Positions 1-49,658 of a DNA stretch of 49,658 bases are shown here, one piece after another. The DNA comes from a virus. The notes under the pieces are model-generated. The model ran no database searches and was not told the DNA's origin. It saw only the letters and a program-made list of their open reading frames with translations. Made by a program: the position numbers and the translations under genes. The DNA lies in the IMG/VR virus record IMGVR_UViG_3300026078_000036, positions 1-49,658 of that record; one strand, 5' to 3'. Positions within the stretch are counted from its first letter, which is position 1. Each line of letters opens with the position of its first letter.

Positions 1-5
1 GGTTA

Positions 6-971
6 TTAAAATGTTTCTGCGTTAGGGTCCTCTTCTACTACAGGCGTTTGCACATCGGGGGACGGTGCCGGGTCCTCGTCGTCCTCCCTCATAATGGTAT
101 ATTCTGCCAGTGGCGTTTCGTCGACGTCGAAATCCTTAGCGCCTGCATTTTCGTTTATTTTGACGATTTTAAGGTTAATGTCGCGCTCCATAACTGACTG
201 CGGAATGAGCTTTGAGTTATAAGCGTGTTTGATAACCGTTTTTCGCCATGATTGTGCCTCATCGCTCACCCACATAGGGACCTCTAAGTCTACCTGATAT
301 GTTTCTTGTCCGCCGCTTTTATATTTAGTGATCTTGCCCCCGTTTTTATCTGCGATAGGCTTGTCTTTTAAATATTGCTTATAAGACTGACTACGGTTGT
401 CGCGGATATTATAAACATCTACATCATTCATTATGAAGATTAGCGGGCGCGTAGTCGCCTTTAACTCTATCACAAAGTAAACGTGCGTGATTTTGCTTTC
501 TTTGGTGCGGTTGCCCGGCTTGTGTTTCGTTATTTTTTTAAAGGGCATCACTTCGTAGTCGAATTCGTCGCAATCGTATACGACTTCGGGCTGATGGGCA
601 AATTGAACATTCGGATTGTCCTGTATTTGCTTTAATCGGCCTTTCCATCCTACCTGAAAAGTGAGCTTTGAACCCATCGCAATTAAATACCCCTCCCCCT
701 CATGAAGGGTAACGCCTGAAAGATTTAGCATTACTGCTGCTTCATAAACGCTAAACCGGTCGGTAACCTTTGAACATGCACGATCTGCGAGGTATTTATT
801 AAATAACAACCTTTCCAGCTCGTAACGCTGTTCCGCCTCTTCGGGACTCACGCCCCTTGTTTTAACGGCGGTCTGTATCCAGTTATCCTTTACCGCGTCG
901 TCGTTAATTACGGCCTCATTGGACTGAAGGGCCATAATACCCTTGTACGTTAATTCTAATTTGTTAGACAT
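6..971 (-). CDS. recT: RecT-family single-strand annealing protein
   Basis: A 321-residue protein of the RecT/Redbeta superfamily. It would coat single-stranded DNA left by a 5'-3' exonuclease and anneal it to a complementary strand during phage recombination. The RecT core is visible: VGWKGRLKQIQ near residue 108, VVYDCDEFDYEV near 131, a HKPG motif near 150, and a C-terminal WRKTVIKHAYNSKLIP stretch near 243, typical of RecT. The last 50 residues are acidic and probably disordered. The ATG at 971 lies about 25 bases after a Bacteroidota-type promoter with -7 at 1003-1010. The likely nuclease partner is the RecE-like gene at 47710-48405 and the likely single-strand partner is ssb at the right edge. 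Family call is firm; substrate details are inferred from the family. Confidence 0.88.
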   Translation of the reverse strand: MSNKLELTYKGIMALQSNEAVINDDAVKDNWIQTAVKTRGVSPEEAEQRYELERLLFNKYLADRACSKVTDRFSVYEAAVMLNLSGVTLHEGEGYLIAMGSKLTFQVGWKGRLKQIQDNPNVQFAHQPEVVYDCDEFDYEVMPFKKITKHKPGNRTKESKITHVYFVIELKATTRPLIFIMNDVDVYNIRDNRSQSYKQYLKDKPIADKNGGKITKYKSGGQETYQVDLEVPMWVSDEAQSWRKTVIKHAYNSKLIPQSVMERDINLKIVKINENAGAKDFDVDETPLAEYTIMREDDEDPAPSPDVQTPVVEEDPNAETF

Positions 972-1002
972 ATACTTTTGTTTTTGGTTATATCTTAAAG
1001 CT

Positions 1003-1080
1003 CAAAGTTACACAATCCGGTTAAACTTCCAAATATTTTTGCAAATATTTTTGAGAATACATTTTTCCGGCGTATCTTTG
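1003..1080. promoter_or_regulatory. Divergent promoters with tandem operator (recT / rightward cluster)
   Basis: Two divergent Bacteroidota-type promoters share one AT-rich operator. Leftward (recT): -33 as CAAA at 1030-1033, 19-bp spacer, -7 TAACTTTG read on the minus strand at 1003-1010. Rightward: TTTG at 1050-1053, 19-bp spacer, TATCTTTG at 1073-1080. The operator at 1030-1053 is two abutting copies of CAAATATTTTTG, a slightly degenerate form of the CAAATATATTTG pair found at other promoters here. It overlaps both -33 boxes, so one bound regulator could block both directions. A copy of the TTGAGCTTT motif (as AAAGCTCAA) overlaps the recT -7 region at 997-1005. Confidence 0.75.
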
Positions 1081-1101
1081 AGGCATAAAAATAACAGATA
1101 T

Positions 1102-1338
1102 ATGGCAGCACTTAATCACATTTTAAACATTCGTAAGCTGGCGGAGCTGGCAACCGGCGAAAAAATGAGCAATGTATATTACCAGCTCAACGACGCCGTT
1201 AAGGGAAACACTTCAGCAATCGACATTAGGACGATTAGGCAGGTTAAAGGTATTATGCAGACCAAACACGCTGAATCTATCGCTTTTTTAAATAACTTAG
1301 AAAAGGATATTAAAAAGCGCGAAAGCTCAAAGAAATAG
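1102..1338 (+). CDS. Small basic protein, first gene of rightward cluster
   Basis: A 78-residue lysine-rich protein that I do not recognise. The ATG at 1102 was chosen because it lies 22 bases after the -7 box at 1073-1080; an upstream extension of the frame would run through the promoter and operator. It is predicted to be mostly helical, with a stretch near residues 10-30 that could be a small helix-turn-helix, but I see no diagnostic motif. The stop is preceded by a copy of AAAGCTCAA at 1322-1330, inside the last codons. As the first gene behind an operator-controlled promoter divergent from recT, a regulatory role is possible but unproven. Confidence 0.7.
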   Translation: MAALNHILNIRKLAELATGEKMSNVYYQLNDAVKGNTSAIDIRTIRQVKGIMQTKHAESIAFLNNLEKDIKKRESSKK

Positions 1339-1366
1339 CTTATTCTTCACTATTAAATAAAATCAC

Positions 1367-1906
1367 ATGGAACGACACCACCTTTTGCCGGACCTGGAAC
1401 CGGACCAGCTCGCCGCATGGATTATTCGTAACTCTGTAGGCGAGCCGCAACAGGACGAGCGCAAAACATACTACTCCGACGAAGAAAAGGCGGAGATGGA
1501 ACACGAAAGCAGCAATAGCGGGCGCGAACTGGGCCGTCTTAAAGCTATTGAAAAGCAGGTTAAAGACTACATAAAAAAGGGCAACCTTACTGAAAAGCCT
1601 ATCACTATTGTAATACCTGTAACGATTGGCGTAGACGCACTGGACCGCAACCGCTCGCAGAATTACAGCAACCTTGAAAAAGGATACGATGTTGAGCGCG
1701 TTGAGCTTTACCGTGTCCCTAATCCGTCAGAAAAGACGATGGAATTCTTTTCTATCGACGGCAATCACTTTGCCGACCGTACAACCGGCATGTCGCAAAA
1801 AGAAATCCGTCAGTATTGCGGCCTTTATGTCGATCATTCTACCGGCGCTAAATTTGATGGCGATGGCGTGATTCACGAAGACGACGCGGCGGCCGCTGGA
1901 TTCTAA
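1367..1906 (+). CDS. Hypothetical protein, 179 residues
   Basis: A soluble acidic protein of unknown function, second gene of the rightward cluster, 28 bases after its neighbour. The N-terminal third is charged and probably helical (DEEKAEMEHESS near residues 38-49). The middle carries a beta-rich stretch (KPITIVIPVTIGVDALD near 77-93), and the tail ends in an alanine-rich acidic patch. No membrane segment or signal peptide is seen. The ATG at 1367 fits the spacing. It probably shares a transcript with the genes at 1102 and 1954, ending at the terminator near 2747. Confidence 0.7.
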   Translation: MERHHLLPDLEPDQLAAWIIRNSVGEPQQDERKTYYSDEEKAEMEHESSNSGRELGRLKAIEKQVKDYIKKGNLTEKPITIVIPVTIGVDALDRNRSQNYSNLEKGYDVERVELYRVPNPSEKTMEFFSIDGNHFADRTTGMSQKEIRQYCGLYVDHSTGAKFDGDGVIHEDDAAAAGF

Positions 1907-1953
1907 CACAATGTTTAAAAGCTCAAACAATCACCTTAAAACCACTTAACAAA

Positions 1954-2718
1954 ATGAACGAAGAGAAAAAATTTAACTTCACGCTTCCTGAGAATGCAGT
2001 AAAAGACGGTAAACTGGAAATTCTCATCCGCGAAGTAGATACCACCAATGAAGTGAAAGTACGTGACAGCTTTGCGGCTATCGGACTGACTGTTTTACTC
2101 GCTTCAGTAAGTACTTTTATTTCACAGTACGCCGCATGTGTCTTAACGACAGTCAAATCGCTGATCAAATATAGCTTTAACCCTGATGCGCTAATCTTTG
2201 AATTTTATGAAAACCCGGCAGATAAAGACGCCGCAGTCGTAAAAGCGAAGCTGGAAAAGCACCCGGACTTATTGGTTTGGAAGCTAAACAGTGACACAAA
2301 TAAGATCACGCAAAAAGAATTTATTCAGCTTATCCGCAAAAAGGGCTACATGTTGGATTCTCCTAACGTTGCGGAAGCGATGATTAAAAAGCTACAGACC
2401 TTTGAGGTTAAATTTGAAACGACTTTAAAAGAAGCGGACGACCGTAACGGGAATAAGGAATCTAACTTCAAAGAGACTATGCGGCAGACGGAAGGCGCTA
2501 TCGAAAAGGAATTTTCTTTATCAACTCCCCTGTACGTTGGAACTGAACCGGTAAGGCTCAATATCGTTGTTGAACTGGATCGCGGGAACAATAACGCGCC
2601 TGTATTCTCTTTCTATTGTAACACCATTGAGCAACTACTACGCGACGAAGGCAAGCGGGCTATATCTGCGGAAGTGGAAAAATTTAAAGATACTTACACC
2701 TGTGTTGAGGTGCAATAA
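1954..2718 (+). CDS. DUF2303-like (YfdQ-like) protein
   Basis: A 254-residue protein whose layout resembles the DUF2303/YfdQ phage family: a short acidic N-terminus, a mid-region with WKLNSDTNKITQKEFIQLI near 109-127 followed by an SPNVAEAM-like stretch, then KFETTLKEADDRNG and a C-terminal beta-rich part containing STPLYVGTEP and RLNIVVEL. The role of that family is unknown, though members are often near phage recombination genes, as here beside recT. A hydrophobic stretch at residues 41-66 is not convincing as a membrane helix. AAAAGCTCAAAC lies at 1917-1928, just upstream of the start. Family assignment is by pattern and moderate. Confidence 0.6.
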   Translation: MNEEKKFNFTLPENAVKDGKLEILIREVDTTNEVKVRDSFAAIGLTVLLASVSTFISQYAACVLTTVKSLIKYSFNPDALIFEFYENPADKDAAVVKAKLEKHPDLLVWKLNSDTNKITQKEFIQLIRKKGYMLDSPNVAEAMIKKLQTFEVKFETTLKEADDRNGNKESNFKETMRQTEGAIEKEFSLSTPLYVGTEPVRLNIVVELDRGNNNAPVFSFYCNTIEQLLRDEGKRAISAEVEKFKDTYTCVEVQ

Positions 2719-2746
2719 TTTTCTAAGTTGGCATAGATATATAAAC

Positions 2747-2776
2747 AAAGGGCGGGTGTTTACCCGCCCTTTTCTG
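2747..2776. terminator. Bidirectional terminator between converging genes
   Basis: Perfect stem AAAGGGCGGGT / ACCCGCCCTTT (2747-2757 and 2762-2772) with a 4-base loop, followed by T residues rightward and preceded by A residues for leftward transcripts. It closes the rightward cluster (1102-2718) and the leftward late operon, whose last gene stops at 2777. Confidence 0.9.
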
Positions 2777-4801
2777 TTATGTTAGTTTTGGTTTAATCGT
2801 CTTCGACCATATATTCGGGGACCCTGTTTTCGTCTTCGTGACGACGTGAATGTTACCCATATCGTCCGTGACATTATTATACCATACTTCTGTGCCTACT
2901 GGATAGCTGCCGTATGTAGCTTCAATATTAGTAAAGCTCACATCGGCCATTACCACTGCTGTATCAATATATACAGGTCCTCCCAGTATACCGACGCGCC
3001 CATCGTCTGAATTACGGCAAATAACCTGTCGGGAAGTAGTGCTGCTTAATGTGGGTGCCGCTGGCATGGAAATAGTATTATCTGCCGCCACCTGAAGCCC
3101 GAAGCCCAGGCGCACTGCGTTAGTTGCCGACAGCGCCATTATCCCGTCCGGCGTTAATGTCATGCTGCCAATAACTGCGCCTATTGCATCACAAATAAGC
3201 CTAACGGTTGCCGATACGCCAGTAGTAGACCAAATAGAGTTTAGAGCGCTACCAGCCTTGTTTACGTAAAAATCGCCGCCTAATACCTGGAAGGCTCCGC
3301 CCTTTAACATATTCATCCAAACATCATTGCCTGGATTAAAGCCCATCTGTGCTATTAGGGAGCCGTCAGGTGCGCCCCAAACCGCCGCGCCGCTGTATCC
3401 GCCGTCTGCCGGCAACACGCCCCGTATTGCCTTAAAAAAACCTGTTTGCGGGTCCGCGACTTGCGCTTCGGTGGAAACGCTGTTGAACCTGGGGTTATTT
3501 GGGTCGTACTGTGAAACGCCCTGCTTCATTGGCAGGTTAGTGATAGACGACATGTCATAGGGTGCATTCACGTAATAGGTAGGATCGAAAACGGGTGCGA
3601 TTATTTCTATTAGCGTGGATGCCTTATTGTCTATGTTGTAGCTTACCTGATTCCCGAAGGCTGGCACTTCTGGCGTTGGGAAGCTCTTCATAAATATGGG
3701 GGCGATAAAGGAGCAGTGGCCCATCGTTCCCGGCCTTAGCTCAATATCAGGATAAAGCCCATTGCCAGCTACGCTGTTAATGCCGAACCTCTCGCCGATG
3801 AAGGTCATAAAGGTGTGACCGCCGTAGGTGGTCAAGCCCGTACCGCCTGAAATTTCATACCGGTTGCCGGACCAGTACGCATAAAGTCCACTATATAAGG
3901 CGACGCCCCTATCGCCATTTTCAAACAGATTGCCCACTACATAGCTATTGCCCATAAATCCGGTAGCCGCCAGGGCGCAAATACGGCGATGCGCCGGGTC
4001 GCGCAAAACGTCTGTTCCTGTGTGTGTAAAGTATGGAAGCCCCGCGCCTATCTCGTTGTTTACGATGTAAAAATCACCTGCCGCATCAATATGGACAGCG
4101 CCCCGGAAGTCATTATCGCTTACCCAGTCAGTAGGCGCAGCGCCTAACCATCCCTGTATGTTACTATCCTGCAATACAAACGCCCCGCATTTACTTTTAA
4201 TGCCGTATTTGGCGCAGCGGGTAAAGTTGCAGTTAATAATCTTGTTAAATGTACCGGCCCAGCGAACAGCGGCAAAAAGATTTGGGTTTGTAGTAAAATC
4301 CGCATCAATATAAATGCCGATCATTTCGCAGTTTTTGGCGTCGTCCTCGAACTCAAAGACATGTGTAGCGCCAGGGGCCGGAAATATTTTTGAAGGCACC
4401 CAGGACACCCAGTTATCGCGAGCAAGTTGATACGATACAAGGTTAATGCCCTGCGGAACTTTAATGTCTTTTACCTTGAAATTGCCTTCAGGGAAAATAA
4501 CAGTCGCGCCGCCGCCACCTTGACCGCCCCAGTAATTTGTCTTTAAGGCGTTGATAGCTTTTTGAACGGCGACGCTGTCATCGGTCACGCCGTCACCCTT
4601 TGCGCCGAACCACTTCACATTTACGCCGCCCGTCCAGTTTAGCCGAAAATATTCGGTATCCATCTTGCGAAAGATGGTTCCGTCACATTTGGCATCCGTC
4701 ATTGCCGTGCCATCTATCCAGTTAGTCACCTTACTAAAGGTTTGCCATTCTTTCGTATTAGAATTAAGCATACCGTAAAGGTCGTTGTTAATACGTTCCA
4801 T
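2777..4801 (-). CDS. Beta-helix tailspike (pectate-lyase-superfamily fold)
   Basis: A 674-residue receptor-binding tailspike, probably a depolymerase acting on host surface polysaccharide. Residues 62-83 carry the N-terminal signature of the pectate-lyase-3 superfamily (VKWFGAKGDGVTDD), followed by about 350 residues of short beta repeats (for example GIYIDAD, NKIINCNF, YGIKSKCGAF) expected of a right-handed parallel beta-helix. A different beta-rich C-terminal domain starts near residue 450 and may trimerise or bind receptor. The ATG at 4801 is chosen over an earlier in-frame start at 4873 because it follows the neighbour at 4813 and sits just behind the AAAAGCTCAAAAAATG context. Being last in the tail module fits a host-range protein. 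The exact polysaccharide and catalytic residues cannot be told from sequence alone. Confidence 0.85.
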   Translation of the reverse strand: MERINNDLYGMLNSNTKEWQTFSKVTNWIDGTAMTDAKCDGTIFRKMDTEYFRLNWTGGVNVKWFGAKGDGVTDDSVAVQKAINALKTNYWGGQGGGGATVIFPEGNFKVKDIKVPQGINLVSYQLARDNWVSWVPSKIFPAPGATHVFEFEDDAKNCEMIGIYIDADFTTNPNLFAAVRWAGTFNKIINCNFTRCAKYGIKSKCGAFVLQDSNIQGWLGAAPTDWVSDNDFRGAVHIDAAGDFYIVNNEIGAGLPYFTHTGTDVLRDPAHRRICALAATGFMGNSYVVGNLFENGDRGVALYSGLYAYWSGNRYEISGGTGLTTYGGHTFMTFIGERFGINSVAGNGLYPDIELRPGTMGHCSFIAPIFMKSFPTPEVPAFGNQVSYNIDNKASTLIEIIAPVFDPTYYVNAPYDMSSITNLPMKQGVSQYDPNNPRFNSVSTEAQVADPQTGFFKAIRGVLPADGGYSGAAVWGAPDGSLIAQMGFNPGNDVWMNMLKGGAFQVLGGDFYVNKAGSALNSIWSTTGVSATVRLICDAIGAVIGSMTLTPDGIMALSATNAVRLGFGLQVAADNTISMPAAPTLSSTTSRQVICRNSDDGRVGILGGPVYIDTAVVMADVSFTNIEATYGSYPVGTEVWYNNVTDDMGNIHVVTKTKTGSPNIWSKTIKPKLT

Positions 4802-4812
4802 TTTTTGAGCTT

Positions 4813-5043
4813 TTAAATGTCGAAAACGTCGTTTGTATATGAAGCCGGAACGCTCCCGTTTGTAAGGAACCACGGCAACTCATTGAAAGTGTGTATTCCG
4901 TCGCCAACTTTCATTCGGGGAGTAGTCAAAGGGTCCGCCAGTGCTATTTCGCCCTTCAGCAACAATGTGTCGGTTGCTTCCCATTCTGCCGTGGTTGCGG
5001 TCTTGTTCATGACCCGCGCATTTACGATAACCATATCCGCCAT
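4813..5043 (-). CDS. Mtd N-terminal-like small tail protein
   Basis: A 76-residue protein matching the domain at the N-terminus of the Bordetella phage major tropism determinant and many tail fibres: a basic start with an alternating pattern (VNARVMNKTATTAEWEA), LLLKGEIALADP, then RMKVGDGIHTFNELPW. In other phages this module anchors or starts a receptor-binding protein. Here it is a separate gene just before the tailspike, so it may act as an adaptor or be a detached N-terminal domain. The stop lies 11 bases before the tailspike ATG. No reverse transcriptase or variable repeat of a diversity-generating element is present. Confidence 0.7.
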   Translation of the reverse strand: MADMVIVNARVMNKTATTAEWEATDTLLLKGEIALADPLTTPRMKVGDGIHTFNELPWFLTNGSVPASYTNDVFDI

Positions 5044-5055
5044 ATCTGTAAATTT

Positions 5056-5892
5056 TTATCCGCCGTTTCCATTAAAGACCAACGGCGGGTGAATAATATC
5101 TGTACCGGTATATATAACAAGCTCGCCCAGGTCCCCAATAATGGTAATGCCCGTGAGTATGTACCCCGTTTCGATCAGCTCCACATCGCCCTTACTCTTT
5201 ATGTTTTCCGGTGCCGTGGAAATATTATAGGCGCTATTTACCGTATACTGGTATAGGTTTATAAATATTCCGTCCATCTGTAGCACGGCGGTAAAGGCTT
5301 TGTGCTGTGCGTCGGAAAACTGGTAAGTCTCTAACTTCTTCACCTCATCCCGATAGATGACCGTGTTACGCTTAACCCGATCACTCAACGCCCTATATTC
5401 TTCTTTTTCAAACGGGAACTGTAAGTCTATCTGTGTCATGGGGAGACGCACGCCTATATAAAAATCGGCCGGTAGTCGCTCAAACCCGTAATTGTACGTA
5501 TTATACGAATGCCTGTAATGCAGGTAAGATGTAATACCCCAGGGATCAGAATACGTGCACAAGAATAGGTTTGATCGGGCCATTACCTTATCGTTAGATG
5601 TGTTATAAATAACAAAGGTATATTCGCCCGGCATAATCAGCGGAAACGTAAACGTACTGAAGATGTTGTAAATATCCTTTCCTGGTGAGGCGACGATCAC
5701 GTCTTTTGCAAGCGGGCCGATACCTGCCTGCACGATAGTATTTTTCTTCCAAATGTCCAGTCGGAAGGCGGCAAAATCAGGGTCATTAATGGCCTCATCA
5801 AAGTTTATATAAAAACTATACTTCTCGCCCGGCACATATACAGGCGTGGAGCAGGCCCCGTGGTTTTTTGCGTATGCTTTATTTATTGCCAT
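5056..5892 (-). CDS. Putative tail-tip/baseplate protein, 278 residues
   Basis: A beta-rich, aromatic-rich protein (FYINFDEAIND, MPGEYTFVIYNTSNDKV, YLHYRHSYNTYNYGFERLP) without membrane segments, placed between the tail-tip genes and the tailspike. It resembles unnamed structural proteins from Bacteroidota siphoviruses; I cannot assign it to a named family. The start at 5892 is preceded by AAAAGCTCAAAGG, the recurrent motif. Spacing to both neighbours is about 12 bases, so it is translated as part of the late operon. Role as an upper-baseplate or fibre-connecting protein is inferred from position only. Confidence 0.65.
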   Translation of the reverse strand: MAINKAYAKNHGACSTPVYVPGEKYSFYINFDEAINDPDFAAFRLDIWKKNTIVQAGIGPLAKDVIVASPGKDIYNIFSTFTFPLIMPGEYTFVIYNTSNDKVMARSNLFLCTYSDPWGITSYLHYRHSYNTYNYGFERLPADFYIGVRLPMTQIDLQFPFEKEEYRALSDRVKRNTVIYRDEVKKLETYQFSDAQHKAFTAVLQMDGIFINLYQYTVNSAYNISTAPENIKSKGDVELIETGYILTGITIIGDLGELVIYTGTDIIHPPLVFNGNGG

Positions 5893-5903
5893 CCTTTGAG
5901 CTT

Positions 5904-6797
5904 TTAAAACAGTGGTTCGATAATGACCTGCATTGTGTCATATATATTTGGTGCTAATACCTCGCCGCCAATGTACCCACGCCCAGGCGTGCCGAAGGTA
6001 TCGACGAGGTCCGGACTGCCGGACTGCCGAACGACCATTCTATGAGGCGGCAACGGGTCCAGATGAACGTCATAAACGCCTAATTTATCGGCTAAACCTG
6101 ACGGCATTTTTACTGTTATGCTTTGATTTGCCATTAAATAGATGCGATACTGATATGTATCTACGCCGACCGTTACTTCAGCGATGAACGGGGAAACAAC
6201 GTCACTATTATTAATGATAGTGACGTTTGCTGTAAGTGCTATAAGCGGGCAAAACCGCATGTCTTGCGCTGGTAATACCTGATCAGCATCGGGTATTGTA
6301 TTGTCTACAATAACCAGCGGAATAACCGGCTCGTTGCTGTCCTGGTATATCTTGTATCGTTCCATCCATGTCACAATACCGGTATTTGTGCCGCCTGATA
6401 ATGTACATGTCGCCGAAGGCGGGTAGCCTATCCAGTTCGTGAAGCGTTCGCCTATGTCTATGGTCAGGATACCTTCGTTTGATTGATGGCCCGCCTTATC
6501 CTTGAACTTATATTTTATGAGCTTTGCGCCGCTATCGTTTTTACTGTCGGCGTAATATATCACCTTCTGGCGCTTCAGGGAAAATACGGGCCTTGTTGAG
6601 GGCGGAGTATCCATGTAAACTTCGATTGTCGATTCGTCAACGCCATATGTGGCCGTTACGTACGGCAACAGGTCTATTTCGTATTGAAGTTGCCCCCCTT
6701 GCGGGTAACCATGTGTATGATTACCCGCAATAACGTCGAAAGGTGCTTTTGTAAAAGCACCGTCCCATATTAAAAAGTTATTTTTATTTAGAATCAT
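5904..6797 (-). CDS. Putative tail-tip/baseplate protein, 297 residues
   Basis: A beta-rich protein of unknown fold, probably virion structural. The ATG at 6797 overlaps the TGA of the upstream gene (stop 6794-6796) by four bases in an ATGA arrangement, favouring it over the longer frame starting at 6818. It contains proline- and glycine-rich loops (GNHTHGYPQGGQLQ; FGTPGRGYIGGEVL) and a conserved-looking ERFTNWIGYPPSATC stretch. Translational coupling to the 813-residue tail protein suggests the two are made in fixed ratio for the same substructure. No enzymatic motif is visible. Confidence 0.65.
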   Translation of the reverse strand: MILNKNNFLIWDGAFTKAPFDVIAGNHTHGYPQGGQLQYEIDLLPYVTATYGVDESTIEVYMDTPPSTRPVFSLKRQKVIYYADSKNDSGAKLIKYKFKDKAGHQSNEGILTIDIGERFTNWIGYPPSATCTLSGGTNTGIVTWMERYKIYQDSNEPVIPLVIVDNTIPDADQVLPAQDMRFCPLIALTANVTIINNSDVVSPFIAEVTVGVDTYQYRIYLMANQSITVKMPSGLADKLGVYDVHLDPLPPHRMVVRQSGSPDLVDTFGTPGRGYIGGEVLAPNIYDTMQVIIEPLF

Positions 6798-9235
6798 AGT
6801 TCGGCGATTTTTAAGCATTCAAATGTAGCGGTCTGGTTCGGGGCGTCATAATTACAGTTGCGGACGTGGCAAGAAACTAACCGGCCTTTTCTGTTTTTCG
6901 TCACGATGAACCCACGATCCCGATCTGTGCCTGTAACACCTGTTAAGCAATCCGCAAGGTCCCTATATTGCGGCCACGTTAGCTGGTGCTTAAAGACAAT
7001 TTTCTTGTTTTGATAGTAAGCTGTACGACCATTATATGCGATCAGCTCAATATCTGCATTTTCTTTAATTTCGGTCTGCCTTGTCCACCTGGGAGGCGTT
7101 TTAACGAACTTTGTAACCAGGTTACCGTTTTGTTTGGTAAAGGTATTTTTAATTATGGACTTGTCGGGTTTAGCCCATAGTGCAGCATTGAACACGGGCG
7201 ACCAGTTGTAAAACATGATTCCAGGCGATAACCTCGCACCATACAAAGTTTGAGGGCTGAATACGCCAGTTACATACTCGAAAGGCTCCGTCGTTTCGTT
7301 CCGCTTGTTTTTGGTAGGGTCGGCGTTCAATACCTGAATGTCCGCAGCTGCGCCGGTCATTGGCGACGGCGTCGGGGTTACCTGATACGATTCTGGAACA
7401 CCTGTATTACCAGTATTGGCAATGACGATGGTAAAGCTCATTCCGTCGTTAGGGTCGCCGGGTGCTACGATCTTCAATATTTGACCCGCTACGGCGCGGA
7501 GCCTGCGAACCGGATCGGGTATTATTACGGCTCCCAGGGTTGTATAATAACACCGTTCAAATGTTGGTGGGTCCTGGTAAGGTATAATAAAGGTGTTATC
7601 ATCTTCACTTAAAGAGGTGCTGGGCTTCTGTGCGAACTGCTCCCGTCGCTGCTTTTCAATAAGGTATCCTGAAGCGATAAGCACGCATTTGCGGGAAAAC
7701 TTCTTCTTAAACGAGCGTACCGGTAATAGATATGTGTGTTCCGTATTGAATTCGTCCAGGCTGTTAAGTTCGTCCTCTGCGGTCTTTTCATACCCCAGCT
7801 CCACTTCATTGTATGTAGTCGCCTCGTCGAATCCTTCTTCGTAGTCGTACGGGTCTAAAAAACGGGCTATTTCGCCGCCTTCATAGTAGAATCCCATAGG
7901 CTCTATTACTATGCGGTCCAGGCCCCCTATTTTGCGAAAATTCAAACCTATGTTCCAGATAGCCTGCATACTTTCTATCAGGTCTTTAACAGACACCTGG
8001 ACCGGCCAGTCGTTCACATTAAAGTTCCGCAAGGCATAGCCGTTTGTAATAAAGGTTTTATAAGCCCAACCGCCAGGGCCAAAGAATGAGCTTACCACAC
8101 TGTTTGGTACGTTGGTAATAGACTGCATGCACATATTCAGCAGGTCAAACAAATTATAACCAGTACACGGCGCATCGGGTGCGGTAGTTGCCTGACTGAT
8201 AGTAATATTCGTCATTGCGCCATAATACCTGGCGTCCTGAAGAAATGCTGATGATTGTGTTAGGGTTTTGATCCCGATGTAGACTTCGTCGTTTATGTCT
8301 AAGCTCACATTAAGCGTGTAGTCAAATATGAAATTCGTTTCCAACTGGAAATAAAGATCATAATAATAGGTTATAGGCGGTCCGAACTGAACCAGCGAGC
8401 CGTCCGACGCTTTCTTTATGTTTATAAACGGAACCACCCGCGCTTCATACATTTGGCGGGCTGGCGCAACCACCGTTTCCCCGTCTACTAAATGGAAAAA
8501 TACATTACCCCAAAAACGAACGGTCGCCACTCCCGCTTCGGTAGCCTTCAGCTGATAGCGCGATTCGTCCCACGGTTTGTGGGCTACGCTCGTAAAGGCG
8601 TCCGGCATGGACGTAAACCCGGTTAGCTCTGTGGTAGTCTGGTTAATCGTTTCGGGCTGGTAATACATTTCCGCCCTAGTATAATCAGTACCCAAAAACT
8701 CGCATTCTGTTTGCGTTTCCTGCTCCGACTTCGCCATCTTTATAATTTCCTTCGGGCGCATAGTAACGGTCAGTTTTTCGGCAGGCGTGAGTGGCCGACC
8801 ATCCATTGTGGCGAATTCATTCGCGGTAACCTTTGTTTCATATCGGGTGCGGAATAGTTGTTCAAAGGTGGTCTTTTCAATGCTGGCGGTAATCCCCAGG
8901 TCGTTGTCGTTGTAAGTGGTCAGGTTGACTGTCCCAGCGTAAAGCGTCTGATAACTACCTGTTTCAAAACTTCCGAATTCAAAGCCGATTTGACCGTCGC
9001 CGCCGTCTATGTCGTATATTTCTTTGATGAATACGCCGCCGCCTTTCGGGGTGTGCGGGAATGTCAGCTTTACATCGTCTTCGACGAACTCGAAATTAAC
9101 ACCGTAAAACTGTTCATCCCTTTGCAACATTAGCTTTACTTCATCCCAGCCGACAGGCTCCTGGATAAACAGTTCGCGCCCTGCCGGAGTGGAGAGCGTA
9201 AACCGATCAGGTGATTTATATAAATTCTCTTTCAT
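6794..9235 (-). CDS. Large tail-tip / tail-associated protein
   Basis: An 813-residue protein directly following the tape measure, the position of the distal-tail and tail-associated proteins of siphoviruses. Its ATG overlaps the tape-measure stop by one base (TAATG). It begins with a phage-tail-like stretch (RFTLSTPAGRELFIQEPVGWDEV), has long beta-rich segments, and a hub-like middle part with QVSVKDLIESMQAIWNIGLNFRK near residue 415, reminiscent of domains in baseplate hub proteins. The C-terminus contains ten or more aromatic residues in short beta strands. It likely forms the tail tip onto which the smaller proteins and tailspike assemble. Specific subunit identity is inferred from order. 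Confidence 0.7.
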   Translation of the reverse strand: MKENLYKSPDRFTLSTPAGRELFIQEPVGWDEVKLMLQRDEQFYGVNFEFVEDDVKLTFPHTPKGGGVFIKEIYDIDGGDGQIGFEFGSFETGSYQTLYAGTVNLTTYNDNDLGITASIEKTTFEQLFRTRYETKVTANEFATMDGRPLTPAEKLTVTMRPKEIIKMAKSEQETQTECEFLGTDYTRAEMYYQPETINQTTTELTGFTSMPDAFTSVAHKPWDESRYQLKATEAGVATVRFWGNVFFHLVDGETVVAPARQMYEARVVPFINIKKASDGSLVQFGPPITYYYDLYFQLETNFIFDYTLNVSLDINDEVYIGIKTLTQSSAFLQDARYYGAMTNITISQATTAPDAPCTGYNLFDLLNMCMQSITNVPNSVVSSFFGPGGWAYKTFITNGYALRNFNVNDWPVQVSVKDLIESMQAIWNIGLNFRKIGGLDRIVIEPMGFYYEGGEIARFLDPYDYEEGFDEATTYNEVELGYEKTAEDELNSLDEFNTEHTYLLPVRSFKKKFSRKCVLIASGYLIEKQRREQFAQKPSTSLSEDDNTFIIPYQDPPTFERCYYTTLGAVIIPDPVRRLRAVAGQILKIVAPGDPNDGMSFTIVIANTGNTGVPESYQVTPTPSPMTGAAADIQVLNADPTKNKRNETTEPFEYVTGVFSPQTLYGARLSPGIMFYNWSPVFNAALWAKPDKSIIKNTFTKQNGNLVTKFVKTPPRWTRQTEIKENADIELIAYNGRTAYYQNKKIVFKHQLTWPQYRDLADCLTGVTGTDRDRGFIVTKNRKGRLVSCHVRNCNYDAPNQTATFECLKIAEL

Positions 9236-12200
9236 TATCCGTTACCTCCTATACTGTTACGCGTTCTTTGTTTTGTTACGGCTAAGTTACCGTAAACAAC
9301 GGTCTTTGTTAGGCCCCTTTCTGTTATGTTTGTCACGCTTACGGGTATATCCTTAACCGCAATCTTAAAGGCGTTCGTTAACGCTTCCTTGCTAAAGCTG
9401 TTACGTGTCATAGCTTCAGCGAACAGGCGATCGCTTGCCGCCCGGTTATCAGCTGCGACCTTATTTCCCAGGAACAATGAACGGATTACGGACGTAGTGT
9501 CTTCGGTATTAACTATGTCACGTAAAAGCTGTTGGGATTGGCTCGCGGTGTGAACTTTTTCGCCTTTATCTAACCATGTATAACCGCGCTTTCCCTCGTT
9601 GGCGACGCGGAACTTTCCGTCTTTCTCCAAAAGCTCAAAGCCCCGTTCGTTCACCTCTGCAACTTCTGCCGGGCCGCCTTGACGACCTTTGTAGTAAGAT
9701 GGGATAGGTTTTGCCAGCACTGCCGCGATCTGAAGCGCACCCAGTGCGGCCGCAAATGCTGCAAACGGCATACCGCCAGTAATCGGAAATTCCGCCACTG
9801 CCTTTGAAATGGCAATCGCAGTGTTTAATCCAATTTGGAACACGGCCCCCAGCTTGTCGGCGATAGCTTGCTTACGCTTTTCTTTGGCGATAGCCCGGTT
9901 ATATTGCTCTTCTATCTTCTTTTTAGCGTCGGCGTTATCCCCTGCAATCTCTATTTCCCTGTCGCGGGCGTTTTCAAGGTTTTGTATACGTCCGTCACTA
10001 AGGCCGCCTAAAATATCCTGAAGGGACGAAGCAGCATTCGCCGCAAAATCAAATGTCGCCTGTTCAAGCATCTCTTTTTTCTGCTTAACCTCTTCAGCTT
10101 TAGCTATCTCATAGGCCGTTGATTCATCCACAAGGTCTTTTTTGAGCTTATAAAGATTGGCGAGGCCCTTATAATAATCTTCGTCATTGGTCGCCATCTT
10201 GTCTAAGGCTTCCTGCTGTCGTTTTATCTGATTATCCAGGTCGTCTTTTCGAGCGCCGAAGATTAGATCGTCGCCCTGCTGTTTTGTTATTTCGCCGGAC
10301 GCAACGCGCTTTTTAATACCATTGGTGGTGGCCGATACACCCAGTTCGCCCCGTGCAGTTTCCGCACGGCCTCTGGCGTCTTCGCGCTTTTGCAGCTTTT
10401 CTGCTGTCTTTTCCCGCTCCCGTTGTTCTTTATCGTTTATTTTATTGATAGCTTCCAGGTGATCAGATTCCGCCCGTGCCTTCTCTGCTAATATGCGCTT
10501 ATAGTCGTCTGAATCCCTTTTATATAGCTTCAGGCGTATGTCGAATGATTTTTCCAGTACTTCCAGTTTCTTGTCTTCAAAATCTCTCTGGTCATCATAT
10601 GAGCGCTGACCCATGTTATACTCTAACTCATATTGCGCAACCTGCATTTTAGCGTTAGCCTGGGCGATCTTATCGGCCGCCTGCTGTGCTTCACGGGCTA
10701 ATGTTTCCGGCGATTTGCCCTTCTTTGTTTTCATCATCCCTTTCAAAATCTTGTCAGGGTCCAGGGCGTCAAGCTCCTTTTGCGTTTTTGCTATTTCCCG
10801 AAGGACTGCCAGAAAGTCTTTACTGTTGCTGTTGGTATTATCACGGGCAATGTTTAGTAAACGCATTTTTTCATTCAACCCCGCCACTGTTGCCGTGCTA
10901 ACCTTCAGGGCATTTTCAAAGGCGTGCTGAATCTCGACAACCTTTTCCCCTGAAGCGTTTAAAGCGCCGTAACGATCCTGAAGAGCTTTAAGCTGCGGGT
11001 CGAACTCGTCGTTAATCTCCTTCATGTTGGCCGCCATCGCATCGGCGTTACTTTTAGCTGCTGCATTTGCACCACGGGCAAGGCCGCCCAATCCGCCGCC
11101 ACTGAATAGGTTGGTAAAGCTACCGGCTAAAATTCCTTTTGTTTTTTGCCAGAAGGTAAGGTCTTTTGCCTGATTAGCTAAACGCTCTTTATCGACGGTT
11201 AATTCGTCGATCTTTACCTTTAGTTGGTCTTTTATGAGCTTTATTTTCTCTTCCAACATCTTCCGCTCTTCCTGTGATAGGTTTATCCAGTTCTTTATCT
11301 GTTGGTTTATGTCTTCGTAAGCCTGTGTATATACATCGTATACTACCGTTAATTTTCTAGTCAATTCAGCCTTACGCTCTTCTATTTCGATCTGCCTTTC
11401 TGAAGCGTCGGAATATGCAACAATGGCGGCTACCAAAGCTGTAATAACAACTATTGCAGCCCCCAGGGGATTTGCCGCAACGGCAATATTCCACAATCGC
11501 TGCGCAGCAGTAGCTAAAGTAATGGAGCCGGTCGCCGCATTTGTCAGGGTGATGTAAATCGCCTGCGCTGTGATTGCCGCTTCAGTGGCGACGGTATTCG
11601 CCACCCTTGCAACAGTATTTGCGATGGTAACAACTGTATTTTTAACCCATAAAGCCGATGCGACGATAAGTTCCTGATTGAATAACGCATAAACGCCCGC
11701 CAGGATAACAACAAGGGCTTTATGTTCTGAAAGGAATTTACCGGCGTCTTTAGTCGCCTCAATGGTGGCGATCATTCCTTTAACAATGCTATTGAAAAAG
11801 TTACTCAATCCTGCGTCCTGCGTGAGCTCTGTGATTGCATTTTTGAGCTTTGATATATTGGCCGCTAACCCATCTGATGCTGCGGCTACGCCTGGGCTAA
11901 ATACACGATCCAGGTTTTGCGCGAATGGTTTTAGCATTTCGCTACTTACTTCGCCTGATTTAAGCATCTTGTCGAGTTGCGCCGTAGTAACGCCGATACC
12001 ATCAGCAAACAGTTTAAACGCACCGCTCAAACGGTCGCCCAGCTGTCCGCGCAGCTCTTCTGCCTGCACCTTGCCTTTAGAAATCATTTGAGAAAGTGCG
12101 TTAAAGACCCCCTGCTGCTGATCTACAGAAATTTTCATTACTGTGGATGCTTTGGCAACGGCCAAAAAGATACGTCGCGTTTCTTCTCCTTCAAAGTTGG

Positions 12201-13173
12201 TGCCTTTGGTGGAATTCGCCAGCTGTGCAAAGCCTTTGGACGCCGCGTTCAAGTCGATACCCAGGTCTTTTGCGGTCTTACGCAGAAATTCCATATTCTC
12301 TTTAGCTTCAATCACATTACCGGATGCGAAGCCTACCTGTGTCTTTAGGCTATCGAATTCTACAGTCGTATTAAAGATAAATTCGCCAACCTGTCGCAAG
12401 CCCTGAAGGGAAAACAAGGTAATGCCCAGCTGCGTAAGCGTAGAGTTAAGGCCCTGAAATGCGCTTCGATAGTTACCTACATTCCTAAAATGCTGGTTCA
12501 TTGCTGCGTCGAATTCCTTCAGCTTTTTAGTATTGCCAGCGATAACAGCCTGCATATACTGCGCAGTTGCTCTGTTTTTACCCCAGGCATCGTCAAGGGC
12601 TTTTAAATCCCTGACCATCTGCTTTGTTTCGGCTTCCAGGCGATCATAAGACCCTGCCGCCGCCTGATTTGCGGCCGTAGCCGCTTTAGTTGCGTTCGTG
12701 AGCTGGGTGATCTGCTGGCGAGTTGCGGCAATGTCGGCCGCTAACCGCTTCATCTGTATTTTGTTTTGTGAGGCGGAAAGTGTGTTGTAAGTGGCGATTT
12801 GCTCTTTTAGCTTTGTTGTTAACCCGTTGACGCTATCCCTAAACTGGTCCTCCGTCTCCTTTAAACCCTTCTTTGCGTTCTTTACGGCTTCCGTTTTAGC
12901 CTGTATATCGGCCATCGCCTGCGCATTATCCTTCAGGGCTTTCCTGCCGTCTTTTGTCGCTGCGTTTAGGTCCTGGGATGCCTTCGCCAGTTCACGGGCT
13001 GCTGCTGCTAATGCCTTTTGCTGGGAAACAATATTTCCCATGCTATTGCTAACAACAATGTCCAGAAATTTCTGGTAATTGTCGGCGAGCTTTTGTATAT
13101 CTCGTATTGCGGCCCTTAGTTCTGAATTGTTTGAAAAATCAAACAGGTCCGTAAAATTAACCGGGTTGCCCAT
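9235..13173 (-). CDS. Tail tape measure protein
   Basis: The longest gene in the window, 1312 residues from the ATG at 13173; a longer frame begins with TTG at 13221 but the ATG is better. It sets tail length and is ejected with the DNA. Visible parts: N-terminal coiled coil to about residue 235, a tape-measure core domain at roughly 240-460 with the typical KGKVQAEELRGQLGDRLSGAF and a PFAQNLDRVF stretch, several hydrophobic helices around 480-600, a long charged coiled coil (about 790-1100), and an alanine-rich hydrophobic segment near 1120-1170. At about 0.15 nm per residue the tail would be near 200 nm. It precedes the tail-tip gene with a one-base overlap. Confidence 0.92.
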   Translation of the reverse strand: MGNPVNFTDLFDFSNNSELRAAIRDIQKLADNYQKFLDIVVSNSMGNIVSQQKALAAAARELAKASQDLNAATKDGRKALKDNAQAMADIQAKTEAVKNAKKGLKETEDQFRDSVNGLTTKLKEQIATYNTLSASQNKIQMKRLAADIAATRQQITQLTNATKAATAANQAAAGSYDRLEAETKQMVRDLKALDDAWGKNRATAQYMQAVIAGNTKKLKEFDAAMNQHFRNVGNYRSAFQGLNSTLTQLGITLFSLQGLRQVGEFIFNTTVEFDSLKTQVGFASGNVIEAKENMEFLRKTAKDLGIDLNAASKGFAQLANSTKGTNFEGEETRRIFLAVAKASTVMKISVDQQQGVFNALSQMISKGKVQAEELRGQLGDRLSGAFKLFADGIGVTTAQLDKMLKSGEVSSEMLKPFAQNLDRVFSPGVAAASDGLAANISKLKNAITELTQDAGLSNFFNSIVKGMIATIEATKDAGKFLSEHKALVVILAGVYALFNQELIVASALWVKNTVVTIANTVARVANTVATEAAITAQAIYITLTNAATGSITLATAAQRLWNIAVAANPLGAAIVVITALVAAIVAYSDASERQIEIEERKAELTRKLTVVYDVYTQAYEDINQQIKNWINLSQEERKMLEEKIKLIKDQLKVKIDELTVDKERLANQAKDLTFWQKTKGILAGSFTNLFSGGGLGGLARGANAAAKSNADAMAANMKEINDEFDPQLKALQDRYGALNASGEKVVEIQHAFENALKVSTATVAGLNEKMRLLNIARDNTNSNSKDFLAVLREIAKTQKELDALDPDKILKGMMKTKKGKSPETLAREAQQAADKIAQANAKMQVAQYELEYNMGQRSYDDQRDFEDKKLEVLEKSFDIRLKLYKRDSDDYKRILAEKARAESDHLEAINKINDKEQREREKTAEKLQKREDARGRAETARGELGVSATTNGIKKRVASGEITKQQGDDLIFGARKDDLDNQIKRQQEALDKMATNDEDYYKGLANLYKLKKDLVDESTAYEIAKAEEVKQKKEMLEQATFDFAANAASSLQDILGGLSDGRIQNLENARDREIEIAGDNADAKKKIEEQYNRAIAKEKRKQAIADKLGAVFQIGLNTAIAISKAVAEFPITGGMPFAAFAAALGALQIAAVLAKPIPSYYKGRQGGPAEVAEVNERGFELLEKDGKFRVANEGKRGYTWLDKGEKVHTASQSQQLLRDIVNTEDTTSVIRSLFLGNKVAADNRAASDRLFAEAMTRNSFSKEALTNAFKIAVKDIPVSVTNITERGLTKTVVYGNLAVTKQRTRNSIGGNG

Positions 13174-13235
13174 CTTGCAAAAGTTTAAAAATAAATATGC
13201 TAAACTGTTTATAAATGCCAAAAAGTTTAACTACC

Positions 13236-13266
13236 TTGCGGGTGCCGCTTGCGAGCAACACCGCAA
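13236..13266 (-). promoter_or_regulatory. Stem-loop between holin and tape measure genes
   Basis: The gap between the holin stop and tape-measure start contains an imperfect hairpin: TTGCGGGTG at 13236-13244 pairs with CACCGCAA at 13259-13266 with one bulge, enclosing a smaller TTGC/GCAA element. No U-run follows on the minus strand, so it is unlikely to be a full terminator; it may tune read-through, mRNA processing or expression of the tape measure gene. Evidence is sequence symmetry only. Confidence 0.4.
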
Positions 13267-13284
13267 AGGATAGTAGTAAACTGT

Positions 13285-13560
13285 TTACTGAATCGGCGTA
13301 TTGCCGTCATCCTGTTTAACATCAACCGGCACTTCCGCTTCCTTCTTCTTATTGCCATGCACTACCCCAAACAGGTAGCCGACAATAGCGCCTAAAGCTC
13401 CTATAAGCGACGTTTTTATTTCGCTTGCCTGCTGATTATTAACGTCAACAGTAGGTGTAAAGGTTAGCTTAAAAAAATATAGCATAATAGCTGTGATCAG
13501 GTAAAATGCCATGAAGTACACGAAGTTAAAGCCCTTCAGGGCGTCCATTATCTTTTTCAT
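13285..13560 (-). CDS. Putative holin, two membrane segments
   Basis: A 91-residue protein with hydrophobic segments at about residues 12-31 (NFVYFMAFYLITAIMLYFF) and 50-66 (LIGALGAIVGYLFGVVHG), a basic turn, and a charged C-terminus rich in Lys, Glu and Asp. Size, topology and its position right behind the endolysin, with a four-base ATGA overlap (13557-13560), fit a class II-like holin that opens the inner membrane at the programmed time. No family signature is seen, so it could also be a membrane accessory of the tail. Confidence 0.6.
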   Translation of the reverse strand: MKKIMDALKGFNFVYFMAFYLITAIMLYFFKLTFTPTVDVNNQQASEIKTSLIGALGAIVGYLFGVVHGNKKKEAEVPVDVKQDDGNTPIQ

Positions 13561-14129
13561 ATGGTAACACGATTATTTAACCACCCATTAAAATTAGCCT
13601 CCTGGGACCGGTCGGCCTCACAAAGTTCAACATAACGCGCTCCCTGAAGGCAATTTAAAACCTTAATCAGGGTTCCTTCTGGCGCTGCATTCGCTGCGTT
13701 CGTAGTCCCCAGGCCGACACGCCTATCGACGGCAAGATCAGGCCATAAGGCCCCGTTTTTATTCATGACATTTAAAGATCGCTGTAGGAATCCTGCGGCA
13801 ACCCCGACGCCCATATTTACTGCGGTATCGTAAAGCTCATTTGCTACAACCTGCGACCGGAAAGCATCCAAATTGAGGGAATCCCAAAAATTGAGCTTAT
13901 AAAACTGGGCGACCATAGGTTCAAGCGCAGCGCGAGAGCTGGCGGCGTCAGCAACCGAGGGCCATCCGGCCAACTTTTTAAGGCCATCAATATAAGACCA
14001 TCCGGCCCAATTAGGCCAGTATCGGCGAGAGATGCCGCGATATGTTTCGCCGCCTTTGTCGGTTGATTTGTTGCTATATCCGCCTTCGTTGCGGTCTGTA
14101 AGGTTATACGCTGTATTGAAGTTCGCCAT
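13557..14129 (-). CDS. Endolysin, GH108-type N-acetylmuramidase
   Basis: A 190-residue muramidase that would cleave the glycan strands of peptidoglycan at lysis. It shows the glycosyl hydrolase 108 signature: FNTAYNLTDRNEGGYSNKSTDKGG at residues 4-27 with E15 as the expected catalytic glutamate, then TYRGISRRYWPNW and a C-terminal part with VANELYDTAVNMG and LQRSLN like the attached peptidoglycan-binding-type domain. No signal peptide is seen, so export depends on a holin. The start codon lies at the end of a strong hairpin in the mRNA (14128-14160). It is followed with overlap by the holin candidate. Confidence 0.88.
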   Translation of the reverse strand: MANFNTAYNLTDRNEGGYSNKSTDKGGETYRGISRRYWPNWAGWSYIDGLKKLAGWPSVADAASSRAALEPMVAQFYKLNFWDSLNLDAFRSQVVANELYDTAVNMGVGVAAGFLQRSLNVMNKNGALWPDLAVDRRVGLGTTNAANAAPEGTLIKVLNCLQGARYVELCEADRSQEANFNGWLNNRVTI

Positions 14130-14160
14130 AACGATAATGCTTTAAAGCAAATATCGTTAT
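14128..14160 (-). promoter_or_regulatory. Hairpin covering the endolysin start codon
   Basis: Arms ATAACGATA (14128-14136) and TATCGTTAT (14152-14160) form a perfect 9-bp stem enclosing the 12-bp palindrome TGCTTTAAAGCA (14138-14149). In the mRNA the 3' arm runs into the endolysin AUG (14127-14129), so folding would partly hide the initiation site. The 5' arm includes the stop codon of the upstream gene, so ribosomes finishing that gene could open the stem. This suggests translational coupling or timing of lysis. Confidence 0.6.
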
Positions 14161-14936
14161 TTATGCGTGGCGGCGGGTGCCGTCTGCTTCTTCAGGTATG
14201 AGAGGCGGGCATAAAAGGAAAGCACCGGCAGCATTGCGGCGTTATGAATGCCGTTACCCTCCATCATGGATACTAAATTCATATAACTAAGGTCCATTTT
14301 AAGGGATGCGTTTTCCGGGTCTTCCGGGGCGAATGACTGGGGTTTGTCAAGGCCCAGGATATATGCGTCTATTTCTTCTATTTCGGCGTTAATTTGGGCC
14401 TCGTCGCCCTCTTCTTCGATGAGTAGCGCGACCAGTTCCAAGCGTCGGCAAATGCGGACGAATACTTCCGTTTGCACGTCGTCCGGGAAAAATTCAGGGT
14501 AGTATCGTTTCAGGGCCTCAAAGATTTTTTTTTTGGAATCGTCGTTCGATTCCTTTACTACCCCCTGTGTAAGCCCCATTTCATTAAACCGTTCCGATAG
14601 GATCAGTAGCGCGTCTTCGCTGTAGTCTGTCAGAATCTCATCGTTAATAGCATACACGCGGCAACCAAAGGCGAGGGCCTGGAAATTAATTCGTTCCAGG
14701 ATAGAAAACATATTAAAGTGAAGATTTTCGGCTTCCTTCCCGGCCTCTGCATACATGCCGCCTGCTAAGTATTGGTGGAATCGCTGGAAATGTTCGCTAA
14801 CAGCTCGCATGTCACAGCCGACGCCGCTATCCATAAGCAAGTATTTTTGAAAGGCCATGTATCGGTTAAGTGGCATTTCGTCGGCATCCGTATAACATTT
14901 TATTGTTACACTATCATTTAATTTTATTTCCTGCAT
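14157..14936 (-). CDS. Tail-assembly-chaperone-like protein with A10 run
   Basis: A 259-residue mostly helical acidic protein of unknown family. Position upstream of the tape measure in the tail module, size and helical content make a tail assembly chaperone plausible. It has an uninterrupted run of ten A residues in the coding strand (14525-14534), encoding part of DDSKKKIF near residue 133. A slip in either direction would reach a stop within a few codons, so slippage would give a truncated protein of about 135 residues rather than the usual extended chaperone. The segment after it contains an acidic patch (EEEGDEAQINAEIEE). Function is inferred from context. Confidence 0.6.
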   Translation of the reverse strand: MQEIKLNDSVTIKCYTDADEMPLNRYMAFQKYLLMDSGVGCDMRAVSEHFQRFHQYLAGGMYAEAGKEAENLHFNMFSILERINFQALAFGCRVYAINDEILTDYSEDALLILSERFNEMGLTQGVVKESNDDSKKKIFEALKRYYPEFFPDDVQTEVFVRICRRLELVALLIEEEGDEAQINAEIEEIDAYILGLDKPQSFAPEDPENASLKMDLSYMNLVSMMEGNGIHNAAMLPVLSFYARLSYLKKQTAPAATHK

Positions 14937-14962
14937 GGTGGTGGTTGTTTAATAAGCTGCTC

Positions 14963-15268
14963 CTATCCCTGACGCTGGCAAAAAAACCGGGACAAGACGG
15001 AACAGCACAAAGCTAAAGCAAAAATAAAGGCCACCTGCGCTACTTCAAAGCTCAATAATTGGGACCAGATAGCCCAACCGTAGCACGCCAGAAGTTCTGC
15101 AAACGAAGCCCAAAAAAGGATACAAAAGTCGCATTCGTGTGATGGCATCCACCTTTTACGGCGTAATCCATACCATTCATGTAATCCCCACTTATGAAAA
15201 AGCACATTACCTGCACAATTCAGCAGGGCGAAAAAAACCACGGCTATAAAAACGGTCGTGAGCTGCAT
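14963..15268 (-). CDS. Small membrane protein with CDFC motif
   Basis: A 101-residue protein with three hydrophobic segments, at about residues 3-24, 47-68 and 75-93. Between the first two is a basic, tryptophan-rich loop followed by SHECDFCILFW, a Cys-x-x-Cys at the membrane border like that of some DUF1360-type phage membrane proteins. It lies between the lipoprotein and the chaperone-like gene. A role in lysis or superinfection control is possible; nothing more can be shown from sequence. Confidence 0.6.
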   Translation of the reverse strand: MQLTTVFIAVVFFALLNCAGNVLFHKWGLHEWYGLRRKRWMPSHECDFCILFWASFAELLACYGWAIWSQLLSFEVAQVAFIFALALCCSVLSRFFCQRQG

Positions 15269-15273
15269 AATTG

Positions 15274-15801
15274 TTAACGTTTACGCGAAAATAACAAATA
15301 AGTTGATAACGCGCCCCACGCCAGGAGCGCCCAAAACCATATGTAAGTATAAAAGGGCTGCGGCTCCGTCACCTTTACGGTCTTCCCTGGTACGGTGACC
15401 AACTTTTCATACGGCACACTTACCGGCACTCTTATGATCTGCGGCTTAACATCTATTGCGGCGGATACTTTACCGTGCCGATCTTTTTTTATTGATACCT
15501 GGACGGCACTATCCTTGTAGATGTAAGCTTCCGGCTTTTGCCCTGCTGTCTTCAGGGAATCAATAACGCGCAATAGGCTATCCATGTCAACGCCGGGTGT
15601 TTCCACGGTGATTGCTGGCGTTTCCACAGCTACAATGGCCCGCGCTGTGTCTTTTATCAATGTATCAACGTTCTGCCGGGCGATAATGGTCGGGTCCAGC
15701 TTGACCGCCCTTTTTAAATGCTTCTGCGCCAGCTGCTCTGGCGTCATGCAGGCAGCAAATAGCGAAATAATCGCAAAGCTCAAATAAAGTAATACTTTCA
15801 T
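15274..15801 (-). CDS. Lipoprotein, possible outer-membrane spanin-like protein
   Basis: Taking the ATG at 15801 gives 175 residues starting with a lipoprotein signal peptide (MKVLLYLSFAIISLFAAC) with Cys18 as the likely lipidated residue. The body is charged with CMTPEQLAQKHLKRAVKLDP and proline/valine-rich segments, and the C-terminus carries a second hydrophobic segment (FYTYIWFWALLAWGALSTYLLF) ending in basic residues. Lipid anchor at one end and membrane helix at the other is the topology of a unimolecular spanin that joins the two membranes at lysis. The immediately preceding gene encodes a membrane-anchored coiled coil. Spanin role is inferred. Confidence 0.65.
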   Translation of the reverse strand: MKVLLYLSFAIISLFAACMTPEQLAQKHLKRAVKLDPTIIARQNVDTLIKDTARAIVAVETPAITVETPGVDMDSLLRVIDSLKTAGQKPEAYIYKDSAVQVSIKKDRHGKVSAAIDVKPQIIRVPVSVPYEKLVTVPGKTVKVTEPQPFYTYIWFWALLAWGALSTYLLFSRKR

Positions 15802-15802
15802 G

Positions 15803-16087
15803 CTATCTTGTTTTTTTAAGTGGTACATAAACCTTGTACGTCTCTTCTTCGAGTGTGTGACGGCGAAGATTGTCATCGTCGATTTTCCTTTGCCACTCTT
15901 TAAAGGCAGCGTTTTCCTGCTTTAATACCCTTACATCGTTTTCTAACGTCATTATTTTAATGGCGTCTTTCTCGCTATCCAGCTTGCCTTCATAATAAAG
16001 TTTGTAATACACGCCAGAGGCGGTAAGGGTAAAAATGAGGGCGGCTAGTACGTCCTTTGACGTTACCTTTAAATTACTCCATTCCAT
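15803..16087 (-). CDS. Membrane-anchored coiled-coil protein
   Basis: A 94-residue protein with one N-terminal hydrophobic segment (VLAALIFTLTASGVYYKLYY at about 13-32) and a charged coiled coil (residues 40-80). This layout matches inner-membrane spanins or holin accessory proteins and it sits one base from the lipoprotein candidate start, suggesting that both act in envelope disruption. No sequence family is recognised. The ATG at 16087 is 15 bases after the stop of the upstream tail gene. Confidence 0.6.
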   Translation of the reverse strand: MEWSNLKVTSKDVLAALIFTLTASGVYYKLYYEGKLDSEKDAIKIMTLENDVRVLKQENAAFKEWQRKIDDDNLRRHTLEEETYKVYVPLKKTR

Positions 16088-16101
16088 TGGTAACCCGGTT
16101 A

Positions 16102-16716
16102 TTAGCAGTTTTCAGGAAAAATTGGGTATTGCAGGTTAAAATCGAATCGCATCGCGGCGAATGTCGGTTTTGTGTACTGCAAATACGTTTCGGTGATAGT
16201 AAATTGTTCAAATACCCGGTCCATCTGTTCGTAAATCTGTGTAAGAACTACGTCGGGAATTCCGCGCAGGATATTCAACACGTCGATTTTAAGTTCTTCC
16301 GCAAATCGATAGTTCTTTGTAGCGTTGACCTTCTGAAGATTCACCCAAAAAATTAACGATAGCGGCGTCGATACGATTGTTTGCGTATCTAAGGTAGCGA
16401 AATTAACGAAGTCGGTAGGGTCCCTTACAACAAAGAAACAATAAGACTTTAGATTGTCATTTGGCATAACGTTGACCGGCTCCTGATTGATACCCCGGCA
16501 CTCTGGATATATAACCGTTTCATCGCCTGCCAGGGCATCTATTAGGGTAACGTCCTTTTTAGACAACCTCTTTTCCTGCTGAAGAAAGGCCCGGCCGAAT
16601 GCCGTCTGTAGCCACGGAAGACCGTCTGCTAAAATCTGCTGAACTGTTTGTATCTGTAAGTCAAGGCCGACAGCATTCGGCAACAATACGACTTTAGGCT
16701 TTACATATCCATTCAT
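16102..16716 (-). CDS. Putative tail terminator / tail completion protein
   Basis: A 204-residue soluble protein with no recognised motif. Its start overlaps the previous gene by four bases (ATGA at 16713-16716). In siphovirus order the gene after the HK97 gp10-like protein usually encodes the tail terminator; the length and mixed alpha/beta composition fit, but the identity is positional. It carries a hydrophobic beta stretch (TPLSLIFWVNLQ) near residue 118 and a Cys at the very C-terminus. Confidence 0.55.
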   Translation of the reverse strand: MNGYVKPKVVLLPNAVGLDLQIQTVQQILADGLPWLQTAFGRAFLQQEKRLSKKDVTLIDALAGDETVIYPECRGINQEPVNVMPNDNLKSYCFFVVRDPTDFVNFATLDTQTIVSTPLSLIFWVNLQKVNATKNYRFAEELKIDVLNILRGIPDVVLTQIYEQMDRVFEQFTITETYLQYTKPTFAAMRFDFNLQYPIFPENC

Positions 16717-17159
16717 GGTACTAAGAATTTACGGGCTTGTGCAACAAATAACGGGCGCAGGAATTCGCGCACCCTATTAATGGCAAACGGTGCTAAACCT
16801 TCGATCAGTACACCATATTTTTCTTTCAGCTTCTCGCTTTTCTCGTCAACGTTGTACATTTCAGCGCGGGTAGGCGACACACGCACCCTGAATCCTTCGT
16901 AATAGTTGCCCTCGTCTCGCAGCGTTACGCGGTCGTATGGGTCGCCCTTTTCTTGCTTCTTCTTCACAGTGTACGGCTTATATGGCGGCGTAATGGTAGA
17001 CCCATCAGACCGTAAGCCGCTATGGAGCTGATCCGTGTTAGCGTCCTTCATCACCTGTTGAACGTCGGATCTATTCATAAGCTCAAACCCGTAGCGATTC
17101 ATCGCCGCAGGTAACACTGTGAGCCGCTGCATTAAGCGCGTTAGTTTCTCATTTCCCAT
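16713..17159 (-). CDS. Putative head-tail joining protein (HK97 gp10-like)
   Basis: A 148-residue basic protein, lysine- and arginine-rich, with a layout seen in phage neck/tail-completion proteins: N-terminal helix, PPYKPYTVKKKQEKGDP loop near residue 58, a beta section with VTLRDEGNYYEGFRVRV near 73, and FLRPLFVAQARKFL at the C-terminus. It sits two genes after the capsid gene, as expected for a protein that completes the head-tail joint. Identification is by position and general pattern. Confidence 0.6.
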   Translation of the reverse strand: MGNEKLTRLMQRLTVLPAAMNRYGFELMNRSDVQQVMKDANTDQLHSGLRSDGSTITPPYKPYTVKKKQEKGDPYDRVTLRDEGNYYEGFRVRVSPTRAEMYNVDEKSEKLKEKYGVLIEGLAPFAINRVREFLRPLFVAQARKFLVP

Positions 17160-17170
17160 AATCTGAGCTT

Positions 17171-18457
17171 TTAAATACTTCCATAAGAAAGGCGTCTACC
17201 GTTATCATGCACCGGCAGGCACGATGCGTTAAATCCGCTGAAGTTAATATTAAGCGCCTGTAATTGCGCCAAATACTGCGAATAAAACGAACCTGACTTC
17301 TTATTTGGGTCCAGGTCAGCTAAGGCGAGCTTTTTAATTTTATCGCTTATAGCATTGCTCCTGGTATTGAACGCAATTTCGTTTAGTATATTAACGATAA
17401 TGCGAGAAGTGAGGCCGTCCGCGAACTCCTCTTTATGCTGAATAAAGAAGGGCGTAAGGTCACAGCCTACCGTAATACCTAAGTTGATACCGTAATTTGT
17501 ACCTGGGGCGTAGCTTATATACAACGGATCGAAAAGCTCACGGTCTACATTTATCCATTGCGCGGCCACCTCAAACGTGCCTATCTTAATGTATTTTGAC
17601 CAGCTATTAAAGGCGTCTATGTTGTAGGTCCCGCACTGTGCGCATGGCGCACGGCCGAAGTCCATTACGCGGGAAATCGCCTGCACGTTTACGGGTAGGT
17701 CATCTTCATAGTAACCCAGGTAAAACAGGCCCGTACTATCATAGTTTTTAGACAAGTACCCCATCATGACGTTGGATACATCGGTCCATTGAAAGTTACC
17801 GCCAGTATCCACGGCCACAGGTATTAACGAAATGGCCTCTATCTGTGAACTGTGATAAAGATAAAAGTTTATTGTCGCCGGGCCGTCACACTGGAAACCC
17901 ACCTGATTTAACGCGATGCCGATTTGCTCCGCCCTCACAATGGCTATTTCAAGCCCCACAAAGCGCCCCTTTTTGATTATGCGATCATTATATCCACCGA
18001 AGCCGTTATAAAGCCTCTGTGAATCTAAAAGCGACTTGCCCGCGTTTGTTAGCGTCTTTACCGTGGTTAAATCTGTCGCAAGCTGTGAAACAGCGCCATC
18101 ATATAGCCGCTGAATCCAATCGCTATAAGGGTCTGTCTTCTTCCAGTACGCGACATTTGTCGGGTCTGTATTAATCGGTACGTCCTCGATGGCCTTGTAA
18201 AGCGCACTGCTATACTGAACGATAGTTCCTTCGGCATAGGTTGAACCTGCACTATATACGGGGTAGGAAAAGCCCGCAAATTCAGGCGCTATATTCTGTA
18301 TGTTTTCCAGGGCCGCAAGTGGATGCGATCCCTGCACATATTTACCGGAAGATGATACGGTTAGCGACTGCGCGATCTTCATGTAAACCGGGTCGTCTGG
18401 TTGTCTGAAGCCCACAAGGCCCCGGAATGCCTGCTGAAGCTGTGGCGTGTTGATCAT
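17171..18457 (-). CDS. Putative neck/virion structural protein with carbohydrate-binding-like module
   Basis: A 428-residue protein following the major capsid gene. The ATG at 18457 is preferred because the longer frame to 18499 would translate through the terminator at 18486-18515. Residues of about 70-107 (YSAGSTYAEGTIVQYSSALY to YWKK) match the small aromatic repeat of type 5/12 carbohydrate-binding modules and similar phage decoration modules. The remainder is beta-rich with NINFSGFNASCLP near the C-terminus and a Cys pair (APCAQCGTYN). It may form part of the neck or decorate the capsid; no family name can be given with confidence. Confidence 0.6.
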   Translation of the reverse strand: MINTPQLQQAFRGLVGFRQPDDPVYMKIAQSLTVSSSGKYVQGSHPLAALENIQNIAPEFAGFSYPVYSAGSTYAEGTIVQYSSALYKAIEDVPINTDPTNVAYWKKTDPYSDWIQRLYDGAVSQLATDLTTVKTLTNAGKSLLDSQRLYNGFGGYNDRIIKKGRFVGLEIAIVRAEQIGIALNQVGFQCDGPATINFYLYHSSQIEAISLIPVAVDTGGNFQWTDVSNVMMGYLSKNYDSTGLFYLGYYEDDLPVNVQAISRVMDFGRAPCAQCGTYNIDAFNSWSKYIKIGTFEVAAQWINVDRELFDPLYISYAPGTNYGINLGITVGCDLTPFFIQHKEEFADGLTSRIIVNILNEIAFNTRSNAISDKIKKLALADLDPNKKSGSFYSQYLAQLQALNINFSGFNASCLPVHDNGRRLSYGSI

Positions 18458-18485
18458 AGCTTTTAATTTGAGTAAAGGTAAAATA

Positions 18486-18515
18486 AAAAAGCCCGGCACA
18501 TGGTCCGGGCTTTTT
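18486..18515. terminator. Bidirectional terminator after major capsid gene
   Basis: Perfect inverted repeat AAAAAGCCCGG (18486-18496) and CCGGGCTTTTT (18505-18515) with an 8-base loop, flanked by A and T runs. It lies just downstream of the capsid gene and would let capsid mRNA be made in excess over downstream tail genes. Confidence 0.88.
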
Positions 18516-18550
18516 AGGTTTTTATTAGGCTGGGTATTGCTGGCGATTGG

Positions 18551-19609
18551 TTAAGTAGTAGGCACCGCGTTTGCTATTTCAGCCTTCAGGATTGGGCCAA
18601 AGCGTCCCGCAGGGTTGCTGTTGTAGGCGGTCATAAATACAACATCGGTGCTAAACAGATAACCTTCTACTGCGGTGCCGGTCAAATGAGCCGTACCAGC
18701 GTGTAAGGCGGATTTGTCCGCGCAATTGCTGTAATACATGGAACCCACATTCAGGTTAACCAGCGGTAAGTAAACCTGCGCCCATTCGTGGCCGTCCCCT
18801 GTCTTACGGTTGGCGATGCTGTCCGGGTCGTTCCTGTTCTGCATGGCGACATAACCGTCAGGGATGCTGAATTGCGTGGATTTAACACCAGCACCATTTA
18901 ACAGTCTGTTGGTACCGTACCAGGTATACGGGTCAAACTGGAACGATTCATTAATACCGTTGCTTGTTCCCTGCGCTTGCAGACGGCGAATATTAGGCAT
19001 ACCTGAAGTACTGGTAACGATATTAATGTTGCCGTAGTAGTCCATCGTGTTGTGGATGGATTGCAGGTTATTGTAAAAATCCGCCTTCTCTTCGTCGCTC
19101 ACCTGTAAAGAGTTACCAATGTTAGGGTAATACGAGGTAATAGACGCAGGGAAGTACTGGTTGCGGTTTACATTCAGTGTGTTTACTGCGGCAGTATCCA
19201 GGGTGTCTGCGAACTTAATAAGGAACTCTTCCATCTTCCTGTCGAAATCGTCCCGGTACCCAACATCATTGTTATTGTACTGGGAAGGGATCATGGTAAA
19301 ACCATAAGCGTAAGTAACAAAGGTCAGTGTTACCAACTTGCTTGTGTTTTCGTTGTCAGGAACGGTACATGTGCGCTGATTGGTGATAACGACATTACCG
19401 GCATCCAATACGGGAACCTGGACCGTGTTACCCATCGACTTTTTGATGTTTTCGGTAACGGTTCTGGTTAAAATACTGTTCGGACGTTTGGTTTGTTCCT
19501 GGAAAAAGTCCAACGCACCGTAACGAGAACGGCGAACCTCGTTTTTATCTAAGGTCATCGCCTCGTATCTGTTGCGTAAGGGCTGCGTTAAGGTTGCTAC
19601 TAAAGACAT
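18551..19609 (-). CDS. Major capsid protein, HK97-like
   Basis: A 352-residue protein in the position, size and composition of a siphovirus major capsid protein. It follows a coiled-coil scaffold gene and precedes a strong terminator. The N-terminus has a helical arm (RNRYEAMTLDKNEVRRSRYGALDFFQEQ), then a beta section (TVQVPVLDAGNVVITNQRTC) and a spine-like region (FDRKMEEFLIKFADTLDTAAVNTLN near 125) characteristic of HK97-fold shells in Bacteroidota phages, and an EWAQVYLPL region. It is probably highly expressed: codon usage is even and the gene contains no copy of the TTGAGCTTT motif. The fold is inferred; the role is well supported by context. Confidence 0.82.
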   Translation of the reverse strand: MSLVATLTQPLRNRYEAMTLDKNEVRRSRYGALDFFQEQTKRPNSILTRTVTENIKKSMGNTVQVPVLDAGNVVITNQRTCTVPDNENTSKLVTLTFVTYAYGFTMIPSQYNNNDVGYRDDFDRKMEEFLIKFADTLDTAAVNTLNVNRNQYFPASITSYYPNIGNSLQVSDEEKADFYNNLQSIHNTMDYYGNINIVTSTSGMPNIRRLQAQGTSNGINESFQFDPYTWYGTNRLLNGAGVKSTQFSIPDGYVAMQNRNDPDSIANRKTGDGHEWAQVYLPLVNLNVGSMYYSNCADKSALHAGTAHLTGTAVEGYLFSTDVVFMTAYNSNPAGRFGPILKAEIANAVPTT

Positions 19610-19722
19610 TTTGTTTAAGTTTAAAGTTTAAAGTTATTGTTTGTTAGCAGCCTGCAAGCCCCTTTTGCCCTGCTATTTGTGCGCAATATAATTCATTACC
19701 TGGATACTGCCGGACCCGCCGA

Positions 19723-20643
19723 TTAGCGCATCGGCAACTCTTTGTATTTTTCCATCGCCTCTTTATACTCTTTGCTGTCAGAGGTTACGCCGATTCCGTA
19801 AAGGTAGTTGGATAGCTGAACCTGCGTTTTAACATCGGCAGGTAAAACGCCGTCCCACTTTTTCGCCTCGCCACTTCCTGCGGCCGCTGCTGCATCATCC
19901 TTTTTAGTGCCTGCACCTTCCAGCTTCTTACCTTCATCTAACAAGGGCTTGATCTTGTCGGCGACGTATTCATCTACCGACATAGGCGCGAACTTAGCAT
20001 TAAGCATAACGGTTTTACCGTCATCCTGAAGCAGTGTAACTGTACCGTCGTCCTGAATTTTGTAACGCTTCTGAACGTCCGCAATGATATTGCTTTCGTA
20101 CATTTCGGCCATTTCCTTAGGAATGGTAGATTTATACGCTGCACGGTGCGGGGAGAGCGCCTTTTCAATAGTGTGAAGACTGCGCGTATTATTTAGCTCA
20201 ATCTGCGCGGCGGTGAGCTTGTCGCTATACTCGCCTTTCGTTTTTTCGATCTGCTGTTCGAGTGCTGCAATACGCTGTTTGTCCAATTCAGATGTACCGC
20301 CTTTTTCTTTTAAGGTGGTGATCTGTTTTTCCAGCTCCGTAACCGATTCCAGCTTCTTTGCGACCGCCGTCTTCAGGTAGTCGTAGTACTTCATGTTGGA
20401 ATCTGACTTTTTGATTCCGGTAAGCGCCTCTACATCTTTTTCGATGTTGTCGGCGAACTCCTTAGTCTTAACGCCGATAACGTTAGCCTCGTAGTTCTTT
20501 AAATACGTTTGATGGTCCGCATCCGGCATTACATGCCATTTTTGAGCGGTCAGGTGACCGGAAACAGTTTTCAAAAGTTCCGGGTTTGCTGTCGTTGCTG
20601 CTGCGAATTCTTCAGCAGTAAACGTGTTGTCTGTAAGTGCCAT
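19723..20643 (-). CDS. Scaffolding protein
   Basis: A 306-residue acidic protein with a long coiled coil at about residues 85-150 (ESVTELEKQITTLKEKGG and on to QQIEKTKGEYSDKLTAAQ), an alanine-rich linker (DDAAAAAGSGEAKKWDG near 250), and a short basic C-terminal segment. This is the usual plan of phage capsid scaffolds, which guide shell assembly and leave before or during DNA entry. The gene lies directly upstream of the capsid gene. No protease motif is evident. Confidence 0.75.
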   Translation of the reverse strand: MALTDNTFTAEEFAAATTANPELLKTVSGHLTAQKWHVMPDADHQTYLKNYEANVIGVKTKEFADNIEKDVEALTGIKKSDSNMKYYDYLKTAVAKKLESVTELEKQITTLKEKGGTSELDKQRIAALEQQIEKTKGEYSDKLTAAQIELNNTRSLHTIEKALSPHRAAYKSTIPKEMAEMYESNIIADVQKRYKIQDDGTVTLLQDDGKTVMLNAKFAPMSVDEYVADKIKPLLDEGKKLEGAGTKKDDAAAAAGSGEAKKWDGVLPADVKTQVQLSNYLYGIGVTSDSKEYKEAMEKYKELPMR

Positions 20644-20690
20644 AAGTAAGCCCCTTTTACTTGTTTATAATTGGTTGTTTGAATACGTTG

Positions 20691-21290
20691 TTATTTGGCT
20701 TCGTCCTGCTTTTCTTTGATCAGGTCTTTAAGCTCCGCTACAGTTACCGCAGGGTCGGGCGCTACGCCAAAAGTTGCGGTGTATAATTCGGTAAGCTCCG
20801 CTTTGTTCATGCTGGAAAGAGATTTTACAGCGGGTGCGGAAGTGTTGCCGCCTTCGCCAGTACCAGCACCGGTGCCAATATTGCCGTCTTCGCCTGGACC
20901 GTTAACGAAAGACGCGCCCGGTGGTGGTGTCAGCCCTGAAGCGTGGCCGCCTTGCCCCTGCTCTTCTGCGATCCTTTGCAGGTTTTCTTCGCGCATCTTT
21001 TTTAAAGATGTTATGGTAGGGTCTTCCGGCATGTGCAGTATAGTAACTTTCATACCGGTAAAAGCTCCGTCACTTTCGAGCTTTTTAAATTCAGCATAGC
21101 TAAATGTATTAGTCTGGACAACATGTTCTGGAGCGCCCGTATTACGGTTAAACTGTGCTGTAAAATACTCAACATGCACTAAATGCTGTTCAATCTCCGG
21201 GATCATGTGTTCGCGGCCAGTCTTTTCATTTCGGTTTGCAGGTACGAACACTTGTTCGCCCATCTGCTGCTGGTATTTAAGCTCCTTCAT
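20691..21290 (-). CDS. Head-module protein with C-terminal SAP/LEM-like motif
   Basis: A protein of 199 residues from the ATG at 21290 (14-base overlap with portal end); an alternative ATG at 21335 would add 15 residues. The first half is charged with short beta strands, the centre is a glycine/proline-rich disordered linker (GLTPPPGASFVNGPGEDGN and more) and the last 35 residues (SSMNKAELTELYTATFGV ... VAELKDLI) resemble the small helical SAP/HeH/LEM motifs that bind nucleic acid or other proteins. Such proteins are common next to portal or scaffold genes in Bacteroidota phages. Exact role unknown. Confidence 0.6.
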   Translation of the reverse strand: MKELKYQQQMGEQVFVPANRNEKTGREHMIPEIEQHLVHVEYFTAQFNRNTGAPEHVVQTNTFSYAEFKKLESDGAFTGMKVTILHMPEDPTITSLKKMREENLQRIAEEQGQGGHASGLTPPPGASFVNGPGEDGNIGTGAGTGEGGNTSAPAVKSLSSMNKAELTELYTATFGVAPDPAVTVAELKDLIKEKQDEAK

Positions 21291-23034
21291 TTCCAGGTGG
21301 CTCAAGTTGTGGCTTTGGATTCTTTTCTTTAGCATAATCGTTTAATTTTTGTTGGATGATGTTTATTTTTTGCGCCGGGTTGATCATCCCACCAAAGGCG
21401 ACGATGTTCGTATTTTCCCGTTCAAATCGTTGAATAAAGGTAGTAAAGTTAATTTTAATGGTGTATCCCACAGGGTCAATGGTCGGTATCTGCGCGGCCG
21501 CCATCTGCATAATGGTAAGGTCCGGGTATGGTTCCAGTTGCGCCAGTATTTGCGAGCGCTGAAGCTGATCCGGGTTGTTCTTATTCCTGGTCCGGTTAAG
21601 CTGCTCCCGTATCTGCGTAGTATAGTACATAGGCAGGCCCGCTGCCACAGCGTCTTTATACTCCGCTGTAATGATAGCCTCGCTTTTCAGATAGTGTTCC
21701 GTTCCAAAGCTCACGATGGCGCGTATAAAGTTTTCATCGTAACGCAGTCGGCACGCCGTTTCCAGGATAAATTTATATGACACTTCGATAGGGCGCTGTG
21801 TCTTCATGATCACGTTGTCCTTGCTCTCGAAGTTGGCCGCCACCTGATTTTCGTTAACGGCTTTATTGGCAAGGCTTTCGCCGTCCCATCCGACACAGTT
21901 TAGGAAGACTTCATCTTCCAATCGCTGAAGCTCCTTAACGCACCATTCTAACTGCGCGGTCGGTATCTCTATAACCTTAATCGGGTTACTCATTTGGTCG
22001 AATTGCTCGTTATCCGCAGGCGCAGGAACGGTAAGGACCGTACCAGGACCCATGAAGTTTTTGGCGGAGCAATGCGGACATTTTTCTACTTTAACGACAT
22101 AGTCTTCAGCCTGGGTTGACGGTCCATTCGTAATGGAAATATACCCGTATTCGCATTGGTTGCCCCATTGGTCCCTATAGTTACACTTTTGATCGTAACT
22201 AACTATAATCGGCCAGCTACCGTACATGTCGAAATATTTCTTTGAGGTACGCCAAAACAACAACCAGTCCAGCTTTGAAAGCGACTTCGTGATCGGACCC
22301 TTTTTGTTCACTCCCTTACTTCCCTTTATAGGAACCGCCCAAAAAGAACATGCCGGGCAATAGCCCAGCCCGTGTGCAACCTCTCCGCCCTCAATCAGGG
22401 CGAAGTCTGTAGCATTATCGACACGTTCAAACACACGATAATAGTCATCGTCAATAACAATCATTCGATTGTGTCCCTGTTTGTACGTCAGATACTCGAC
22501 AGTCCCTTTGTCGGCTATATCAACGTCCCTAACAGACCAGATGGATAGCTGCACATAATAAGGCTCCGGGCGCGGCGTGCTTTGGGTCTTCGGCAAATCC
22601 ACTACAAGGAAGTCATTAATTCCCGTTTTCATGGCATCCAGTGCGACTTCGTCGAAGTCCTGGGCAAACCCCGTTTTCTGAACGAATTCGGCGTAGTCCT
22701 GGGCGAATTTATCGTCCACGAAATCAACCTTTATAATTCGATCTTCAGCCGTGAACACTTTACTAAGCTCGTCGAATATGGATTCGGTAGACTCCACTGT
22801 TTCGATCGGCAGCTGCGTAAGTTGCTTATATCTGATGAACTTATCGTTGGGCAACAGCTGTTCCGCAAACCGATAATGATCGTTTAGAGCAATCATCGGC
22901 ATGTCTGAAGGCGTTGTTATAGGTTCACAGTGGAACGTTAACCGGCTCGTTTGCCTTTGCGCCTTTTCGATATTAGCCTTGTTCTTCGGCTGCTGTATTG
23001 TTTGCAGTGCCTCTGCTGCTGATAATGACGCCAT
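21277..23034 (-). CDS. Portal protein with cysteine-rich insertion
   Basis: A 585-residue protein in the portal position, between the large terminase and scaffold. Portal proteins form the dodecameric DNA channel at one capsid vertex. Length, helical C-terminal half (residues 380-560), and a stretch with AVNENQVAANFESKDN near 405, typical of portals, support this. Unusual are two Cys-x-x-Cys pairs (CPAC at 226-229, CPHC at 319-322) and Cys284 and Cys294 in a segment near residues 220-325 that looks like a zinc-binding insertion. The ATG at 23034 overlaps the preceding small gene by 62 bases. Confidence 0.75.
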   Translation of the reverse strand: MASLSAAEALQTIQQPKNKANIEKAQRQTSRLTFHCEPITTPSDMPMIALNDHYRFAEQLLPNDKFIRYKQLTQLPIETVESTESIFDELSKVFTAEDRIIKVDFVDDKFAQDYAEFVQKTGFAQDFDEVALDAMKTGINDFLVVDLPKTQSTPRPEPYYVQLSIWSVRDVDIADKGTVEYLTYKQGHNRMIVIDDDYYRVFERVDNATDFALIEGGEVAHGLGYCPACSFWAVPIKGSKGVNKKGPITKSLSKLDWLLFWRTSKKYFDMYGSWPIIVSYDQKCNYRDQWGNQCEYGYISITNGPSTQAEDYVVKVEKCPHCSAKNFMGPGTVLTVPAPADNEQFDQMSNPIKVIEIPTAQLEWCVKELQRLEDEVFLNCVGWDGESLANKAVNENQVAANFESKDNVIMKTQRPIEVSYKFILETACRLRYDENFIRAIVSFGTEHYLKSEAIITAEYKDAVAAGLPMYYTTQIREQLNRTRNKNNPDQLQRSQILAQLEPYPDLTIMQMAAAQIPTIDPVGYTIKINFTTFIQRFERENTNIVAFGGMINPAQKINIIQQKLNDYAKEKNPKPQLEPPGNEGA

Positions 23035-23182
23035 CTTTAAAGCTCAATTTTGTATCCGTCAGCTCCCAGCGGTCGCCCTCTTTGAGCTTTAGGGTATCGT
23101 TAAGTGTTAAAATCCGTTCGGCGTGCGACTTTTCAAAAGGTCGCACGCCCAAAATCGGATTTTTAAGTTTGATAATCGCCAT
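22973..23182 (-). CDS. Small hypothetical head-module protein
   Basis: A 69-residue protein (start ATG at 23182, two bases after its neighbour's stop) whose 3' end overlaps the portal start by 62 bases. It has a basic N-terminus (IIKLKNPILGVRPFEKSHAER) and beta-type segments. Overlap and tight packing support that it is real, but with no family match its role is unknown; a small connector or decoration protein is possible. Confidence 0.5.
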   Translation of the reverse strand: MAIIKLKNPILGVRPFEKSHAERILTLNDTLKLKEGDRWELTDTKLSFKDGVIISSRGTANNTAAEEQG

Positions 23183-23184
23183 AA

Positions 23185-23829
23185 TCAGGTGGTTGTTACG
23201 TTCACCAGCGCGGTAAGCGGGTTAAAGTTAGGTTTTACTACCTGTAAATAACGGTCCCATCCCTCGATAAGATCACCGGAGAAAGGCGTAATATTAGGCG
23301 CGTTAAACCCTTCAGAACCTACCGAACCAATGCGCCAGTTATACCAGTCGATACCGCCGATAATATTACTTTCCGGCATGGTATAAAAGATATATCCGTC
23401 TTTGTTGACCATCATAGCCTGAAGGCCAGTAACGCCAACAGCGGACGGCAGGGAAAACTGCGTGAGCTTTTCCATGTCCAGCTTAGGACGGGACGGCAGG
23501 TTGCGGAATCCACCCGCAGCGGTCACAGTGCCTTCACCGTTATACTCACGGATACCGTTAAAGGTGCTGTTGTCGTTGCCGCCAGTGGTCAGCGGTTCGG
23601 ACTGCGGAATGGTGAAGCCTGCAAAAATCGGCGTGGTCACAATGCGCGTGTCATCGTTGGCCGATAAAAACGGCGTCCAGGTAGCCAACAACTTCATAGC
23701 GTCAGCATTGGCGAAATTTGGGCCGCCCGATTGGAAAAGCAATAGCTTTACGATCTGATCGAACCGGAACGGGCAGGACGCCGGAGTAATTGGCGTTAAT
23801 GAGCCGGGTAACGGACAAGTTAAAAACAT
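23185..23829 (-). CDS. Virion protein, candidate major tail (tube) protein
   Basis: A 214-residue beta-rich protein with an N-terminal CPLPGSLTPITPASCPFRF stretch and a regular pattern of short strands and glycine loops (FAGFTIPQSEPLTTGGNDN, GEGTVTAAGGFRNLPS). It is encoded between terminase and portal. No gene in the usual tail-tube position is recognisable in this window, and this protein has a size and composition suitable for a tube protein, so I propose it by elimination. Alternatively it is a head decoration protein. No enzymatic motif is present. Confidence 0.55.
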   Translation of the reverse strand: MFLTCPLPGSLTPITPASCPFRFDQIVKLLLFQSGGPNFANADAMKLLATWTPFLSANDDTRIVTTPIFAGFTIPQSEPLTTGGNDNSTFNGIREYNGEGTVTAAGGFRNLPSRPKLDMEKLTQFSLPSAVGVTGLQAMMVNKDGYIFYTMPESNIIGGIDWYNWRIGSVGSEGFNAPNITPFSGDLIEGWDRYLQVVKPNFNPLTALVNVTTT

Positions 23830-23927
23830 TTGTATTAGTTTTAAAAGTTATCAATATTCGATCAGTCGCGGCCCCTTTGCGGTTGATCTATAAACAAAAG
23901 TAATATAATACTTTGAACGGAACGGCC

Positions 23928-25493
23928 CTAACGATACACCGGGCCATTTACAACAGTCATGCCGGTGCCATCATGCGGCACAAGCTCGAACAGCTCGCGC
24001 ATCATCCAACAGTCCAGGAAGTCCGGGGACATGGTCAATATCTCCTTTTGCTCTTCCTTACTGTTAAGGCCGTGCTTATATCCCTTGTCCCATTTACCGG
24101 ACTTCTTAATGGCCCGCATTTGAGCTTTAACGAGGTCCCGAATATCGTAAACCTTTGGTCCGATTTTAACCTGGACGGAGTATTTGCCCTTTACATTGGC
24201 GTCATCGAACACCAGCACCGTTTCAGGGTTGATGTTGGCCCGGAATTGCCCGTTATTTACCCTTGCGGCAAAACGGTAGTAACATTGAGCTTTGAAGTTC
24301 TCGAAATCCTCTTTTATGCGGGTATCCGGGTCCCGAACCGGTTTAGCCCCGTTCCTGAAGGCGCGATACTCGCCCACCTTAGCCGTGCCGCCGCCGACGC
24401 CGTCCGCATCAATGGCCGTGTTGCACTTCATAACAGAAAACTTAGCCCGCAGGCGCTCTATTTCGCCTATGAGGTCATGAATATCAGACTTTTTAAACAC
24501 GCTCATATGGATAATTTCCCAGCCTTTCCAGACGGTTATAACTGCGAGGTCACGGCCAAAACGGGCCGCATCTACCGTAATATAACGTTTCGGATTCGGC
24601 AGTAATTCCGGGTAATTCGTGAAGATGTTCGGAATAGCCTGATAATCGAAAAGACAAAGATCGTCTGGTTTAAACAACCAGTTGCCGTGTAACAGTTGGC
24701 GCTGCAATTCGGCAGGTAAGGAGCGAAGGCCGCCTAAATAGGCCGGGTCTTTCTTCATTAAGATGAGGTTATCCCACAGCTTACCGGGGATAAAAGTAAC
24801 ACTGCGCACCTGATTTTTATCGTCTATCGGCACGCCGTTAAACTCGCCGAACAGGTGCGGGGCCTTCTCCTTAACCTCTACAACGCTATCACCCCATATA
24901 TAAACATCATTATCACGAAGGAAGTAGCGCAGTTTGCCTGCGCGTTCTGGTATCGGGTCGCCCGTAATGGGGTCGATCCACCATTCAATAAAACGAGCCA
25001 CCCAGCTGTTAGGGTCAGGGTTACATGTGGCCCTGACATAAGGTTTTACCCCGCAGGTTGTACGGTTACGGGACACCATATAAAAGAACTGGGCTTCTGT
25101 GAAGTGCGTAAGCTCGTCAAAGGCGATATATGGAATCTGTGCGCCCTGGTAGTTTAGTACGTCGCTGTCGTGCTGCAAGTGGGAAAACTTCATCTTTGCG
25201 CCGGACGGGAATTTCCATTCCAGAACCGTTTCACGGGCCTTTGCACCACAATACGGGTATATCTCCCCGGAAGTGTCCCATAGGCCGCCTTCGTTGCGGA
25301 TCATTGGCGTTTCACGCCTGAAGATCAGGCCGCCGAACCGCTTGTTATTGATGTGCCGCAGGGCTTCAAAGCAGAGTAACCACGACTTACCGGAACCGGC
25401 CGCGCCGCCTAAAATAGCTATATCCGCAGATGTTGCCATCGCGTCTTCCTGGAATCCCGGCTGCGGCCTTAATATCAGAACGTCATCACCCAT
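23928..25493 (-). CDS. terL: Terminase large subunit
   Basis: A 521-residue packaging motor: N-terminal ATPase and C-terminal nuclease. Walker A is GGAAGSGKS at residues 29-37, Walker B PYIAFDE with D126 and E127, and a coupling motif RATCNPDP near 154. Nuclease acidic residues are visible at VDAARFGRDLA (D308 and D315), AIDADGVGGG (D362/D364) and SPDFLDCW near the C-terminus. It acts with the small subunit encoded 8.4 kb away at 33931. The terminator at 25521-25538 separates it from the upstream gene, and a possible -7 box TATTTTTG lies just before its start. Confidence 0.95.
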   Translation of the reverse strand: MGDDVLILRPQPGFQEDAMATSADIAILGGAAGSGKSWLLCFEALRHINNKRFGGLIFRRETPMIRNEGGLWDTSGEIYPYCGAKARETVLEWKFPSGAKMKFSHLQHDSDVLNYQGAQIPYIAFDELTHFTEAQFFYMVSRNRTTCGVKPYVRATCNPDPNSWVARFIEWWIDPITGDPIPERAGKLRYFLRDNDVYIWGDSVVEVKEKAPHLFGEFNGVPIDDKNQVRSVTFIPGKLWDNLILMKKDPAYLGGLRSLPAELQRQLLHGNWLFKPDDLCLFDYQAIPNIFTNYPELLPNPKRYITVDAARFGRDLAVITVWKGWEIIHMSVFKKSDIHDLIGEIERLRAKFSVMKCNTAIDADGVGGGTAKVGEYRAFRNGAKPVRDPDTRIKEDFENFKAQCYYRFAARVNNGQFRANINPETVLVFDDANVKGKYSVQVKIGPKVYDIRDLVKAQMRAIKKSGKWDKGYKHGLNSKEEQKEILTMSPDFLDCWMMRELFELVPHDGTGMTVVNGPVYR

Positions 25494-25520
25494 ATGAACA
25501 AAAATAAGGTAAAATAAAAA

Positions 25521-25543
25521 CCCGCCAGGAATGGCGGGTATAA
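25521..25543 (-). terminator. Terminator upstream of terL
   Basis: Stem CCCGCCA (25521-25527) / TGGCGGG (25532-25538) with a short loop, followed in the leftward direction by a T-rich run. It would end or attenuate transcripts of the small gene at 25570 before terL, so terL likely has its own promoter or relies on read-through. Confidence 0.8.
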
Positions 25544-25569
25544 TTCAAGAAAACAATGTACATAAAAAG

Positions 25570-25836
25570 TTATTCGGCGTCTTCGTCATCTAATTGCGCG
25601 TCCTGCACGACCGCTGTAGCCTCGTTTTCATTGTCCCAGTGGCCTACAATCTGATCTTCCGTCACATCGAACGTTGCGCCGCCAGTGGTCAGCACTTCAT
25701 AATGTTGACTTCCCTTGTCGGCAACAAGGCGTTTAATAGTACCTTTAATGGCCTCGCCTGTTTCTGCGCTGGCGGGCGTTGTTAAGACAAAAAGGACCTT
25801 CGTGTCGAAGGCTTGTTTAAATTCAATTGAGTGCAT
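25570..25836 (-). CDS. Small acidic hypothetical protein, first late gene
   Basis: An 88-residue protein from the ATG at 25836; a longer frame reaches 25872. It has beta segments with TKVLFVLTTPASAETGEAIKG and a VTEDQIVGHW motif, then an acidic tail ending in LDDEDAE. The composition resembles small DNA-mimic or decoration proteins, but no family is recognised. It lies behind a roughly 220-base leader region and before a terminator, so it is probably transcribed separately and strongly. Confidence 0.6.
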   Translation of the reverse strand: MHSIEFKQAFDTKVLFVLTTPASAETGEAIKGTIKRLVADKGSQHYEVLTTGGATFDVTEDQIVGHWDNENEATAVVQDAQLDDEDAE

Positions 25837-26065
25837 CGCTTTTGTTTTTATAGTGATTAAATGAAAGCTCAAAAAATAAACGGCGTTGTTTCGTTACATT
25901 CAGACATGAAGTCAGTGAAAGCAGCTTTATTTCACTTATAAAATTGATCTTCCGCATGCCGTGTAAGGTGCGCTGTCCAGCCGTTTAAATCCTCATACGG
26001 AGAAGCCCCCGAGCTGCCGCATTATGTCCGCCAGTATACTTGAAGCAGCTATCAAACGAACGTAA

Positions 26066-26097
26066 TAAAGATAAGCAAATATATTTGAAATAAAAAA
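26066..26097 (-). promoter_or_regulatory. Candidate late promoter with one operator half-site
   Basis: Minus-strand TATCTTTA at 26066-26073 with a single CAAATATATTTG palindrome at 26076-26087 inside the spacer. The -33 region is T-rich but lacks a clean TTTG, unlike the other promoters here. If used, it would drive the leftward late genes starting at 25836. A weaker promoter under different control would fit late expression that needs an activator. Confidence 0.4.
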
Positions 26098-26124
26098 CCC
26101 TTCGTCCTCATAAAACGAAGGGCT
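26094..26124 (-). terminator. Terminator, leftward
   Basis: Perfect 8-bp stem CCCTTCGT (26098-26105) / ACGAAGGG (26115-26122), with a run of six A residues on the plus strand that becomes a U-run in the leftward transcript. It isolates the late module from the upstream early cluster. Confidence 0.88.
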
Positions 26125-26199
26125 ACAATACCGGAGCAGGGCGCAATATTAGTAGGATAAAGCGCGACGTAGCAGTCCCCGTGTAGTGCATGACAAATA

Positions 26200-26227
26200 T
26201 AAAAAACCCCGGCGTATTGCCGGGGCC
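26200..26227 (-). terminator. Terminator after RyR-domain gene cluster
   Basis: Perfect 7-bp stem CCCCGGC (26207-26213) / GCCGGGG (26219-26225), 5-base loop, plus-strand A6 giving a U-run leftward. It is the first of two terminators behind the leftward cluster that ends at 26290. Confidence 0.88.
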
Positions 26228-26289
26228 TGCAAAGGTCCTTTCACGGACATATTAAACAACCGCCGCGAATATAGCTATTAACTTTCGCT

Positions 26290-26664
26290 TTACTGTACTG
26301 GTATGTCGGATACAGGGTTGTATTTTTTAACGGTCGCCACGAATAGGGCGTCGCTATCCCGGCGAAGCTGCGGCAGCTGCGAGTAATCGACCAAATCCGG
26401 GTCCGTCCTATCCTCTTTACTGAAGACAGGCCCTAATTTCCACCCTGCGGCCCGCTTTTGGCGAACCAGATTAGCGTGAACTGCTGCGGCGTCATACGCC
26501 GGATGCGTAAGCACGTATAAGACTTGCTGAATGATCAGCGCCTTTTCATCTTCAGGCGTGTTATCCCAGTTTTTCTGCGACTGGTCGCCCGCCTCTTGGT
26601 ACATTTTGAGCTTTTCGCCCACATAAATTGGCGCTATCGTGATAGCTAACGCTTGCATTTCCAT
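26290..26664 (-). CDS. RyR-domain protein
   Basis: A 124-residue protein whose C-terminal two thirds match the RyR domain: a histidine and hydrophobic helix (AAAVHANLVRQKRAAGWKLGP), then DRTDPDLVDYSQLP followed by RRDSDALFVATVKKY. RyR domains occur in ryanodine receptors and in a number of bacterial and phage proteins, where they are suspected to bind nucleotide-like ligands or act in conflict systems. The protein has no membrane segment. It is the last gene of the leftward early cluster. The ATG at 26664 is chosen; a second ATG at 26658 is equally possible. Confidence 0.78.
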   Translation of the reverse strand: MEMQALAITIAPIYVGEKLKMYQEAGDQSQKNWDNTPEDEKALIIQQVLYVLTHPAYDAAAVHANLVRQKRAAGWKLGPVFSKEDRTDPDLVDYSQLPQLRRDSDALFVATVKKYNPVSDIPVQ

Positions 26665-26688
26665 TGTGGTAAGTTTTTATGAAGGTAA

Positions 26689-27189
26689 TTAAAAGGTTAC
26701 ATGTTCATTATCCGCCTTCCAGGCTTCGAGGTCCTGGGCGGCAACGTTCATGTTGTTGAACAGGGTTGCCCCTGACTTTAAAAGCTCAATATGTCGTCTA
26801 TCATGTAGCGATGATACGGCGAGCGCATCGCATGCCGTTTTAAAAGCTACAACCTGTGTCCACCAAATAAAAAGCAGCTTCACGCCTACACGGTGATTGG
26901 GCCTATTAATAACATCGGCGATCATGCCGTCCATATACTCGTCGCTGTTATCCATGACAGGAACGTCGGCCCACTTACGCATCTCGTTTATTAGCTCTTC
27001 TGGCGTTTCCATAAGATTATACATTGATTTGACGATCTTAGCGTCACAATATCCGGGATACTTATTATATAGATTACCAGGCGTAGTGGTGCCGATCCTG
27101 TGGTCTATGTAATATTCTACGCCTTCTGAATCAACACATTTTATTGTGCCCCCATCCCTGAAAACGGCAACTTTCGTTAATTGTATCAT
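26689..27189 (-). CDS. Hypothetical protein, 166 residues
   Basis: A soluble protein without recognised domain. The N-terminal third is beta-rich (TKVAVFRDGGTIKCVDSEGVEYYIDHRIG), the rest helical (TPEELINEMRKWADVPV; GVKLLFIWWTQVVAFKTACDAL). The helical part has a tryptophan pair and one predicted hydrophobic helix but not a clear membrane span. It sits between the RyR-domain gene and a 55-residue basic protein, all closely packed. The TTGAGCTTT motif occurs in its coding sequence at about 26779. Confidence 0.6.
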   Translation of the reverse strand: MIQLTKVAVFRDGGTIKCVDSEGVEYYIDHRIGTTTPGNLYNKYPGYCDAKIVKSMYNLMETPEELINEMRKWADVPVMDNSDEYMDGMIADVINRPNHRVGVKLLFIWWTQVVAFKTACDALAVSSLHDRRHIELLKSGATLFNNMNVAAQDLEAWKADNEHVTF

Positions 27190-27193
27190 GTGT

Positions 27194-27361
27194 TTAGTTT
27201 TTGACCTGTCGGTCGCGGTACTTCGCGCCTTCCAGGAATCCTTTAAAAAATGCAGTTGCTTTGGTCCACACTTCCAGCTTTTGAGCTTTTACGGTGCGGG
27301 CGGCGACCAGTGCCACTTCTTTTATGGCCGGTTCGGCGCGCTCTTTACGGTGCGGTTTCAT
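27194..27361 (-). CDS. Small basic helical protein, 55 residues
   Basis: A 55-residue open frame from ATG 27361 to TAA 27194-27196 that fits exactly between its neighbours (HNH gene stop at 27363, next gene start at 27189). The product is basic (MKPHRKERAEPAIKEVALVA, then KAQKLEVWTKATAFF and EGAKYRDRQVKN) and predicted to be one or two helices. The recurrent TTGAGCTTTT motif falls inside it at 27281-27290. The tight fit and normal composition support a real gene; the role is unknown. Confidence 0.6.
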   Translation of the reverse strand: MKPHRKERAEPAIKEVALVAARTVKAQKLEVWTKATAFFKGFLEGAKYRDRQVKN

Positions 27362-27362
27362 G

Positions 27363-27827
27363 CTAAATAACATTTTGCGATGCGTCCACCGGCGCTGCTG
27401 GCGTAACGGTGGCGAATCCGGTAAGGTAATCGTAGTTTAGTTTTTTGCCCTTCCTGCTGTTTTCGCTGACGGTGAGGCGCTGAATATTGTCGATGTGGTA
27501 CCCTCTTTCCGGGTTTACGCGGTCAATGCTGTAGCTCTCTACGGTTCGGCCCTTGCCTGCGATATAGTCGGACCTGTAGCAGAATTCCGTAAACTCTTCA
27601 ATCGTGAGTGTGCAGGCGTAGCGCGTTTCCGCCAGGGCCTCAGATAGCCCGCGTTTAATGGCCTCCTTTTTACGGCGCTTACAGTTCTGCTGCAAGTTGG
27701 TTAAAGATGCCTGTATGGGATTCTTAGCCCGGTAGCGACGCTTTTCGCATGTTTGACAGATGTTATGCCCTTGCGGCGGCTCTTTGCGCCTACAATCGAC
27801 ACAACGGCGCTTTTTTGGTTTTGCCAT
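27363..27827 (-). CDS. HNH-type protein with N-terminal zinc finger
   Basis: A 154-residue protein with Cys9, Cys12, Cys24 and Cys27 forming a probable zinc finger, a basic helical linker, and a C-terminal HNH-like motif: SIDRVNPERGYHIDN at residues 100-114 and SENSRKG near 121-127. Similar zinc-finger HNH proteins are common in phages, as free-standing endonucleases or packaging-associated nicking enzymes. Catalytic D102 replaces the first His of the motif, as in the D/E-H variants of that superfamily. The stop lies one base from the start of the 55-residue gene. Activity is not established. Confidence 0.72.
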   Translation of the reverse strand: MAKPKKRRCVDCRRKEPPQGHNICQTCEKRRYRAKNPIQASLTNLQQNCKRRKKEAIKRGLSEALAETRYACTLTIEEFTEFCYRSDYIAGKGRTVESYSIDRVNPERGYHIDNIQRLTVSENSRKGKKLNYDYLTGFATVTPAAPVDASQNVI

Positions 27828-27829
27828 AA

Positions 27830-28129
27830 CTAAAGTATTAAAATGTTAAAGTGATTGGCGAGCCACCGGATAGCTTCGATATACGTTAACCGGTGATACT
27901 GCATAACGAAATTTACAGCAGTTCTGCCACCCTGACCGCACCCGAAGCATTTATATACCTGCTTTTCCGGGTTGACGTTAAAGGATGGCGTACGCTCGTT
28001 GTGGAAGGGACAAAGGCCGATATACCCCTTCCCTCTTTTGGTGAGCTTTACAGATGAAGCTATGACACCCAGCAGGTCCGCTTCTGCGGCGGCCGTAATT
28101 TCTTTTACCTTATCTTCAGGGATCAGCAT
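27830..28129 (-). CDS. Isolated CHC2 primase zinc-finger protein
   Basis: A 99-residue protein that is essentially only the zinc-binding N-terminal domain of DnaG-type primases: ligands C40, H43, C61 and C64 in GLCPFHNERTPSF and YKCFGCGQGG, with the usual helical ending (IRWLANHFNI). The polymerase domain is absent from this gene; the zinc-ribbon/TOPRIM protein at 34650 may supply the matching function. The ATG at 28129 lies five bases after the upstream stop; an extension to 28189 would overlap that gene deeply. It would recognise the template site at which primers start. Confidence 0.85.
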   Translation of the reverse strand: MLIPEDKVKEITAAAEADLLGVIASSVKLTKRGKGYIGLCPFHNERTPSFNVNPEKQVYKCFGCGQGGRTAVNFVMQYHRLTYIEAIRWLANHFNILIL

Positions 28130-28134
28130 ATGCT

Positions 28135-28446
28135 TTATTTTAGGTGATTTAATCCGGGTCCGGGCTTGTAGCCATTCGGCGGAATCCATGTTTTGCCGTG
28201 CTTCTTATATATTTTCCAGTGTGTAGCGCAAAAGAATACGTTACGGGCTAAATTAACCCACCGCCTACGCCACCAATAAGAAACGGAACCGTTGTTCCAT
28301 ACGTCCTTAATCCGTGTAAAACGGTCGCACCCTTCAATACAACAGCACCATTTTTTAATAGGCGCATCCAGCTTGTTAAGCTCGTCGGGCGTAAGGTCTT
28401 CCGGGCTAAAGTCAAGGTCAGGGATTGGCGGTTTATTCGGCTTCAT
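28135..28446 (-). CDS. Zinc-ribbon-like small protein
   Basis: A 103-residue protein with a cluster of cysteines (KKWCCCIEGCDRF near residue 32) and a second pair of ligands (FFCATHW near 72), suggesting one zinc site. N-terminus is proline- and aspartate-rich; the C-terminus is basic with GKTWIPPNGYKPGPG. It overlaps the upstream TOPRIM gene by 14 bases and precedes the primase zinc finger, so may join the same replication complex. The ATG at 28446 was chosen from position; function unknown. Confidence 0.6.
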   Translation of the reverse strand: MKPNKPPIPDLDFSPEDLTPDELNKLDAPIKKWCCCIEGCDRFTRIKDVWNNGSVSYWWRRRWVNLARNVFFCATHWKIYKKHGKTWIPPNGYKPGPGLNHLK

Positions 28447-29578
28447 CGTCTTTGAGCTTATCATAAAACGCCTGTAATTTAGTTTGCTCTGCGTCTTCTC
28501 TTTCCAGGGCTGCGTGGTATTTGTCCAGGTCTATTTCGTTGGTCACATTCTCTTCGACTATGCGGGTGAGCGTTTGGGGGTCCAGTGCGTCTACTTCCCA
28601 ACATGTGCGGCCGTGGTGCCGGATATAATCAGCGGCCCGGCTATCAGTTAGTTTTGTTGGATTGGGCGGCAAATTAAACTCTCTTATCTGCTCCTTTGTT
28701 AGGCCGATTGGGACAACCCTGAAAAGATCTTTTTCTTGAAGATACCAACGAATCCGCGCCGCCTCAAACAAATCTGCATAGTCTTCGTTGTCTTCATTGA
28801 GTAGCTTTAAAATCTTTTCGGGCGCATATTCTTCGCGCACAAGATCGTAAATATCGTGCTGTTCTTCATTCCACCATTCCAGTATTCCTTTAACAAAATC
28901 ATCATCGTACATTAGGGACCCCCCTTTCGACAACATAAAAAGCAGTCGTTCGCGTATGTCGCGGACCATATCTAAGCCGCTGGGGTCATGGTCGCCAAAA
29001 TACAAAATGGTCATTTTGCGGCCGGCCTTTATGGCTTCCAGGGCGCGGCGGTAAGACCTGTAAATCGCGCTGCTAGATGTATAACCCTTGTTTACAACTA
29101 ACTGTATATGGTACTTTATAGTAGTCCGCTGAAGGATGCCGGAAAGCGCGTCCTTTTCCGTCCAAAGCTCAACGCAGTTGTTTTGCCCTTCCTGTCTGTT
29201 TATCCTGAAAGTATCTATTGCGTCCTGCATGGCGTGGGTTGCGTCCTTTAGTGAATAGGGGATATATGGCACGCGGCCCCGGTCTTCGACGGCCCCCCAG
29301 TCAATAGCCCCACAGTACCGGCAATCGTCCAGTATGTCGCCTAATTTCTTGTAGGCGCTGTCGTGGTTAACTATCCAGTTGCGGGCGACAAGTTGATAGT
29401 GTAGCTGACGGAGCGTAAGCGTGTAGCCTTCGGTACTGTAGGCGTTCACTATTTGGATTATGCGGGATACGACTACTTCCTTATCTTCTTCCCATATGCG
29501 CTGTGTGCCGTCTTCGTATTTGCACGTTACCCTTACATTGCCGGTAAGTCGCCGGGCCTCGAATTTTTCTTTTGCCAT
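28433..29578 (-). CDS. Spo11 / topoisomerase VI subunit A-like TOPRIM protein
   Basis: A 381-residue protein with the domain order of topoisomerase VI subunit A and Spo11. First, a winged-helix-like region with GYTLTLRQLHYQLVARN, in which Y61 aligns with the DNA-cleaving tyrosine of the family (consensus R-x-[IL]-[FY]-Y). Then a TOPRIM domain with E141 in ELWTEKDALSG and D196/D198 in LYFGDHDPSG, the Mg-binding triad. The C-terminal third is a helical region rich in Glu and Asp. No subunit B partner (GHKL ATPase) is seen in this window. Related stand-alone proteins occur in some phages and mobile elements and their role is unknown. It may cut or nick DNA in replication or recombination. Confidence 0.75.
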   Translation of the reverse strand: MAKEKFEARRLTGNVRVTCKYEDGTQRIWEEDKEVVVSRIIQIVNAYSTEGYTLTLRQLHYQLVARNWIVNHDSAYKKLGDILDDCRYCGAIDWGAVEDRGRVPYIPYSLKDATHAMQDAIDTFRINRQEGQNNCVELWTEKDALSGILQRTTIKYHIQLVVNKGYTSSSAIYRSYRRALEAIKAGRKMTILYFGDHDPSGLDMVRDIRERLLFMLSKGGSLMYDDDFVKGILEWWNEEQHDIYDLVREEYAPEKILKLLNEDNEDYADLFEAARIRWYLQEKDLFRVVPIGLTKEQIREFNLPPNPTKLTDSRAADYIRHHGRTCWEVDALDPQTLTRIVEENVTNEIDLDKYHAALEREDAEQTKLQAFYDKLKDDEAE

Positions 29579-29803
29579 TTAGTCAATAATTAAGTATTTG
29601 TAAAGGGAATCACCCAACCACATGCAGCAGCGCACGTAAGTATTCAAGCTGGGCTTTTCCGTACCGTCGATAACATGTGAAAGAACTATATACGGAACGC
29701 CGATTTGTCCGGCCGCCAGATGCGGCGACAAGTCCTTCGCCGTGATCCGTGCCTTAATTGCTTCGCGTAGCAGGTCGTAACTGCAAACGTCATTTACTAC
29801 CAT
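29579..29803 (-). CDS. XRE-type helix-turn-helix repressor candidate
   Basis: A 74-residue DNA-binding protein of the Cro/CI type: helices at about 10-20, 23-32 and 35-44 with LREAIKARITAKDLSPHLA, then GQIGVPYIVLSHVIDGTEKPSLNTY, a classic XRE pattern. The ATG at 29803 is preferred to a TTG at 29863 because the latter would lie inside the operator, and the promoter at 29820-29851 puts the transcript start about 10 bases before 29803. It sits divergent from the rightward cluster with the operator between, so it likely represses both directions and itself. It is the best candidate reader of the tandem CAAATATATTTG sites found before most transcription units. Confidence 0.75.
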   Translation of the reverse strand: MVVNDVCSYDLLREAIKARITAKDLSPHLAAGQIGVPYIVLSHVIDGTEKPSLNTYVRCCMWLGDSLYKYLIID

Positions 29804-29819
29804 ACACCCTAATTTGAAA

Positions 29820-29911
29820 TAAAGGTAATAATCATACCGGACATTAACAAATATATTTTCCAAAATATTTGCAAATATATTTGGATAGTTTGAGCTTTTG
29901 ATTTATCTTTG
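29820..29911. promoter_or_regulatory. Divergent promoters with operator at the repressor gene
   Basis: Rightward: -33 TTTG at 29880-29883, 20-bp spacer, -7 TATCTTTG at 29904-29911, ATG 29932. Leftward: -33 as CAAA at 29848-29851, 20-bp spacer, -7 as TAAAGGTA (minus strand TACCTTTA) at 29820-29827, ATG 29803. The operator at 29861-29883 (tandem CAAATATATTTG with one base missing in the first copy) overlaps the rightward -33 and lies just upstream of the leftward -33. A TTGAGCTTT motif sits in the rightward spacer at 29890-29898. The layout matches a genetic switch. Confidence 0.75.
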
Positions 29912-29931
29912 TGTAACAAAAGCAATAAGAT

Positions 29932-30687
29932 ATGATACACGTAAAAAGATCGAATCCGCATTCAGGCTACCGGGGCATTCAGCCTACATTTGTTGCAGGC
30001 TGCCAGGAAGTAACAAACCCTGAGATCGCGCCAGTAAAACTTCAGTTCGTTACCCGTGAGAGGTTCAACCACGCATACCAGCAAGACCCGGCGACGTGTT
30101 GCCCTTCCTGCGCTCTTTATGCAAAAGTAGTAACCGTTGCGCGTGTTGGTGATGAACTTTTTTACAATACGCTCATGTCGAACGCAGAAGGCACGCTGGA
30201 AGGTGTTTTGTATCACCATACTAAAGGATTGCTTACTATCTTTTTGGCACACACCGCCGAAGCTGCCGACCGCATGTTTTCTTTTTACGAAGAGATCAAC
30301 GCTTTGTCTTACGATCAACTGGTCGAAAGATACCCGCATACATATATCAGCCGATACGATAAAAAAGAATCGGTTGTCCTTTCCAGGGACGGAAGTAGGA
30401 TACGAGATAAGGCCCGCAGTGCTAACCGACTTGGGAAGGGTGCGTTTGCAGAAAAGATGCAAGACGCCGCGCGTCAGCACTACATCGACGCAACGCTTAA
30501 ATTAGCATTCCGCCTGCGTCAAAAAGGCGTTGAAATAGGCGACAATGTAACCGTTTCAAGTGAACGCATAGACGGGGCCGGTAATATTGCCATACAAATA
30601 AAATCAGATAAAGGCGTCGTGAGGGCCTGGACGATCATAGCTTCCGGGCCTGTAGTAGCACCGCACTACCGTTACCTTATCAAATAA
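29932..30687 (+). CDS. Hypothetical protein, first gene of rightward cluster
   Basis: A 251-residue protein of unknown function, the first gene behind the rightward promoter divergent from the repressor, hence a likely early gene. It carries a Cys-rich segment (DPATCCPSCALYAKV near residue 52), a helical centre with SFYEEINALSYDQLVERYP, and a basic helical stretch RDKARSANRLGKGAFAEKM. Charge is near neutral; no membrane span. Such early genes often act against host functions, but nothing in the sequence shows this directly. Confidence 0.65.
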   Translation: MIHVKRSNPHSGYRGIQPTFVAGCQEVTNPEIAPVKLQFVTRERFNHAYQQDPATCCPSCALYAKVVTVARVGDELFYNTLMSNAEGTLEGVLYHHTKGLLTIFLAHTAEAADRMFSFYEEINALSYDQLVERYPHTYISRYDKKESVVLSRDGSRIRDKARSANRLGKGAFAEKMQDAARQHYIDATLKLAFRLRQKGVEIGDNVTVSSERIDGAGNIAIQIKSDKGVVRAWTIIASGPVVAPHYRYLIK

Positions 30688-30732
30688 TATTAACCGGGCC
30701 GTCTGCCAGGGCGGCCACATTTCCTTCATGCA

Positions 30733-31086
30733 ATGGCAGCAACTAAAAAAAGTAATCATATATCAGGGCAACAGATGCGGTGGCGCGTCAATACGTTCGC
30801 CCTTTTTAAGGAGATCCTTATAAACGAGCAATGCGCTATACTCAAAATGCCTTTAAATATACTCATGGGTATTTTACAGGAAGTGGCCGCCCGTTCATTG
30901 GAGCTTAACGACCCACTATTGACGGCCTTAATGTGTCGCCTTGCGCTTTATGAGCAGGCGGACCCATATAGCAAAGAGTATGCAGGGGGCAAGGCTATTA
31001 GCTCGGTAATAGAACAGGGATATAAAAAGACAATCACACCCAAAAGCTCAAAAAATGCAAATACCAACAGCAAAAGAAACGCTTAA
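30733..31086 (+). CDS. Hypothetical protein, 117 residues
   Basis: A basic helical protein, second in the rightward cluster. The central region (MPLNILMGILQEVAARSLELNDPLLTALMCRLALYE) is strongly amphipathic helix; ends are lysine-rich. It may bind nucleic acid or a partner, but no family is recognised. Its 3' end holds the motif AAAAGCTCAAAA at 31042-31052 and overlaps a possible 23-codon frame starting at 31055. A short hairpin (GGCCG...CGGCC) lies in the gap before it. Confidence 0.6.
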   Translation: MAATKKSNHISGQQMRWRVNTFALFKEILINEQCAILKMPLNILMGILQEVAARSLELNDPLLTALMCRLALYEQADPYSKEYAGGKAISSVIEQGYKKTITPKSSKNANTNSKRNA

Positions 31087-31126
31087 AGACGCGCTGGCGG
31101 AAATGCCACTTAAACGCACACTTTAA
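31055..31126 (+). CDS. Possible 23-residue micro-peptide
   Basis: ATG at 31055 directly follows the motif AAAAGCTCAAAA, in the same arrangement as many starts here, and reads MQIPTAKETLKDALAEMPLK to a TAA at 31124-31126. It overlaps the end of the 117-residue gene in another frame and stops 12 bases before the next gene. Start context is good but the length is too short for a firm call; it could also be chance. Confidence 0.3.
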   Translation: MQIPTAKETLKDALAEMPLKRTL

Positions 31127-31137
31127 AAACTCAAAAT

Positions 31138-31494
31138 ATGGAAAAAGTAGTCTACACGCTGGAAGAACTGGCGGAATTTTCAGAAGAACACCCGTATCAC
31201 TGCCATACGGCCAATTATTACAGCAATGATGCGTCTACAACGATCGACCTGTTTGCCGACTTCATTGCCGAATATGACGACGCGGATACTGATATGAATC
31301 TAGTTTTCCGGTACGACATAGAGAAGGAAGAGCGAAGCGGTTACTATCGCCTTACGGTCTTCTTTATGGGTCAGCGTAAGGGGATCTACTGGTCCGTAAC
31401 GGTGAAGGTAGTAACGGAACCTGACGCGCCGCGCCTTTGCGAATTCCTTCAGAAGCACTTCGCCACACTGAAGGCTATTATTACTCCTTTTTAA
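31138..31494 (+). CDS. Hypothetical acidic protein, 118 residues
   Basis: An acidic protein (VVYTLEELAEFSEEHP; FIAEYDDADTDMNL) with a beta-rich second half containing GYYRLTVFFMGQRKGIYW. Strong acidity and small size are typical of phage DNA-mimic or anti-restriction proteins, but the pattern is not specific enough to claim that. It lies within the early rightward cluster; the ATG is preceded by an AAAACTCAAA variant of the recurrent motif. Role unknown. Confidence 0.6.
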   Translation: MEKVVYTLEELAEFSEEHPYHCHTANYYSNDASTTIDLFADFIAEYDDADTDMNLVFRYDIEKEERSGYYRLTVFFMGQRKGIYWSVTVKVVTEPDAPRLCEFLQKHFATLKAIITPF

Positions 31495-31504
31495 AGCTCA
31501 AAAC

Positions 31505-31699
31505 ATGGCAAAGCAGCAGTACGCCGTCAACTATGCGGCCACCGGCACGCCGGATATTTACCCAGTCCACGACCCAAATGCAAAGGGTAAGACGTTCGCC
31601 TATTGCAAAATTGAGATCGTGGACATATTGAAGCGAGAAATCAAAGAACGCCAGAAGGAAATTAAACGGGTGCGCGACCTGCGCGAACCAGATCTGTAA
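31505..31699 (+). CDS. Small hypothetical protein, 64 residues
   Basis: A 64-residue basic protein. First half is aromatic/polar (MAKQQYAVNYAATGTPDIYP), second half a charged helix (DILKREIKERQKEIKRVRDL). The start at 31505 follows AAAGCTCAAAAC at 31493-31504, again the motif just before an ATG. Probably one transcript with its neighbours. Function unknown. Confidence 0.6.
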   Translation: MAKQQYAVNYAATGTPDIYPVHDPNAKGKTFAYCKIEIVDILKREIKERQKEIKRVRDLREPDL

Positions 31700-31730
31700 A
31701 CCGGGCCGCAAGGCCCATAAATCCCACTAT

Positions 31731-31919
31731 ATGAAAGGCATTATCGGCAAAGTTACCTACCTCTTCATTCTCATTACCTGTATTTGGTTTTTCGTCTGGT
31801 CCGGCTCATTCGTATGGTTGGTGGTGACGGTTATCGTTGCCCTGGTGGGCCATGCGATATGGGGAGACAAGGGGGACCCGAATACATCTATTTTTGACGA
31901 CAAAAACGAAACATTATGA
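31731..31919 (+). CDS. Small membrane protein, two segments
   Basis: A 62-residue hydrophobic protein with membrane segments at about 8-26 (VTYLFILITCIWFFVWSG) and 28-45 (VWLVVTVIVALVGHAIW), followed by an acidic tail (GDKGDPNTSIFDDKNETL). Its stop overlaps the next ATG by four bases. Small early membrane proteins of phages are often involved in superinfection exclusion or envelope stress, but no motif shows that here. Confidence 0.65.
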   Translation: MKGIIGKVTYLFILITCIWFFVWSGSFVWLVVTVIVALVGHAIWGDKGDPNTSIFDDKNETL

Positions 31920-32428
31920 TCATTTTAGGGATTATTTGTATCGGCCTACTTATCGGCCTTATTTATCTGTTCCGCGTGAACAGCAAAACGTCTTATGAGC
32001 TGGGTATGCAGAAGACGCTACAGACCCGGACCATGAACGATTTTATCCAGTTAAACAACGCACACATTAACACTTCAAAAGAGCGTGAGAGGTTGGCCGC
32101 TGCCGTTAAGACGATGCAGGACGAGCTTTTAACATTGCGCCAGCAGCAACCGACTGGCGAAGCTATGGCAGGTAACGTGCGTTATGAATTCAATAAAAAT
32201 GAAGATTTCCCTATCATTAAAATCGCCTCTCCTACCGAATCCGATACATGGACTATTGGCCTTTTTACTGATGCTGTGCAGGGGGTAATCGATAGAATAC
32301 AGGAAGTAAGAGCCGGGCAAGGAGAGTATCTGGAAATACTCAGAGCATCACCGACATACGCGGAATATACAGCGCGTCTGGAAGACCATAAAAGGAAGAA
32401 AGACAGAAAAAAACATTTCAATCCGTAA
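31916..32428 (+). CDS. Membrane-anchored coiled-coil protein, 170 residues
   Basis: One N-terminal membrane segment (MIILGIICIGLLIGLIYLF) followed by a long charged coiled coil (about residues 40-78) and a soluble domain ending in a lysine-rich tail. Translational overlap with the two-segment membrane protein suggests that both form one complex in the inner membrane. It is the last gene of the rightward early cluster and is followed by a strong terminator. Role unknown. Confidence 0.65.
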   Translation: MIILGIICIGLLIGLIYLFRVNSKTSYELGMQKTLQTRTMNDFIQLNNAHINTSKERERLAAAVKTMQDELLTLRQQQPTGEAMAGNVRYEFNKNEDFPIIKIASPTESDTWTIGLFTDAVQGVIDRIQEVRAGQGEYLEILRASPTYAEYTARLEDHKRKKDRKKHFNP

Positions 32429-32448
32429 GTTGATATAGGATCTAACGA

Positions 32449-32480
32449 CAAAGGGCTGGGTATAAACCCGGCCCTTTTTT
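32449..32480 (+). terminator. Terminator of the rightward cluster
   Basis: Inverted repeat around AAGGGCTGGGT and ACCCGGCCCTT (about 32451-32476) with a T6 run. It ends the 29932-32428 transcript. Confidence 0.85.
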
Positions 32481-32896
32481 ATGTTCCTTTATACGGGGTG
32501 TACGCAAAAGGAATAGAGTATCCGCAAAGATACGCCGCAATGAAACAAATATTATACCGGATATATACGGATATTTTGAGTAGATGCCACACTGGCGGGC
32601 CTTACGTAAAAACCCCCATGCCAAAGCACAGGGGAAAAACAAAAGCCGAAAGAAAAGAGTACCGGGAGCCGGACACATCAAAGATAACGACTTCAGGAAT
32701 AACAAAGGGGCCACGTAGATACATGGCCCCTTGTCGTTGCATCCTGCGCAGGGTGTAACGCGCCGGAATAGAGTACAGGGAAGGTACAATCGACCCGTAA
32801 TATTATTTTACGGTTTCCCGTAATGACATGAAAAAGGCCGGGTAAATACCCAGCCTTTGTAATTTGATGTATGTTTATCAACCATAGAGCAAAAAT
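32481..32896. other. Noncoding region between converging clusters
   Basis: About 415 bases without a convincing gene. It contains a hairpin AGGGGCCA/TGGCCCCT at about 32703-32734, an imperfect leftward terminator at 32831-32858 that closes the gene starting at 33424, and a nine-base repeat GGAATAGAG at about 32510 and 32768. A short frame with GTG at 32498 (86 codons) has no start context and odd composition. I see no tRNA or other known RNA. Confidence 0.5.
32831..32858 (-). terminator. Terminator after 175-residue gene
   Basis: Stem AAAGGCCGGGTA / TACCCAGCCTTT with one mismatch and A5 on the plus strand, giving a U-run on the leftward transcript. Confidence 0.75.
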
Positions 32897-33424
32897 TTAT
32901 CTTCTGCCGCATTGCCTCCCGTGGAAGCGACGGCGGTAATATTCTTGTTTGTGGTCACGATCCCGGCGCGGTGGCGCTTCATGTGCGAACGCCTGCGCTA
33001 TCTTGTCGGCCGTGTTCATTAATCTCAGCGCCGCATTGAGCTTTAAAAGTGCGGCCTTTATTGGCGCTACCTGCGATTCTCCGTAAGCAAGGCGGGCAAG
33101 CGTACCGACGAAGGCGGCCTGATTATTTCCCAGCTCGTCAGGCTTCAGCTTAATTTCTCCGCCCATCCAGTTGAGGTGCATATAATATTTACCCTCGTCG
33201 TCCTTATGGTTCGTCAGCACGGCGTTAACAATGGATTCGCTGCCGGTGCTATATACCAGTACGATACGGGCTTCCAGGCGCTTAAAACCTTCCGCCAGTA
33301 ACTCTTCGTCGAACCCTATCTGTAAAAATCTGATTTTGGCCATGTATGGCGGCGCTGTAGCGCATATTGCCAAAGCCGCTGGTGTTTGCCCGCAACATGG
33401 GGCCGATTTTCTTAACTCGTCCAT
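32897..33424 (-). CDS. Hypothetical protein, 175 residues
   Basis: A protein of unknown function, ATG at 33424 behind a hairpin that follows the previous gene; an upstream extension to 33505 would run through that hairpin. Starts with a Cys-rich part (SAPCCGQTPAALAICATAPP), has a beta-rich middle (EARIVLVYSTGSESIVNAVL) and a basic, Arg-rich C-terminus (HGRQCGRR). A further ATG at 33343 (MAKIRFLQIGF) would be a plausible shorter start. Basic tail suggests nucleic-acid contact. Confidence 0.55.
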   Translation of the reverse strand: MDELRKSAPCCGQTPAALAICATAPPYMAKIRFLQIGFDEELLAEGFKRLEARIVLVYSTGSESIVNAVLTNHKDDEGKYYMHLNWMGGEIKLKPDELGNNQAAFVGTLARLAYGESQVAPIKAALLKLNAALRLMNTADKIAQAFAHEAPPRRDRDHKQEYYRRRFHGRQCGRR

Positions 33425-33439
33425 ATGTGAAAGGTTAAA

Positions 33440-33457
33440 GGCCCCAGTTACGGGGCC
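33440..33457 (-). terminator. Weak terminator between 126- and 175-residue genes
   Basis: Perfect stem GGCCCC (33440-33445) / GGGGCC (33452-33457), 6-base loop, followed leftward by only a short U-rich stretch. Likely an attenuator. Confidence 0.55.
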
Positions 33458-33464
33458 GTGGTTA

Positions 33465-33845
33465 CTACTGTAGGTCGTCCAGCTCGTCCAGCTCAATATG
33501 ATCAACCTTTCCGATGTACTCTTCGAGGTGTCCTTCCCGGTTCATTACAAACGTGCCATAAACACAGGCGTTATGTGTTCCTGCCGCCTGCTTTATACTG
33601 ATAACCGTATCACCTGTTAGCCATCTTGCCACCTCAACCCATGAAGCCCGGAAACGCAACCCCGTGTTATCGTGGCGCAGGATCATAACATTTGCCATGT
33701 ACTCGAATCGTTCAAAGTGTAGCTCACCCTTTACTGGTACGTTACCTTGCACCTTGCCACCATACGTATTCGTGTGGTCATAGCTTACAAGTGTAATGAA
33801 GTCTTCCTGATAGACCAGGATGCCAGATTGGACCAATGTTGTCAT
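33465..33845 (-). CDS. Hypothetical protein, 126 residues
   Basis: A beta-rich soluble protein with an acidic C-terminus (DHIELDELDDLQ). It is directly behind the operator-controlled promoter at 33877-33928, so it is probably a regulated early or immediate-early gene. No family motif is seen. Confidence 0.6.
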   Translation of the reverse strand: MTTLVQSGILVYQEDFITLVSYDHTNTYGGKVQGNVPVKGELHFERFEYMANVMILRHDNTGLRFRASWVEVARWLTGDTVISIKQAAGTHNACVYGTFVMNREGHLEEYIGKVDHIELDELDDLQ

Positions 33846-33876
33846 TTGCTCTATGTTTTAATTGTTAATGATAACG

Positions 33877-33928
33877 TAAAGATACGTTGAGCTTTTGACG
33901 TTTCCAAATATATTTGCAAATATATTTG
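33877..33928 (-). promoter_or_regulatory. Promoter with perfect tandem operator
   Basis: Leftward promoter: -33 CAAA (plus strand) at 33905-33908, 20-bp spacer, -7 TAAAGATA (minus strand TATCTTTA) at 33877-33884. The operator at 33905-33928 is two perfect copies of CAAATATATTTG. TTGAGCTTTT lies in the spacer at 33887-33896. It drives the genes at 33845 and below. Confidence 0.8.
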
Positions 33929-33930
33929 AA

Positions 33931-34653
33931 TTATTTAGGCACCAGGTCGCTTTCTTCTTCGGTATAGTTGCGGCCATTGTCGGGTATATAGATTTGCACC
34001 TGGGCTTTTGTCTTCTGAAGATTATCGGCCTCGTAATATCCGGTATGCTTCGCCAGCATATCCAGGGCGGCGTCCTTACTGTGTAGTTGGAATTCGATAC
34101 CGTGGCGACCCTGCTTTAACGATTTGATCAGGTGACCGTTACGGCCCTTTAATAGACGTTCAAAGCTCAAATCCTGAACGGTCAATTTCTTTGCATCTTC
34201 CCTGCTCATACCTCCCCGGACAAGTTCGTCCCGGACCTGTTCGGGCGTCTTTAACTGGGCAAGCTGGGCCGCATCACTAAAGGCGATAATCATAAGCTCG
34301 TTTGTAATACGGTCGTGAATGTCCTTACGCTCTTCTTTAATCTCTGCCTTACGCTGTTCCAGGTAGGCGGAAACGCGGGGCTTCTTTAAAAGCTCATTAG
34401 CATAGGATGACGGATTCTTATTATCGAATCCGGCTTCCCTTACTGCTTCGGCCTTATTGAAATGGAAAAGATAGTTTTCGATAAACGATATTTCGGCGTC
34501 TGTAATGTCTTCGGCAGGCACTTTGCCGCCTTTGCGCAATTTATCGGGGTTGCCCGGTGCCGGTTTGCGCTTTACTTTTACCTGAAGTTTGCCGGGCTTT
34601 CCTGTCACTTTGTTGCCCTGACTATCGGAAAACCCCTTTTTCGCTTTAGTCAT
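33931..34653 (-). CDS. terS: Terminase small subunit
   Basis: A 240-residue protein with a basic N-terminal tail and the terminase-2-type helix-turn-helix region (ITDAEISFIENYLFHFNKAEAVREAGF, about residues 55-80, then SSYANELLKKPRVSAYLEQ) that recognises phage DNA. The ATG at 34653 overlaps the stop of the upstream gene (ATGA). It lies three bases downstream of the tandem operator and 8.4 kb away from terL, with the early rightward cluster, the repressor and replication genes between. Such a distance is unusual. The C-terminal part carries an oligomerisation helix and an acidic tail. Confidence 0.82.
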   Translation of the reverse strand: MTKAKKGFSDSQGNKVTGKPGKLQVKVKRKPAPGNPDKLRKGGKVPAEDITDAEISFIENYLFHFNKAEAVREAGFDNKNPSSYANELLKKPRVSAYLEQRKAEIKEERKDIHDRITNELMIIAFSDAAQLAQLKTPEQVRDELVRGGMSREDAKKLTVQDLSFERLLKGRNGHLIKSLKQGRHGIEFQLHSKDAALDMLAKHTGYYEADNLQKTKAQVQIYIPDNGRNYTEEESDLVPK

Positions 34654-35996
34654 AATGGTGCAATTGTTCCACTGCAAATTTGCATCTTTTCCAGCAGATA
34701 GGCGACCCCGTCATTTTCCCGGATCATTTTTTCCAGGCTCGCCTTAAGGCGCTCGTCTTCGCAATACACCTTTGGGCCATTACTGAAGTCTGTATCGACC
34801 TGGAACGGGACTTCGCCCATTGATCGACGCTTATCGATTAGCGCCTTATTTTGGGCGGCTGGCGTTGGCGGCGGGGTAACCTTCGGCATAACCGCTGGCG
34901 CGTCGGTGCCGGGTAGCCGGAAGGCGGAGAAATTAGGTTTATCGTAACGGGGTGGTGGCGGTTGTAGGATCAGAAAGTCGCCCAAATCTGAACCGTCGTC
35001 AAGTTCTGGCGCTGGATCAAAAAAAGACACGCGGCAACCAATGGCACGCAGGCGAACGGCGGCACTTTCATAATCTCCCACGATTTCGCCTTCAGGATGC
35101 GTGCGGCGGACGAGCTTTTGCATCTGCTCGCCCCTCACTGTTATGGTCGCCATCACCTCTTTTTTTCGCATCGGCAGCACGCCCCAGGTGGCACGTGCTG
35201 CAAACGAGAAGTCGGGACATAATACCACTTCACGGCCTCGCAATGGCTCTATTTTGTCGCGAACCAATCCTTCAGAGCCGGACGAGGCCATCCATACGAC
35301 GGGGCGACCCTGCCAAAACGGCAAATATCCTGACGCAATAACGGCAGTTTTTTCACTCTCTACCAGAGCGATTAACGCATCTGCCGGAGCATCCCAAAGT
35401 TGATGCAGACCAAACAGGCATGTACTATATCCCTCCTCTATGGTGAATAAGCGTTTGGGCTGCGTCTTCTCGAAAGGCTCACCGCCTCCAGGCTTCAGGC
35501 GCTTGCCATTGGCACCGTAAAAGATGCGCTGGGCCGTACGAGGCCGCAGGCGTTCGTCTATTTGCCAAAACGCTGTTCCGCCTCCTTTTGTAGTTCCTAC
35601 GTAAAACAGGAACACTAAGCGCATAGCTTCAGTAGCTCCAAACAGGCCGATAAGGTATTGCACCAACACGTTACTATCATAACCGGTAAGCGTCGCCTTA
35701 ACGATGGCCTTATCGACCGGATTGATTACTGCCTTCGGCGGTTCGTGGCGCTTATAATCCTTTGAGCTTTTACGCTCCGCACTGTGCGCCTGTTCCATAT
35801 CCTCGAAGGGATGAAGGAAATATCCGCAGTGGTCCTGCCGATCACATCGGCCGTATTCTTCCGGCAGATACTCTTTATCGTTAAAGTTGTAGTAACGCAC
35901 AAACCGGCGCTTTCTACAGGCCGGACAGATATGCTTTTTCGCTGCGTGGCCTTGTACGGACTTATCCAGTGCAACGCCGTTAATGAGTGTACCCAT
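34650..35996 (-). CDS. DUF6371-like zinc-ribbon/TOPRIM primase-like protein
   Basis: A 448-residue protein starting with a zinc ribbon: C24, C27, C51 and C57 in HICPACRKRRFVRYYNF and YGRCDRQDHCGYF, the layout of DUF6371 proteins in Bacteroidota phages and mobile elements. Downstream lies a TOPRIM-type core: ALVESEKTAVIASG with E212/E214 near residue 209 and VVLCPDFSF with D261. This would give a primase-related catalytic core. The C-terminal third is proline-rich and probably disordered. It lies downstream of a strongly structured noncoding region, as expected of a replication initiator next to an origin. Primase activity is inferred. Confidence 0.7.
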   Translation of the reverse strand: MGTLINGVALDKSVQGHAAKKHICPACRKRRFVRYYNFNDKEYLPEEYGRCDRQDHCGYFLHPFEDMEQAHSAERKSSKDYKRHEPPKAVINPVDKAIVKATLTGYDSNVLVQYLIGLFGATEAMRLVFLFYVGTTKGGGTAFWQIDERLRPRTAQRIFYGANGKRLKPGGGEPFEKTQPKRLFTIEEGYSTCLFGLHQLWDAPADALIALVESEKTAVIASGYLPFWQGRPVVWMASSGSEGLVRDKIEPLRGREVVLCPDFSFAARATWGVLPMRKKEVMATITVRGEQMQKLVRRTHPEGEIVGDYESAAVRLRAIGCRVSFFDPAPELDDGSDLGDFLILQPPPPRYDKPNFSAFRLPGTDAPAVMPKVTPPPTPAAQNKALIDKRRSMGEVPFQVDTDFSNGPKVYCEDERLKASLEKMIRENDGVAYLLEKMQICSGTIAPL

Positions 35997-35999
35997 TGT

Positions 36000-36216
36000 T
36001 AAAGATTTGTTAAATATCCGTTATATCAGCCACCATGTCAATAAAAAACCGTAGTTTAGCGCCGAAACGGCCGCTCCGCAGGAGCTACGGGCCGAGTTCG
36101 CAGCGCTAAAACATACGTTTTGCAACGCTGGCGCGGGTTCCCAGCAGTTTAGCACCCAAAACATGCTAAACGTTTAACACTAAAATTAAACTGTTGATGT
36201 TAAACACTTTCATAAC
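36000..36216. other. Structured noncoding element, candidate replication origin
   Basis: No gene fits here. Three serial inverted repeats share a GTTTAxC theme: TTTAGCGC (36055-36062) with GCGCTAAA (36103-36110); GTTTAGCA (36147-36154) with TGCTAAAC (36164-36171); GTTTAACA (36172-36179) with TGTTAAAC (36198-36205). The first encloses GGCC...GGCC and a perfect GCTCC-GCA-GGAGC hairpin (36073-36085). The direct repeat of TTTAGC resembles iterons. Location just before the primase-like gene suggests an origin or an autoregulatory leader; experimental proof is lacking. Confidence 0.5.
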
Positions 36217-36597
36217 CTATTTATTTTCCGCCTGTTGTGCTGCGGTATAAGCTAAACGGTAAAATCCCTTCTTTTCACGTACTATGTACCCGTAAGACTT
36301 CAAAAGCTCAAAGAATCCGCCTTTAATCTTCACCTTAGTAAGCCCTATCTTATACCGGCGAGAGAGCGCCAGCATAAGCGAATCGTAAGACAAAAGCGTC
36401 TTGCTGTCGAATACCTGTTTTGCGATGTTCCAGTGTTCCGTCTTTGTATATTGTTCCGGGTTTGGATTGATCCGGGGCTTTGGTTTGGCCTTGCGCTTTG
36501 GCTCCTGATAGAACGAAATGCCGGGGGTAATAATGCGCAGTTCCATTATAACTGTTTGATCATTCAGTTTAACGGTAAGTAGTTGTTTATTAGACAT
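36217..36597 (-). CDS. Winged-helix-like protein, 126 residues
   Basis: A basic protein. The N-terminal half is beta-rich and ends in a lysine/proline linker (RKAKPKPRINPNPEQ); the C-terminal half (WNIAKQVFDSKTLLSYDSLM ... KGGFFELLKSYGYIVREKKGFYRL) looks like a small winged-helix DNA-binding domain. It lies next to the structured element at 36000-36216 and could regulate or bind it. No family name is claimed. Confidence 0.55.
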   Translation of the reverse strand: MSNKQLLTVKLNDQTVIMELRIITPGISFYQEPKRKAKPKPRINPNPEQYTKTEHWNIAKQVFDSKTLLSYDSLMLALSRRYKIGLTKVKIKGGFFELLKSYGYIVREKKGFYRLAYTAAQQAENK

Positions 36598-36645
36598 GTG
36601 CTTAAAAGTTTAGGCTAATATAGGTGTTAAATTGTTTAAGCCGGA

Positions 36646-36667
36646 AAGGCCCCGGTTAGGGGGCCTT
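36646..36667 (-). terminator. Hairpin at the end of the 88-residue gene
   Basis: Perfect 8-bp stem AAGGCCCC (36646-36653) / GGGGCCTT (36660-36667), 6-base loop, overlapping the stop codon of the gene at 36656. Followed leftward by a short U-rich segment; likely an attenuator. Confidence 0.6.
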
Positions 36668-36922
36668 AACTACTTTCTTTCCTTTGGGAGTGATGTAATA
36701 GTAATTTACCGTTAGGTCTTCTCCGCTTTGCGTTACCAGTTCGTTTTTTAGGAGAGACTGAAGCGTTCCGTTACTCACTTTCCTAACCTCCTGAATCCTG
36801 CCGCCCTGCATGTCGCGTAACATCGTGGTCGGCTTCGCTCCTGGTATCACCTTCCCTTGTACTAAAATCCAACCTTTCATCATGTCAGATAAAACAGAGC
36901 GTCCGGCGTTTGAAATGTACAT
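36656..36922 (-). CDS. Winged-helix-like small protein, 88 residues
   Basis: A small basic protein reading MYISNAGRSVLSDMMKGW, then TLQSLLKNELVTQSGEDLTVNYYYITPKGKKVV, a layout with a helix and a beta wing like a short winged-helix domain. The gene follows an operator-controlled promoter (36944-36995) and its start is 22 bases after the -7 box. Regulatory function is plausible, for example in control of the neighbouring replication genes. No family match is claimed. Confidence 0.55.
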   Translation of the reverse strand: MYISNAGRSVLSDMMKGWILVQGKVIPGAKPTTMLRDMQGGRIQEVRKVSNGTLQSLLKNELVTQSGEDLTVNYYYITPKGKKVVKAP

Positions 36923-36943
36923 AGTTGTTTGCTTTTGTTATAC

Positions 36944-36995
36944 CAAAGATACGTTGAGCTTTTGGATTTTCCAAATATATTTGCAAATATATTTG
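36944..36995 (-). promoter_or_regulatory. Promoter with perfect tandem operator
   Basis: Leftward: -33 CAAA at 36972-36975, 20-bp spacer, -7 CAAAGATA (minus strand TATCTTTG) at 36944-36951, ATG 36922. The operator at 36972-36995 is two perfect CAAATATATTTG copies flanked by symmetric TTTC/GAAA, so this is the most symmetrical site in the window. TTGAGCTTTT lies in the spacer at 36954-36963. Confidence 0.85.
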
Positions 36996-36997
36996 GA

Positions 36998-37028
36998 AAT
37001 AATAAGCCCCATATCGGGGCTTATTATT
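36998..37028. terminator. Strong terminator between HNH gene and next promoter
   Basis: Perfect 13-bp stem AATAATAAGCCCC (36998-37010) / GGGGCTTATTATT (37016-37028), 5-base loop, U-rich on either strand. It ends the leftward transcript of the HNH gene directly before the next operator-promoter. Confidence 0.88.
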
Positions 37029-37395
37029 AAAATGGGTAATCTTCGTATTCTGGTTTTGCCGGTAATGGCCCCTGAAGTTTTGCGCGGTACTGTTCGATGT
37101 GATCTTTAATGACTGCCGTGTTATGCAGCATTGTTTCAAGGTGTGCATATTGTGACTTCGAGGCGGCGCTACGCTGATAACGGTTAAGCACAAAAAGGAT
37201 CACTTCCCGCCATTCGTCCATATCCTTATTACCGCGCCAATTATTGCATACATGGCAACAGTCCAAAATGTTTAGAATGTGGTCTGTGCCGCCATGTGAT
37301 CGCGGGACGATGTGCTCCCTCGTCTTTTTAAGATCGGCGGAAAATGACCGGCCGCAGTAGCAACAACGGGCCGTTACCGGCGTTAAGGCTCCGGG
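37027..37395 (-). CDS. HNH endonuclease without a normal start codon
   Basis: A stop-to-stop frame of 122 codons whose N-terminal part encodes a clear HNH nuclease: CCYCGRSFSADLKKT, REHIVPRSHGGTDHILN and LDCCHVCNNWRGNK, with zinc-type Cys pairs and a catalytic His. The nearest in-frame stop lies at 37396-37398 and the codons between there and CCYC include no ATG, GTG or TTG; the first usable start, a TTG at 37266, would leave only the second half. The frame overlaps the end of the 286-residue gene in the -1 frame. A -1 frameshift fusion, a very rare start (for example ACG), or a decaying gene could explain it. HNH family call is strong; expression is uncertain. Confidence 0.6.
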   Translation of the reverse strand, partial: PGALTPVTARCCYCGRSFSADLKKTREHIVPRSHGGTDHILNILDCCHVCNNWRGNKDMDEWREVILFVLNRYQRSAASKSQYAHLETMLHNTAVIKDHIEQYRAKLQGPLPAKPEYEDYPF

Positions 37396-38243
37396 TCAGG
37401 CTCTCCGCTGATCCTCCTTTCCTGCATATCCTCCCACGCCCTGCGCTCTCCTGGCGTTGGGTCGCTGCTATCATCTGTTAAAGATGGTCCGAACGGTCGC
37501 CGGTTAGCGCTTCCAGGTGCGCCGGGGTCTTCAGGAAAGACATTGTTTGAAAACTTAGCATATAAGCTACCATGAGCCACGACTGACCGATCCCCGTTCT
37601 CGAACTGATTATCGGTAATCTCTGTTTTACCTGTCTGCGGGTCGTGCTTCCATTCTCCATGCAAAAGCATTTCCTTATCGGCAGACGGAATGGCCATCAT
37701 ATCGGAAATATAGCGAACGTCGGGCATGCAGACGTCGGGCATGCGCGAATACTCCCCGAATTGCCAACCCATCCAAAGAACCGGTAGGAAATCTTCTTCC
37801 GTGATAAGGTGAGAGCTTAACGGATCGCCGTGCAAATCAGACATTACCGTAAGGCGATTATAAACGTCACGGTACAAATCGGGTAGGTCATCCGGGCTAA
37901 GGTCGTGCAGATAATGCACGTTTCCTGTTTTCTGGTCGTAAATCTCTATAATAACCGGGTCACCTTCTTTAGCTGGGAAATGTACGCCTGGGCCGTTGGG
38001 TACCGGGTAATCTTCCGGGACTATGCCGGTGCCAATCTGTTTAAAGATGTGCATATCCCAAAGGCGCGTTTCCACATTTTGAATAAATGTAAAGGCGTCA
38101 TTACGATAGCCCGTAATTATAGTTATCACAAGGTCGCCGCCATCCGCTGTAAATTCGTTGTTTACGCGGCCGGCAAACCGGATAACATCTTCGTTTTCAT
38201 CGTGTCCCGAAATGGTCACGTATGTTTCTGTGTTGCGTTTCAT
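37383..38243 (-). CDS. Hypothetical protein, 286 residues
   Basis: An acidic soluble protein with no recognised domain. The first 130 residues are beta-rich (VTISGHDENEDVIRFAGRVN; DLVITIITGYRNDAF), the middle includes DVCMPDVRYISDMMAIP and the C-terminus is proline/acid-rich and likely disordered, ending in EPDPEP. The start at 38243 follows AAAAGCTCAAAAATG, again the motif before an ATG. Its stop (37383-37385) lies a few bases upstream of the HNH coding sequence; a -1 slip near it would fuse the two. Confidence 0.6.
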   Translation of the reverse strand: MKRNTETYVTISGHDENEDVIRFAGRVNNEFTADGGDLVITIITGYRNDAFTFIQNVETRLWDMHIFKQIGTGIVPEDYPVPNGPGVHFPAKEGDPVIIEIYDQKTGNVHYLHDLSPDDLPDLYRDVYNRLTVMSDLHGDPLSSHLITEEDFLPVLWMGWQFGEYSRMPDVCMPDVRYISDMMAIPSADKEMLLHGEWKHDPQTGKTEITDNQFENGDRSVVAHGSLYAKFSNNVFPEDPGAPGSANRRPFGPSLTDDSSDPTPGERRAWEDMQERRISGEPDPEP

Positions 38244-38253
38244 TTTTGAGCTT

Positions 38254-38445
38254 TTAAAAGTGTTTAAATTGTTTACACGCGGCGGCCTGCAATGTCACCG
38301 AAGAGGCGGTCGGGTGGTCTTTTGTTAGCCTGTCGTCGCCGCCCCTTGCGCATTTGTGGATAACCCGTTTACCCTCGTATATTCTACGAAGATGCAGACA
38401 GTCTTTGCAACGGGCAATCATGCCGGAATAAATTACCTGTGTCAT
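38254..38445 (-). CDS. Small zinc-ribbon protein
   Basis: A 63-residue protein with Cys13, Cys16, Cys32 and Cys57 in ARCKDCLHLRRIYEGKRVIHKC and AACKQF, a likely single zinc site. Small zinc proteins of this type occur widely in phage early regions with unknown role. The start at 38445 is the first ATG after the neighbouring frame. Confidence 0.6.
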   Translation of the reverse strand: MTQVIYSGMIARCKDCLHLRRIYEGKRVIHKCARGGDDRLTKDHPTASSVTLQAAACKQFKHF

Positions 38446-38462
38446 ACGATGATTTATTGTTA

Positions 38463-38588
38463 TTAATTTATGCTTTTATAAAACCCGTAGGCTAACCACA
38501 ATACAATCGTTACAGCGCCGCCCGATCCAAAAAGCAAGTCCAGCACCGAAAGAAGGAATAAAAGTATTTTAGTGTCAATCTTAAACAT
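38463..38588 (-). CDS. Small membrane peptide, 41 residues
   Basis: ATG at 38588 overlaps the stop of the upstream gene by one base (TAATG) and reads 41 residues to TAA at 38463: MFKIDTKILLFLLSVLDLLF then a glycine turn and VTIVLWLAYGFYKSIN. Two hydrophobic segments suggest an inner-membrane hairpin. Translational coupling and packing support a real gene. It follows the glycosyltransferase cluster; a role with those enzymes at the membrane is possible but unproven. Confidence 0.6.
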   Translation of the reverse strand: MFKIDTKILLFLLSVLDLLFGSGGAVTIVLWLAYGFYKSIN

Positions 38589-39151
38589 TACTTCAGGTGT
38601 TTAACCTCGTGTCGCGGGTCGTTTGTCGCCCACATGCGGTAAAGGTGAAAAATATAAAGCCCAGGCATTATGCCTATTGATCCGGCGTGATTGTGTCTAA
38701 TATCCCGATTGAACCAAACGTCAGCGTCTACACATTTTTCCCTGAATGGCGTTTTCTCCCATACCCACTTCGGAAATAACATAAAGGCCCCGGCAATTAT
38801 CTGTGTTGAGCTTATCGGTACAACTTCCGTTCCGTATGCGTCGAACCTGTTTTTTGCGATCCGCAAATGTTCCGTAATATCCGGGCTTTCGTTGAAACGT
38901 AACTGGTGCAGCTGGTGCGTATCTGCCAGCCGGTTCATATAGCATCCTATTAACCGATAATCTTCGCCGTGATCGGCGACAGCTGCGTTAATTATCATAC
39001 CCCAGGCCGGATTTAAGAACATCGTGTCGCCATCACGTAGGCATATCCACGAACCGGCCGGGGCAAGCTCGCAGGCTTCATTATAAGCCCGGCCGAAGTT
39101 CTTATCGATGCTGTACGGTGTAACGTAGTGGATATTATTTTGCTGCGACAT
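38588..39151 (-). CDS. Putative glycosyltransferase (GT-A type)
   Basis: A 187-residue protein with a GT-A-like core: SIDKNFGRAYNEACELAPAGSWICLRDGDTMFL near residues 14-46, in which DGD corresponds to the metal-binding DxD, and a conserved-looking IIAGAFMLFPKWVWEKTPF segment near 117. It overlaps the GT4 gene by 17 bases. The small size suggests a minimal sugar transferase. Acceptor unknown. Confidence 0.7.
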   Translation of the reverse strand: MSQQNNIHYVTPYSIDKNFGRAYNEACELAPAGSWICLRDGDTMFLNPAWGMIINAAVADHGEDYRLIGCYMNRLADTHQLHQLRFNESPDITEHLRIAKNRFDAYGTEVVPISSTQIIAGAFMLFPKWVWEKTPFREKCVDADVWFNRDIRHNHAGSIGIMPGLYIFHLYRMWATNDPRHEVKHLK

Positions 39152-40133
39152 ACTCGTAAATTTGTAGCCTTGTTTCGTTAATCTTGTTTAGGTCGTAGTG
39201 CTGGCGAACGTGTTCGGCGAGCTGTGCGCCCTTCTCTTTCCTGAAGGTAGAATCGTACACCATTCTTTCTATTTGTGTGGCCCAAAAACCAGGCGTAGAT
39301 GCGTATTCAACGGCTGTACAATCCTTGTCATTAAGATAGGGAAGCATCCCGGAACATATAATAGGTATTCCTTTTGCGCCAGCTTCCAGGACCTTTAGAT
39401 TAGACTTATTCATATTGAATAGATTGTCAGCCAGCGGGGCAATAGCAAACCCGTGTCCATCATAGCTATTCATGTAGTCGTGTACGGGTCGCGCGTTCTT
39501 AAACTCAAATCCCGGCCGGTCATCAAACATAATACCTATGCGCTCCCATTCATGCGCATGGTTCGGGTCCTTACCGGCTATCGTAAAGCTCAAAGGTTCC
39601 TTTTCGGTAAGATATTCCATTGCTTCTGCAATAACCATCAGGTCGAGCCTGTGCGATGCGCCACCTGCATATATCATTCGGCCGGTATCGATGCCGCCCG
39701 TTGTATCCCTGGTAAATTGCCCTTTATCGAACGGCAAGCCGTTAGGAATTACGAATGTTTGCTGGTTGTATGGCCGTATGAGCTGCGCTAAATTTTCAGT
39801 GGCACAGGTCACCGCGTTAGCGTGCCGGATGATCTTAATAACCTGACCAGCGTAATCTGAATGGTCCCAGTGCTGCTTCAGGTAATGGCCGGGGTATAAC
39901 GACCAAAAGTCGTCTAAATCGACGATATACTTAAACCCGATACGGCGGCGCTCTTCCAGAAAAACGCCTACCGGGATCGTGGGTAACCGGTTAAAGATAA
40001 CCAGGTGTTCGCCGGTTACTTCCGGTGTGCCGTCGCTTTCTGGAATACCGGCCACCTGTAACGGCAGCCGGATTCTATGATAATCGCATGAAACGCCCGG
40101 ACGCACTGCGGGCCATAGTTTGAGCTTTGACAT
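39135..40133 (-). CDS. Glycosyltransferase, GT4-like (GT-B fold)
   Basis: A 332-residue GT-B enzyme. The N-terminal domain has VIFNRLPTIPVGVFLEE and YIVDLDDFW motifs, the C-terminal domain shows FVIPNGLPFDKGQF and the donor-binding motif NKSNLKVLEAGAKGIPIICS near residue 251. Such phage proteins may decorate DNA, virion or host surface. The gene is in a tight cluster with two other transferases (one-base overlap with the GT2 gene). Confidence 0.85.
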   Translation of the reverse strand: MSKLKLWPAVRPGVSCDYHRIRLPLQVAGIPESDGTPEVTGEHLVIFNRLPTIPVGVFLEERRRIGFKYIVDLDDFWSLYPGHYLKQHWDHSDYAGQVIKIIRHANAVTCATENLAQLIRPYNQQTFVIPNGLPFDKGQFTRDTTGGIDTGRMIYAGGASHRLDLMVIAEAMEYLTEKEPLSFTIAGKDPNHAHEWERIGIMFDDRPGFEFKNARPVHDYMNSYDGHGFAIAPLADNLFNMNKSNLKVLEAGAKGIPIICSGMLPYLNDKDCTAVEYASTPGFWATQIERMVYDSTFRKEKGAQLAEHVRQHYDLNKINETRLQIYEYVAAK

Positions 40134-40858
40134 TATTTATAGGGTTTAAAGATGACCTGCGAATCCTTCCAAAAATGATTAGGTCCAGATATTTCCATCT
40201 CTTTGAATTTATCGTCGCCCAATGCGGATTTCCCGGACCATTTAAAGCCCTTAAAATCTCCGTCAATATCTGATATATGGAAGTATCGCTCAAAATCAAT
40301 AATTGTACAATACCTTTCCGGGGCCAATCCCGCAGCGTGCGCACGCTGGAAATAATCGGCATCATCGAACCCATATTTTGCACCGAATCCGTCGAATCCG
40401 CCGATAGTCTTCAGGCCGTGTGTGGTGATGGCGAATATAACGCCGGTACTTTTGGCCGTTGAAACGAAGCTATCAAATACATTCTGCACCTCTCCCCACT
40501 CGTTAGGTACAGCACCCAACATGTGCAAATCAGGGTTTCGGTCGAATGCTTCCAGATATGCTTCGATGCAGCCGTCTTCCTTCGGGAAAACATCATCATC
40601 CATGACGAACATAACATCGCAATCGTCAATAAGCGATAAGCCGTAATTTCGAGCGCCAGCAACCCCCAACCATTCAGGCGGCCTTACGACTTCCACATTA
40701 TTAACGAACAGTCGATTAACAGGGTTGTATATGGCCTCTTGGCTTTGGTCGTCGATGATAACCATCTTATCAAACATACTGTGTAAGAGGTGCTGGGAAA
40801 CAGCGATGTTTAAAATTTCCTGCCGGTCTTTGGTAATAATGGCAATACCTACTTTCAT
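40133..40858 (-). CDS. Glycosyltransferase family 2-like
   Basis: A 241-residue GT-A enzyme starting with KVGIAIITKDR, containing MVIIDDQSQEA and GARNYGLSL, then the metal-binding motif VMFVMDDDVFP (DDD near residue 86-88), and KYGFDDADYFQRAHAAG near 168, typical of family-2 transferases. It is probably the polymerising or branching enzyme in a three-step sugar pathway. Overlaps of one to four bases link it to its neighbours. Confidence 0.85.
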   Translation of the reverse strand: MKVGIAIITKDRQEILNIAVSQHLLHSMFDKMVIIDDQSQEAIYNPVNRLFVNNVEVVRPPEWLGVAGARNYGLSLIDDCDVMFVMDDDVFPKEDGCIEAYLEAFDRNPDLHMLGAVPNEWGEVQNVFDSFVSTAKSTGVIFAITTHGLKTIGGFDGFGAKYGFDDADYFQRAHAAGLAPERYCTIIDFERYFHISDIDGDFKGFKWSGKSALGDDKFKEMEISGPNHFWKDSQVIFKPYK

Positions 40859-41424
40859 TGTGCGGGCGTTGTGGGTGAGTAAATAACCCTGAAGTTTGTT
40901 TCCCTTCCGCCTGCCTCTTTGCGGCTTACGAAGTGGAAGTCACCACCGGCTTTATGCTCTTCAGGCGTAGCGACCCGGAAGTAATAATCGCCTTTGTCGA
41001 GTGCGTAATTAGCTCCGTGATTCTTCTTAACGCCTTCCTGATTGAGCAGGTATTTGTCGCCGTTTTCATCAACGAACCCGAACGGCGGTAAGCTGTCGAA
41101 GGCGATATAAACGCGGCATCCACGGCCGGTGCTTTCCTTCGTGAAATAAAACGAATGGTAAGCCGTTTCGGGATTAGCTATCACAAAGGAAAGCTGGGAA
41201 TCGTAAATGATCGGACGTATCGGCGGCGCACTGATACCGGCGAACACCTGCAAGAAAATGCGTCCGGTACGGTTAATTTCCTTCAGCTCGTCGTCAGTAA
41301 AGGACCAACAGGAAGTCGTAACTCTTCCGTCGTTGTGCGCTGGCAATGGTTGGATATTCGGGTCGTTTTCGCCGCCCGGACCAACAAGCCGGGTATTAAA
41401 ACCCGCGTAGTTAATCGGCTTCAT
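40855..41424 (-). CDS. Hypothetical protein of the glycosyltransferase cluster
   Basis: A 189-residue soluble protein that overlaps the GT2 gene by four bases. It has a beta-rich plan with WSFTDDELKEINRTGRIFLQVFAGISAPP near residue 40 and FHFVSRKEAGGRETNFRVIY at the C-terminus. It resembles unnamed proteins that accompany phage glycosyltransferases. No catalytic motif is seen. Confidence 0.6.
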   Translation of the reverse strand: MKPINYAGFNTRLVGPGGENDPNIQPLPAHNDGRVTTSCWSFTDDELKEINRTGRIFLQVFAGISAPPIRPIIYDSQLSFVIANPETAYHSFYFTKESTGRGCRVYIAFDSLPPFGFVDENGDKYLLNQEGVKKNHGANYALDKGDYYFRVATPEEHKAGGDFHFVSRKEAGGRETNFRVIYSPTTPAQ

Positions 41425-41708
41425 TTGCTTTTGTTTGGTAGTTCTAAAATTCCGGTCTTAGCCCGGTTTAATATCATGCGGCCGGTATCAAATTTACCTA
41501 CTTCGATCGCCCCGGCCTTAATCGCTAGTTCGCGCTTTTCCTTGCATATATCAAAGTGTTCCTGATATGTACCGGCGTCCTGTATCCACTTACGCTGTAC
41601 GCCTATTTTATCGGCCATAACCAGCAGTTCTTCGGTAGTGTCTGCGATCATGTGACACATAACCATACGCCGAAATGGAAGGAAAGCGTTATCGATGTAA
41701 ACCGCCAT
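41421..41708 (-). CDS. DUF4031 protein
   Basis: A 95-residue protein from the ATG at 41708: AVYIDNAFLPFRRMVMCHMIADTTEELLVMADKIGV with RKWIQ, HFDICKEKRELAIKAGAIEV, the DUF4031 pattern. Its function is unknown, though members occur near phage glycosyltransferases and nucleotide-related genes. Overlap of four bases with the preceding gene puts it in the cluster's operon. A longer frame to 41795 lies within the lipoprotein gene and is less likely. Confidence 0.78.
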   Translation of the reverse strand: MAVYIDNAFLPFRRMVMCHMIADTTEELLVMADKIGVQRKWIQDAGTYQEHFDICKEKRELAIKAGAIEVGKFDTGRMILNRAKTGILELPNKSK

Positions 41709-41709
41709 A

Positions 41710-42093
41710 TTACATGATTCTATTAGGCCGCAAGGGCTGTAAGTGGATACCGTCATCGCGCCTTTCTTTCCATGCGTAATAAGTGTTATAATCAACCCAA
41801 ATCACATAAGCGGAGGCGATGCGCTTGTCGTTATTGAAATTTATAGCGTCGCCCTGATTGGCCCAAAAGATGCCGCGATCGTCGGATGACGACAACCTAC
41901 TTTGAACAATATCGCCAGCGTGAACGGTAAACATTTGGTCCGTATAGTCTGCAACGTTAATGGCTATTCTGCCGGTAATATCCGGGCGCAGCGGCTCTGC
42001 TTCTTTGGAGCATGACGCCATAGATAAAAAGGTAAAGATTGCCGTAATTATTACGGCAATCAGATGGACGGGTGAAAGATTTTTCAGGTTCAT
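41710..42093 (-). CDS. Lipoprotein, possible surface exclusion factor
   Basis: A 127-residue protein with a lipoprotein signal peptide: hydrophobic stretch LIAVIITAIFTFLSMASC with Cys28 as the lipid site, followed by SKEAE, partly acidic like the surface-export signal of Bacteroidota lipoproteins. The mature part is beta-type and charged. Phage lipoproteins often block receptors against superinfection. It is adjacent to the glycosyltransferase cluster, so joint alteration of the host surface is conceivable. Confidence 0.7.
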   Translation of the reverse strand: MNLKNLSPVHLIAVIITAIFTFLSMASCSKEAEPLRPDITGRIAINVADYTDQMFTVHAGDIVQSRLSSSDDRGIFWANQGDAINFNNDKRIASAYVIWVDYNTYYAWKERRDDGIHLQPLRPNRIM

Positions 42094-42116
42094 TTTAATG
42101 AGCGTTTAAAGGGTTG

Positions 42117-42383
42117 TTATTGAAGTTCTTTTAATCGTTTGTTGAGCTTTGAACGTCTGGATTTAAGGGCCTTCAGGATGACGGGGCGTAGCTCTTCTTC
42201 TATCTGCCTTGTGGCCTCGTGATACTCAAAGCTACCGAATTCGTTATTCGTTTCTTGTTCCAGGTCGTTAATTCTAACATTTATTTTTATCTTTTTTGCA
42301 TAAATAAGGCTGTCGATTGCCTCGTCTAGGCTGTCCAGCTCTTTGCAGATAATGTGCGCTTCAGTTACATTTTTTCTGTTCAT
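42117..42383 (-). CDS. Small charged coiled-coil protein
   Basis: An 88-residue helical protein with heavily charged C-terminus (RRSKLNKRLKELQ) starting at ATG 42383, just 24 bases after the -7 box at 42407-42414. A longer frame through the promoter is not credible. It is the first gene of the operator-controlled transcript that continues to the lipoprotein and glycosyltransferase cluster. Function unknown. Confidence 0.6.
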   Translation of the reverse strand: MNRKNVTEAHIICKELDSLDEAIDSLIYAKKIKINVRINDLEQETNNEFGSFEYHEATRQIEEELRPVILKALKSRRSKLNKRLKELQ

Positions 42384-42406
42384 ATTATTGAGGTTTTTAT
42401 TTACCA

Positions 42407-42458
42407 CAAATGTAAGTTGAGCTTTTGAATTATCCAAATATATTTGCAAATTTATTTG
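42407..42458 (-). promoter_or_regulatory. Promoter with tandem operator for the glycosyltransferase cluster
   Basis: Leftward: -33 CAAA at 42435-42438, 20-bp spacer, -7 CAAATGTA (minus strand TACATTTG) at 42407-42414, ATG 42383. Operator at 42435-42458: CAAATATATTTG then CAAATTTATTTG. The deviating base provides the stop codon of the upstream ASCH gene. TTGAGCTTTT lies in the spacer at 42417-42426. Confidence 0.82.
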
Positions 42459-43030
42459 AGAGATATGTATTTGTCTTTCCACATAAGCCAATAACTAAAG
42501 GCTTCCTGGGCCTCTTTCGTCCCTAAATTAGTCAGGTGTTCGGGCGTCACGTTCCACAGTCCCAGTGCGCCGCGCATCGGTATAGGCTTACTGAAGAGAA
42601 CAGGGTCACGCATTAGCCAGCCGAACCGACCGGCGTCGTAGTTACCGAAGGCGCGTTCTCGCTTGCATACTGCTATCGCATCCGGCAAAATAATAGCATG
42701 ACCTGATTCGTTGCGTTGGTCATGTATAGGAAGCGGCGCGTCAGGATCGGCAAATTTTGAATAAACGACTATTTCTTTGACAGGTACAATGTCGTAAAGA
42801 CATGCTGCGCCAATAATAGCACCACGTATACCACAAATATCGAAGTCTACGTCACGAAGGCGGGAGTAATGATAATTAAATTCGTCCGAAATGTCATTTT
42901 CGGTTACCTGCGTCTTTGACGCATGAATAAACACAGGCCCGCGATATTTCACGCTAAAACTGCGCGTTTCTACCTGCTTAACGCCGATCACTACAAGGCC
43001 GGCCCACGGATTGATTAAAGATAATGCTTT
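42452..43030 (-). CDS. ASCH/PUA-like domain protein
   Basis: A 192-residue protein from the ATG at 43030 with an ASCH-type start: MKALSLINPWAGLVVIGVKQ, VETRSFSVKYRGPVFIHASK, and GAIIGAACLYDIVPVKE further on. ASCH domains share the PUA fold and bind RNA or modified bases or nucleotides. In phages they are common near replication genes. The stop codon TAA lies within the operator of the next promoter. The ATG is preceded by AAAGCTCAAAAAATG. Ligand unknown. Confidence 0.8.
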   Translation of the reverse strand, partial: KALSLINPWAGLVVIGVKQVETRSFSVKYRGPVFIHASKTQVTENDISDEFNYHYSRLRDVDFDICGIRGAIIGAACLYDIVPVKEIVVYSKFADPDAPLPIHDQRNESGHAIILPDAIAVCKRERAFGNYDAGRFGWLMRDPVLFSKPIPMRGALGLWNVTPEHLTNLGTKEAQEAFSYWLMWKDKYISLK

Positions 43031-43043
43031 CATTTTTTGAGCT

Positions 43044-43463
43044 TTAAAACGGCGCGTCTTCGAGTTGTTCGCCGTTGTTAAATAATTCATCAGACCACAG
43101 GCGAGGACCGGGGCCGATGCTTTCAGGTGGCAAAGAGGTTGCGAGCTGGTCAAACAATGCAGTTTGAAGGTATCCGCCGTGTTGGATAATCTCCTGCTCT
43201 GTTACGCCCAGCTGTGAACGCATCTTTGTAATTACATCTTTCCTGGATAACGTCTTTTTGCTTTTAAAGATGACCTGCATACAGGCGCGCAGAGTAAGCG
43301 GGGAAACCTCCCGGCTCTCCATTGCCTTGCGCGATTCCTGCGGTCCGTCTTCGGTCTGATTTTCGTGCTTTTGTATATCAATCAATACGCCGGTAGGGAT
43401 ATGAAGCAGCGTTTTAGCGTCGAATATTAATTCGATGGCGTTCTGCATATATCTTTTATCCAT
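43044..43463 (-). CDS. Hypothetical protein, 139 residues
   Basis: A helical soluble protein (RKAMESREVSPLTLRACMQV; KTLSRKDVITKMRSQLGVTEQEII) with a C-terminus ending in an acidic LEDAPF. The DAPF end recalls the acidic tip of SSB-type interaction peptides but is shorter. It is between the RepA-like ATPase and the ASCH gene, so may be a replication accessory. No domain is recognised. Confidence 0.55.
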   Translation of the reverse strand: MDKRYMQNAIELIFDAKTLLHIPTGVLIDIQKHENQTEDGPQESRKAMESREVSPLTLRACMQVIFKSKKTLSRKDVITKMRSQLGVTEQEIIQHGGYLQTALFDQLATSLPPESIGPGPRLWSDELFNNGEQLEDAPF

Positions 43464-43505
43464 AACGTTAGACTTTACGACATGCAGGTAATTTTTATAT
43501 CGACG

Positions 43506-44276
43506 CTAAAACCCTTCAACGCTGGCGGCATCATGCGTAATTGCCAATACAGTACGTGGACGCTGCGTAATTGCTCCGGCTCCCTGTGACACGTTTTTAG
43601 TTAAAAACATTTTACCTTCCTTGCGCAAGGCGTCTATCTTTGTTTTTGCCGCATGGTGGATAATGATAATAGCAACATGATATTTAGCGTTTATACGGCC
43701 GAAAATAGCCATTATCTTACGCGCGTGGGTGTTACTGTTAATCTCCCCATCGATAAGCCCGAATAGGTCACTCATAGCGTCAACGACAATGCAATCGACG
43801 GGGCCTTCTTCCAATATCCTGATAATTTCCGCCTCTAACATATCCATTGTGTCAAAATCGATACCCTCCGTAAATTGCAGGTTGATAGCGTCCGGGTTAA
43901 TGTCCGATCCCTCCATCGCTATAATTTGCTTTACTGCGGCGCGGATGAATTTTAAGCGGCCGTCTTCAGTGGATATGAAAAGCCCGCTTTTATGCTTCGC
44001 GTTCAATTCTAGGCCCAGGAAGTGAGGTTTGCCGGTTGATATATCCAAAAGCAATTGAGCGAATAAGCGCGTTTTACCGATGCCGTCTTCGCCGATGACC
44101 AGGGTTATTTCGCCATCAGGTATAAGATCGGGGACAAGGAATTTTGTTTCCTGGTCCTTTTCGGCCCACATCTCGCCAAACTTGTAGGTACTTTTCTTTG
44201 CAGGTGTACCGTTAGCGTGATTATCGCCGTTGAGCTTATCCAGCTGGGCTTTTTGAAAGTCGTTTACTATATCCAT
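43506..44276 (-). CDS. RepA/AAA_25-type ATPase, putative replicative helicase
   Basis: A 256-residue RecA-fold ATPase. Walker A is GEDGIGKT at residues 62-69, Walker B VDCIVVDAMSDLF with D166 near 160-172, and a sensor-like VAIIIIHHAAKTK near 210-222. It matches RepA-like hexameric helicases or ssDNA motors in phages and plasmids. The ATG at 44276 is chosen over an in-frame GTG at 44285. It would unwind DNA at the fork with the CHC2 and TOPRIM proteins. The C-terminus is somewhat short for the family. Confidence 0.78.
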   Translation of the reverse strand: MDIVNDFQKAQLDKLNGDNHANGTPAKKSTYKFGEMWAEKDQETKFLVPDLIPDGEITLVIGEDGIGKTRLFAQLLLDISTGKPHFLGLELNAKHKSGLFISTEDGRLKFIRAAVKQIIAMEGSDINPDAINLQFTEGIDFDTMDMLEAEIIRILEEGPVDCIVVDAMSDLFGLIDGEINSNTHARKIMAIFGRINAKYHVAIIIIHHAAKTKIDALRKEGKMFLTKNVSQGAGAITQRPRTVLAITHDAASVEGF

Positions 44277-44333
44277 GATTAACACCCCCTTTAAAATGGT
44301 CCTTTGCAGTTAGTGCGGCCTATAAAAGTACGC

Positions 44334-46025
44334 CTATTGTATAGCAGTTGTAGCAGTGTGCGCAACTTTTTTGCTCGCCATATAACGTGCAATTTCGTCA
44401 GCGTTCGCCGTGATATATGCAGCTTTTTTGTCCTTAAACCATGCGCGAGAAACGGCAACGGAGAAATGAAGAATCTTTGATCGTTCTATGTTTTCGGCGG
44501 GCTGGTAACCTGGATGCTCTTTATTGTATGCTTCTACAAGGTCCCATTTATCGTGATGGTCTTTTATCAGCTTCCTTTCCAGGTAATCCCACATTTCCGG
44601 TATTATCAAAATATGAGCTTTGCGGCAATGCGTCATAAATTTATCGAAAGCAACGTACCCCGGTTTTTTTATCTTCGGACTTTTACGGGCGATGGAATAT
44701 TGTTTATCAAACTCTTTTATCGCAACGACATTTATAACTGACTGGTGCTTTTCTTTTGTCACTTCGATAAGCCGCAGGCCCTCAATCTCTTTCACCTTTG
44801 AAGTGCGCCGTATTGTGCCGTCCGCCTCTTCTACAACGTATACTAACATTTCCATTTCTTCGGCGTCTTGCTCCGATTTGCCCTTCCCTCTTTTCTTGTA
44901 CTCTCCCCTAAAATGGGCTTCCCAATCGTTGTGGTCATAAGGTCCGCCGCCGTGAGTGACGAATAAGCCCGCGTTATCCAAAACGAGGCCGTGGGGCTTT
45001 AGGCTTGCGGCGATTGCCGCTTTGCGTTCGTCTGCCGTCGCGCATTGATCGACAAGGCCACCGAGGGCGCGAGTTACGCGGCCGACTTCCTGCAAGTATT
45101 TCGATAAGCTCATGGTCGGCGCTGCGAGCTGCACAAAATCCAAGTTTGGAAAATCGGTTCCTTCGGTGAGTATACCTACATTACAGCAAACCTTTATCAT
45201 TCCCGTACGAATATCCGCCATGATCTTTTCGCGCTCCGCCTGCGGCGTATTTGCGTCAATGTGTGCAGCCGGAACCCCGGCGTAAATGTACCGGCTCGTA
45301 AGCTCCAGGGAATGTGCCACATTTACCGCGTAAACGATCCCTGTTTTTCCTGCCGCGTGTTCGGTGTACGATTCTATTATCGGCACCATTTCCATTGCCT
45401 TACGGGCCTCTTCTTCGATAAATTCACCCTTGCTTGTGTGGACCTGGGAAAGGTCCGGCATTGAGCAAAGGAAATATCGTATTGGAACTAACCATCCATC
45501 CTGCGTGAGCTGCTTTAAGGTGCAATTAACAATCAGCTGCGTTTCCTTTCCAGGCAACAGGCTTGTAAATCCATCACCGGATAGGCGGTAAGGAGTAGCG
45601 GTAACGATCAATACTTTTGCGTTAGGCCAAAACGCCTGCACGACCTTACTATAACTGTTGTCGTCCGTGAAGTGGTGGCCCTCGTCCACAATAACAATGT
45701 CGGCAGGCGGAAGGTTTTTTCGGCGTATTAGCGTTTGAATACTGGAAACCTGACAGGGAAGGGAAAAGTCGGTAGGCGTGCTGCCTTGAATAATCCCGGC
45801 ATATATTTGGTTACTATATAGCGTATTCCATGCCTGCTTTATAAGCTCGTCACGGTGAGCAATCACAACAACCCGTAAGCTCTTCATCAAACAGCGCTTT
45901 ATCACGTCCATGAATGTAACCGTTTTGCCGCCTCCGGTCGCCAACACAAACATAATAACGTCGTGAACTTCCCAGGTACGGAAAATGTCCTTTATCCCTC
46001 TTAATTGATAATCGCGGGGCTTCAT
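44334..46025 (-). CDS. SF2 DEAD/DEAH-box helicase
   Basis: A 563-residue superfamily 2 helicase with all main motifs: LATGGGKT (motif I, residues 29-35), AHRDEL, VDEGHHF (DEGH at 114-117), VTATPYR (motif III, 142-145), AHIDANTPQ, and QEVGRVTRA (motif VI). It has a C-terminal domain of about 180 residues with KKPGYVAFDKFMTHC near 460. It probably opens structures during replication or recombination. It overlaps the VRR-NUC gene by four bases, so a helicase-nuclease pair is likely. Confidence 0.9.
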   Translation of the reverse strand: MKPRDYQLRGIKDIFRTWEVHDVIMFVLATGGGKTVTFMDVIKRCLMKSLRVVVIAHRDELIKQAWNTLYSNQIYAGIIQGSTPTDFSLPCQVSSIQTLIRRKNLPPADIVIVDEGHHFTDDNSYSKVVQAFWPNAKVLIVTATPYRLSGDGFTSLLPGKETQLIVNCTLKQLTQDGWLVPIRYFLCSMPDLSQVHTSKGEFIEEEARKAMEMVPIIESYTEHAAGKTGIVYAVNVAHSLELTSRYIYAGVPAAHIDANTPQAEREKIMADIRTGMIKVCCNVGILTEGTDFPNLDFVQLAAPTMSLSKYLQEVGRVTRALGGLVDQCATADERKAAIAASLKPHGLVLDNAGLFVTHGGGPYDHNDWEAHFRGEYKKRGKGKSEQDAEEMEMLVYVVEEADGTIRRTSKVKEIEGLRLIEVTKEKHQSVINVVAIKEFDKQYSIARKSPKIKKPGYVAFDKFMTHCRKAHILIIPEMWDYLERKLIKDHHDKWDLVEAYNKEHPGYQPAENIERSKILHFSVAVSRAWFKDKKAAYITANADEIARYMASKKVAHTATTAIQ

Positions 46026-46447
46026 AATATTAGGTGTTTGAGCTTTTCGTATATAAGCATAAAGTCTTCTATACCGTCCCCTGATTCGGCGACGCCGCCA
46101 GCCTTTCGCACCTCGTCCATATATTCTTCCTGATCCGGCCGAAGTTCATCTGTGCCGGTCTTCTGATCCCACGCCAAATAAAGACCGAAGCCCCAGCGCG
46201 TTTTTAAACAGGCCACTACATCGAAGAACCCTAATCGGCTACCTGAAGGACGCCACCCGCCCTTTCCTTCGCCATATAAATTTTCATCCCATTGGCCCTG
46301 AACGTTAACCCGGCTTGCGCTGTGGCCTTCCGATAAAAGAAAGTTGATAACCGCCTGTTGCTTGTTATTGGTCGTACCTGGTACCTTCACGGTTACCCAG
46401 TGACCCTTTTTACCGGCAGGCTTCTTTTTATAAACCTTACGGCTCAT
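46022..46447 (-). CDS. VRR-NUC-type nuclease
   Basis: A 141-residue protein with the VRR-NUC (PD-(D/E)XK) pattern: GSRLGFFDVVACL with D76, YLAWDQKTGTDELRPDQEE with D94, K96 and Q106, and DEVRKAGGVAESGDG near 111-124. These nucleases process replication intermediates or act as Holliday-junction or packaging enzymes in phages. The first 60 residues are basic. It is translationally coupled with the SF2 helicase. Its substrate is unknown. Confidence 0.82.
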   Translation of the reverse strand: MSRKVYKKKPAGKKGHWVTVKVPGTTNNKQQAVINFLLSEGHSASRVNVQGQWDENLYGEGKGGWRPSGSRLGFFDVVACLKTRWGFGLYLAWDQKTGTDELRPDQEEYMDEVRKAGGVAESGDGIEDFMLIYEKLKHLIL

Positions 46448-46680
46448 AAGATAGCATGTAAGACGATGATAAGAAAGGCTACCACCATTCCCATTAAGAA
46501 CGCGCCGAATGTCTTACGGGCAATGTATGTGTCGAATTGCTGGATAAGCTCGCGGCGATGTTCGGCCCACCATACAGAAACGCGACGCGCATCGTCTAAG
46601 GAAACATCAGAAAGCGGCTTTAGTCGGTCCTGAATCTCGTCGAACTTTCGTTCGGTAATAGAGGTTTTAATTTGTGCCAT
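46444..46680 (-). CDS. Single-span membrane protein, 78 residues
   Basis: A protein with a helical, charged N-terminal part (ERKFDEIQDRLKPLSD; DDARRVSVWWAEHRREL) and a C-terminal membrane segment (TFGAFLMGMVVAFLIIVLHAIL). The ATG at 46680 is chosen because the longer frame reaches into the upstream gene. Its end overlaps the nuclease start by four bases. Tail-anchored small membrane proteins of phages often block host or phage functions, but nothing more can be shown. Confidence 0.6.
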   Translation of the reverse strand: MAQIKTSITERKFDEIQDRLKPLSDVSLDDARRVSVWWAEHRRELIQQFDTYIARKTFGAFLMGMVVAFLIIVLHAIL

Positions 46681-46735
46681 AAAGTAAGATTGAAAGGATT
46701 TGGAAATAGCGGTTTGTCTTTTGAGCTTTCGGGTA

Positions 46736-47158
46736 TTATACAACATCAGGATAATAGACGCGACGAATGATTTTACCGCAGGTCTGCTGGCAAACATGGA
46801 ACCGCTCTTCCAATTGCCTTTTAGTCATCCCGGTAGCAGCGAGCCTGCGAAGCTCCCTAACATCGTCGTGAGTTAATTTTTTAGGCTTCTGCACAAGGCG
46901 GCCAGCTTTGACGCTATCGTCTTTAATGTGCTTTACGTTGCCGGAAAGCGGCCATACTTCGGCGTGCTTCTTTTTAGGATCAATCCAAGTACGCTTACCG
47001 CTGTCGTCAAACATGCGGATTTTCCCGCCGTTGTGAGGGTCCGGCAAAAGTACCGTACCGGTTTGCTGATTTACGAAGGTTCCGTCGTGTTGCGTAACAG
47101 TATAGCGACTAAACCCCGGCACAATTTTTTTGCGCTGTTCTTTTGGCTTCTTTTCCAT
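46736..47158 (-). CDS. DNA-binding protein with HTH like those in homing endonucleases
   Basis: A 140-residue basic protein. The C-terminal part (LTHDDVRELRRLAATGMTKR, then QLEERFHVCQQTCGKIIRRVYY) matches the helix-turn-helix found at the end of HNH/GIY homing endonucleases and related regulators. The first 60 residues are beta-rich (HDGTFVNQQTGTVLLPDPHN) and could be an adaptor. No nuclease motif is present, so a transcription factor or site-specific DNA-binding protein is likeliest. Confidence 0.6.
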   Translation of the reverse strand: MEKKPKEQRKKIVPGFSRYTVTQHDGTFVNQQTGTVLLPDPHNGGKIRMFDDSGKRTWIDPKKKHAEVWPLSGNVKHIKDDSVKAGRLVQKPKKLTHDDVRELRRLAATGMTKRQLEERFHVCQQTCGKIIRRVYYPDVV

Positions 47159-47170
47159 GTTAGCTTTGTT

Positions 47171-47416
47171 TTATGTTTTAGGTTTTGAAAGAATGATCAA
47201 ACATTTATCAGGGTCGAAATCTTCAGGTAAAGCCCCCATGCGCAAATCTGATTCGACGCTATCCGGGTCTAAAGGCTCAATCCAATATCCCTCTCCGTAT
47301 GCGGTGCGGACCAGGGATTTTGCCGTTTTCTCATTTTTGCCTTTCGTACAAAATTTGAATTCGGCCGGTTTATTGTTAATGGTATATCCGCCATACCATA
47401 CAAGAAAAACACCCAT
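47171..47416 (-). CDS. Hypothetical protein with near-leaderless promoter
   Basis: An 81-residue protein with an aromatic N-terminus (MGVFLVWYGGYTINNKPAEF) and acidic middle (LDPDSVESDLRMGALPEDFDP). Its ATG at 47416 lies about 20 bases after the -7 box at 47437-47444, with an extra CAAATATATTTA half-site at 47419-47430 close to the likely transcript start. It may be an early regulator. Function unknown. Confidence 0.6.
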   Translation of the reverse strand: MGVFLVWYGGYTINNKPAEFKFCTKGKNEKTAKSLVRTAYGEGYWIEPLDPDSVESDLRMGALPEDFDPDKCLIILSKPKT

Positions 47417-47418
47417 TG

Positions 47419-47475
47419 CAAATATATTTACTTGCGCTAATATAATGAGCTTTCAATAATTTTGCAAATATTTTG
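47419..47475 (-). promoter_or_regulatory. Promoter with degenerate operator
   Basis: Leftward: -33 CAAA at 47465-47468, 20-bp spacer, -7 CTAATATA (minus strand TATATTAG) at 47437-47444. The operator pair at 47454-47475 is CAATAATTTTG then CAAATATTTTG, weaker than elsewhere, and a third half-site CAAATATATTTA lies at 47419-47430 near the start site. A copy of GAGCTTT lies in the spacer at 47447-47453. Confidence 0.65.
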
Positions 47476-47479
47476 GCCG

Positions 47480-47713
47480 TTATTTTCCCCGGCGTAGCTG
47501 CTGGACCACCTCTTTTATGAGCGCGGCGCTTATCGTGACGGGTAAAATGGCAGAAAGGCAAACAGGTATACGGTATAAAAGATGCACATCATACCAGTCG
47601 AGATAAACCCATAATGTGCAAGCGCCAATGACCTGCATTATTATACCAATAGCAAGCAGTATGCACATTATTATACCACCCGCTTTTTTACCTTCTTTTT
47701 TATATGTTGTCAT
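47480..47713 (-). CDS. Small membrane protein, 77 residues
   Basis: A protein with a basic N-terminus, two hydrophobic segments (about 14-39, GIIMCILLAIGIIMQVIGAC, and 48-68, RIPVCLSAILPVTISAAL) and a basic end. It overlaps the next gene by four bases. No family recognised. Confidence 0.6.
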   Translation of the reverse strand: MTTYKKEGKKAGGIIMCILLAIGIIMQVIGACTLWVYLDWYDVHLLYRIPVCLSAILPVTISAALIKEVVQQLRRGK

Positions 47714-48405
47714 GTTGCTAGTTTTTTTGTGTTAAAATTGTGAATCATTGTGTAGTAATAGAATGCAAGGCGATTGTATTTGTCACGACCGCGCAAATAT
47801 GCCCTGTCTCCGCGCTCAATAGTGAAGTGAAAAACCTTAAAGGTATCTCGCTTGTCCGGCTTCTTACTTACGGCGAAGTAAATCATTTTGTCAATCTTCG
47901 CCATATCCATATATAAAGATCCTTGCCTGTCATAGTCTAAAATTTCCATGTGATGATTAAAGTCGTGCTGGCTCTTCGTGTTGGTTGTCTTTACGTCTGC
48001 CCCCATCGACCCGAGCTTTACGCCGTCCATTTTGCAGCGCATTGGTAGCGTGAATTTAAGCCCGTCATAATCAAACTGAAAGTTTGTTCTATAAAAGGCG
48101 TGTTGCTTTTTCATGTAAGGAAATATCCCGGCGAAGATAGGGTCATCCTGAAGGCTCCGCGCCATTGCCTGCGCCCTATTTATGTCTTCCTGCTCAAAGT
48201 GTATAACCCGACCATCTTCACAGTATAGGTCGTTTTCGTCAAAATCGATAAGTTCGGGTGAAGTAAGCATCGCGTCTACAAGGTTGCCAAAATCAAATGC
48301 AATCTGAAGATTAGGCACCTTAAACCCACCGTACAAATACCCACTGAACTGGGTTAGTGTACTGTTTGATATAAATTTATGCTGCTGGTAATAATTAATG
48401 TTCAT
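47710..48405 (-). CDS. RecE-like PD-(D/E)XK exonuclease
   Basis: A 231-residue nuclease of the RecB/RecE-like PD-(D/E)XK group: ISNSTLTQF near residues 12-20, FDFGNLVDAML near 37-47, LPMRCKMDGVK with D127, GADVKTT with D137 and K139, and YDRQGSLYMD near 158-167 with Q161. These residues form the metal site of a 5'-3' dsDNA exonuclease, the natural partner of RecT at 6-971. The ATG at 48405 is chosen over one at 48432; it overlaps the upstream gene by 11 bases. It is shorter than E. coli RecE but normal for phage types. Confidence 0.8.
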   Translation of the reverse strand: MNINYYQQHKFISNSTLTQFSGYLYGGFKVPNLQIAFDFGNLVDAMLTSPELIDFDENDLYCEDGRVIHFEQEDINRAQAMARSLQDDPIFAGIFPYMKKQHAFYRTNFQFDYDGLKFTLPMRCKMDGVKLGSMGADVKTTNTKSQHDFNHHMEILDYDRQGSLYMDMAKIDKMIYFAVSKKPDKRDTFKVFHFTIERGDRAYLRGRDKYNRLAFYYYTMIHNFNTKKLAT

Positions 48406-48838
48406 CGTCTTCAGATGTTGGGATATAGGCAAACCTTACCTGTCTATAAACAATTTTATCATGATCGGTGCAGAAGTATTTAAAGCCCTCATCTTCCTGA
48501 ATGAATTCGTCCGGCATGACTTCTGCCGGAATAACAGAAAGCGCATTTTTTAGTCTATCGAATGCGTCTGCCGCCTCTCCGGCAGCAGGACCCATTCCGC
48601 GCAAAGATGTGCCTAAATGCTCCATACTCTCGCGCACCAGTTGCAGCCCCCGCGCGTTAACCATGTTTGCTTTTAGCCTTCCCAGCTCCGCTTTATATGC
48701 GGATCGTGCATCGGCCTTGCGCTTTTCTATCGCCTTATTATACGCGATGAAAAAGAAAATGCAGATGCCAAAAAAGAAGATGGTAATAATACCGCCCACA
48801 ATCTGCGGAGTGTCCAGTAAGTATTCAAAATTTTCCAT
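48395..48838 (-). CDS. Membrane-anchored helical protein, 147 residues
   Basis: One N-terminal membrane segment (IVGGIITIFFFGICIFFFIAY at about 13-33), a charged coiled coil to about residue 70 and a soluble part with helical ends. It is coupled to the exonuclease gene by overlap. Possibly places recombination or replication at the membrane; unrecognised family. Confidence 0.6.
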   Translation of the reverse strand: MENFEYLLDTPQIVGGIITIFFFGICIFFFIAYNKAIEKRKADARSAYKAELGRLKANMVNARGLQLVRESMEHLGTSLRGMGPAAGEAADAFDRLKNALSVIPAEVMPDEFIQEDEGFKYFCTDHDKIVYRQVRFAYIPTSEDDEH

Positions 48839-48888
48839 AATGAGTGGCCGGGATTGTCCGCCCGGCGCGGAGTTTATAAGTTGCTAAA

Positions 48889-49113
48889 TCAGTTACGAAC
48901 GTCTAAAACAAACATGCGAGGTATCCGGTTAGGATTCTTTATTGTATCGTTGAAAGAGGCGACATAAATATCGATCATTTCCGGGCCTTCTTTAACCGAA
49001 GCTATTATCGCCAATGCTTCGCTATCCTGATATACTTTTGTATTTCCTATAAGGGCGGCCTTATGCGCTAGGCAAATAATACTTTCGCGGTCATCGGCGG
49101 TTGCGTTTCTCAT
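48889..49113 (-). CDS. Hypothetical protein, 74 residues
   Basis: A small soluble protein (RESIICLAHKAALIGNTKVY; EGPEMIDIYVASF; NRIPRMFVLDVRN) with alpha/beta pattern. It is between the membrane genes at the end of the window. No motif or family is seen. Confidence 0.55.
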   Translation of the reverse strand: MRNATADDRESIICLAHKAALIGNTKVYQDSEALAIIASVKEGPEMIDIYVASFNDTIKNPNRIPRMFVLDVRN

Positions 49114-49116
49114 GGA

Positions 49117-49311
49117 TTATTGATTGTTTATTTTAGAAAATACTACGCAGGCCATCATGAATATACCAACGATAAAGAATAGAATACCAGCAGCGGGCGC
49201 ACTGATTAAGCCAACAAAAAAAGATGCCAGGGCTACCACAGGCAGGCCGATAAAGGCAAATATCAGAAACTTTGCCAGTAATGATAAATCGTAATTCGCA
49301 TTGTTTTTCAT
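49117..49311 (-). CDS. Small membrane protein, 64 residues
   Basis: Two hydrophobic segments (about 14-36, KFLIFAFIGLPVVALASFFV, and 41-58, GILFFIVGIFMMACVVF). The ATG at 49311 lies 23 bases after the -7 box at 49334-49341; a longer frame would cross the promoter. First gene of the leftward transcript including the exonuclease. Function unknown. Confidence 0.65.
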   Translation of the reverse strand: MKNNANYDLSLLAKFLIFAFIGLPVVALASFFVGLISAPAAGILFFIVGIFMMACVVFSKINNQ

Positions 49312-49333
49312 GTCTTTATTGCTTTTGTTGAAA

Positions 49334-49385
49334 CAAAGATACTTTGAGCTTTTGGATTTTCCAAATATATTTGCAAATATTTTGG
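49334..49385 (-). promoter_or_regulatory. Promoter with tandem operator (exonuclease transcript)
   Basis: Leftward: -33 CAAA at 49362-49365, 20-bp spacer, -7 CAAAGATA (minus strand TATCTTTG) at 49334-49341. Operator at 49362-49384: CAAATATATTTG and CAAATATTTTG (one base short). TTGAGCTTTT lies in the spacer at 49344-49353. It follows the ssb terminator. Confidence 0.82.
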
Positions 49386-49400
49386 AAATAAAAATAGAGA

Positions 49401-49426
49401 AGGCCGCTGGTAGATACCTGCGGCCT
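49401..49426 (-). terminator. Terminator after ssb
   Basis: Inverted repeat AGGCCGC (49401-49407) / GCGGCCT (49420-49426) with an inner GGTA/TACC, and a U-rich stretch on the leftward strand. It separates ssb from the next operator-promoter. Confidence 0.75.
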
Positions 49427-49462
49427 ATTCCCTCTAATGAAAACCCCAAAAACAAAATAAAA

Positions 49463-49658
49463 TTAGAACGGTAAGTCGTCGCCCCCGCCTTCAGGGCTTG
49501 CGGTCGGTGCCGGGGTGTCCGCCTGCTGTGGCTCACCTGAAGATTGAGCGCCGTCATTGTTGCCGGTGCTGCCCAGTTGCAATTCGCTAACGCGAAGCTC
49601 TAAGGCGGCATGTATGCTGCCGTCCGTATCACTTTGCCACGCACGGGCCGCAGGCTTC
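49463..49658 (-). CDS. ssb: Single-stranded DNA-binding protein, C-terminal part
   Basis: The last 64 residues of SSB, cut by the window's right edge. Seen: the end of the OB fold (KPAARAWQSDTDGSIHAALE, then LRVSELQL), a flexible polar linker (SSGEPQQADTPAPTASPEGG), and the DDLPF tip that recruits partner proteins. The stop is at 49463-49465. It would protect and organise single-stranded DNA during replication and RecT annealing. The N-terminal part lies beyond 49658. Confidence 0.9.
   Translation of the reverse strand, partial: KPAARAWQSDTDGSIHAALELRVSELQLGSTGNNDGAQSSGEPQQADTPAPTASPEGGGDDLPF

What the first reader, a model, noticed from the sequence alone, without database searches (positions are those of the whole stretch)
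207..49353. Genome-wide repeated asymmetric motif TTGAGCTTT(T)
By eye I count about 37 exact copies of the nine-mer TTGAGCTTT (22 as written, about 15 as AAAGCTCAA), while under one is expected by chance in 49.7 kb. Many extend to TTTGAGCTTTT. Copies sit (a) at a fixed place in the spacers of five or more promoters, (b) just upstream of many ATGs (for example 4801, 5892, 31505, 38243, 43030) and (c) inside unrelated genes in different frames. The scatter and both-strand use argue against codon bias. Known analogues are the stoperators of mycobacteriophage L5-type viruses, where repressor bound at dispersed sites silences the prophage; uptake or packaging signals are alternatives.
Basis: partly seen in the sequence, partly recalled or inferred. 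Interest (0 to 1): 0.85.

Follow-up and report, generated by a model that had tools for sequence, protein, structure and literature searches.

The report
Dispersed operator-like motif in Bacteroidota phage
A phage that probably infects Bacteroidota carries about 60 near-identical copies of one short DNA word, in promoters, at gene starts and inside genes on both strands, most likely binding sites for an unidentified phage protein that dampens its transcription; this resembles the stoperators of mycobacteriophages but differs because the copies inside genes face either way.

Summary
In detail: TTGAGCTTT occurs 37 times (22 as written, 15 reversed) against about 1 expected. Re-derived, the motif is TTBNWAAGCTCAWW, with 61 WAAGCTCA sites. 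Codon bias does not explain it: genes hold 24 sense and 18 antisense copies, against 1.5 and 1.8 after synonymous-codon shuffling. Of the exact copies, 17/37 are intergenic in a genome about 9% non-coding. Six Bacteroidota-type promoters carry a copy in the spacer or on the -7 box, and about nine gene starts carry one, with its AAA on the phage's ribosome-binding A-tract at -12. Relatives (MCP up to 52% identical) and 296 Bacteroidota genomes show no comparable enrichment. Best reading: binding sites for an unidentified, probably phage-encoded, DNA-binding protein that represses at promoters and obstructs transcription elsewhere. It works like L5-type stoperators but is not shown to be one: in-gene copies are unoriented (24:18), whereas cluster A sites are almost all one-way (16/17 in the yardstick phage), and no integrase, partition gene or immunity repressor was recognised. 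The dispersed repeats of virulent phage T1 are an equally close analogue. New variant of a known kind; binding and function untested.

The parts
997..1005 (-). TTGAGCTTT on the -7 box (TAACTTTG) of the leftward recT promoter
1322..1330 (-). TTGAGCTTT copy, in gene 1102-1338
1701..1709 (+). TTGAGCTTT copy, in gene 1367-1906
1918..1926 (-). TTGAGCTTT copy, intergenic, 27 nt before gene 1954-2718
4805..4813 (+). TTGAGCTTT copy; AAAGCTCAA 3 nt upstream of ATG of 2777-4801 (tail spike)
5896..5904 (+). TTGAGCTTT copy; 3 nt upstream of ATG of 5056-5892, overlapping the upstream stop codon
9630..9638 (-). TTGAGCTTT copy, in gene 9235-13173 (position and length of a tape measure gene)
11843..11851 (+). 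TTGAGCTTT copy, in gene 9235-13173
15047..15055 (-). TTGAGCTTT copy, in gene 14963-15268
15775..15783 (-). TTGAGCTTT copy, in gene 15274-15801
23039..23047 (-). TTGAGCTTT copy, intergenic, 4 nt before portal ATG (opposite orientation to other start copies)
23082..23090 (+). TTGAGCTTT copy, intergenic upstream of portal gene
24120..24128 (+). TTGAGCTTT copy, in terminase large subunit gene
24285..24293 (+). TTGAGCTTT copy, in terminase large subunit gene
25864..25872 (-). TTGAGCTTT copy, intergenic, leader of 25570-25836
26606..26614 (+). TTGAGCTTT copy, in gene 26290-26664
26781..26789 (-). TTGAGCTTT copy, in gene 26689-27189
27281..27289 (+). TTGAGCTTT copy, intergenic 27190-27362
29164..29172 (-). 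TTGAGCTTT copy, in topoisomerase-like gene 28433-29578
29890..29898 (+). TTGAGCTTT in spacer of rightward promoter of 29932-30687
31043..31051 (-). TTGAGCTTT copy, in gene 30733-31086
31493..31501 (-). TTGAGCTTT copy; 3 nt upstream of ATG of 31505-31699, overlapping the upstream stop codon
33036..33044 (+). TTGAGCTTT copy, in gene 32897-33424
33887..33895 (+). TTGAGCTTT in spacer of leftward promoter of 33465-33845
34162..34170 (-). TTGAGCTTT copy, in terminase small subunit gene
35762..35770 (+). TTGAGCTTT copy, in DUF6371 gene
36303..36311 (-). TTGAGCTTT copy, in gene 36217-36597
36954..36962 (+). TTGAGCTTT in spacer of leftward promoter of 36656-36922
38246..38254 (+). TTGAGCTTT copy; 2 nt upstream of ATG of 37383-38243, overlapping the upstream stop codon
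39585..39593 (-). TTGAGCTTT copy, in glycosyltransferase gene
40120..40128 (+). TTGAGCTTT copy, at the 5' end of glycosyltransferase gene 39135-40133
42142..42150 (+). TTGAGCTTT copy, in gene 42117-42383
42417..42425 (+). TTGAGCTTT in spacer of leftward promoter of 42117-42383
43037..43045 (+). TTGAGCTTT copy; 3 nt upstream of ATG of 42452-43033, overlapping the upstream stop codon
46038..46046 (+). TTGAGCTTT copy; 12 nt upstream of helicase ATG (44334-46025), inside the preceding gene
46721..46729 (+). TTGAGCTTT copy, intergenic/leader near 46736
49344..49352 (+). TTGAGCTTT in spacer of the leftward promoter at 49364
206..213 (+). variant WAAGCTCA site in recT; one of 24 variant 8-mer sites. 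The others start at 662, 2933, 6518, 7433, 8087, 8300, 10143, 11235, 13832, 13892, 17078, 17164, 17533, 21706, 23463, 28042, 28453, 34389, 38807, 44231, 44614, 45105, 47446
   Evidence: 8-mer start coordinates
29861..29883 (.). tandem palindromes CAAAATATTTG-CAAATATATTTG over the -33 box (separate, second element)
33905..33928 (.). tandem palindromes (CAAATATATTTG)x2
36972..36995 (.). tandem palindromes (CAAATATATTTG)x2
42435..42458 (.). tandem palindromes CAAATATATTTG-CAAATTTATTTG
49362..49385 (.). tandem palindrome-like pair CAAATATATTTG-CAAATATTTTGG
29579..29803 (-). small ORF (74 aa) that looks XRE-like by eye; candidate regulator, likelier partner of the palindromes than of this motif
   Evidence: reading of the translation; no family hit; AlphaFold model of low confidence

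Best explanation
TTBNWAAGCTCAWW is the binding site of one sequence-specific DNA-binding protein, probably encoded by the phage and probably a monomer or a multi-domain chain because the site has no dyad symmetry. Where the site lies between -33 and -7, or on the -7 box, bound protein would occlude RNA polymerase (operator). Where it lies at stop/start junctions and inside genes, bound protein would hinder elongating polymerase (dispersed brake, stoperator-like). The orientation seen at gene starts follows from overlap with the phage's ribosome-binding A-tract at -12 and with TAA stop codons, not from a need for direction. Shown: number, specificity, placement, and independence from coding sequence and strand. 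Inferred: that a protein binds, that it is phage-encoded, that the result is repression. Unknown: which protein, and whether it serves lysogeny or timing of lytic genes.
For: 37 exact copies versus 1.09 expected; with a 15-column matrix 54 sites score at least 14 in the window versus 0-3 in 11 other phages and in Markov simulations, with few in between. Synonymous-codon shuffles give 1.5 sense and 1.8 antisense in-gene copies, observed 24 and 18, so the selected object is double-stranded DNA. Non-A at -2 and T-rich -4/-3 flanks recur in in-gene and intergenic sites. 17/37 exact copies are intergenic versus 9% non-coding, p=4e-9. Six of the seven clear Bacteroidota-type promoters (TTG-N19-21-TAnnTTTG, or TATCTTTA at 33887) that precede a gene and carry an AT-rich palindrome upstream also carry the motif in the spacer or on the -7 box. 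Start-proximal copies align with the A-tract (A at -12 in 55/61 genes), 6 exact versus 0.06 under column shuffle. No comparable enrichment in relatives or in 296 Bacteroidota genomes.
Against: No binding protein was identified: candidate small ORFs have no convincing family hit and the two structure models are of low confidence (pLDDT 45 and 48). No lysogeny genes were found. More than half of the sites are inside genes and unoriented, which a purely promoter-based repressor does not need. No homologous phage carries the motif, so there is no conservation test.
Confidence: 0.56

Rival explanations
1. True L5-type stoperators: an immunity repressor of a temperate phage binds the sites, stops initiation and, in one orientation only, elongation, silencing the prophage.
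For: Asymmetric site, tens of copies, promoter copies plus short intergenic copies overlapping stop/start codons. Published features of cluster A sites are of this kind (PMC9283540, PMC6550527).
Against: In-gene orientation is unbiased, 24:18, while reversal abolishes L5 elongation repression (PMC9283540) and Jabith sites are 16/17 one way. No integrase, ParAB or repressor family was recognised.
Confidence: 0.14
2. A genome-wide mark with a mainly non-transcriptional role: nucleoid compaction, partition, self/non-self recognition, or a Chi-like recombination signal used with the phage RecT/exonuclease pair.
For: Both strands, 42 copies inside genes, spacing slightly more even than random (CV 0.80, P=0.05). 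The phage encodes RecT and a RecE-like exonuclease.
Against: Strong concentration in intergenic DNA, in promoter spacers and on the ribosome-binding A-tract is not expected of such marks; no strand bias of the Chi type; no similar motif in related phages.
Confidence: 0.17
3. Binding site of a host protein (host transcription factor, nucleoid protein or Chi) that the phage has accumulated.
For: The host is unknown, so it cannot be excluded directly; no call supports it.
Against: None of 296 Bacteroidota genomes is enriched in an extended form (0-4 copies per genome); the 9-mer is near or below the reversed-word control in B. salyersiae and two MAGs; related phages lack it.
Confidence: 0.09
4. 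RNA-level element near start codons (translational operator or unusual ribosome-binding signal) whose DNA copies elsewhere are incidental.
For: Start-proximal copies have a nearly fixed 3-nt spacing and one orientation. Related phages P2559S and AS73P1 have other short words just before ATGs.
Against: 18 antisense in-gene copies versus 1.8 expected; copies in promoter spacers upstream of the start of transcription; fixed spacing follows from the A-tract at -12 shared by nearly all genes.
Confidence: 0.04
5. Chance, codon bias or biased composition.
For: None found.
Against: Markov and synonymous-shuffle nulls give about 1-4 copies against 37-61; different frames and both strands.
Confidence: 0

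Closest known systems
Stoperators of cluster A mycobacteriophages (L5, TipsytheTRex; monomeric immunity repressor)
   Same: Asymmetric short site, tens of copies through the genome, in promoters and in short intergenic gaps overlapping stop/start codons; highly conserved core.
   Different: More copies (37-61 versus 20-30 per genome, PMC6550527); majority inside genes; in-gene copies unoriented; no repressor or prophage-maintenance gene recognised; host phylum with different promoters; unrelated motif sequence.
Dispersed 20-22 bp repeats of virulent Escherichia phage T1 and Citrobacter phage Stevie (PMC4319613)
   Same: Asymmetric, dispersed, about 20 copies (22 matches found here in T1), in phages without known lysogeny; role unknown.
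   Different: Stevie/T1 repeats are longer, predominantly intergenic and oriented with transcription according to PMC4319613; sequence unrelated.
Dispersed asymmetric C1 operators of phage P1 (from general knowledge, not tested here)
   Same: Many asymmetric operators around the genome, bound by a repressor without needing dyad symmetry.
   Different: P1 operators are mainly at promoters and belong to a known repressor and plasmid prophage; no C1-like gene found here.
Bacteroidota siphophages of the B40-8 / P2559S / 6H type (structural genes)
   Same: Portal 33-37% and MCP 35-52% identical, similar order of the virion genes.
   Different: None of those examined has this motif or an equally enriched dispersed word.

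Membership tests
Cluster A (L5-type) stoperators | Short asymmetric site with a highly conserved core, in tens of copies across the genome | tested here: met
   61 WAAGCTCA sites, 17.3-bit matrix
Cluster A (L5-type) stoperators | Some sites are operators inside promoters | tested here: met
   placement in six predicted promoters; repression itself not tested
Cluster A (L5-type) stoperators | Remaining sites mainly in short intergenic spaces | tested here: inconclusive
   17/37 exact copies intergenic (46%), but only 19/61 of all sites (31%); Jabith 11/17
Cluster A (L5-type) stoperators | Sites predominantly in one orientation relative to transcription | tested here: not met
   in-gene 24:18; all exact copies 24:13, p=0.10; Jabith 16/17 one way
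Cluster A (L5-type) stoperators | Immunity repressor with N-terminal HTH and stoperator domain | tested here: inconclusive
   no repressor family hit among the ORFs scanned; a diverged repressor cannot be excluded and a few small ORFs were not scanned
Cluster A (L5-type) stoperators | Temperate phage with integrase or ParABS | tested here: inconclusive
   neither found in the PHROGs/Pfam scans; not every small ORF was scanned
Cluster A (L5-type) stoperators | Repressor binding stops transcription elongation | not testable with these tools
   needs a reporter or in vitro transcription
T1/Stevie dispersed repeats | Asymmetric repeat, predominantly intergenic and oriented with transcription, in a lytic phage | tested here: not met
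   asymmetric and dispersed, but 31-46% intergenic and unoriented in genes
P1 C1 operators | Sites bound by a C1-type repressor | not tested
   P1 was not fetched; comparison rests on general knowledge
Host-wide signal (Chi, uptake sequence) | Enriched in the host genome | tested here: inconclusive
   no enrichment in 296 Bacteroidota genomes, host itself unknown

The most novel reading that the evidence does not exclude
An orientation-independent, genome-wide DNA mark read by a previously undescribed phage protein in a virulent Bacteroidota phage, which both turns down promoters and coats or brakes the whole genome: a dispersed-site control system that is not a lysogeny immunity system.
Probability: 0.3. 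Interest if true: 0.78.

Novelty: new variant of a known kind. Interest (0 to 1): 0.62.

Why it matters
Dispersed repressor sites are well studied mainly in cluster A mycobacteriophages; my full-text searches found no report of stoperators in Bacteroidota phages. A second, unrelated and undirected instance would show that genome-wide transcription braking evolved more than once and does not need oriented sites. It would also give a handle on the unexplained repeats of T1-type virulent phages, and a compact, orthogonal operator with matching promoters for Bacteroidota genetics.

Tried and rejected
Codon bias and chance. A family-wide motif: five relatives with MCP about 51% identical and more than 90 other relatives' loci searched, none has it. 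Other phages with the same motif found by DNA pattern: the promoter-spacer pattern gave no hit in IMG/VR; the start-codon pattern gave 89 stretches, none of those tabulated with a dense motif. Analogous private words in relatives: the strongest 9-mers were tandem arrays or local clusters (L050, L062, L065, L010, L060) or a palindrome (L102); GAGCTCA in the closest relative G008 has no conserved flank. Known RNA family: none at Rfam gathering thresholds. Identification of the binding protein through PDB, NCBIfam, PHROGs, Pfam and AlphaFold: nothing usable. DNA relatives among phages and plasmids: none. Regular spacing: only a weak trend (P=0.05).
Full report
What the sequence is. The window is a 49,658-base IMG/VR virus record with no tRNA, 47% G+C, and a siphophage-like gene set: portal, major capsid protein, terminases, a long tape-measure-like gene, endolysin, RecT-like annealing protein, RecE-like exonuclease, helicase, topoisomerase-like protein, primase zinc-finger fragment and glycosyltransferases. 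Its virion proteins are related to phages of Flavobacterium, Croceibacter, Bacteroides, Parabacteroides and Alistipes (portal about 33-37% identity; MCP up to 52% in IMG/VR contigs), and its promoters are of the Bacteroidota type TTG-N19-21-TAnnTTTG, so the host is very probably a member of the Bacteroidota. No DNA-level relative was found among phage records or, for the right half of the window, among plasmids.

The observation. An order-3 Markov model predicts 1.09 and the word read backwards occurs once. One-mismatch copies are near chance level except at the outer positions. Taking AAGCTCA as core and reading the flanks gave TTBNWAAGCTCAWW: 61 WAAGCTCA sites, with non-A at -2 (1 A in 61), T-rich at -4 and -3, and A-rich after the core. 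The same flanks appear in the 42 in-gene and the 19 intergenic sites. A matrix of 15 columns carries 17.3 bits; 54 sites in the window score at least 14 and only 71 score at least 8, whereas eleven other phages and simulated sequences have 0-3 sites at 14. The motif is therefore sharp, with few half-decayed copies.

It is a DNA signal. Shuffling synonymous codons leaves 1.5 sense and 1.8 antisense copies in genes; observed are 24 and 18 (for the exact 9-mer 20 observed versus 0.65). Copies fall in different frames and different genes. A signal read in mRNA would not enrich the antisense copies, and copies in promoter spacers lie upstream of the start of transcription.

Where the copies are. 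Seventeen of 37 exact copies are intergenic although only about 9% of the sequence is non-coding by my gene list (p=4e-9; the list is hand-made from ORFs, so individual boundaries may be off). Six promoters carry a copy: 997, 29890, 33887, 36954, 42417 and 49344. In five it lies in the spacer next to the -7 box, in the sixth it overlaps the -7 box, and the orientation relative to the promoter is not constant. The only other clear palindrome-bearing promoter (1051, rightward) has none. About nine gene starts carry an exact or one-mismatch copy within a few bases of the ATG. These copies place their AAA on the A-tract that almost all genes of this phage have at -12 (A in 55 of 61 genes), and several overlap the stop codon of the preceding gene (TAAAAGCTCAANNNATG). 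The one-way orientation and nearly fixed 3-nt spacing at starts are thus explained by sharing bases with the ribosome-binding region and stop codon. Inside genes, where no such constraint applies, orientation is 24 with and 18 against transcription (p=0.44).

A second element. The same promoters carry tandem 12-bp palindromes CAAATATATTTG-CAAATATATTTGG over the -33 box. They look like operators of a dimeric regulator and are separate from the asymmetric motif. The small XRE-like ORF 29579-29803 faces one such pair and is a natural candidate for the palindromes; its HTH is my reading of the sequence and was not confirmed.

Relatives. Among about 100 related loci and the complete records of the closest ones, no phage record has more than three copies of the 9-mer. 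Searches of IMG/VR for the promoter-spacer pattern and the start-codon pattern found no other motif-rich phage. Of 296 Bacteroidota genomes spread over the phylum none shows enrichment of an extended form (that form occurs only twice in the window itself, so the test is coarse but would still expose a host enriched to the same degree, at over 100 copies).

Mechanism. The simplest account is a phage protein that recognises the asymmetric site as a monomer or through two unequal domains. On promoter copies it would occlude RNA polymerase; on the others it would slow or stop elongation. Shown here are specificity, number, placement and strand independence. Binding, repression and the identity of the protein are inferred. 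Whether the purpose is prophage silencing or timing of lytic genes is open; no integrase, partition or immunity gene was recognised, which favours neither strongly because the small ORFs are orphans and not all were scanned.

Comparison. Cluster A mycobacteriophages have 20-30 sites bound by a monomeric repressor, oriented with transcription, and reversal abolishes the effect on elongation (PMC6550527, PMC9283540). In the cluster A phage Jabith, the same kind of scan gave 17 sites with at most one mismatch, 11 intergenic, 16 in one orientation. The window's sites meet the features of asymmetry, number and promoter placement, but not orientation, and no repressor or prophage genes were recognised. 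T1 and Stevie have 16-20 dispersed asymmetric repeats of unknown role in a lytic setting, described as intergenic and oriented (PMC4319613; 22 matches found in T1). The window is therefore a new variant of dispersed operator systems rather than a member of either set.

Confidence. That the motif is real and selected at the DNA level is close to certain. That it is bound by a sequence-specific protein is about 0.85. That the effect is repression/braking by a phage protein is about 0.56.

Noticed in passing
29861-29883, 33905-33928, 36972-36995, 42435-42458, 49362-49385, single copy near 26076 and half-copy before ATG 47416: Tandem 12-bp palindromes CAAATATATTTG over the -33 box of at least five promoters: a second regulon in the same phage, probably bound by a dimeric repressor or activator.
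   Followed up: partly
upstream regions of 61 genes in the window: A very sharp A at -12 (55/61 genes), with A-rich -14 to -10 and T-rich -16/-15: this phage's Bacteroidota-type ribosome-binding signal.
   Followed up: yes
L016 (Croceibacter phage P2559S) 1506, 2005, 28258, 30680, 34174, 37398: ACCGAGAGC lies 1-4 nt before the ATG of six annotated genes; two copies follow a near-identical ttaatttagca...taattaaa stretch. AGAGCGATG occurs five times in Alistipes phage AS73P1 (L018), four of them at annotated starts, and five times in G016 (L122-L124). A start-codon motif of unknown meaning in related phages.
   Followed up: partly
L017, L018, L019 (TCUEAP2, AS73P1, BKO1-3): AGCT is almost absent (0-5 copies in 42-45 kb, 141-171 expected), suggesting avoidance of an AluI-like restriction site; the window instead has 252 versus 191 expected.
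   Followed up: no
window ends (1-971 and 47710-49658): RecT (6-971) and the RecE-like exonuclease (47710-48408) would lie close together on one strand if the ends were joined, so the contig may be a complete circularly permuted genome, although no terminal repeat of 16-200 bases was found.
   Followed up: partly
23034-23185: Two motif copies form an inverted pair (AAAGCTCAA...TTGAGCTTT, about 43 bp apart) in the gap before the portal gene.
   Followed up: no
L065 2205-2623: Eleven copies of ATTGTTTAC, many as inverted pairs, within about 420 bp of a related phage: possibly an origin or regulatory cluster.
   Followed up: no
L102 136, 3542, 5153, 8446, 9879, 12769: TTTCACGTGAAA-like dispersed palindrome (6 sites in 13.9 kb) in a related phage contig filed under a Bacteroidales MAG: possibly dispersed operators of a dimeric regulator.
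   Followed up: no

Follow-up and report, generated by a model that had tools for sequence, protein, structure and literature searches.

Topo VI, an A2B2 heterotetramer whose B subunit carries a GHKL ATPase, cleaves DNA in trans between protomers. Mini-A, a viral family that resembles its A subunit, reportedly goes back to a founding paper by Takahashi et al. 2020. Reviews describe the family as type IIB and as belonging to mobile elements (PMC8185306), and as an ancient homologue of Topo VI-A and Spo11 in viruses (PMC11302465), and the legend of a review figure gives Pseudomonas phage NP1 as an example (PMC7614492). The open-licence literature that we searched contains reviews naming Mini-A and yielded no biochemical study of any member.

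In Topo VI, the state of the B-subunit ATPase is described as coupled to cleavage by the A subunit (PMC13040014). According to the same source, a salt bridge between R102 and E342 restrains Y106 of M. mazei Top6, and this tyrosine swings in once the B subunits close on ATP. Spo11 is described with B-like partners (PMC11302465, PMC13040014). The nuclease MksG is reported to cut DNA without a tyrosine in the equivalent domain (PMC10123090).

The locus and its family

The stretch of DNA studied here (the window) is one entire virus record of 49,658 bases. It contains the following gene.

28433-29578, minus strand: Mini-A coding sequence, 381 aa (open reading frame and homology)

An earlier note on this DNA placed an open reading frame here without stating its strand. 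The frame is intact and lies on the minus strand, running from an ATG at 29578 to a TAA at 28433, and the plus-strand frame over the same positions has many stops. Shuffling the mononucleotides of the window 40 times gave a longest stop-to-stop frame of 237 aa (mean 171). That the interval is a gene is settled by homology to PHROG 6247 and to phage relatives, and the shuffles and the homology together rule out a chance frame.

The protein matches PHROG 6247, "DNA topoisomerase", with an E-value of 2.2e-69. Its Pfam scores were all below threshold, among them JetD_C (E 0.036) and TOP6A-Spo11_Toprim (E 0.078), and NCBIfam had no match. Searches with tblastn found relatives in 67 of 50,697 phage records and in 17 of 72,556 plasmid records. 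The best annotated relatives in the phage records belong to Flavobacterium phages (37.6%). Given these relatives, and promoters in the window that resemble the Bacteroidota type, the host is likely a member of Bacteroidota. Used alone as a query, the protein retrieved nothing from IMG/VR or from genomes, but alignment-based searches did find relatives. A PDB sequence search with the single sequence and two profiles gave no relative, the weak matches listed being unrelated, and no phage matched the first 25 kb of the window by megablast.

The record of phage NP1 has one matching place (34.9% identity, E 2e-24, tblastn), presumably the gene meant by the review legend. The window protein shares with NP1 homology over most of its length (about 35%), predicted domains, catalytic residues, a viral origin and the lack of a B subunit. 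It differs in an N-terminal beta hairpin and in a 69-residue insertion in the Toprim domain, a feature of a minority of relatives. With homology to NP1, the predicted winged-helix and Toprim fold in one short polypeptide, the catalytic residues, the absence of Topo VI-B and encoding by a virus all found, the protein almost certainly belongs to Mini-A. The family is already known and little studied, and the window protein adds another member.

Predicted fold, conserved residues and the missing B subunit

AlphaFold2, given a 76-sequence alignment, predicts a winged helix and a Toprim domain (pLDDT 94.7). The predicted domains and conserved motifs are as follows.

29276-29482, minus strand: winged-helix domain, about residues 33-101 (model of residues 1-126 and structural matches)
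28535-29182, minus strand: Toprim domain, about residues 133-348, including an insertion (structural alignment)
28724-28930, minus strand: the 69-residue Toprim insertion, residues 217-285 (at least 40 residues in 18 of 177 sequences, window protein included)
29396-29398, minus strand: codon of Tyr61, the putative nucleophile (177/177; aligns with the tyrosine of Top6A LRELYY in global profile mode only)
29156-29158, minus strand: codon of Glu141 in the Toprim domain (177/177)
28985-28993, minus strand: codons of Asp196-His197-Asp198, the Toprim DxD (both Asp in 176/177, a partly selected count)
28589-28597, minus strand: codons of the E328-x-D330 motif (E-L/V-D in 175/177 with 2 gaps, also partly selected)

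The two top Foldseek matches of the full model are Topo VI-A chains (E 1.6e-3 and 2.9e-3). Their rmsd of 18-19 probably reflects a different orientation of the domains in the model. Neither the full model nor residues 1-126 had a Foldseek match with E < 0.001, and the viral structure library gave none at this level either. The structure prediction and alignment that the earlier note had proposed as a check do place the Toprim half close to Topo VI-A and Spo11. By VIA-align, this half resembles Topo VI-A 1d3y (Z 12.5, rmsd 4.9, 152 residues), M. mazei Top6 9o0g (Z 12.3, rmsd 3.6, 150 residues), 2zbk (Z 11.4, rmsd 4.5, 151 residues), MksG 8b7f (Z 11.3, rmsd 3.7, 132 residues) and Spo11 8urq (Z 10.2, rmsd 2.7, 131 residues). 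Another Toprim family, such as DnaG, is less likely, with Z of 8.0 and below and the invariant tyrosine left unexplained.

Because the Toprim half filled the list of structural matches, residues 1-126 were modelled separately. They fold as a winged helix (pLDDT 93.1), which excludes one of the two outcomes that the earlier note had named as fatal to its reading, a fold without this domain. The other, Tyr61 lying away from the TOPRIM site, would not be decisive in a monomer, given the trans cleavage by Topo VI. Among the chains aligned, Topo VI-A 1d3y_B scores highest (Z 7.6, rmsd 2.4, 70 residues), although unrelated winged helices come close (Z 6.4), and Foldseek by itself ranked 1d3y_B seventh (E 1.6).

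When the profile is aligned globally with 53 archaeal Top6A sequences, LTLRQLHY falls on STLRELYY and DHDP on DGDP, with modest statistics (E 4e-4 in one comparison, probability 14.7%). In local mode, only the Toprim part aligns. The resemblance to Topo VI-A consists of the Toprim domain, the winged helix, the R-x-x-x-Y motif and the Toprim triad, at very low sequence similarity, and both its profile and its structure statistics are modest.

Conservation was assessed in an alignment of 177 sequences, comprising the window protein and one open reading frame from each of 176 loci (16 phage regions, the best 80 of 580 relatives in IMG/VR and the best 80 of 151 in genomes). Arg57, Gln58, Tyr61, Asn71, Asp99, Arg102, Glu141 and Lys142 are identical in all 177. 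The single sequence that lacks Asp196 and Asp198 is a short open reading frame of 167 aa. The DxD and E-x-D counts are partly selected, since some loci were found with patterns containing those motifs. None of the patterns used to search IMG/VR or genomes contained Tyr61 or Glu141. The earlier note had named Tyr61, Glu141, Asp196 and Asp198 as catalytic candidates, and a script reads Y, E, D and D at these positions.

The public annotation of gp26 in Salmonella phage SPN19 (L006:6010-6897) begins 129 bases late, at L006:6139. As annotated, the protein lacks the start of the winged helix and Tyr61; the full open reading frame has Tyr61.

Neither Topo-VIb_trans (PF09239) nor HATPase_c_3 (PF13589) was detected in the 49,658-base record (0/1 for each), and control archaea were positive for both. 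What the earlier note had said of the neighbourhood, that it holds no TopoVI-B ATPase, is hence true of the entire record. PF09239 was likewise absent from all of 50 Mini-A-bearing records, which represent 50 of 96 virus or phage loci and many of which may be fragments, and HATPase_c_3 had one sub-threshold match in these 50. With a Toprim fold, a tyrosine-bearing winged helix, invariant residues and no B subunit, the protein agrees with the earlier description of a stand-alone Spo11/TopoVI-A-like protein.

Four of 60 archaeal genomes (G077, G087, G097 and G107) encode a second, much more divergent Toprim of the Top6A type (E about 1e-24 to 1e-26, open frames of 428-444 aa), which is possibly Topo VIII-like.

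Genomic setting in the window and in Chi-like phages

The following genes and elements surround the Mini-A gene.

29579-29803, minus strand: 74-aa open reading frame heading the operon; by eye it looks like a small HTH regulator, with no family match
28135-28464, minus strand: downstream open reading frame overlapping Mini-A by 32 bases
27830-28189, minus strand: stand-alone DnaG-type zinc ribbon (PF01807, E 1.3e-30)
27363-27827, minus strand: endonuclease VII/HNH-like protein (phrog_1035, E 2.4e-10)
29848-29883, no strand: double palindromic element, with the Mini-A operon on one side and the divergent gene at 29932 on the other
1030-1053, 33905-33928, 36972-36995, 42435-42458 and 49362-49385: further copies of the palindrome

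The stop codon of the 74-aa frame abuts the ATG of Mini-A. The zinc ribbon, two genes past Mini-A, has 119 aa and lacks a primase core. A protein with DUF6371 and a zinc ribbon, encoded elsewhere in the window (34650-35996), may act in replication as a primase-like protein. Genes for RecT and an exonuclease VIII-like protein are also present in the phage.

The palindrome is 24 bp long and near-perfect, with the consensus CAAATATATTTGCAAATATATTTG. It occurs at six places in the window, where 100 shuffles gave an expectation of 0, and was absent from the other 235 loci searched. The copies lie 44-59 bases upstream of six leftward starts, namely those of RecT, the head frame of the Mini-A operon and four others, and most are followed by a promoter-like layout of TTTG-spacer-TAnnTTTG. 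The palindrome resembles an operator that serves a phage regulon. Its presence at both promoters is suggestive of a regulatory tie between Mini-A and RecT.

Most neighbours of the window gene are absent beside its relatives. Across loci, helicases, PolA, RecE-like exonuclease, RusA-like proteins, methylases and integrases recur, a tally that has no base-rate control. A recurrent neighbour cluster at 22 loci was dropped, as it consisted of antisense frames over Mini-A.

Chi-like phages have one locus with three alleles. It holds Mini-A in SPN19, BP12C and 118970_sal1 (in the last at L241:1737-2624), an 84-aa gene of phrog_9722 in phage Chi (L237:1736-1990), and nothing in FSL SP-088, where the ThyX-like gene comes directly next (L238:1736). 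The shared blocks on either side of the site are 893 bases apart in carriers and 14 apart in FSL SP-088, where it is empty. When the segment of SPN19 from gp25 to the ThyX-like gene was used as query, 116 phage records matched, only 6 of them over at least 80% of its length; among the matches listed, mostly both flanks were present and the middle was absent. With the Chi-type query, 70 of 102 records held at least 80%. The carriers seen among Chi-like phages are SPN19, 118970_sal1 and BP12C, and the pairs among these three give dN/dS values of 0.033, 0.026 and 0.022 for Mini-A (dS near 1 for two), which argues against decay.

Mini-A in Chi-like phages is thus an accessory one-gene cassette under strong purifying selection. 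Most of these phages lack it at an otherwise conserved locus, which disfavours the idea that lytic replication, or its start, depends on Mini-A in this group. By extension, Mini-A may be dispensable in the window phage as well.

Proposed mechanism and competing explanations

The window protein is most likely a homodimeric, tyrosine-dependent DNA-cleaving enzyme. We consider it moderately probable that Mini-A is an enzyme of the Topo VI-A/Spo11 type, with Tyr61 as the nucleophile in the winged helix, a metal-binding Toprim domain and no Topo VI-B partner. The tyrosine chemistry as such appears fairly probable. Mini-A would dimerise through the Toprim domains and bend the DNA, and Tyr61 would attack each strand in trans. 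The expected product would be a double-strand break with 5′-phosphotyrosyl ends, made without ATP, analogous to the tyrosine-linked break of Spo11. Mini-A retains an arginine four residues ahead of the tyrosine (Arg57, 177/177) and an E-x-D past the Toprim domain (175/177, partly selected as above), and these may form a clasp of the Top6 type. Most speculatively, the breaks might serve recombination of phage DNA as an accessory function, a role that we regard as tentative; in the window, the palindrome is common to the Mini-A operon and RecT.

The main rival is a metal-dependent Toprim nuclease of the JetD/MksG type, because MksG cuts DNA without such a tyrosine. Under this explanation, the Toprim domain and the E-x-D would hydrolyse DNA and Tyr61 would be merely structural. 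On the Toprim half, MksG and Topo VI-A score similarly (Z 11.3 and 12.5), there are weak profile matches to JetD and DUF2399, and the invariant E-x-D resembles a conserved Glu pair proposed for JetD, if the two correspond. A profile comparison with JetD (probability 2.5%) was not counted, one of its four loci having contributed an SMC-like frame instead of JetD. However, Tyr61 and Arg57 are invariant, which argues against a metal-nuclease mechanism, whereas MksG, as described in PMC10123090, lacks a catalytic N-terminal tyrosine. JetD and MksG belong to the Wadjet and MksBEFG systems, and in the window proteins covered by Pfam or PHROG scans, no condensin-like or SMC-type partner of the JetABC/MksBEF kind was found. 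We regard this nuclease as unlikely.

Two further explanations appear improbable. The exact presence, absence or replacement of one gene at the Chi-like locus, and the absence of most neighbours of the window gene beside its relatives, would fit a selfish, homing-like cassette that cleaves empty alleles and spreads by being copied into them. Against this, the enzyme has no known site specificity, many phage genes of an ordinary kind undergo similar exchange, and the low dN/dS suggests that a function has been kept, although homing genes can be conserved too. Alternatively, Mini-A could relax DNA without ATP and so aid replication or packaging topologically, in the style of one reported Topo VIII: weak ATP-independent relaxation is reported for the enzyme of Microscilla marina (PMC7614492), and Mini-A adjoins replication or packaging genes in several phages. 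Yet type II enzymes normally need an ATPase gate for strand passage, and this gate was found neither in the window nor in the 50 records, and most Chi-like phages manage without Mini-A. With no B subunit, ATP-driven strand passage is not expected of Mini-A.

Returning to the tyrosine-dependent enzyme, a stronger version of it would make Mini-A an autonomous Spo11 cassette, independent of a B subunit and of ATP, which phages gain and lose and whose tyrosine-linked double-strand breaks in phage DNA drive recombination, here under shared control with RecT, or its own spread into empty alleles. We consider this version unlikely; if true, Mini-A would represent a meiotic-type enzyme for double-strand breaks in minimal natural form. 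The present analysis adds to the description of the family a conservation test, a separate test of the winged helix, a wider absence of Topo VI-B and, for Chi-like phages, a polymorphism in which this one gene is present or absent. Given that Mini-A has all the catalytic residues and no B subunit, it would show how cleavage is controlled in the absence of B, and Chi-like phages that are near-identical apart from carrying or lacking the gene lend themselves to testing its function genetically.
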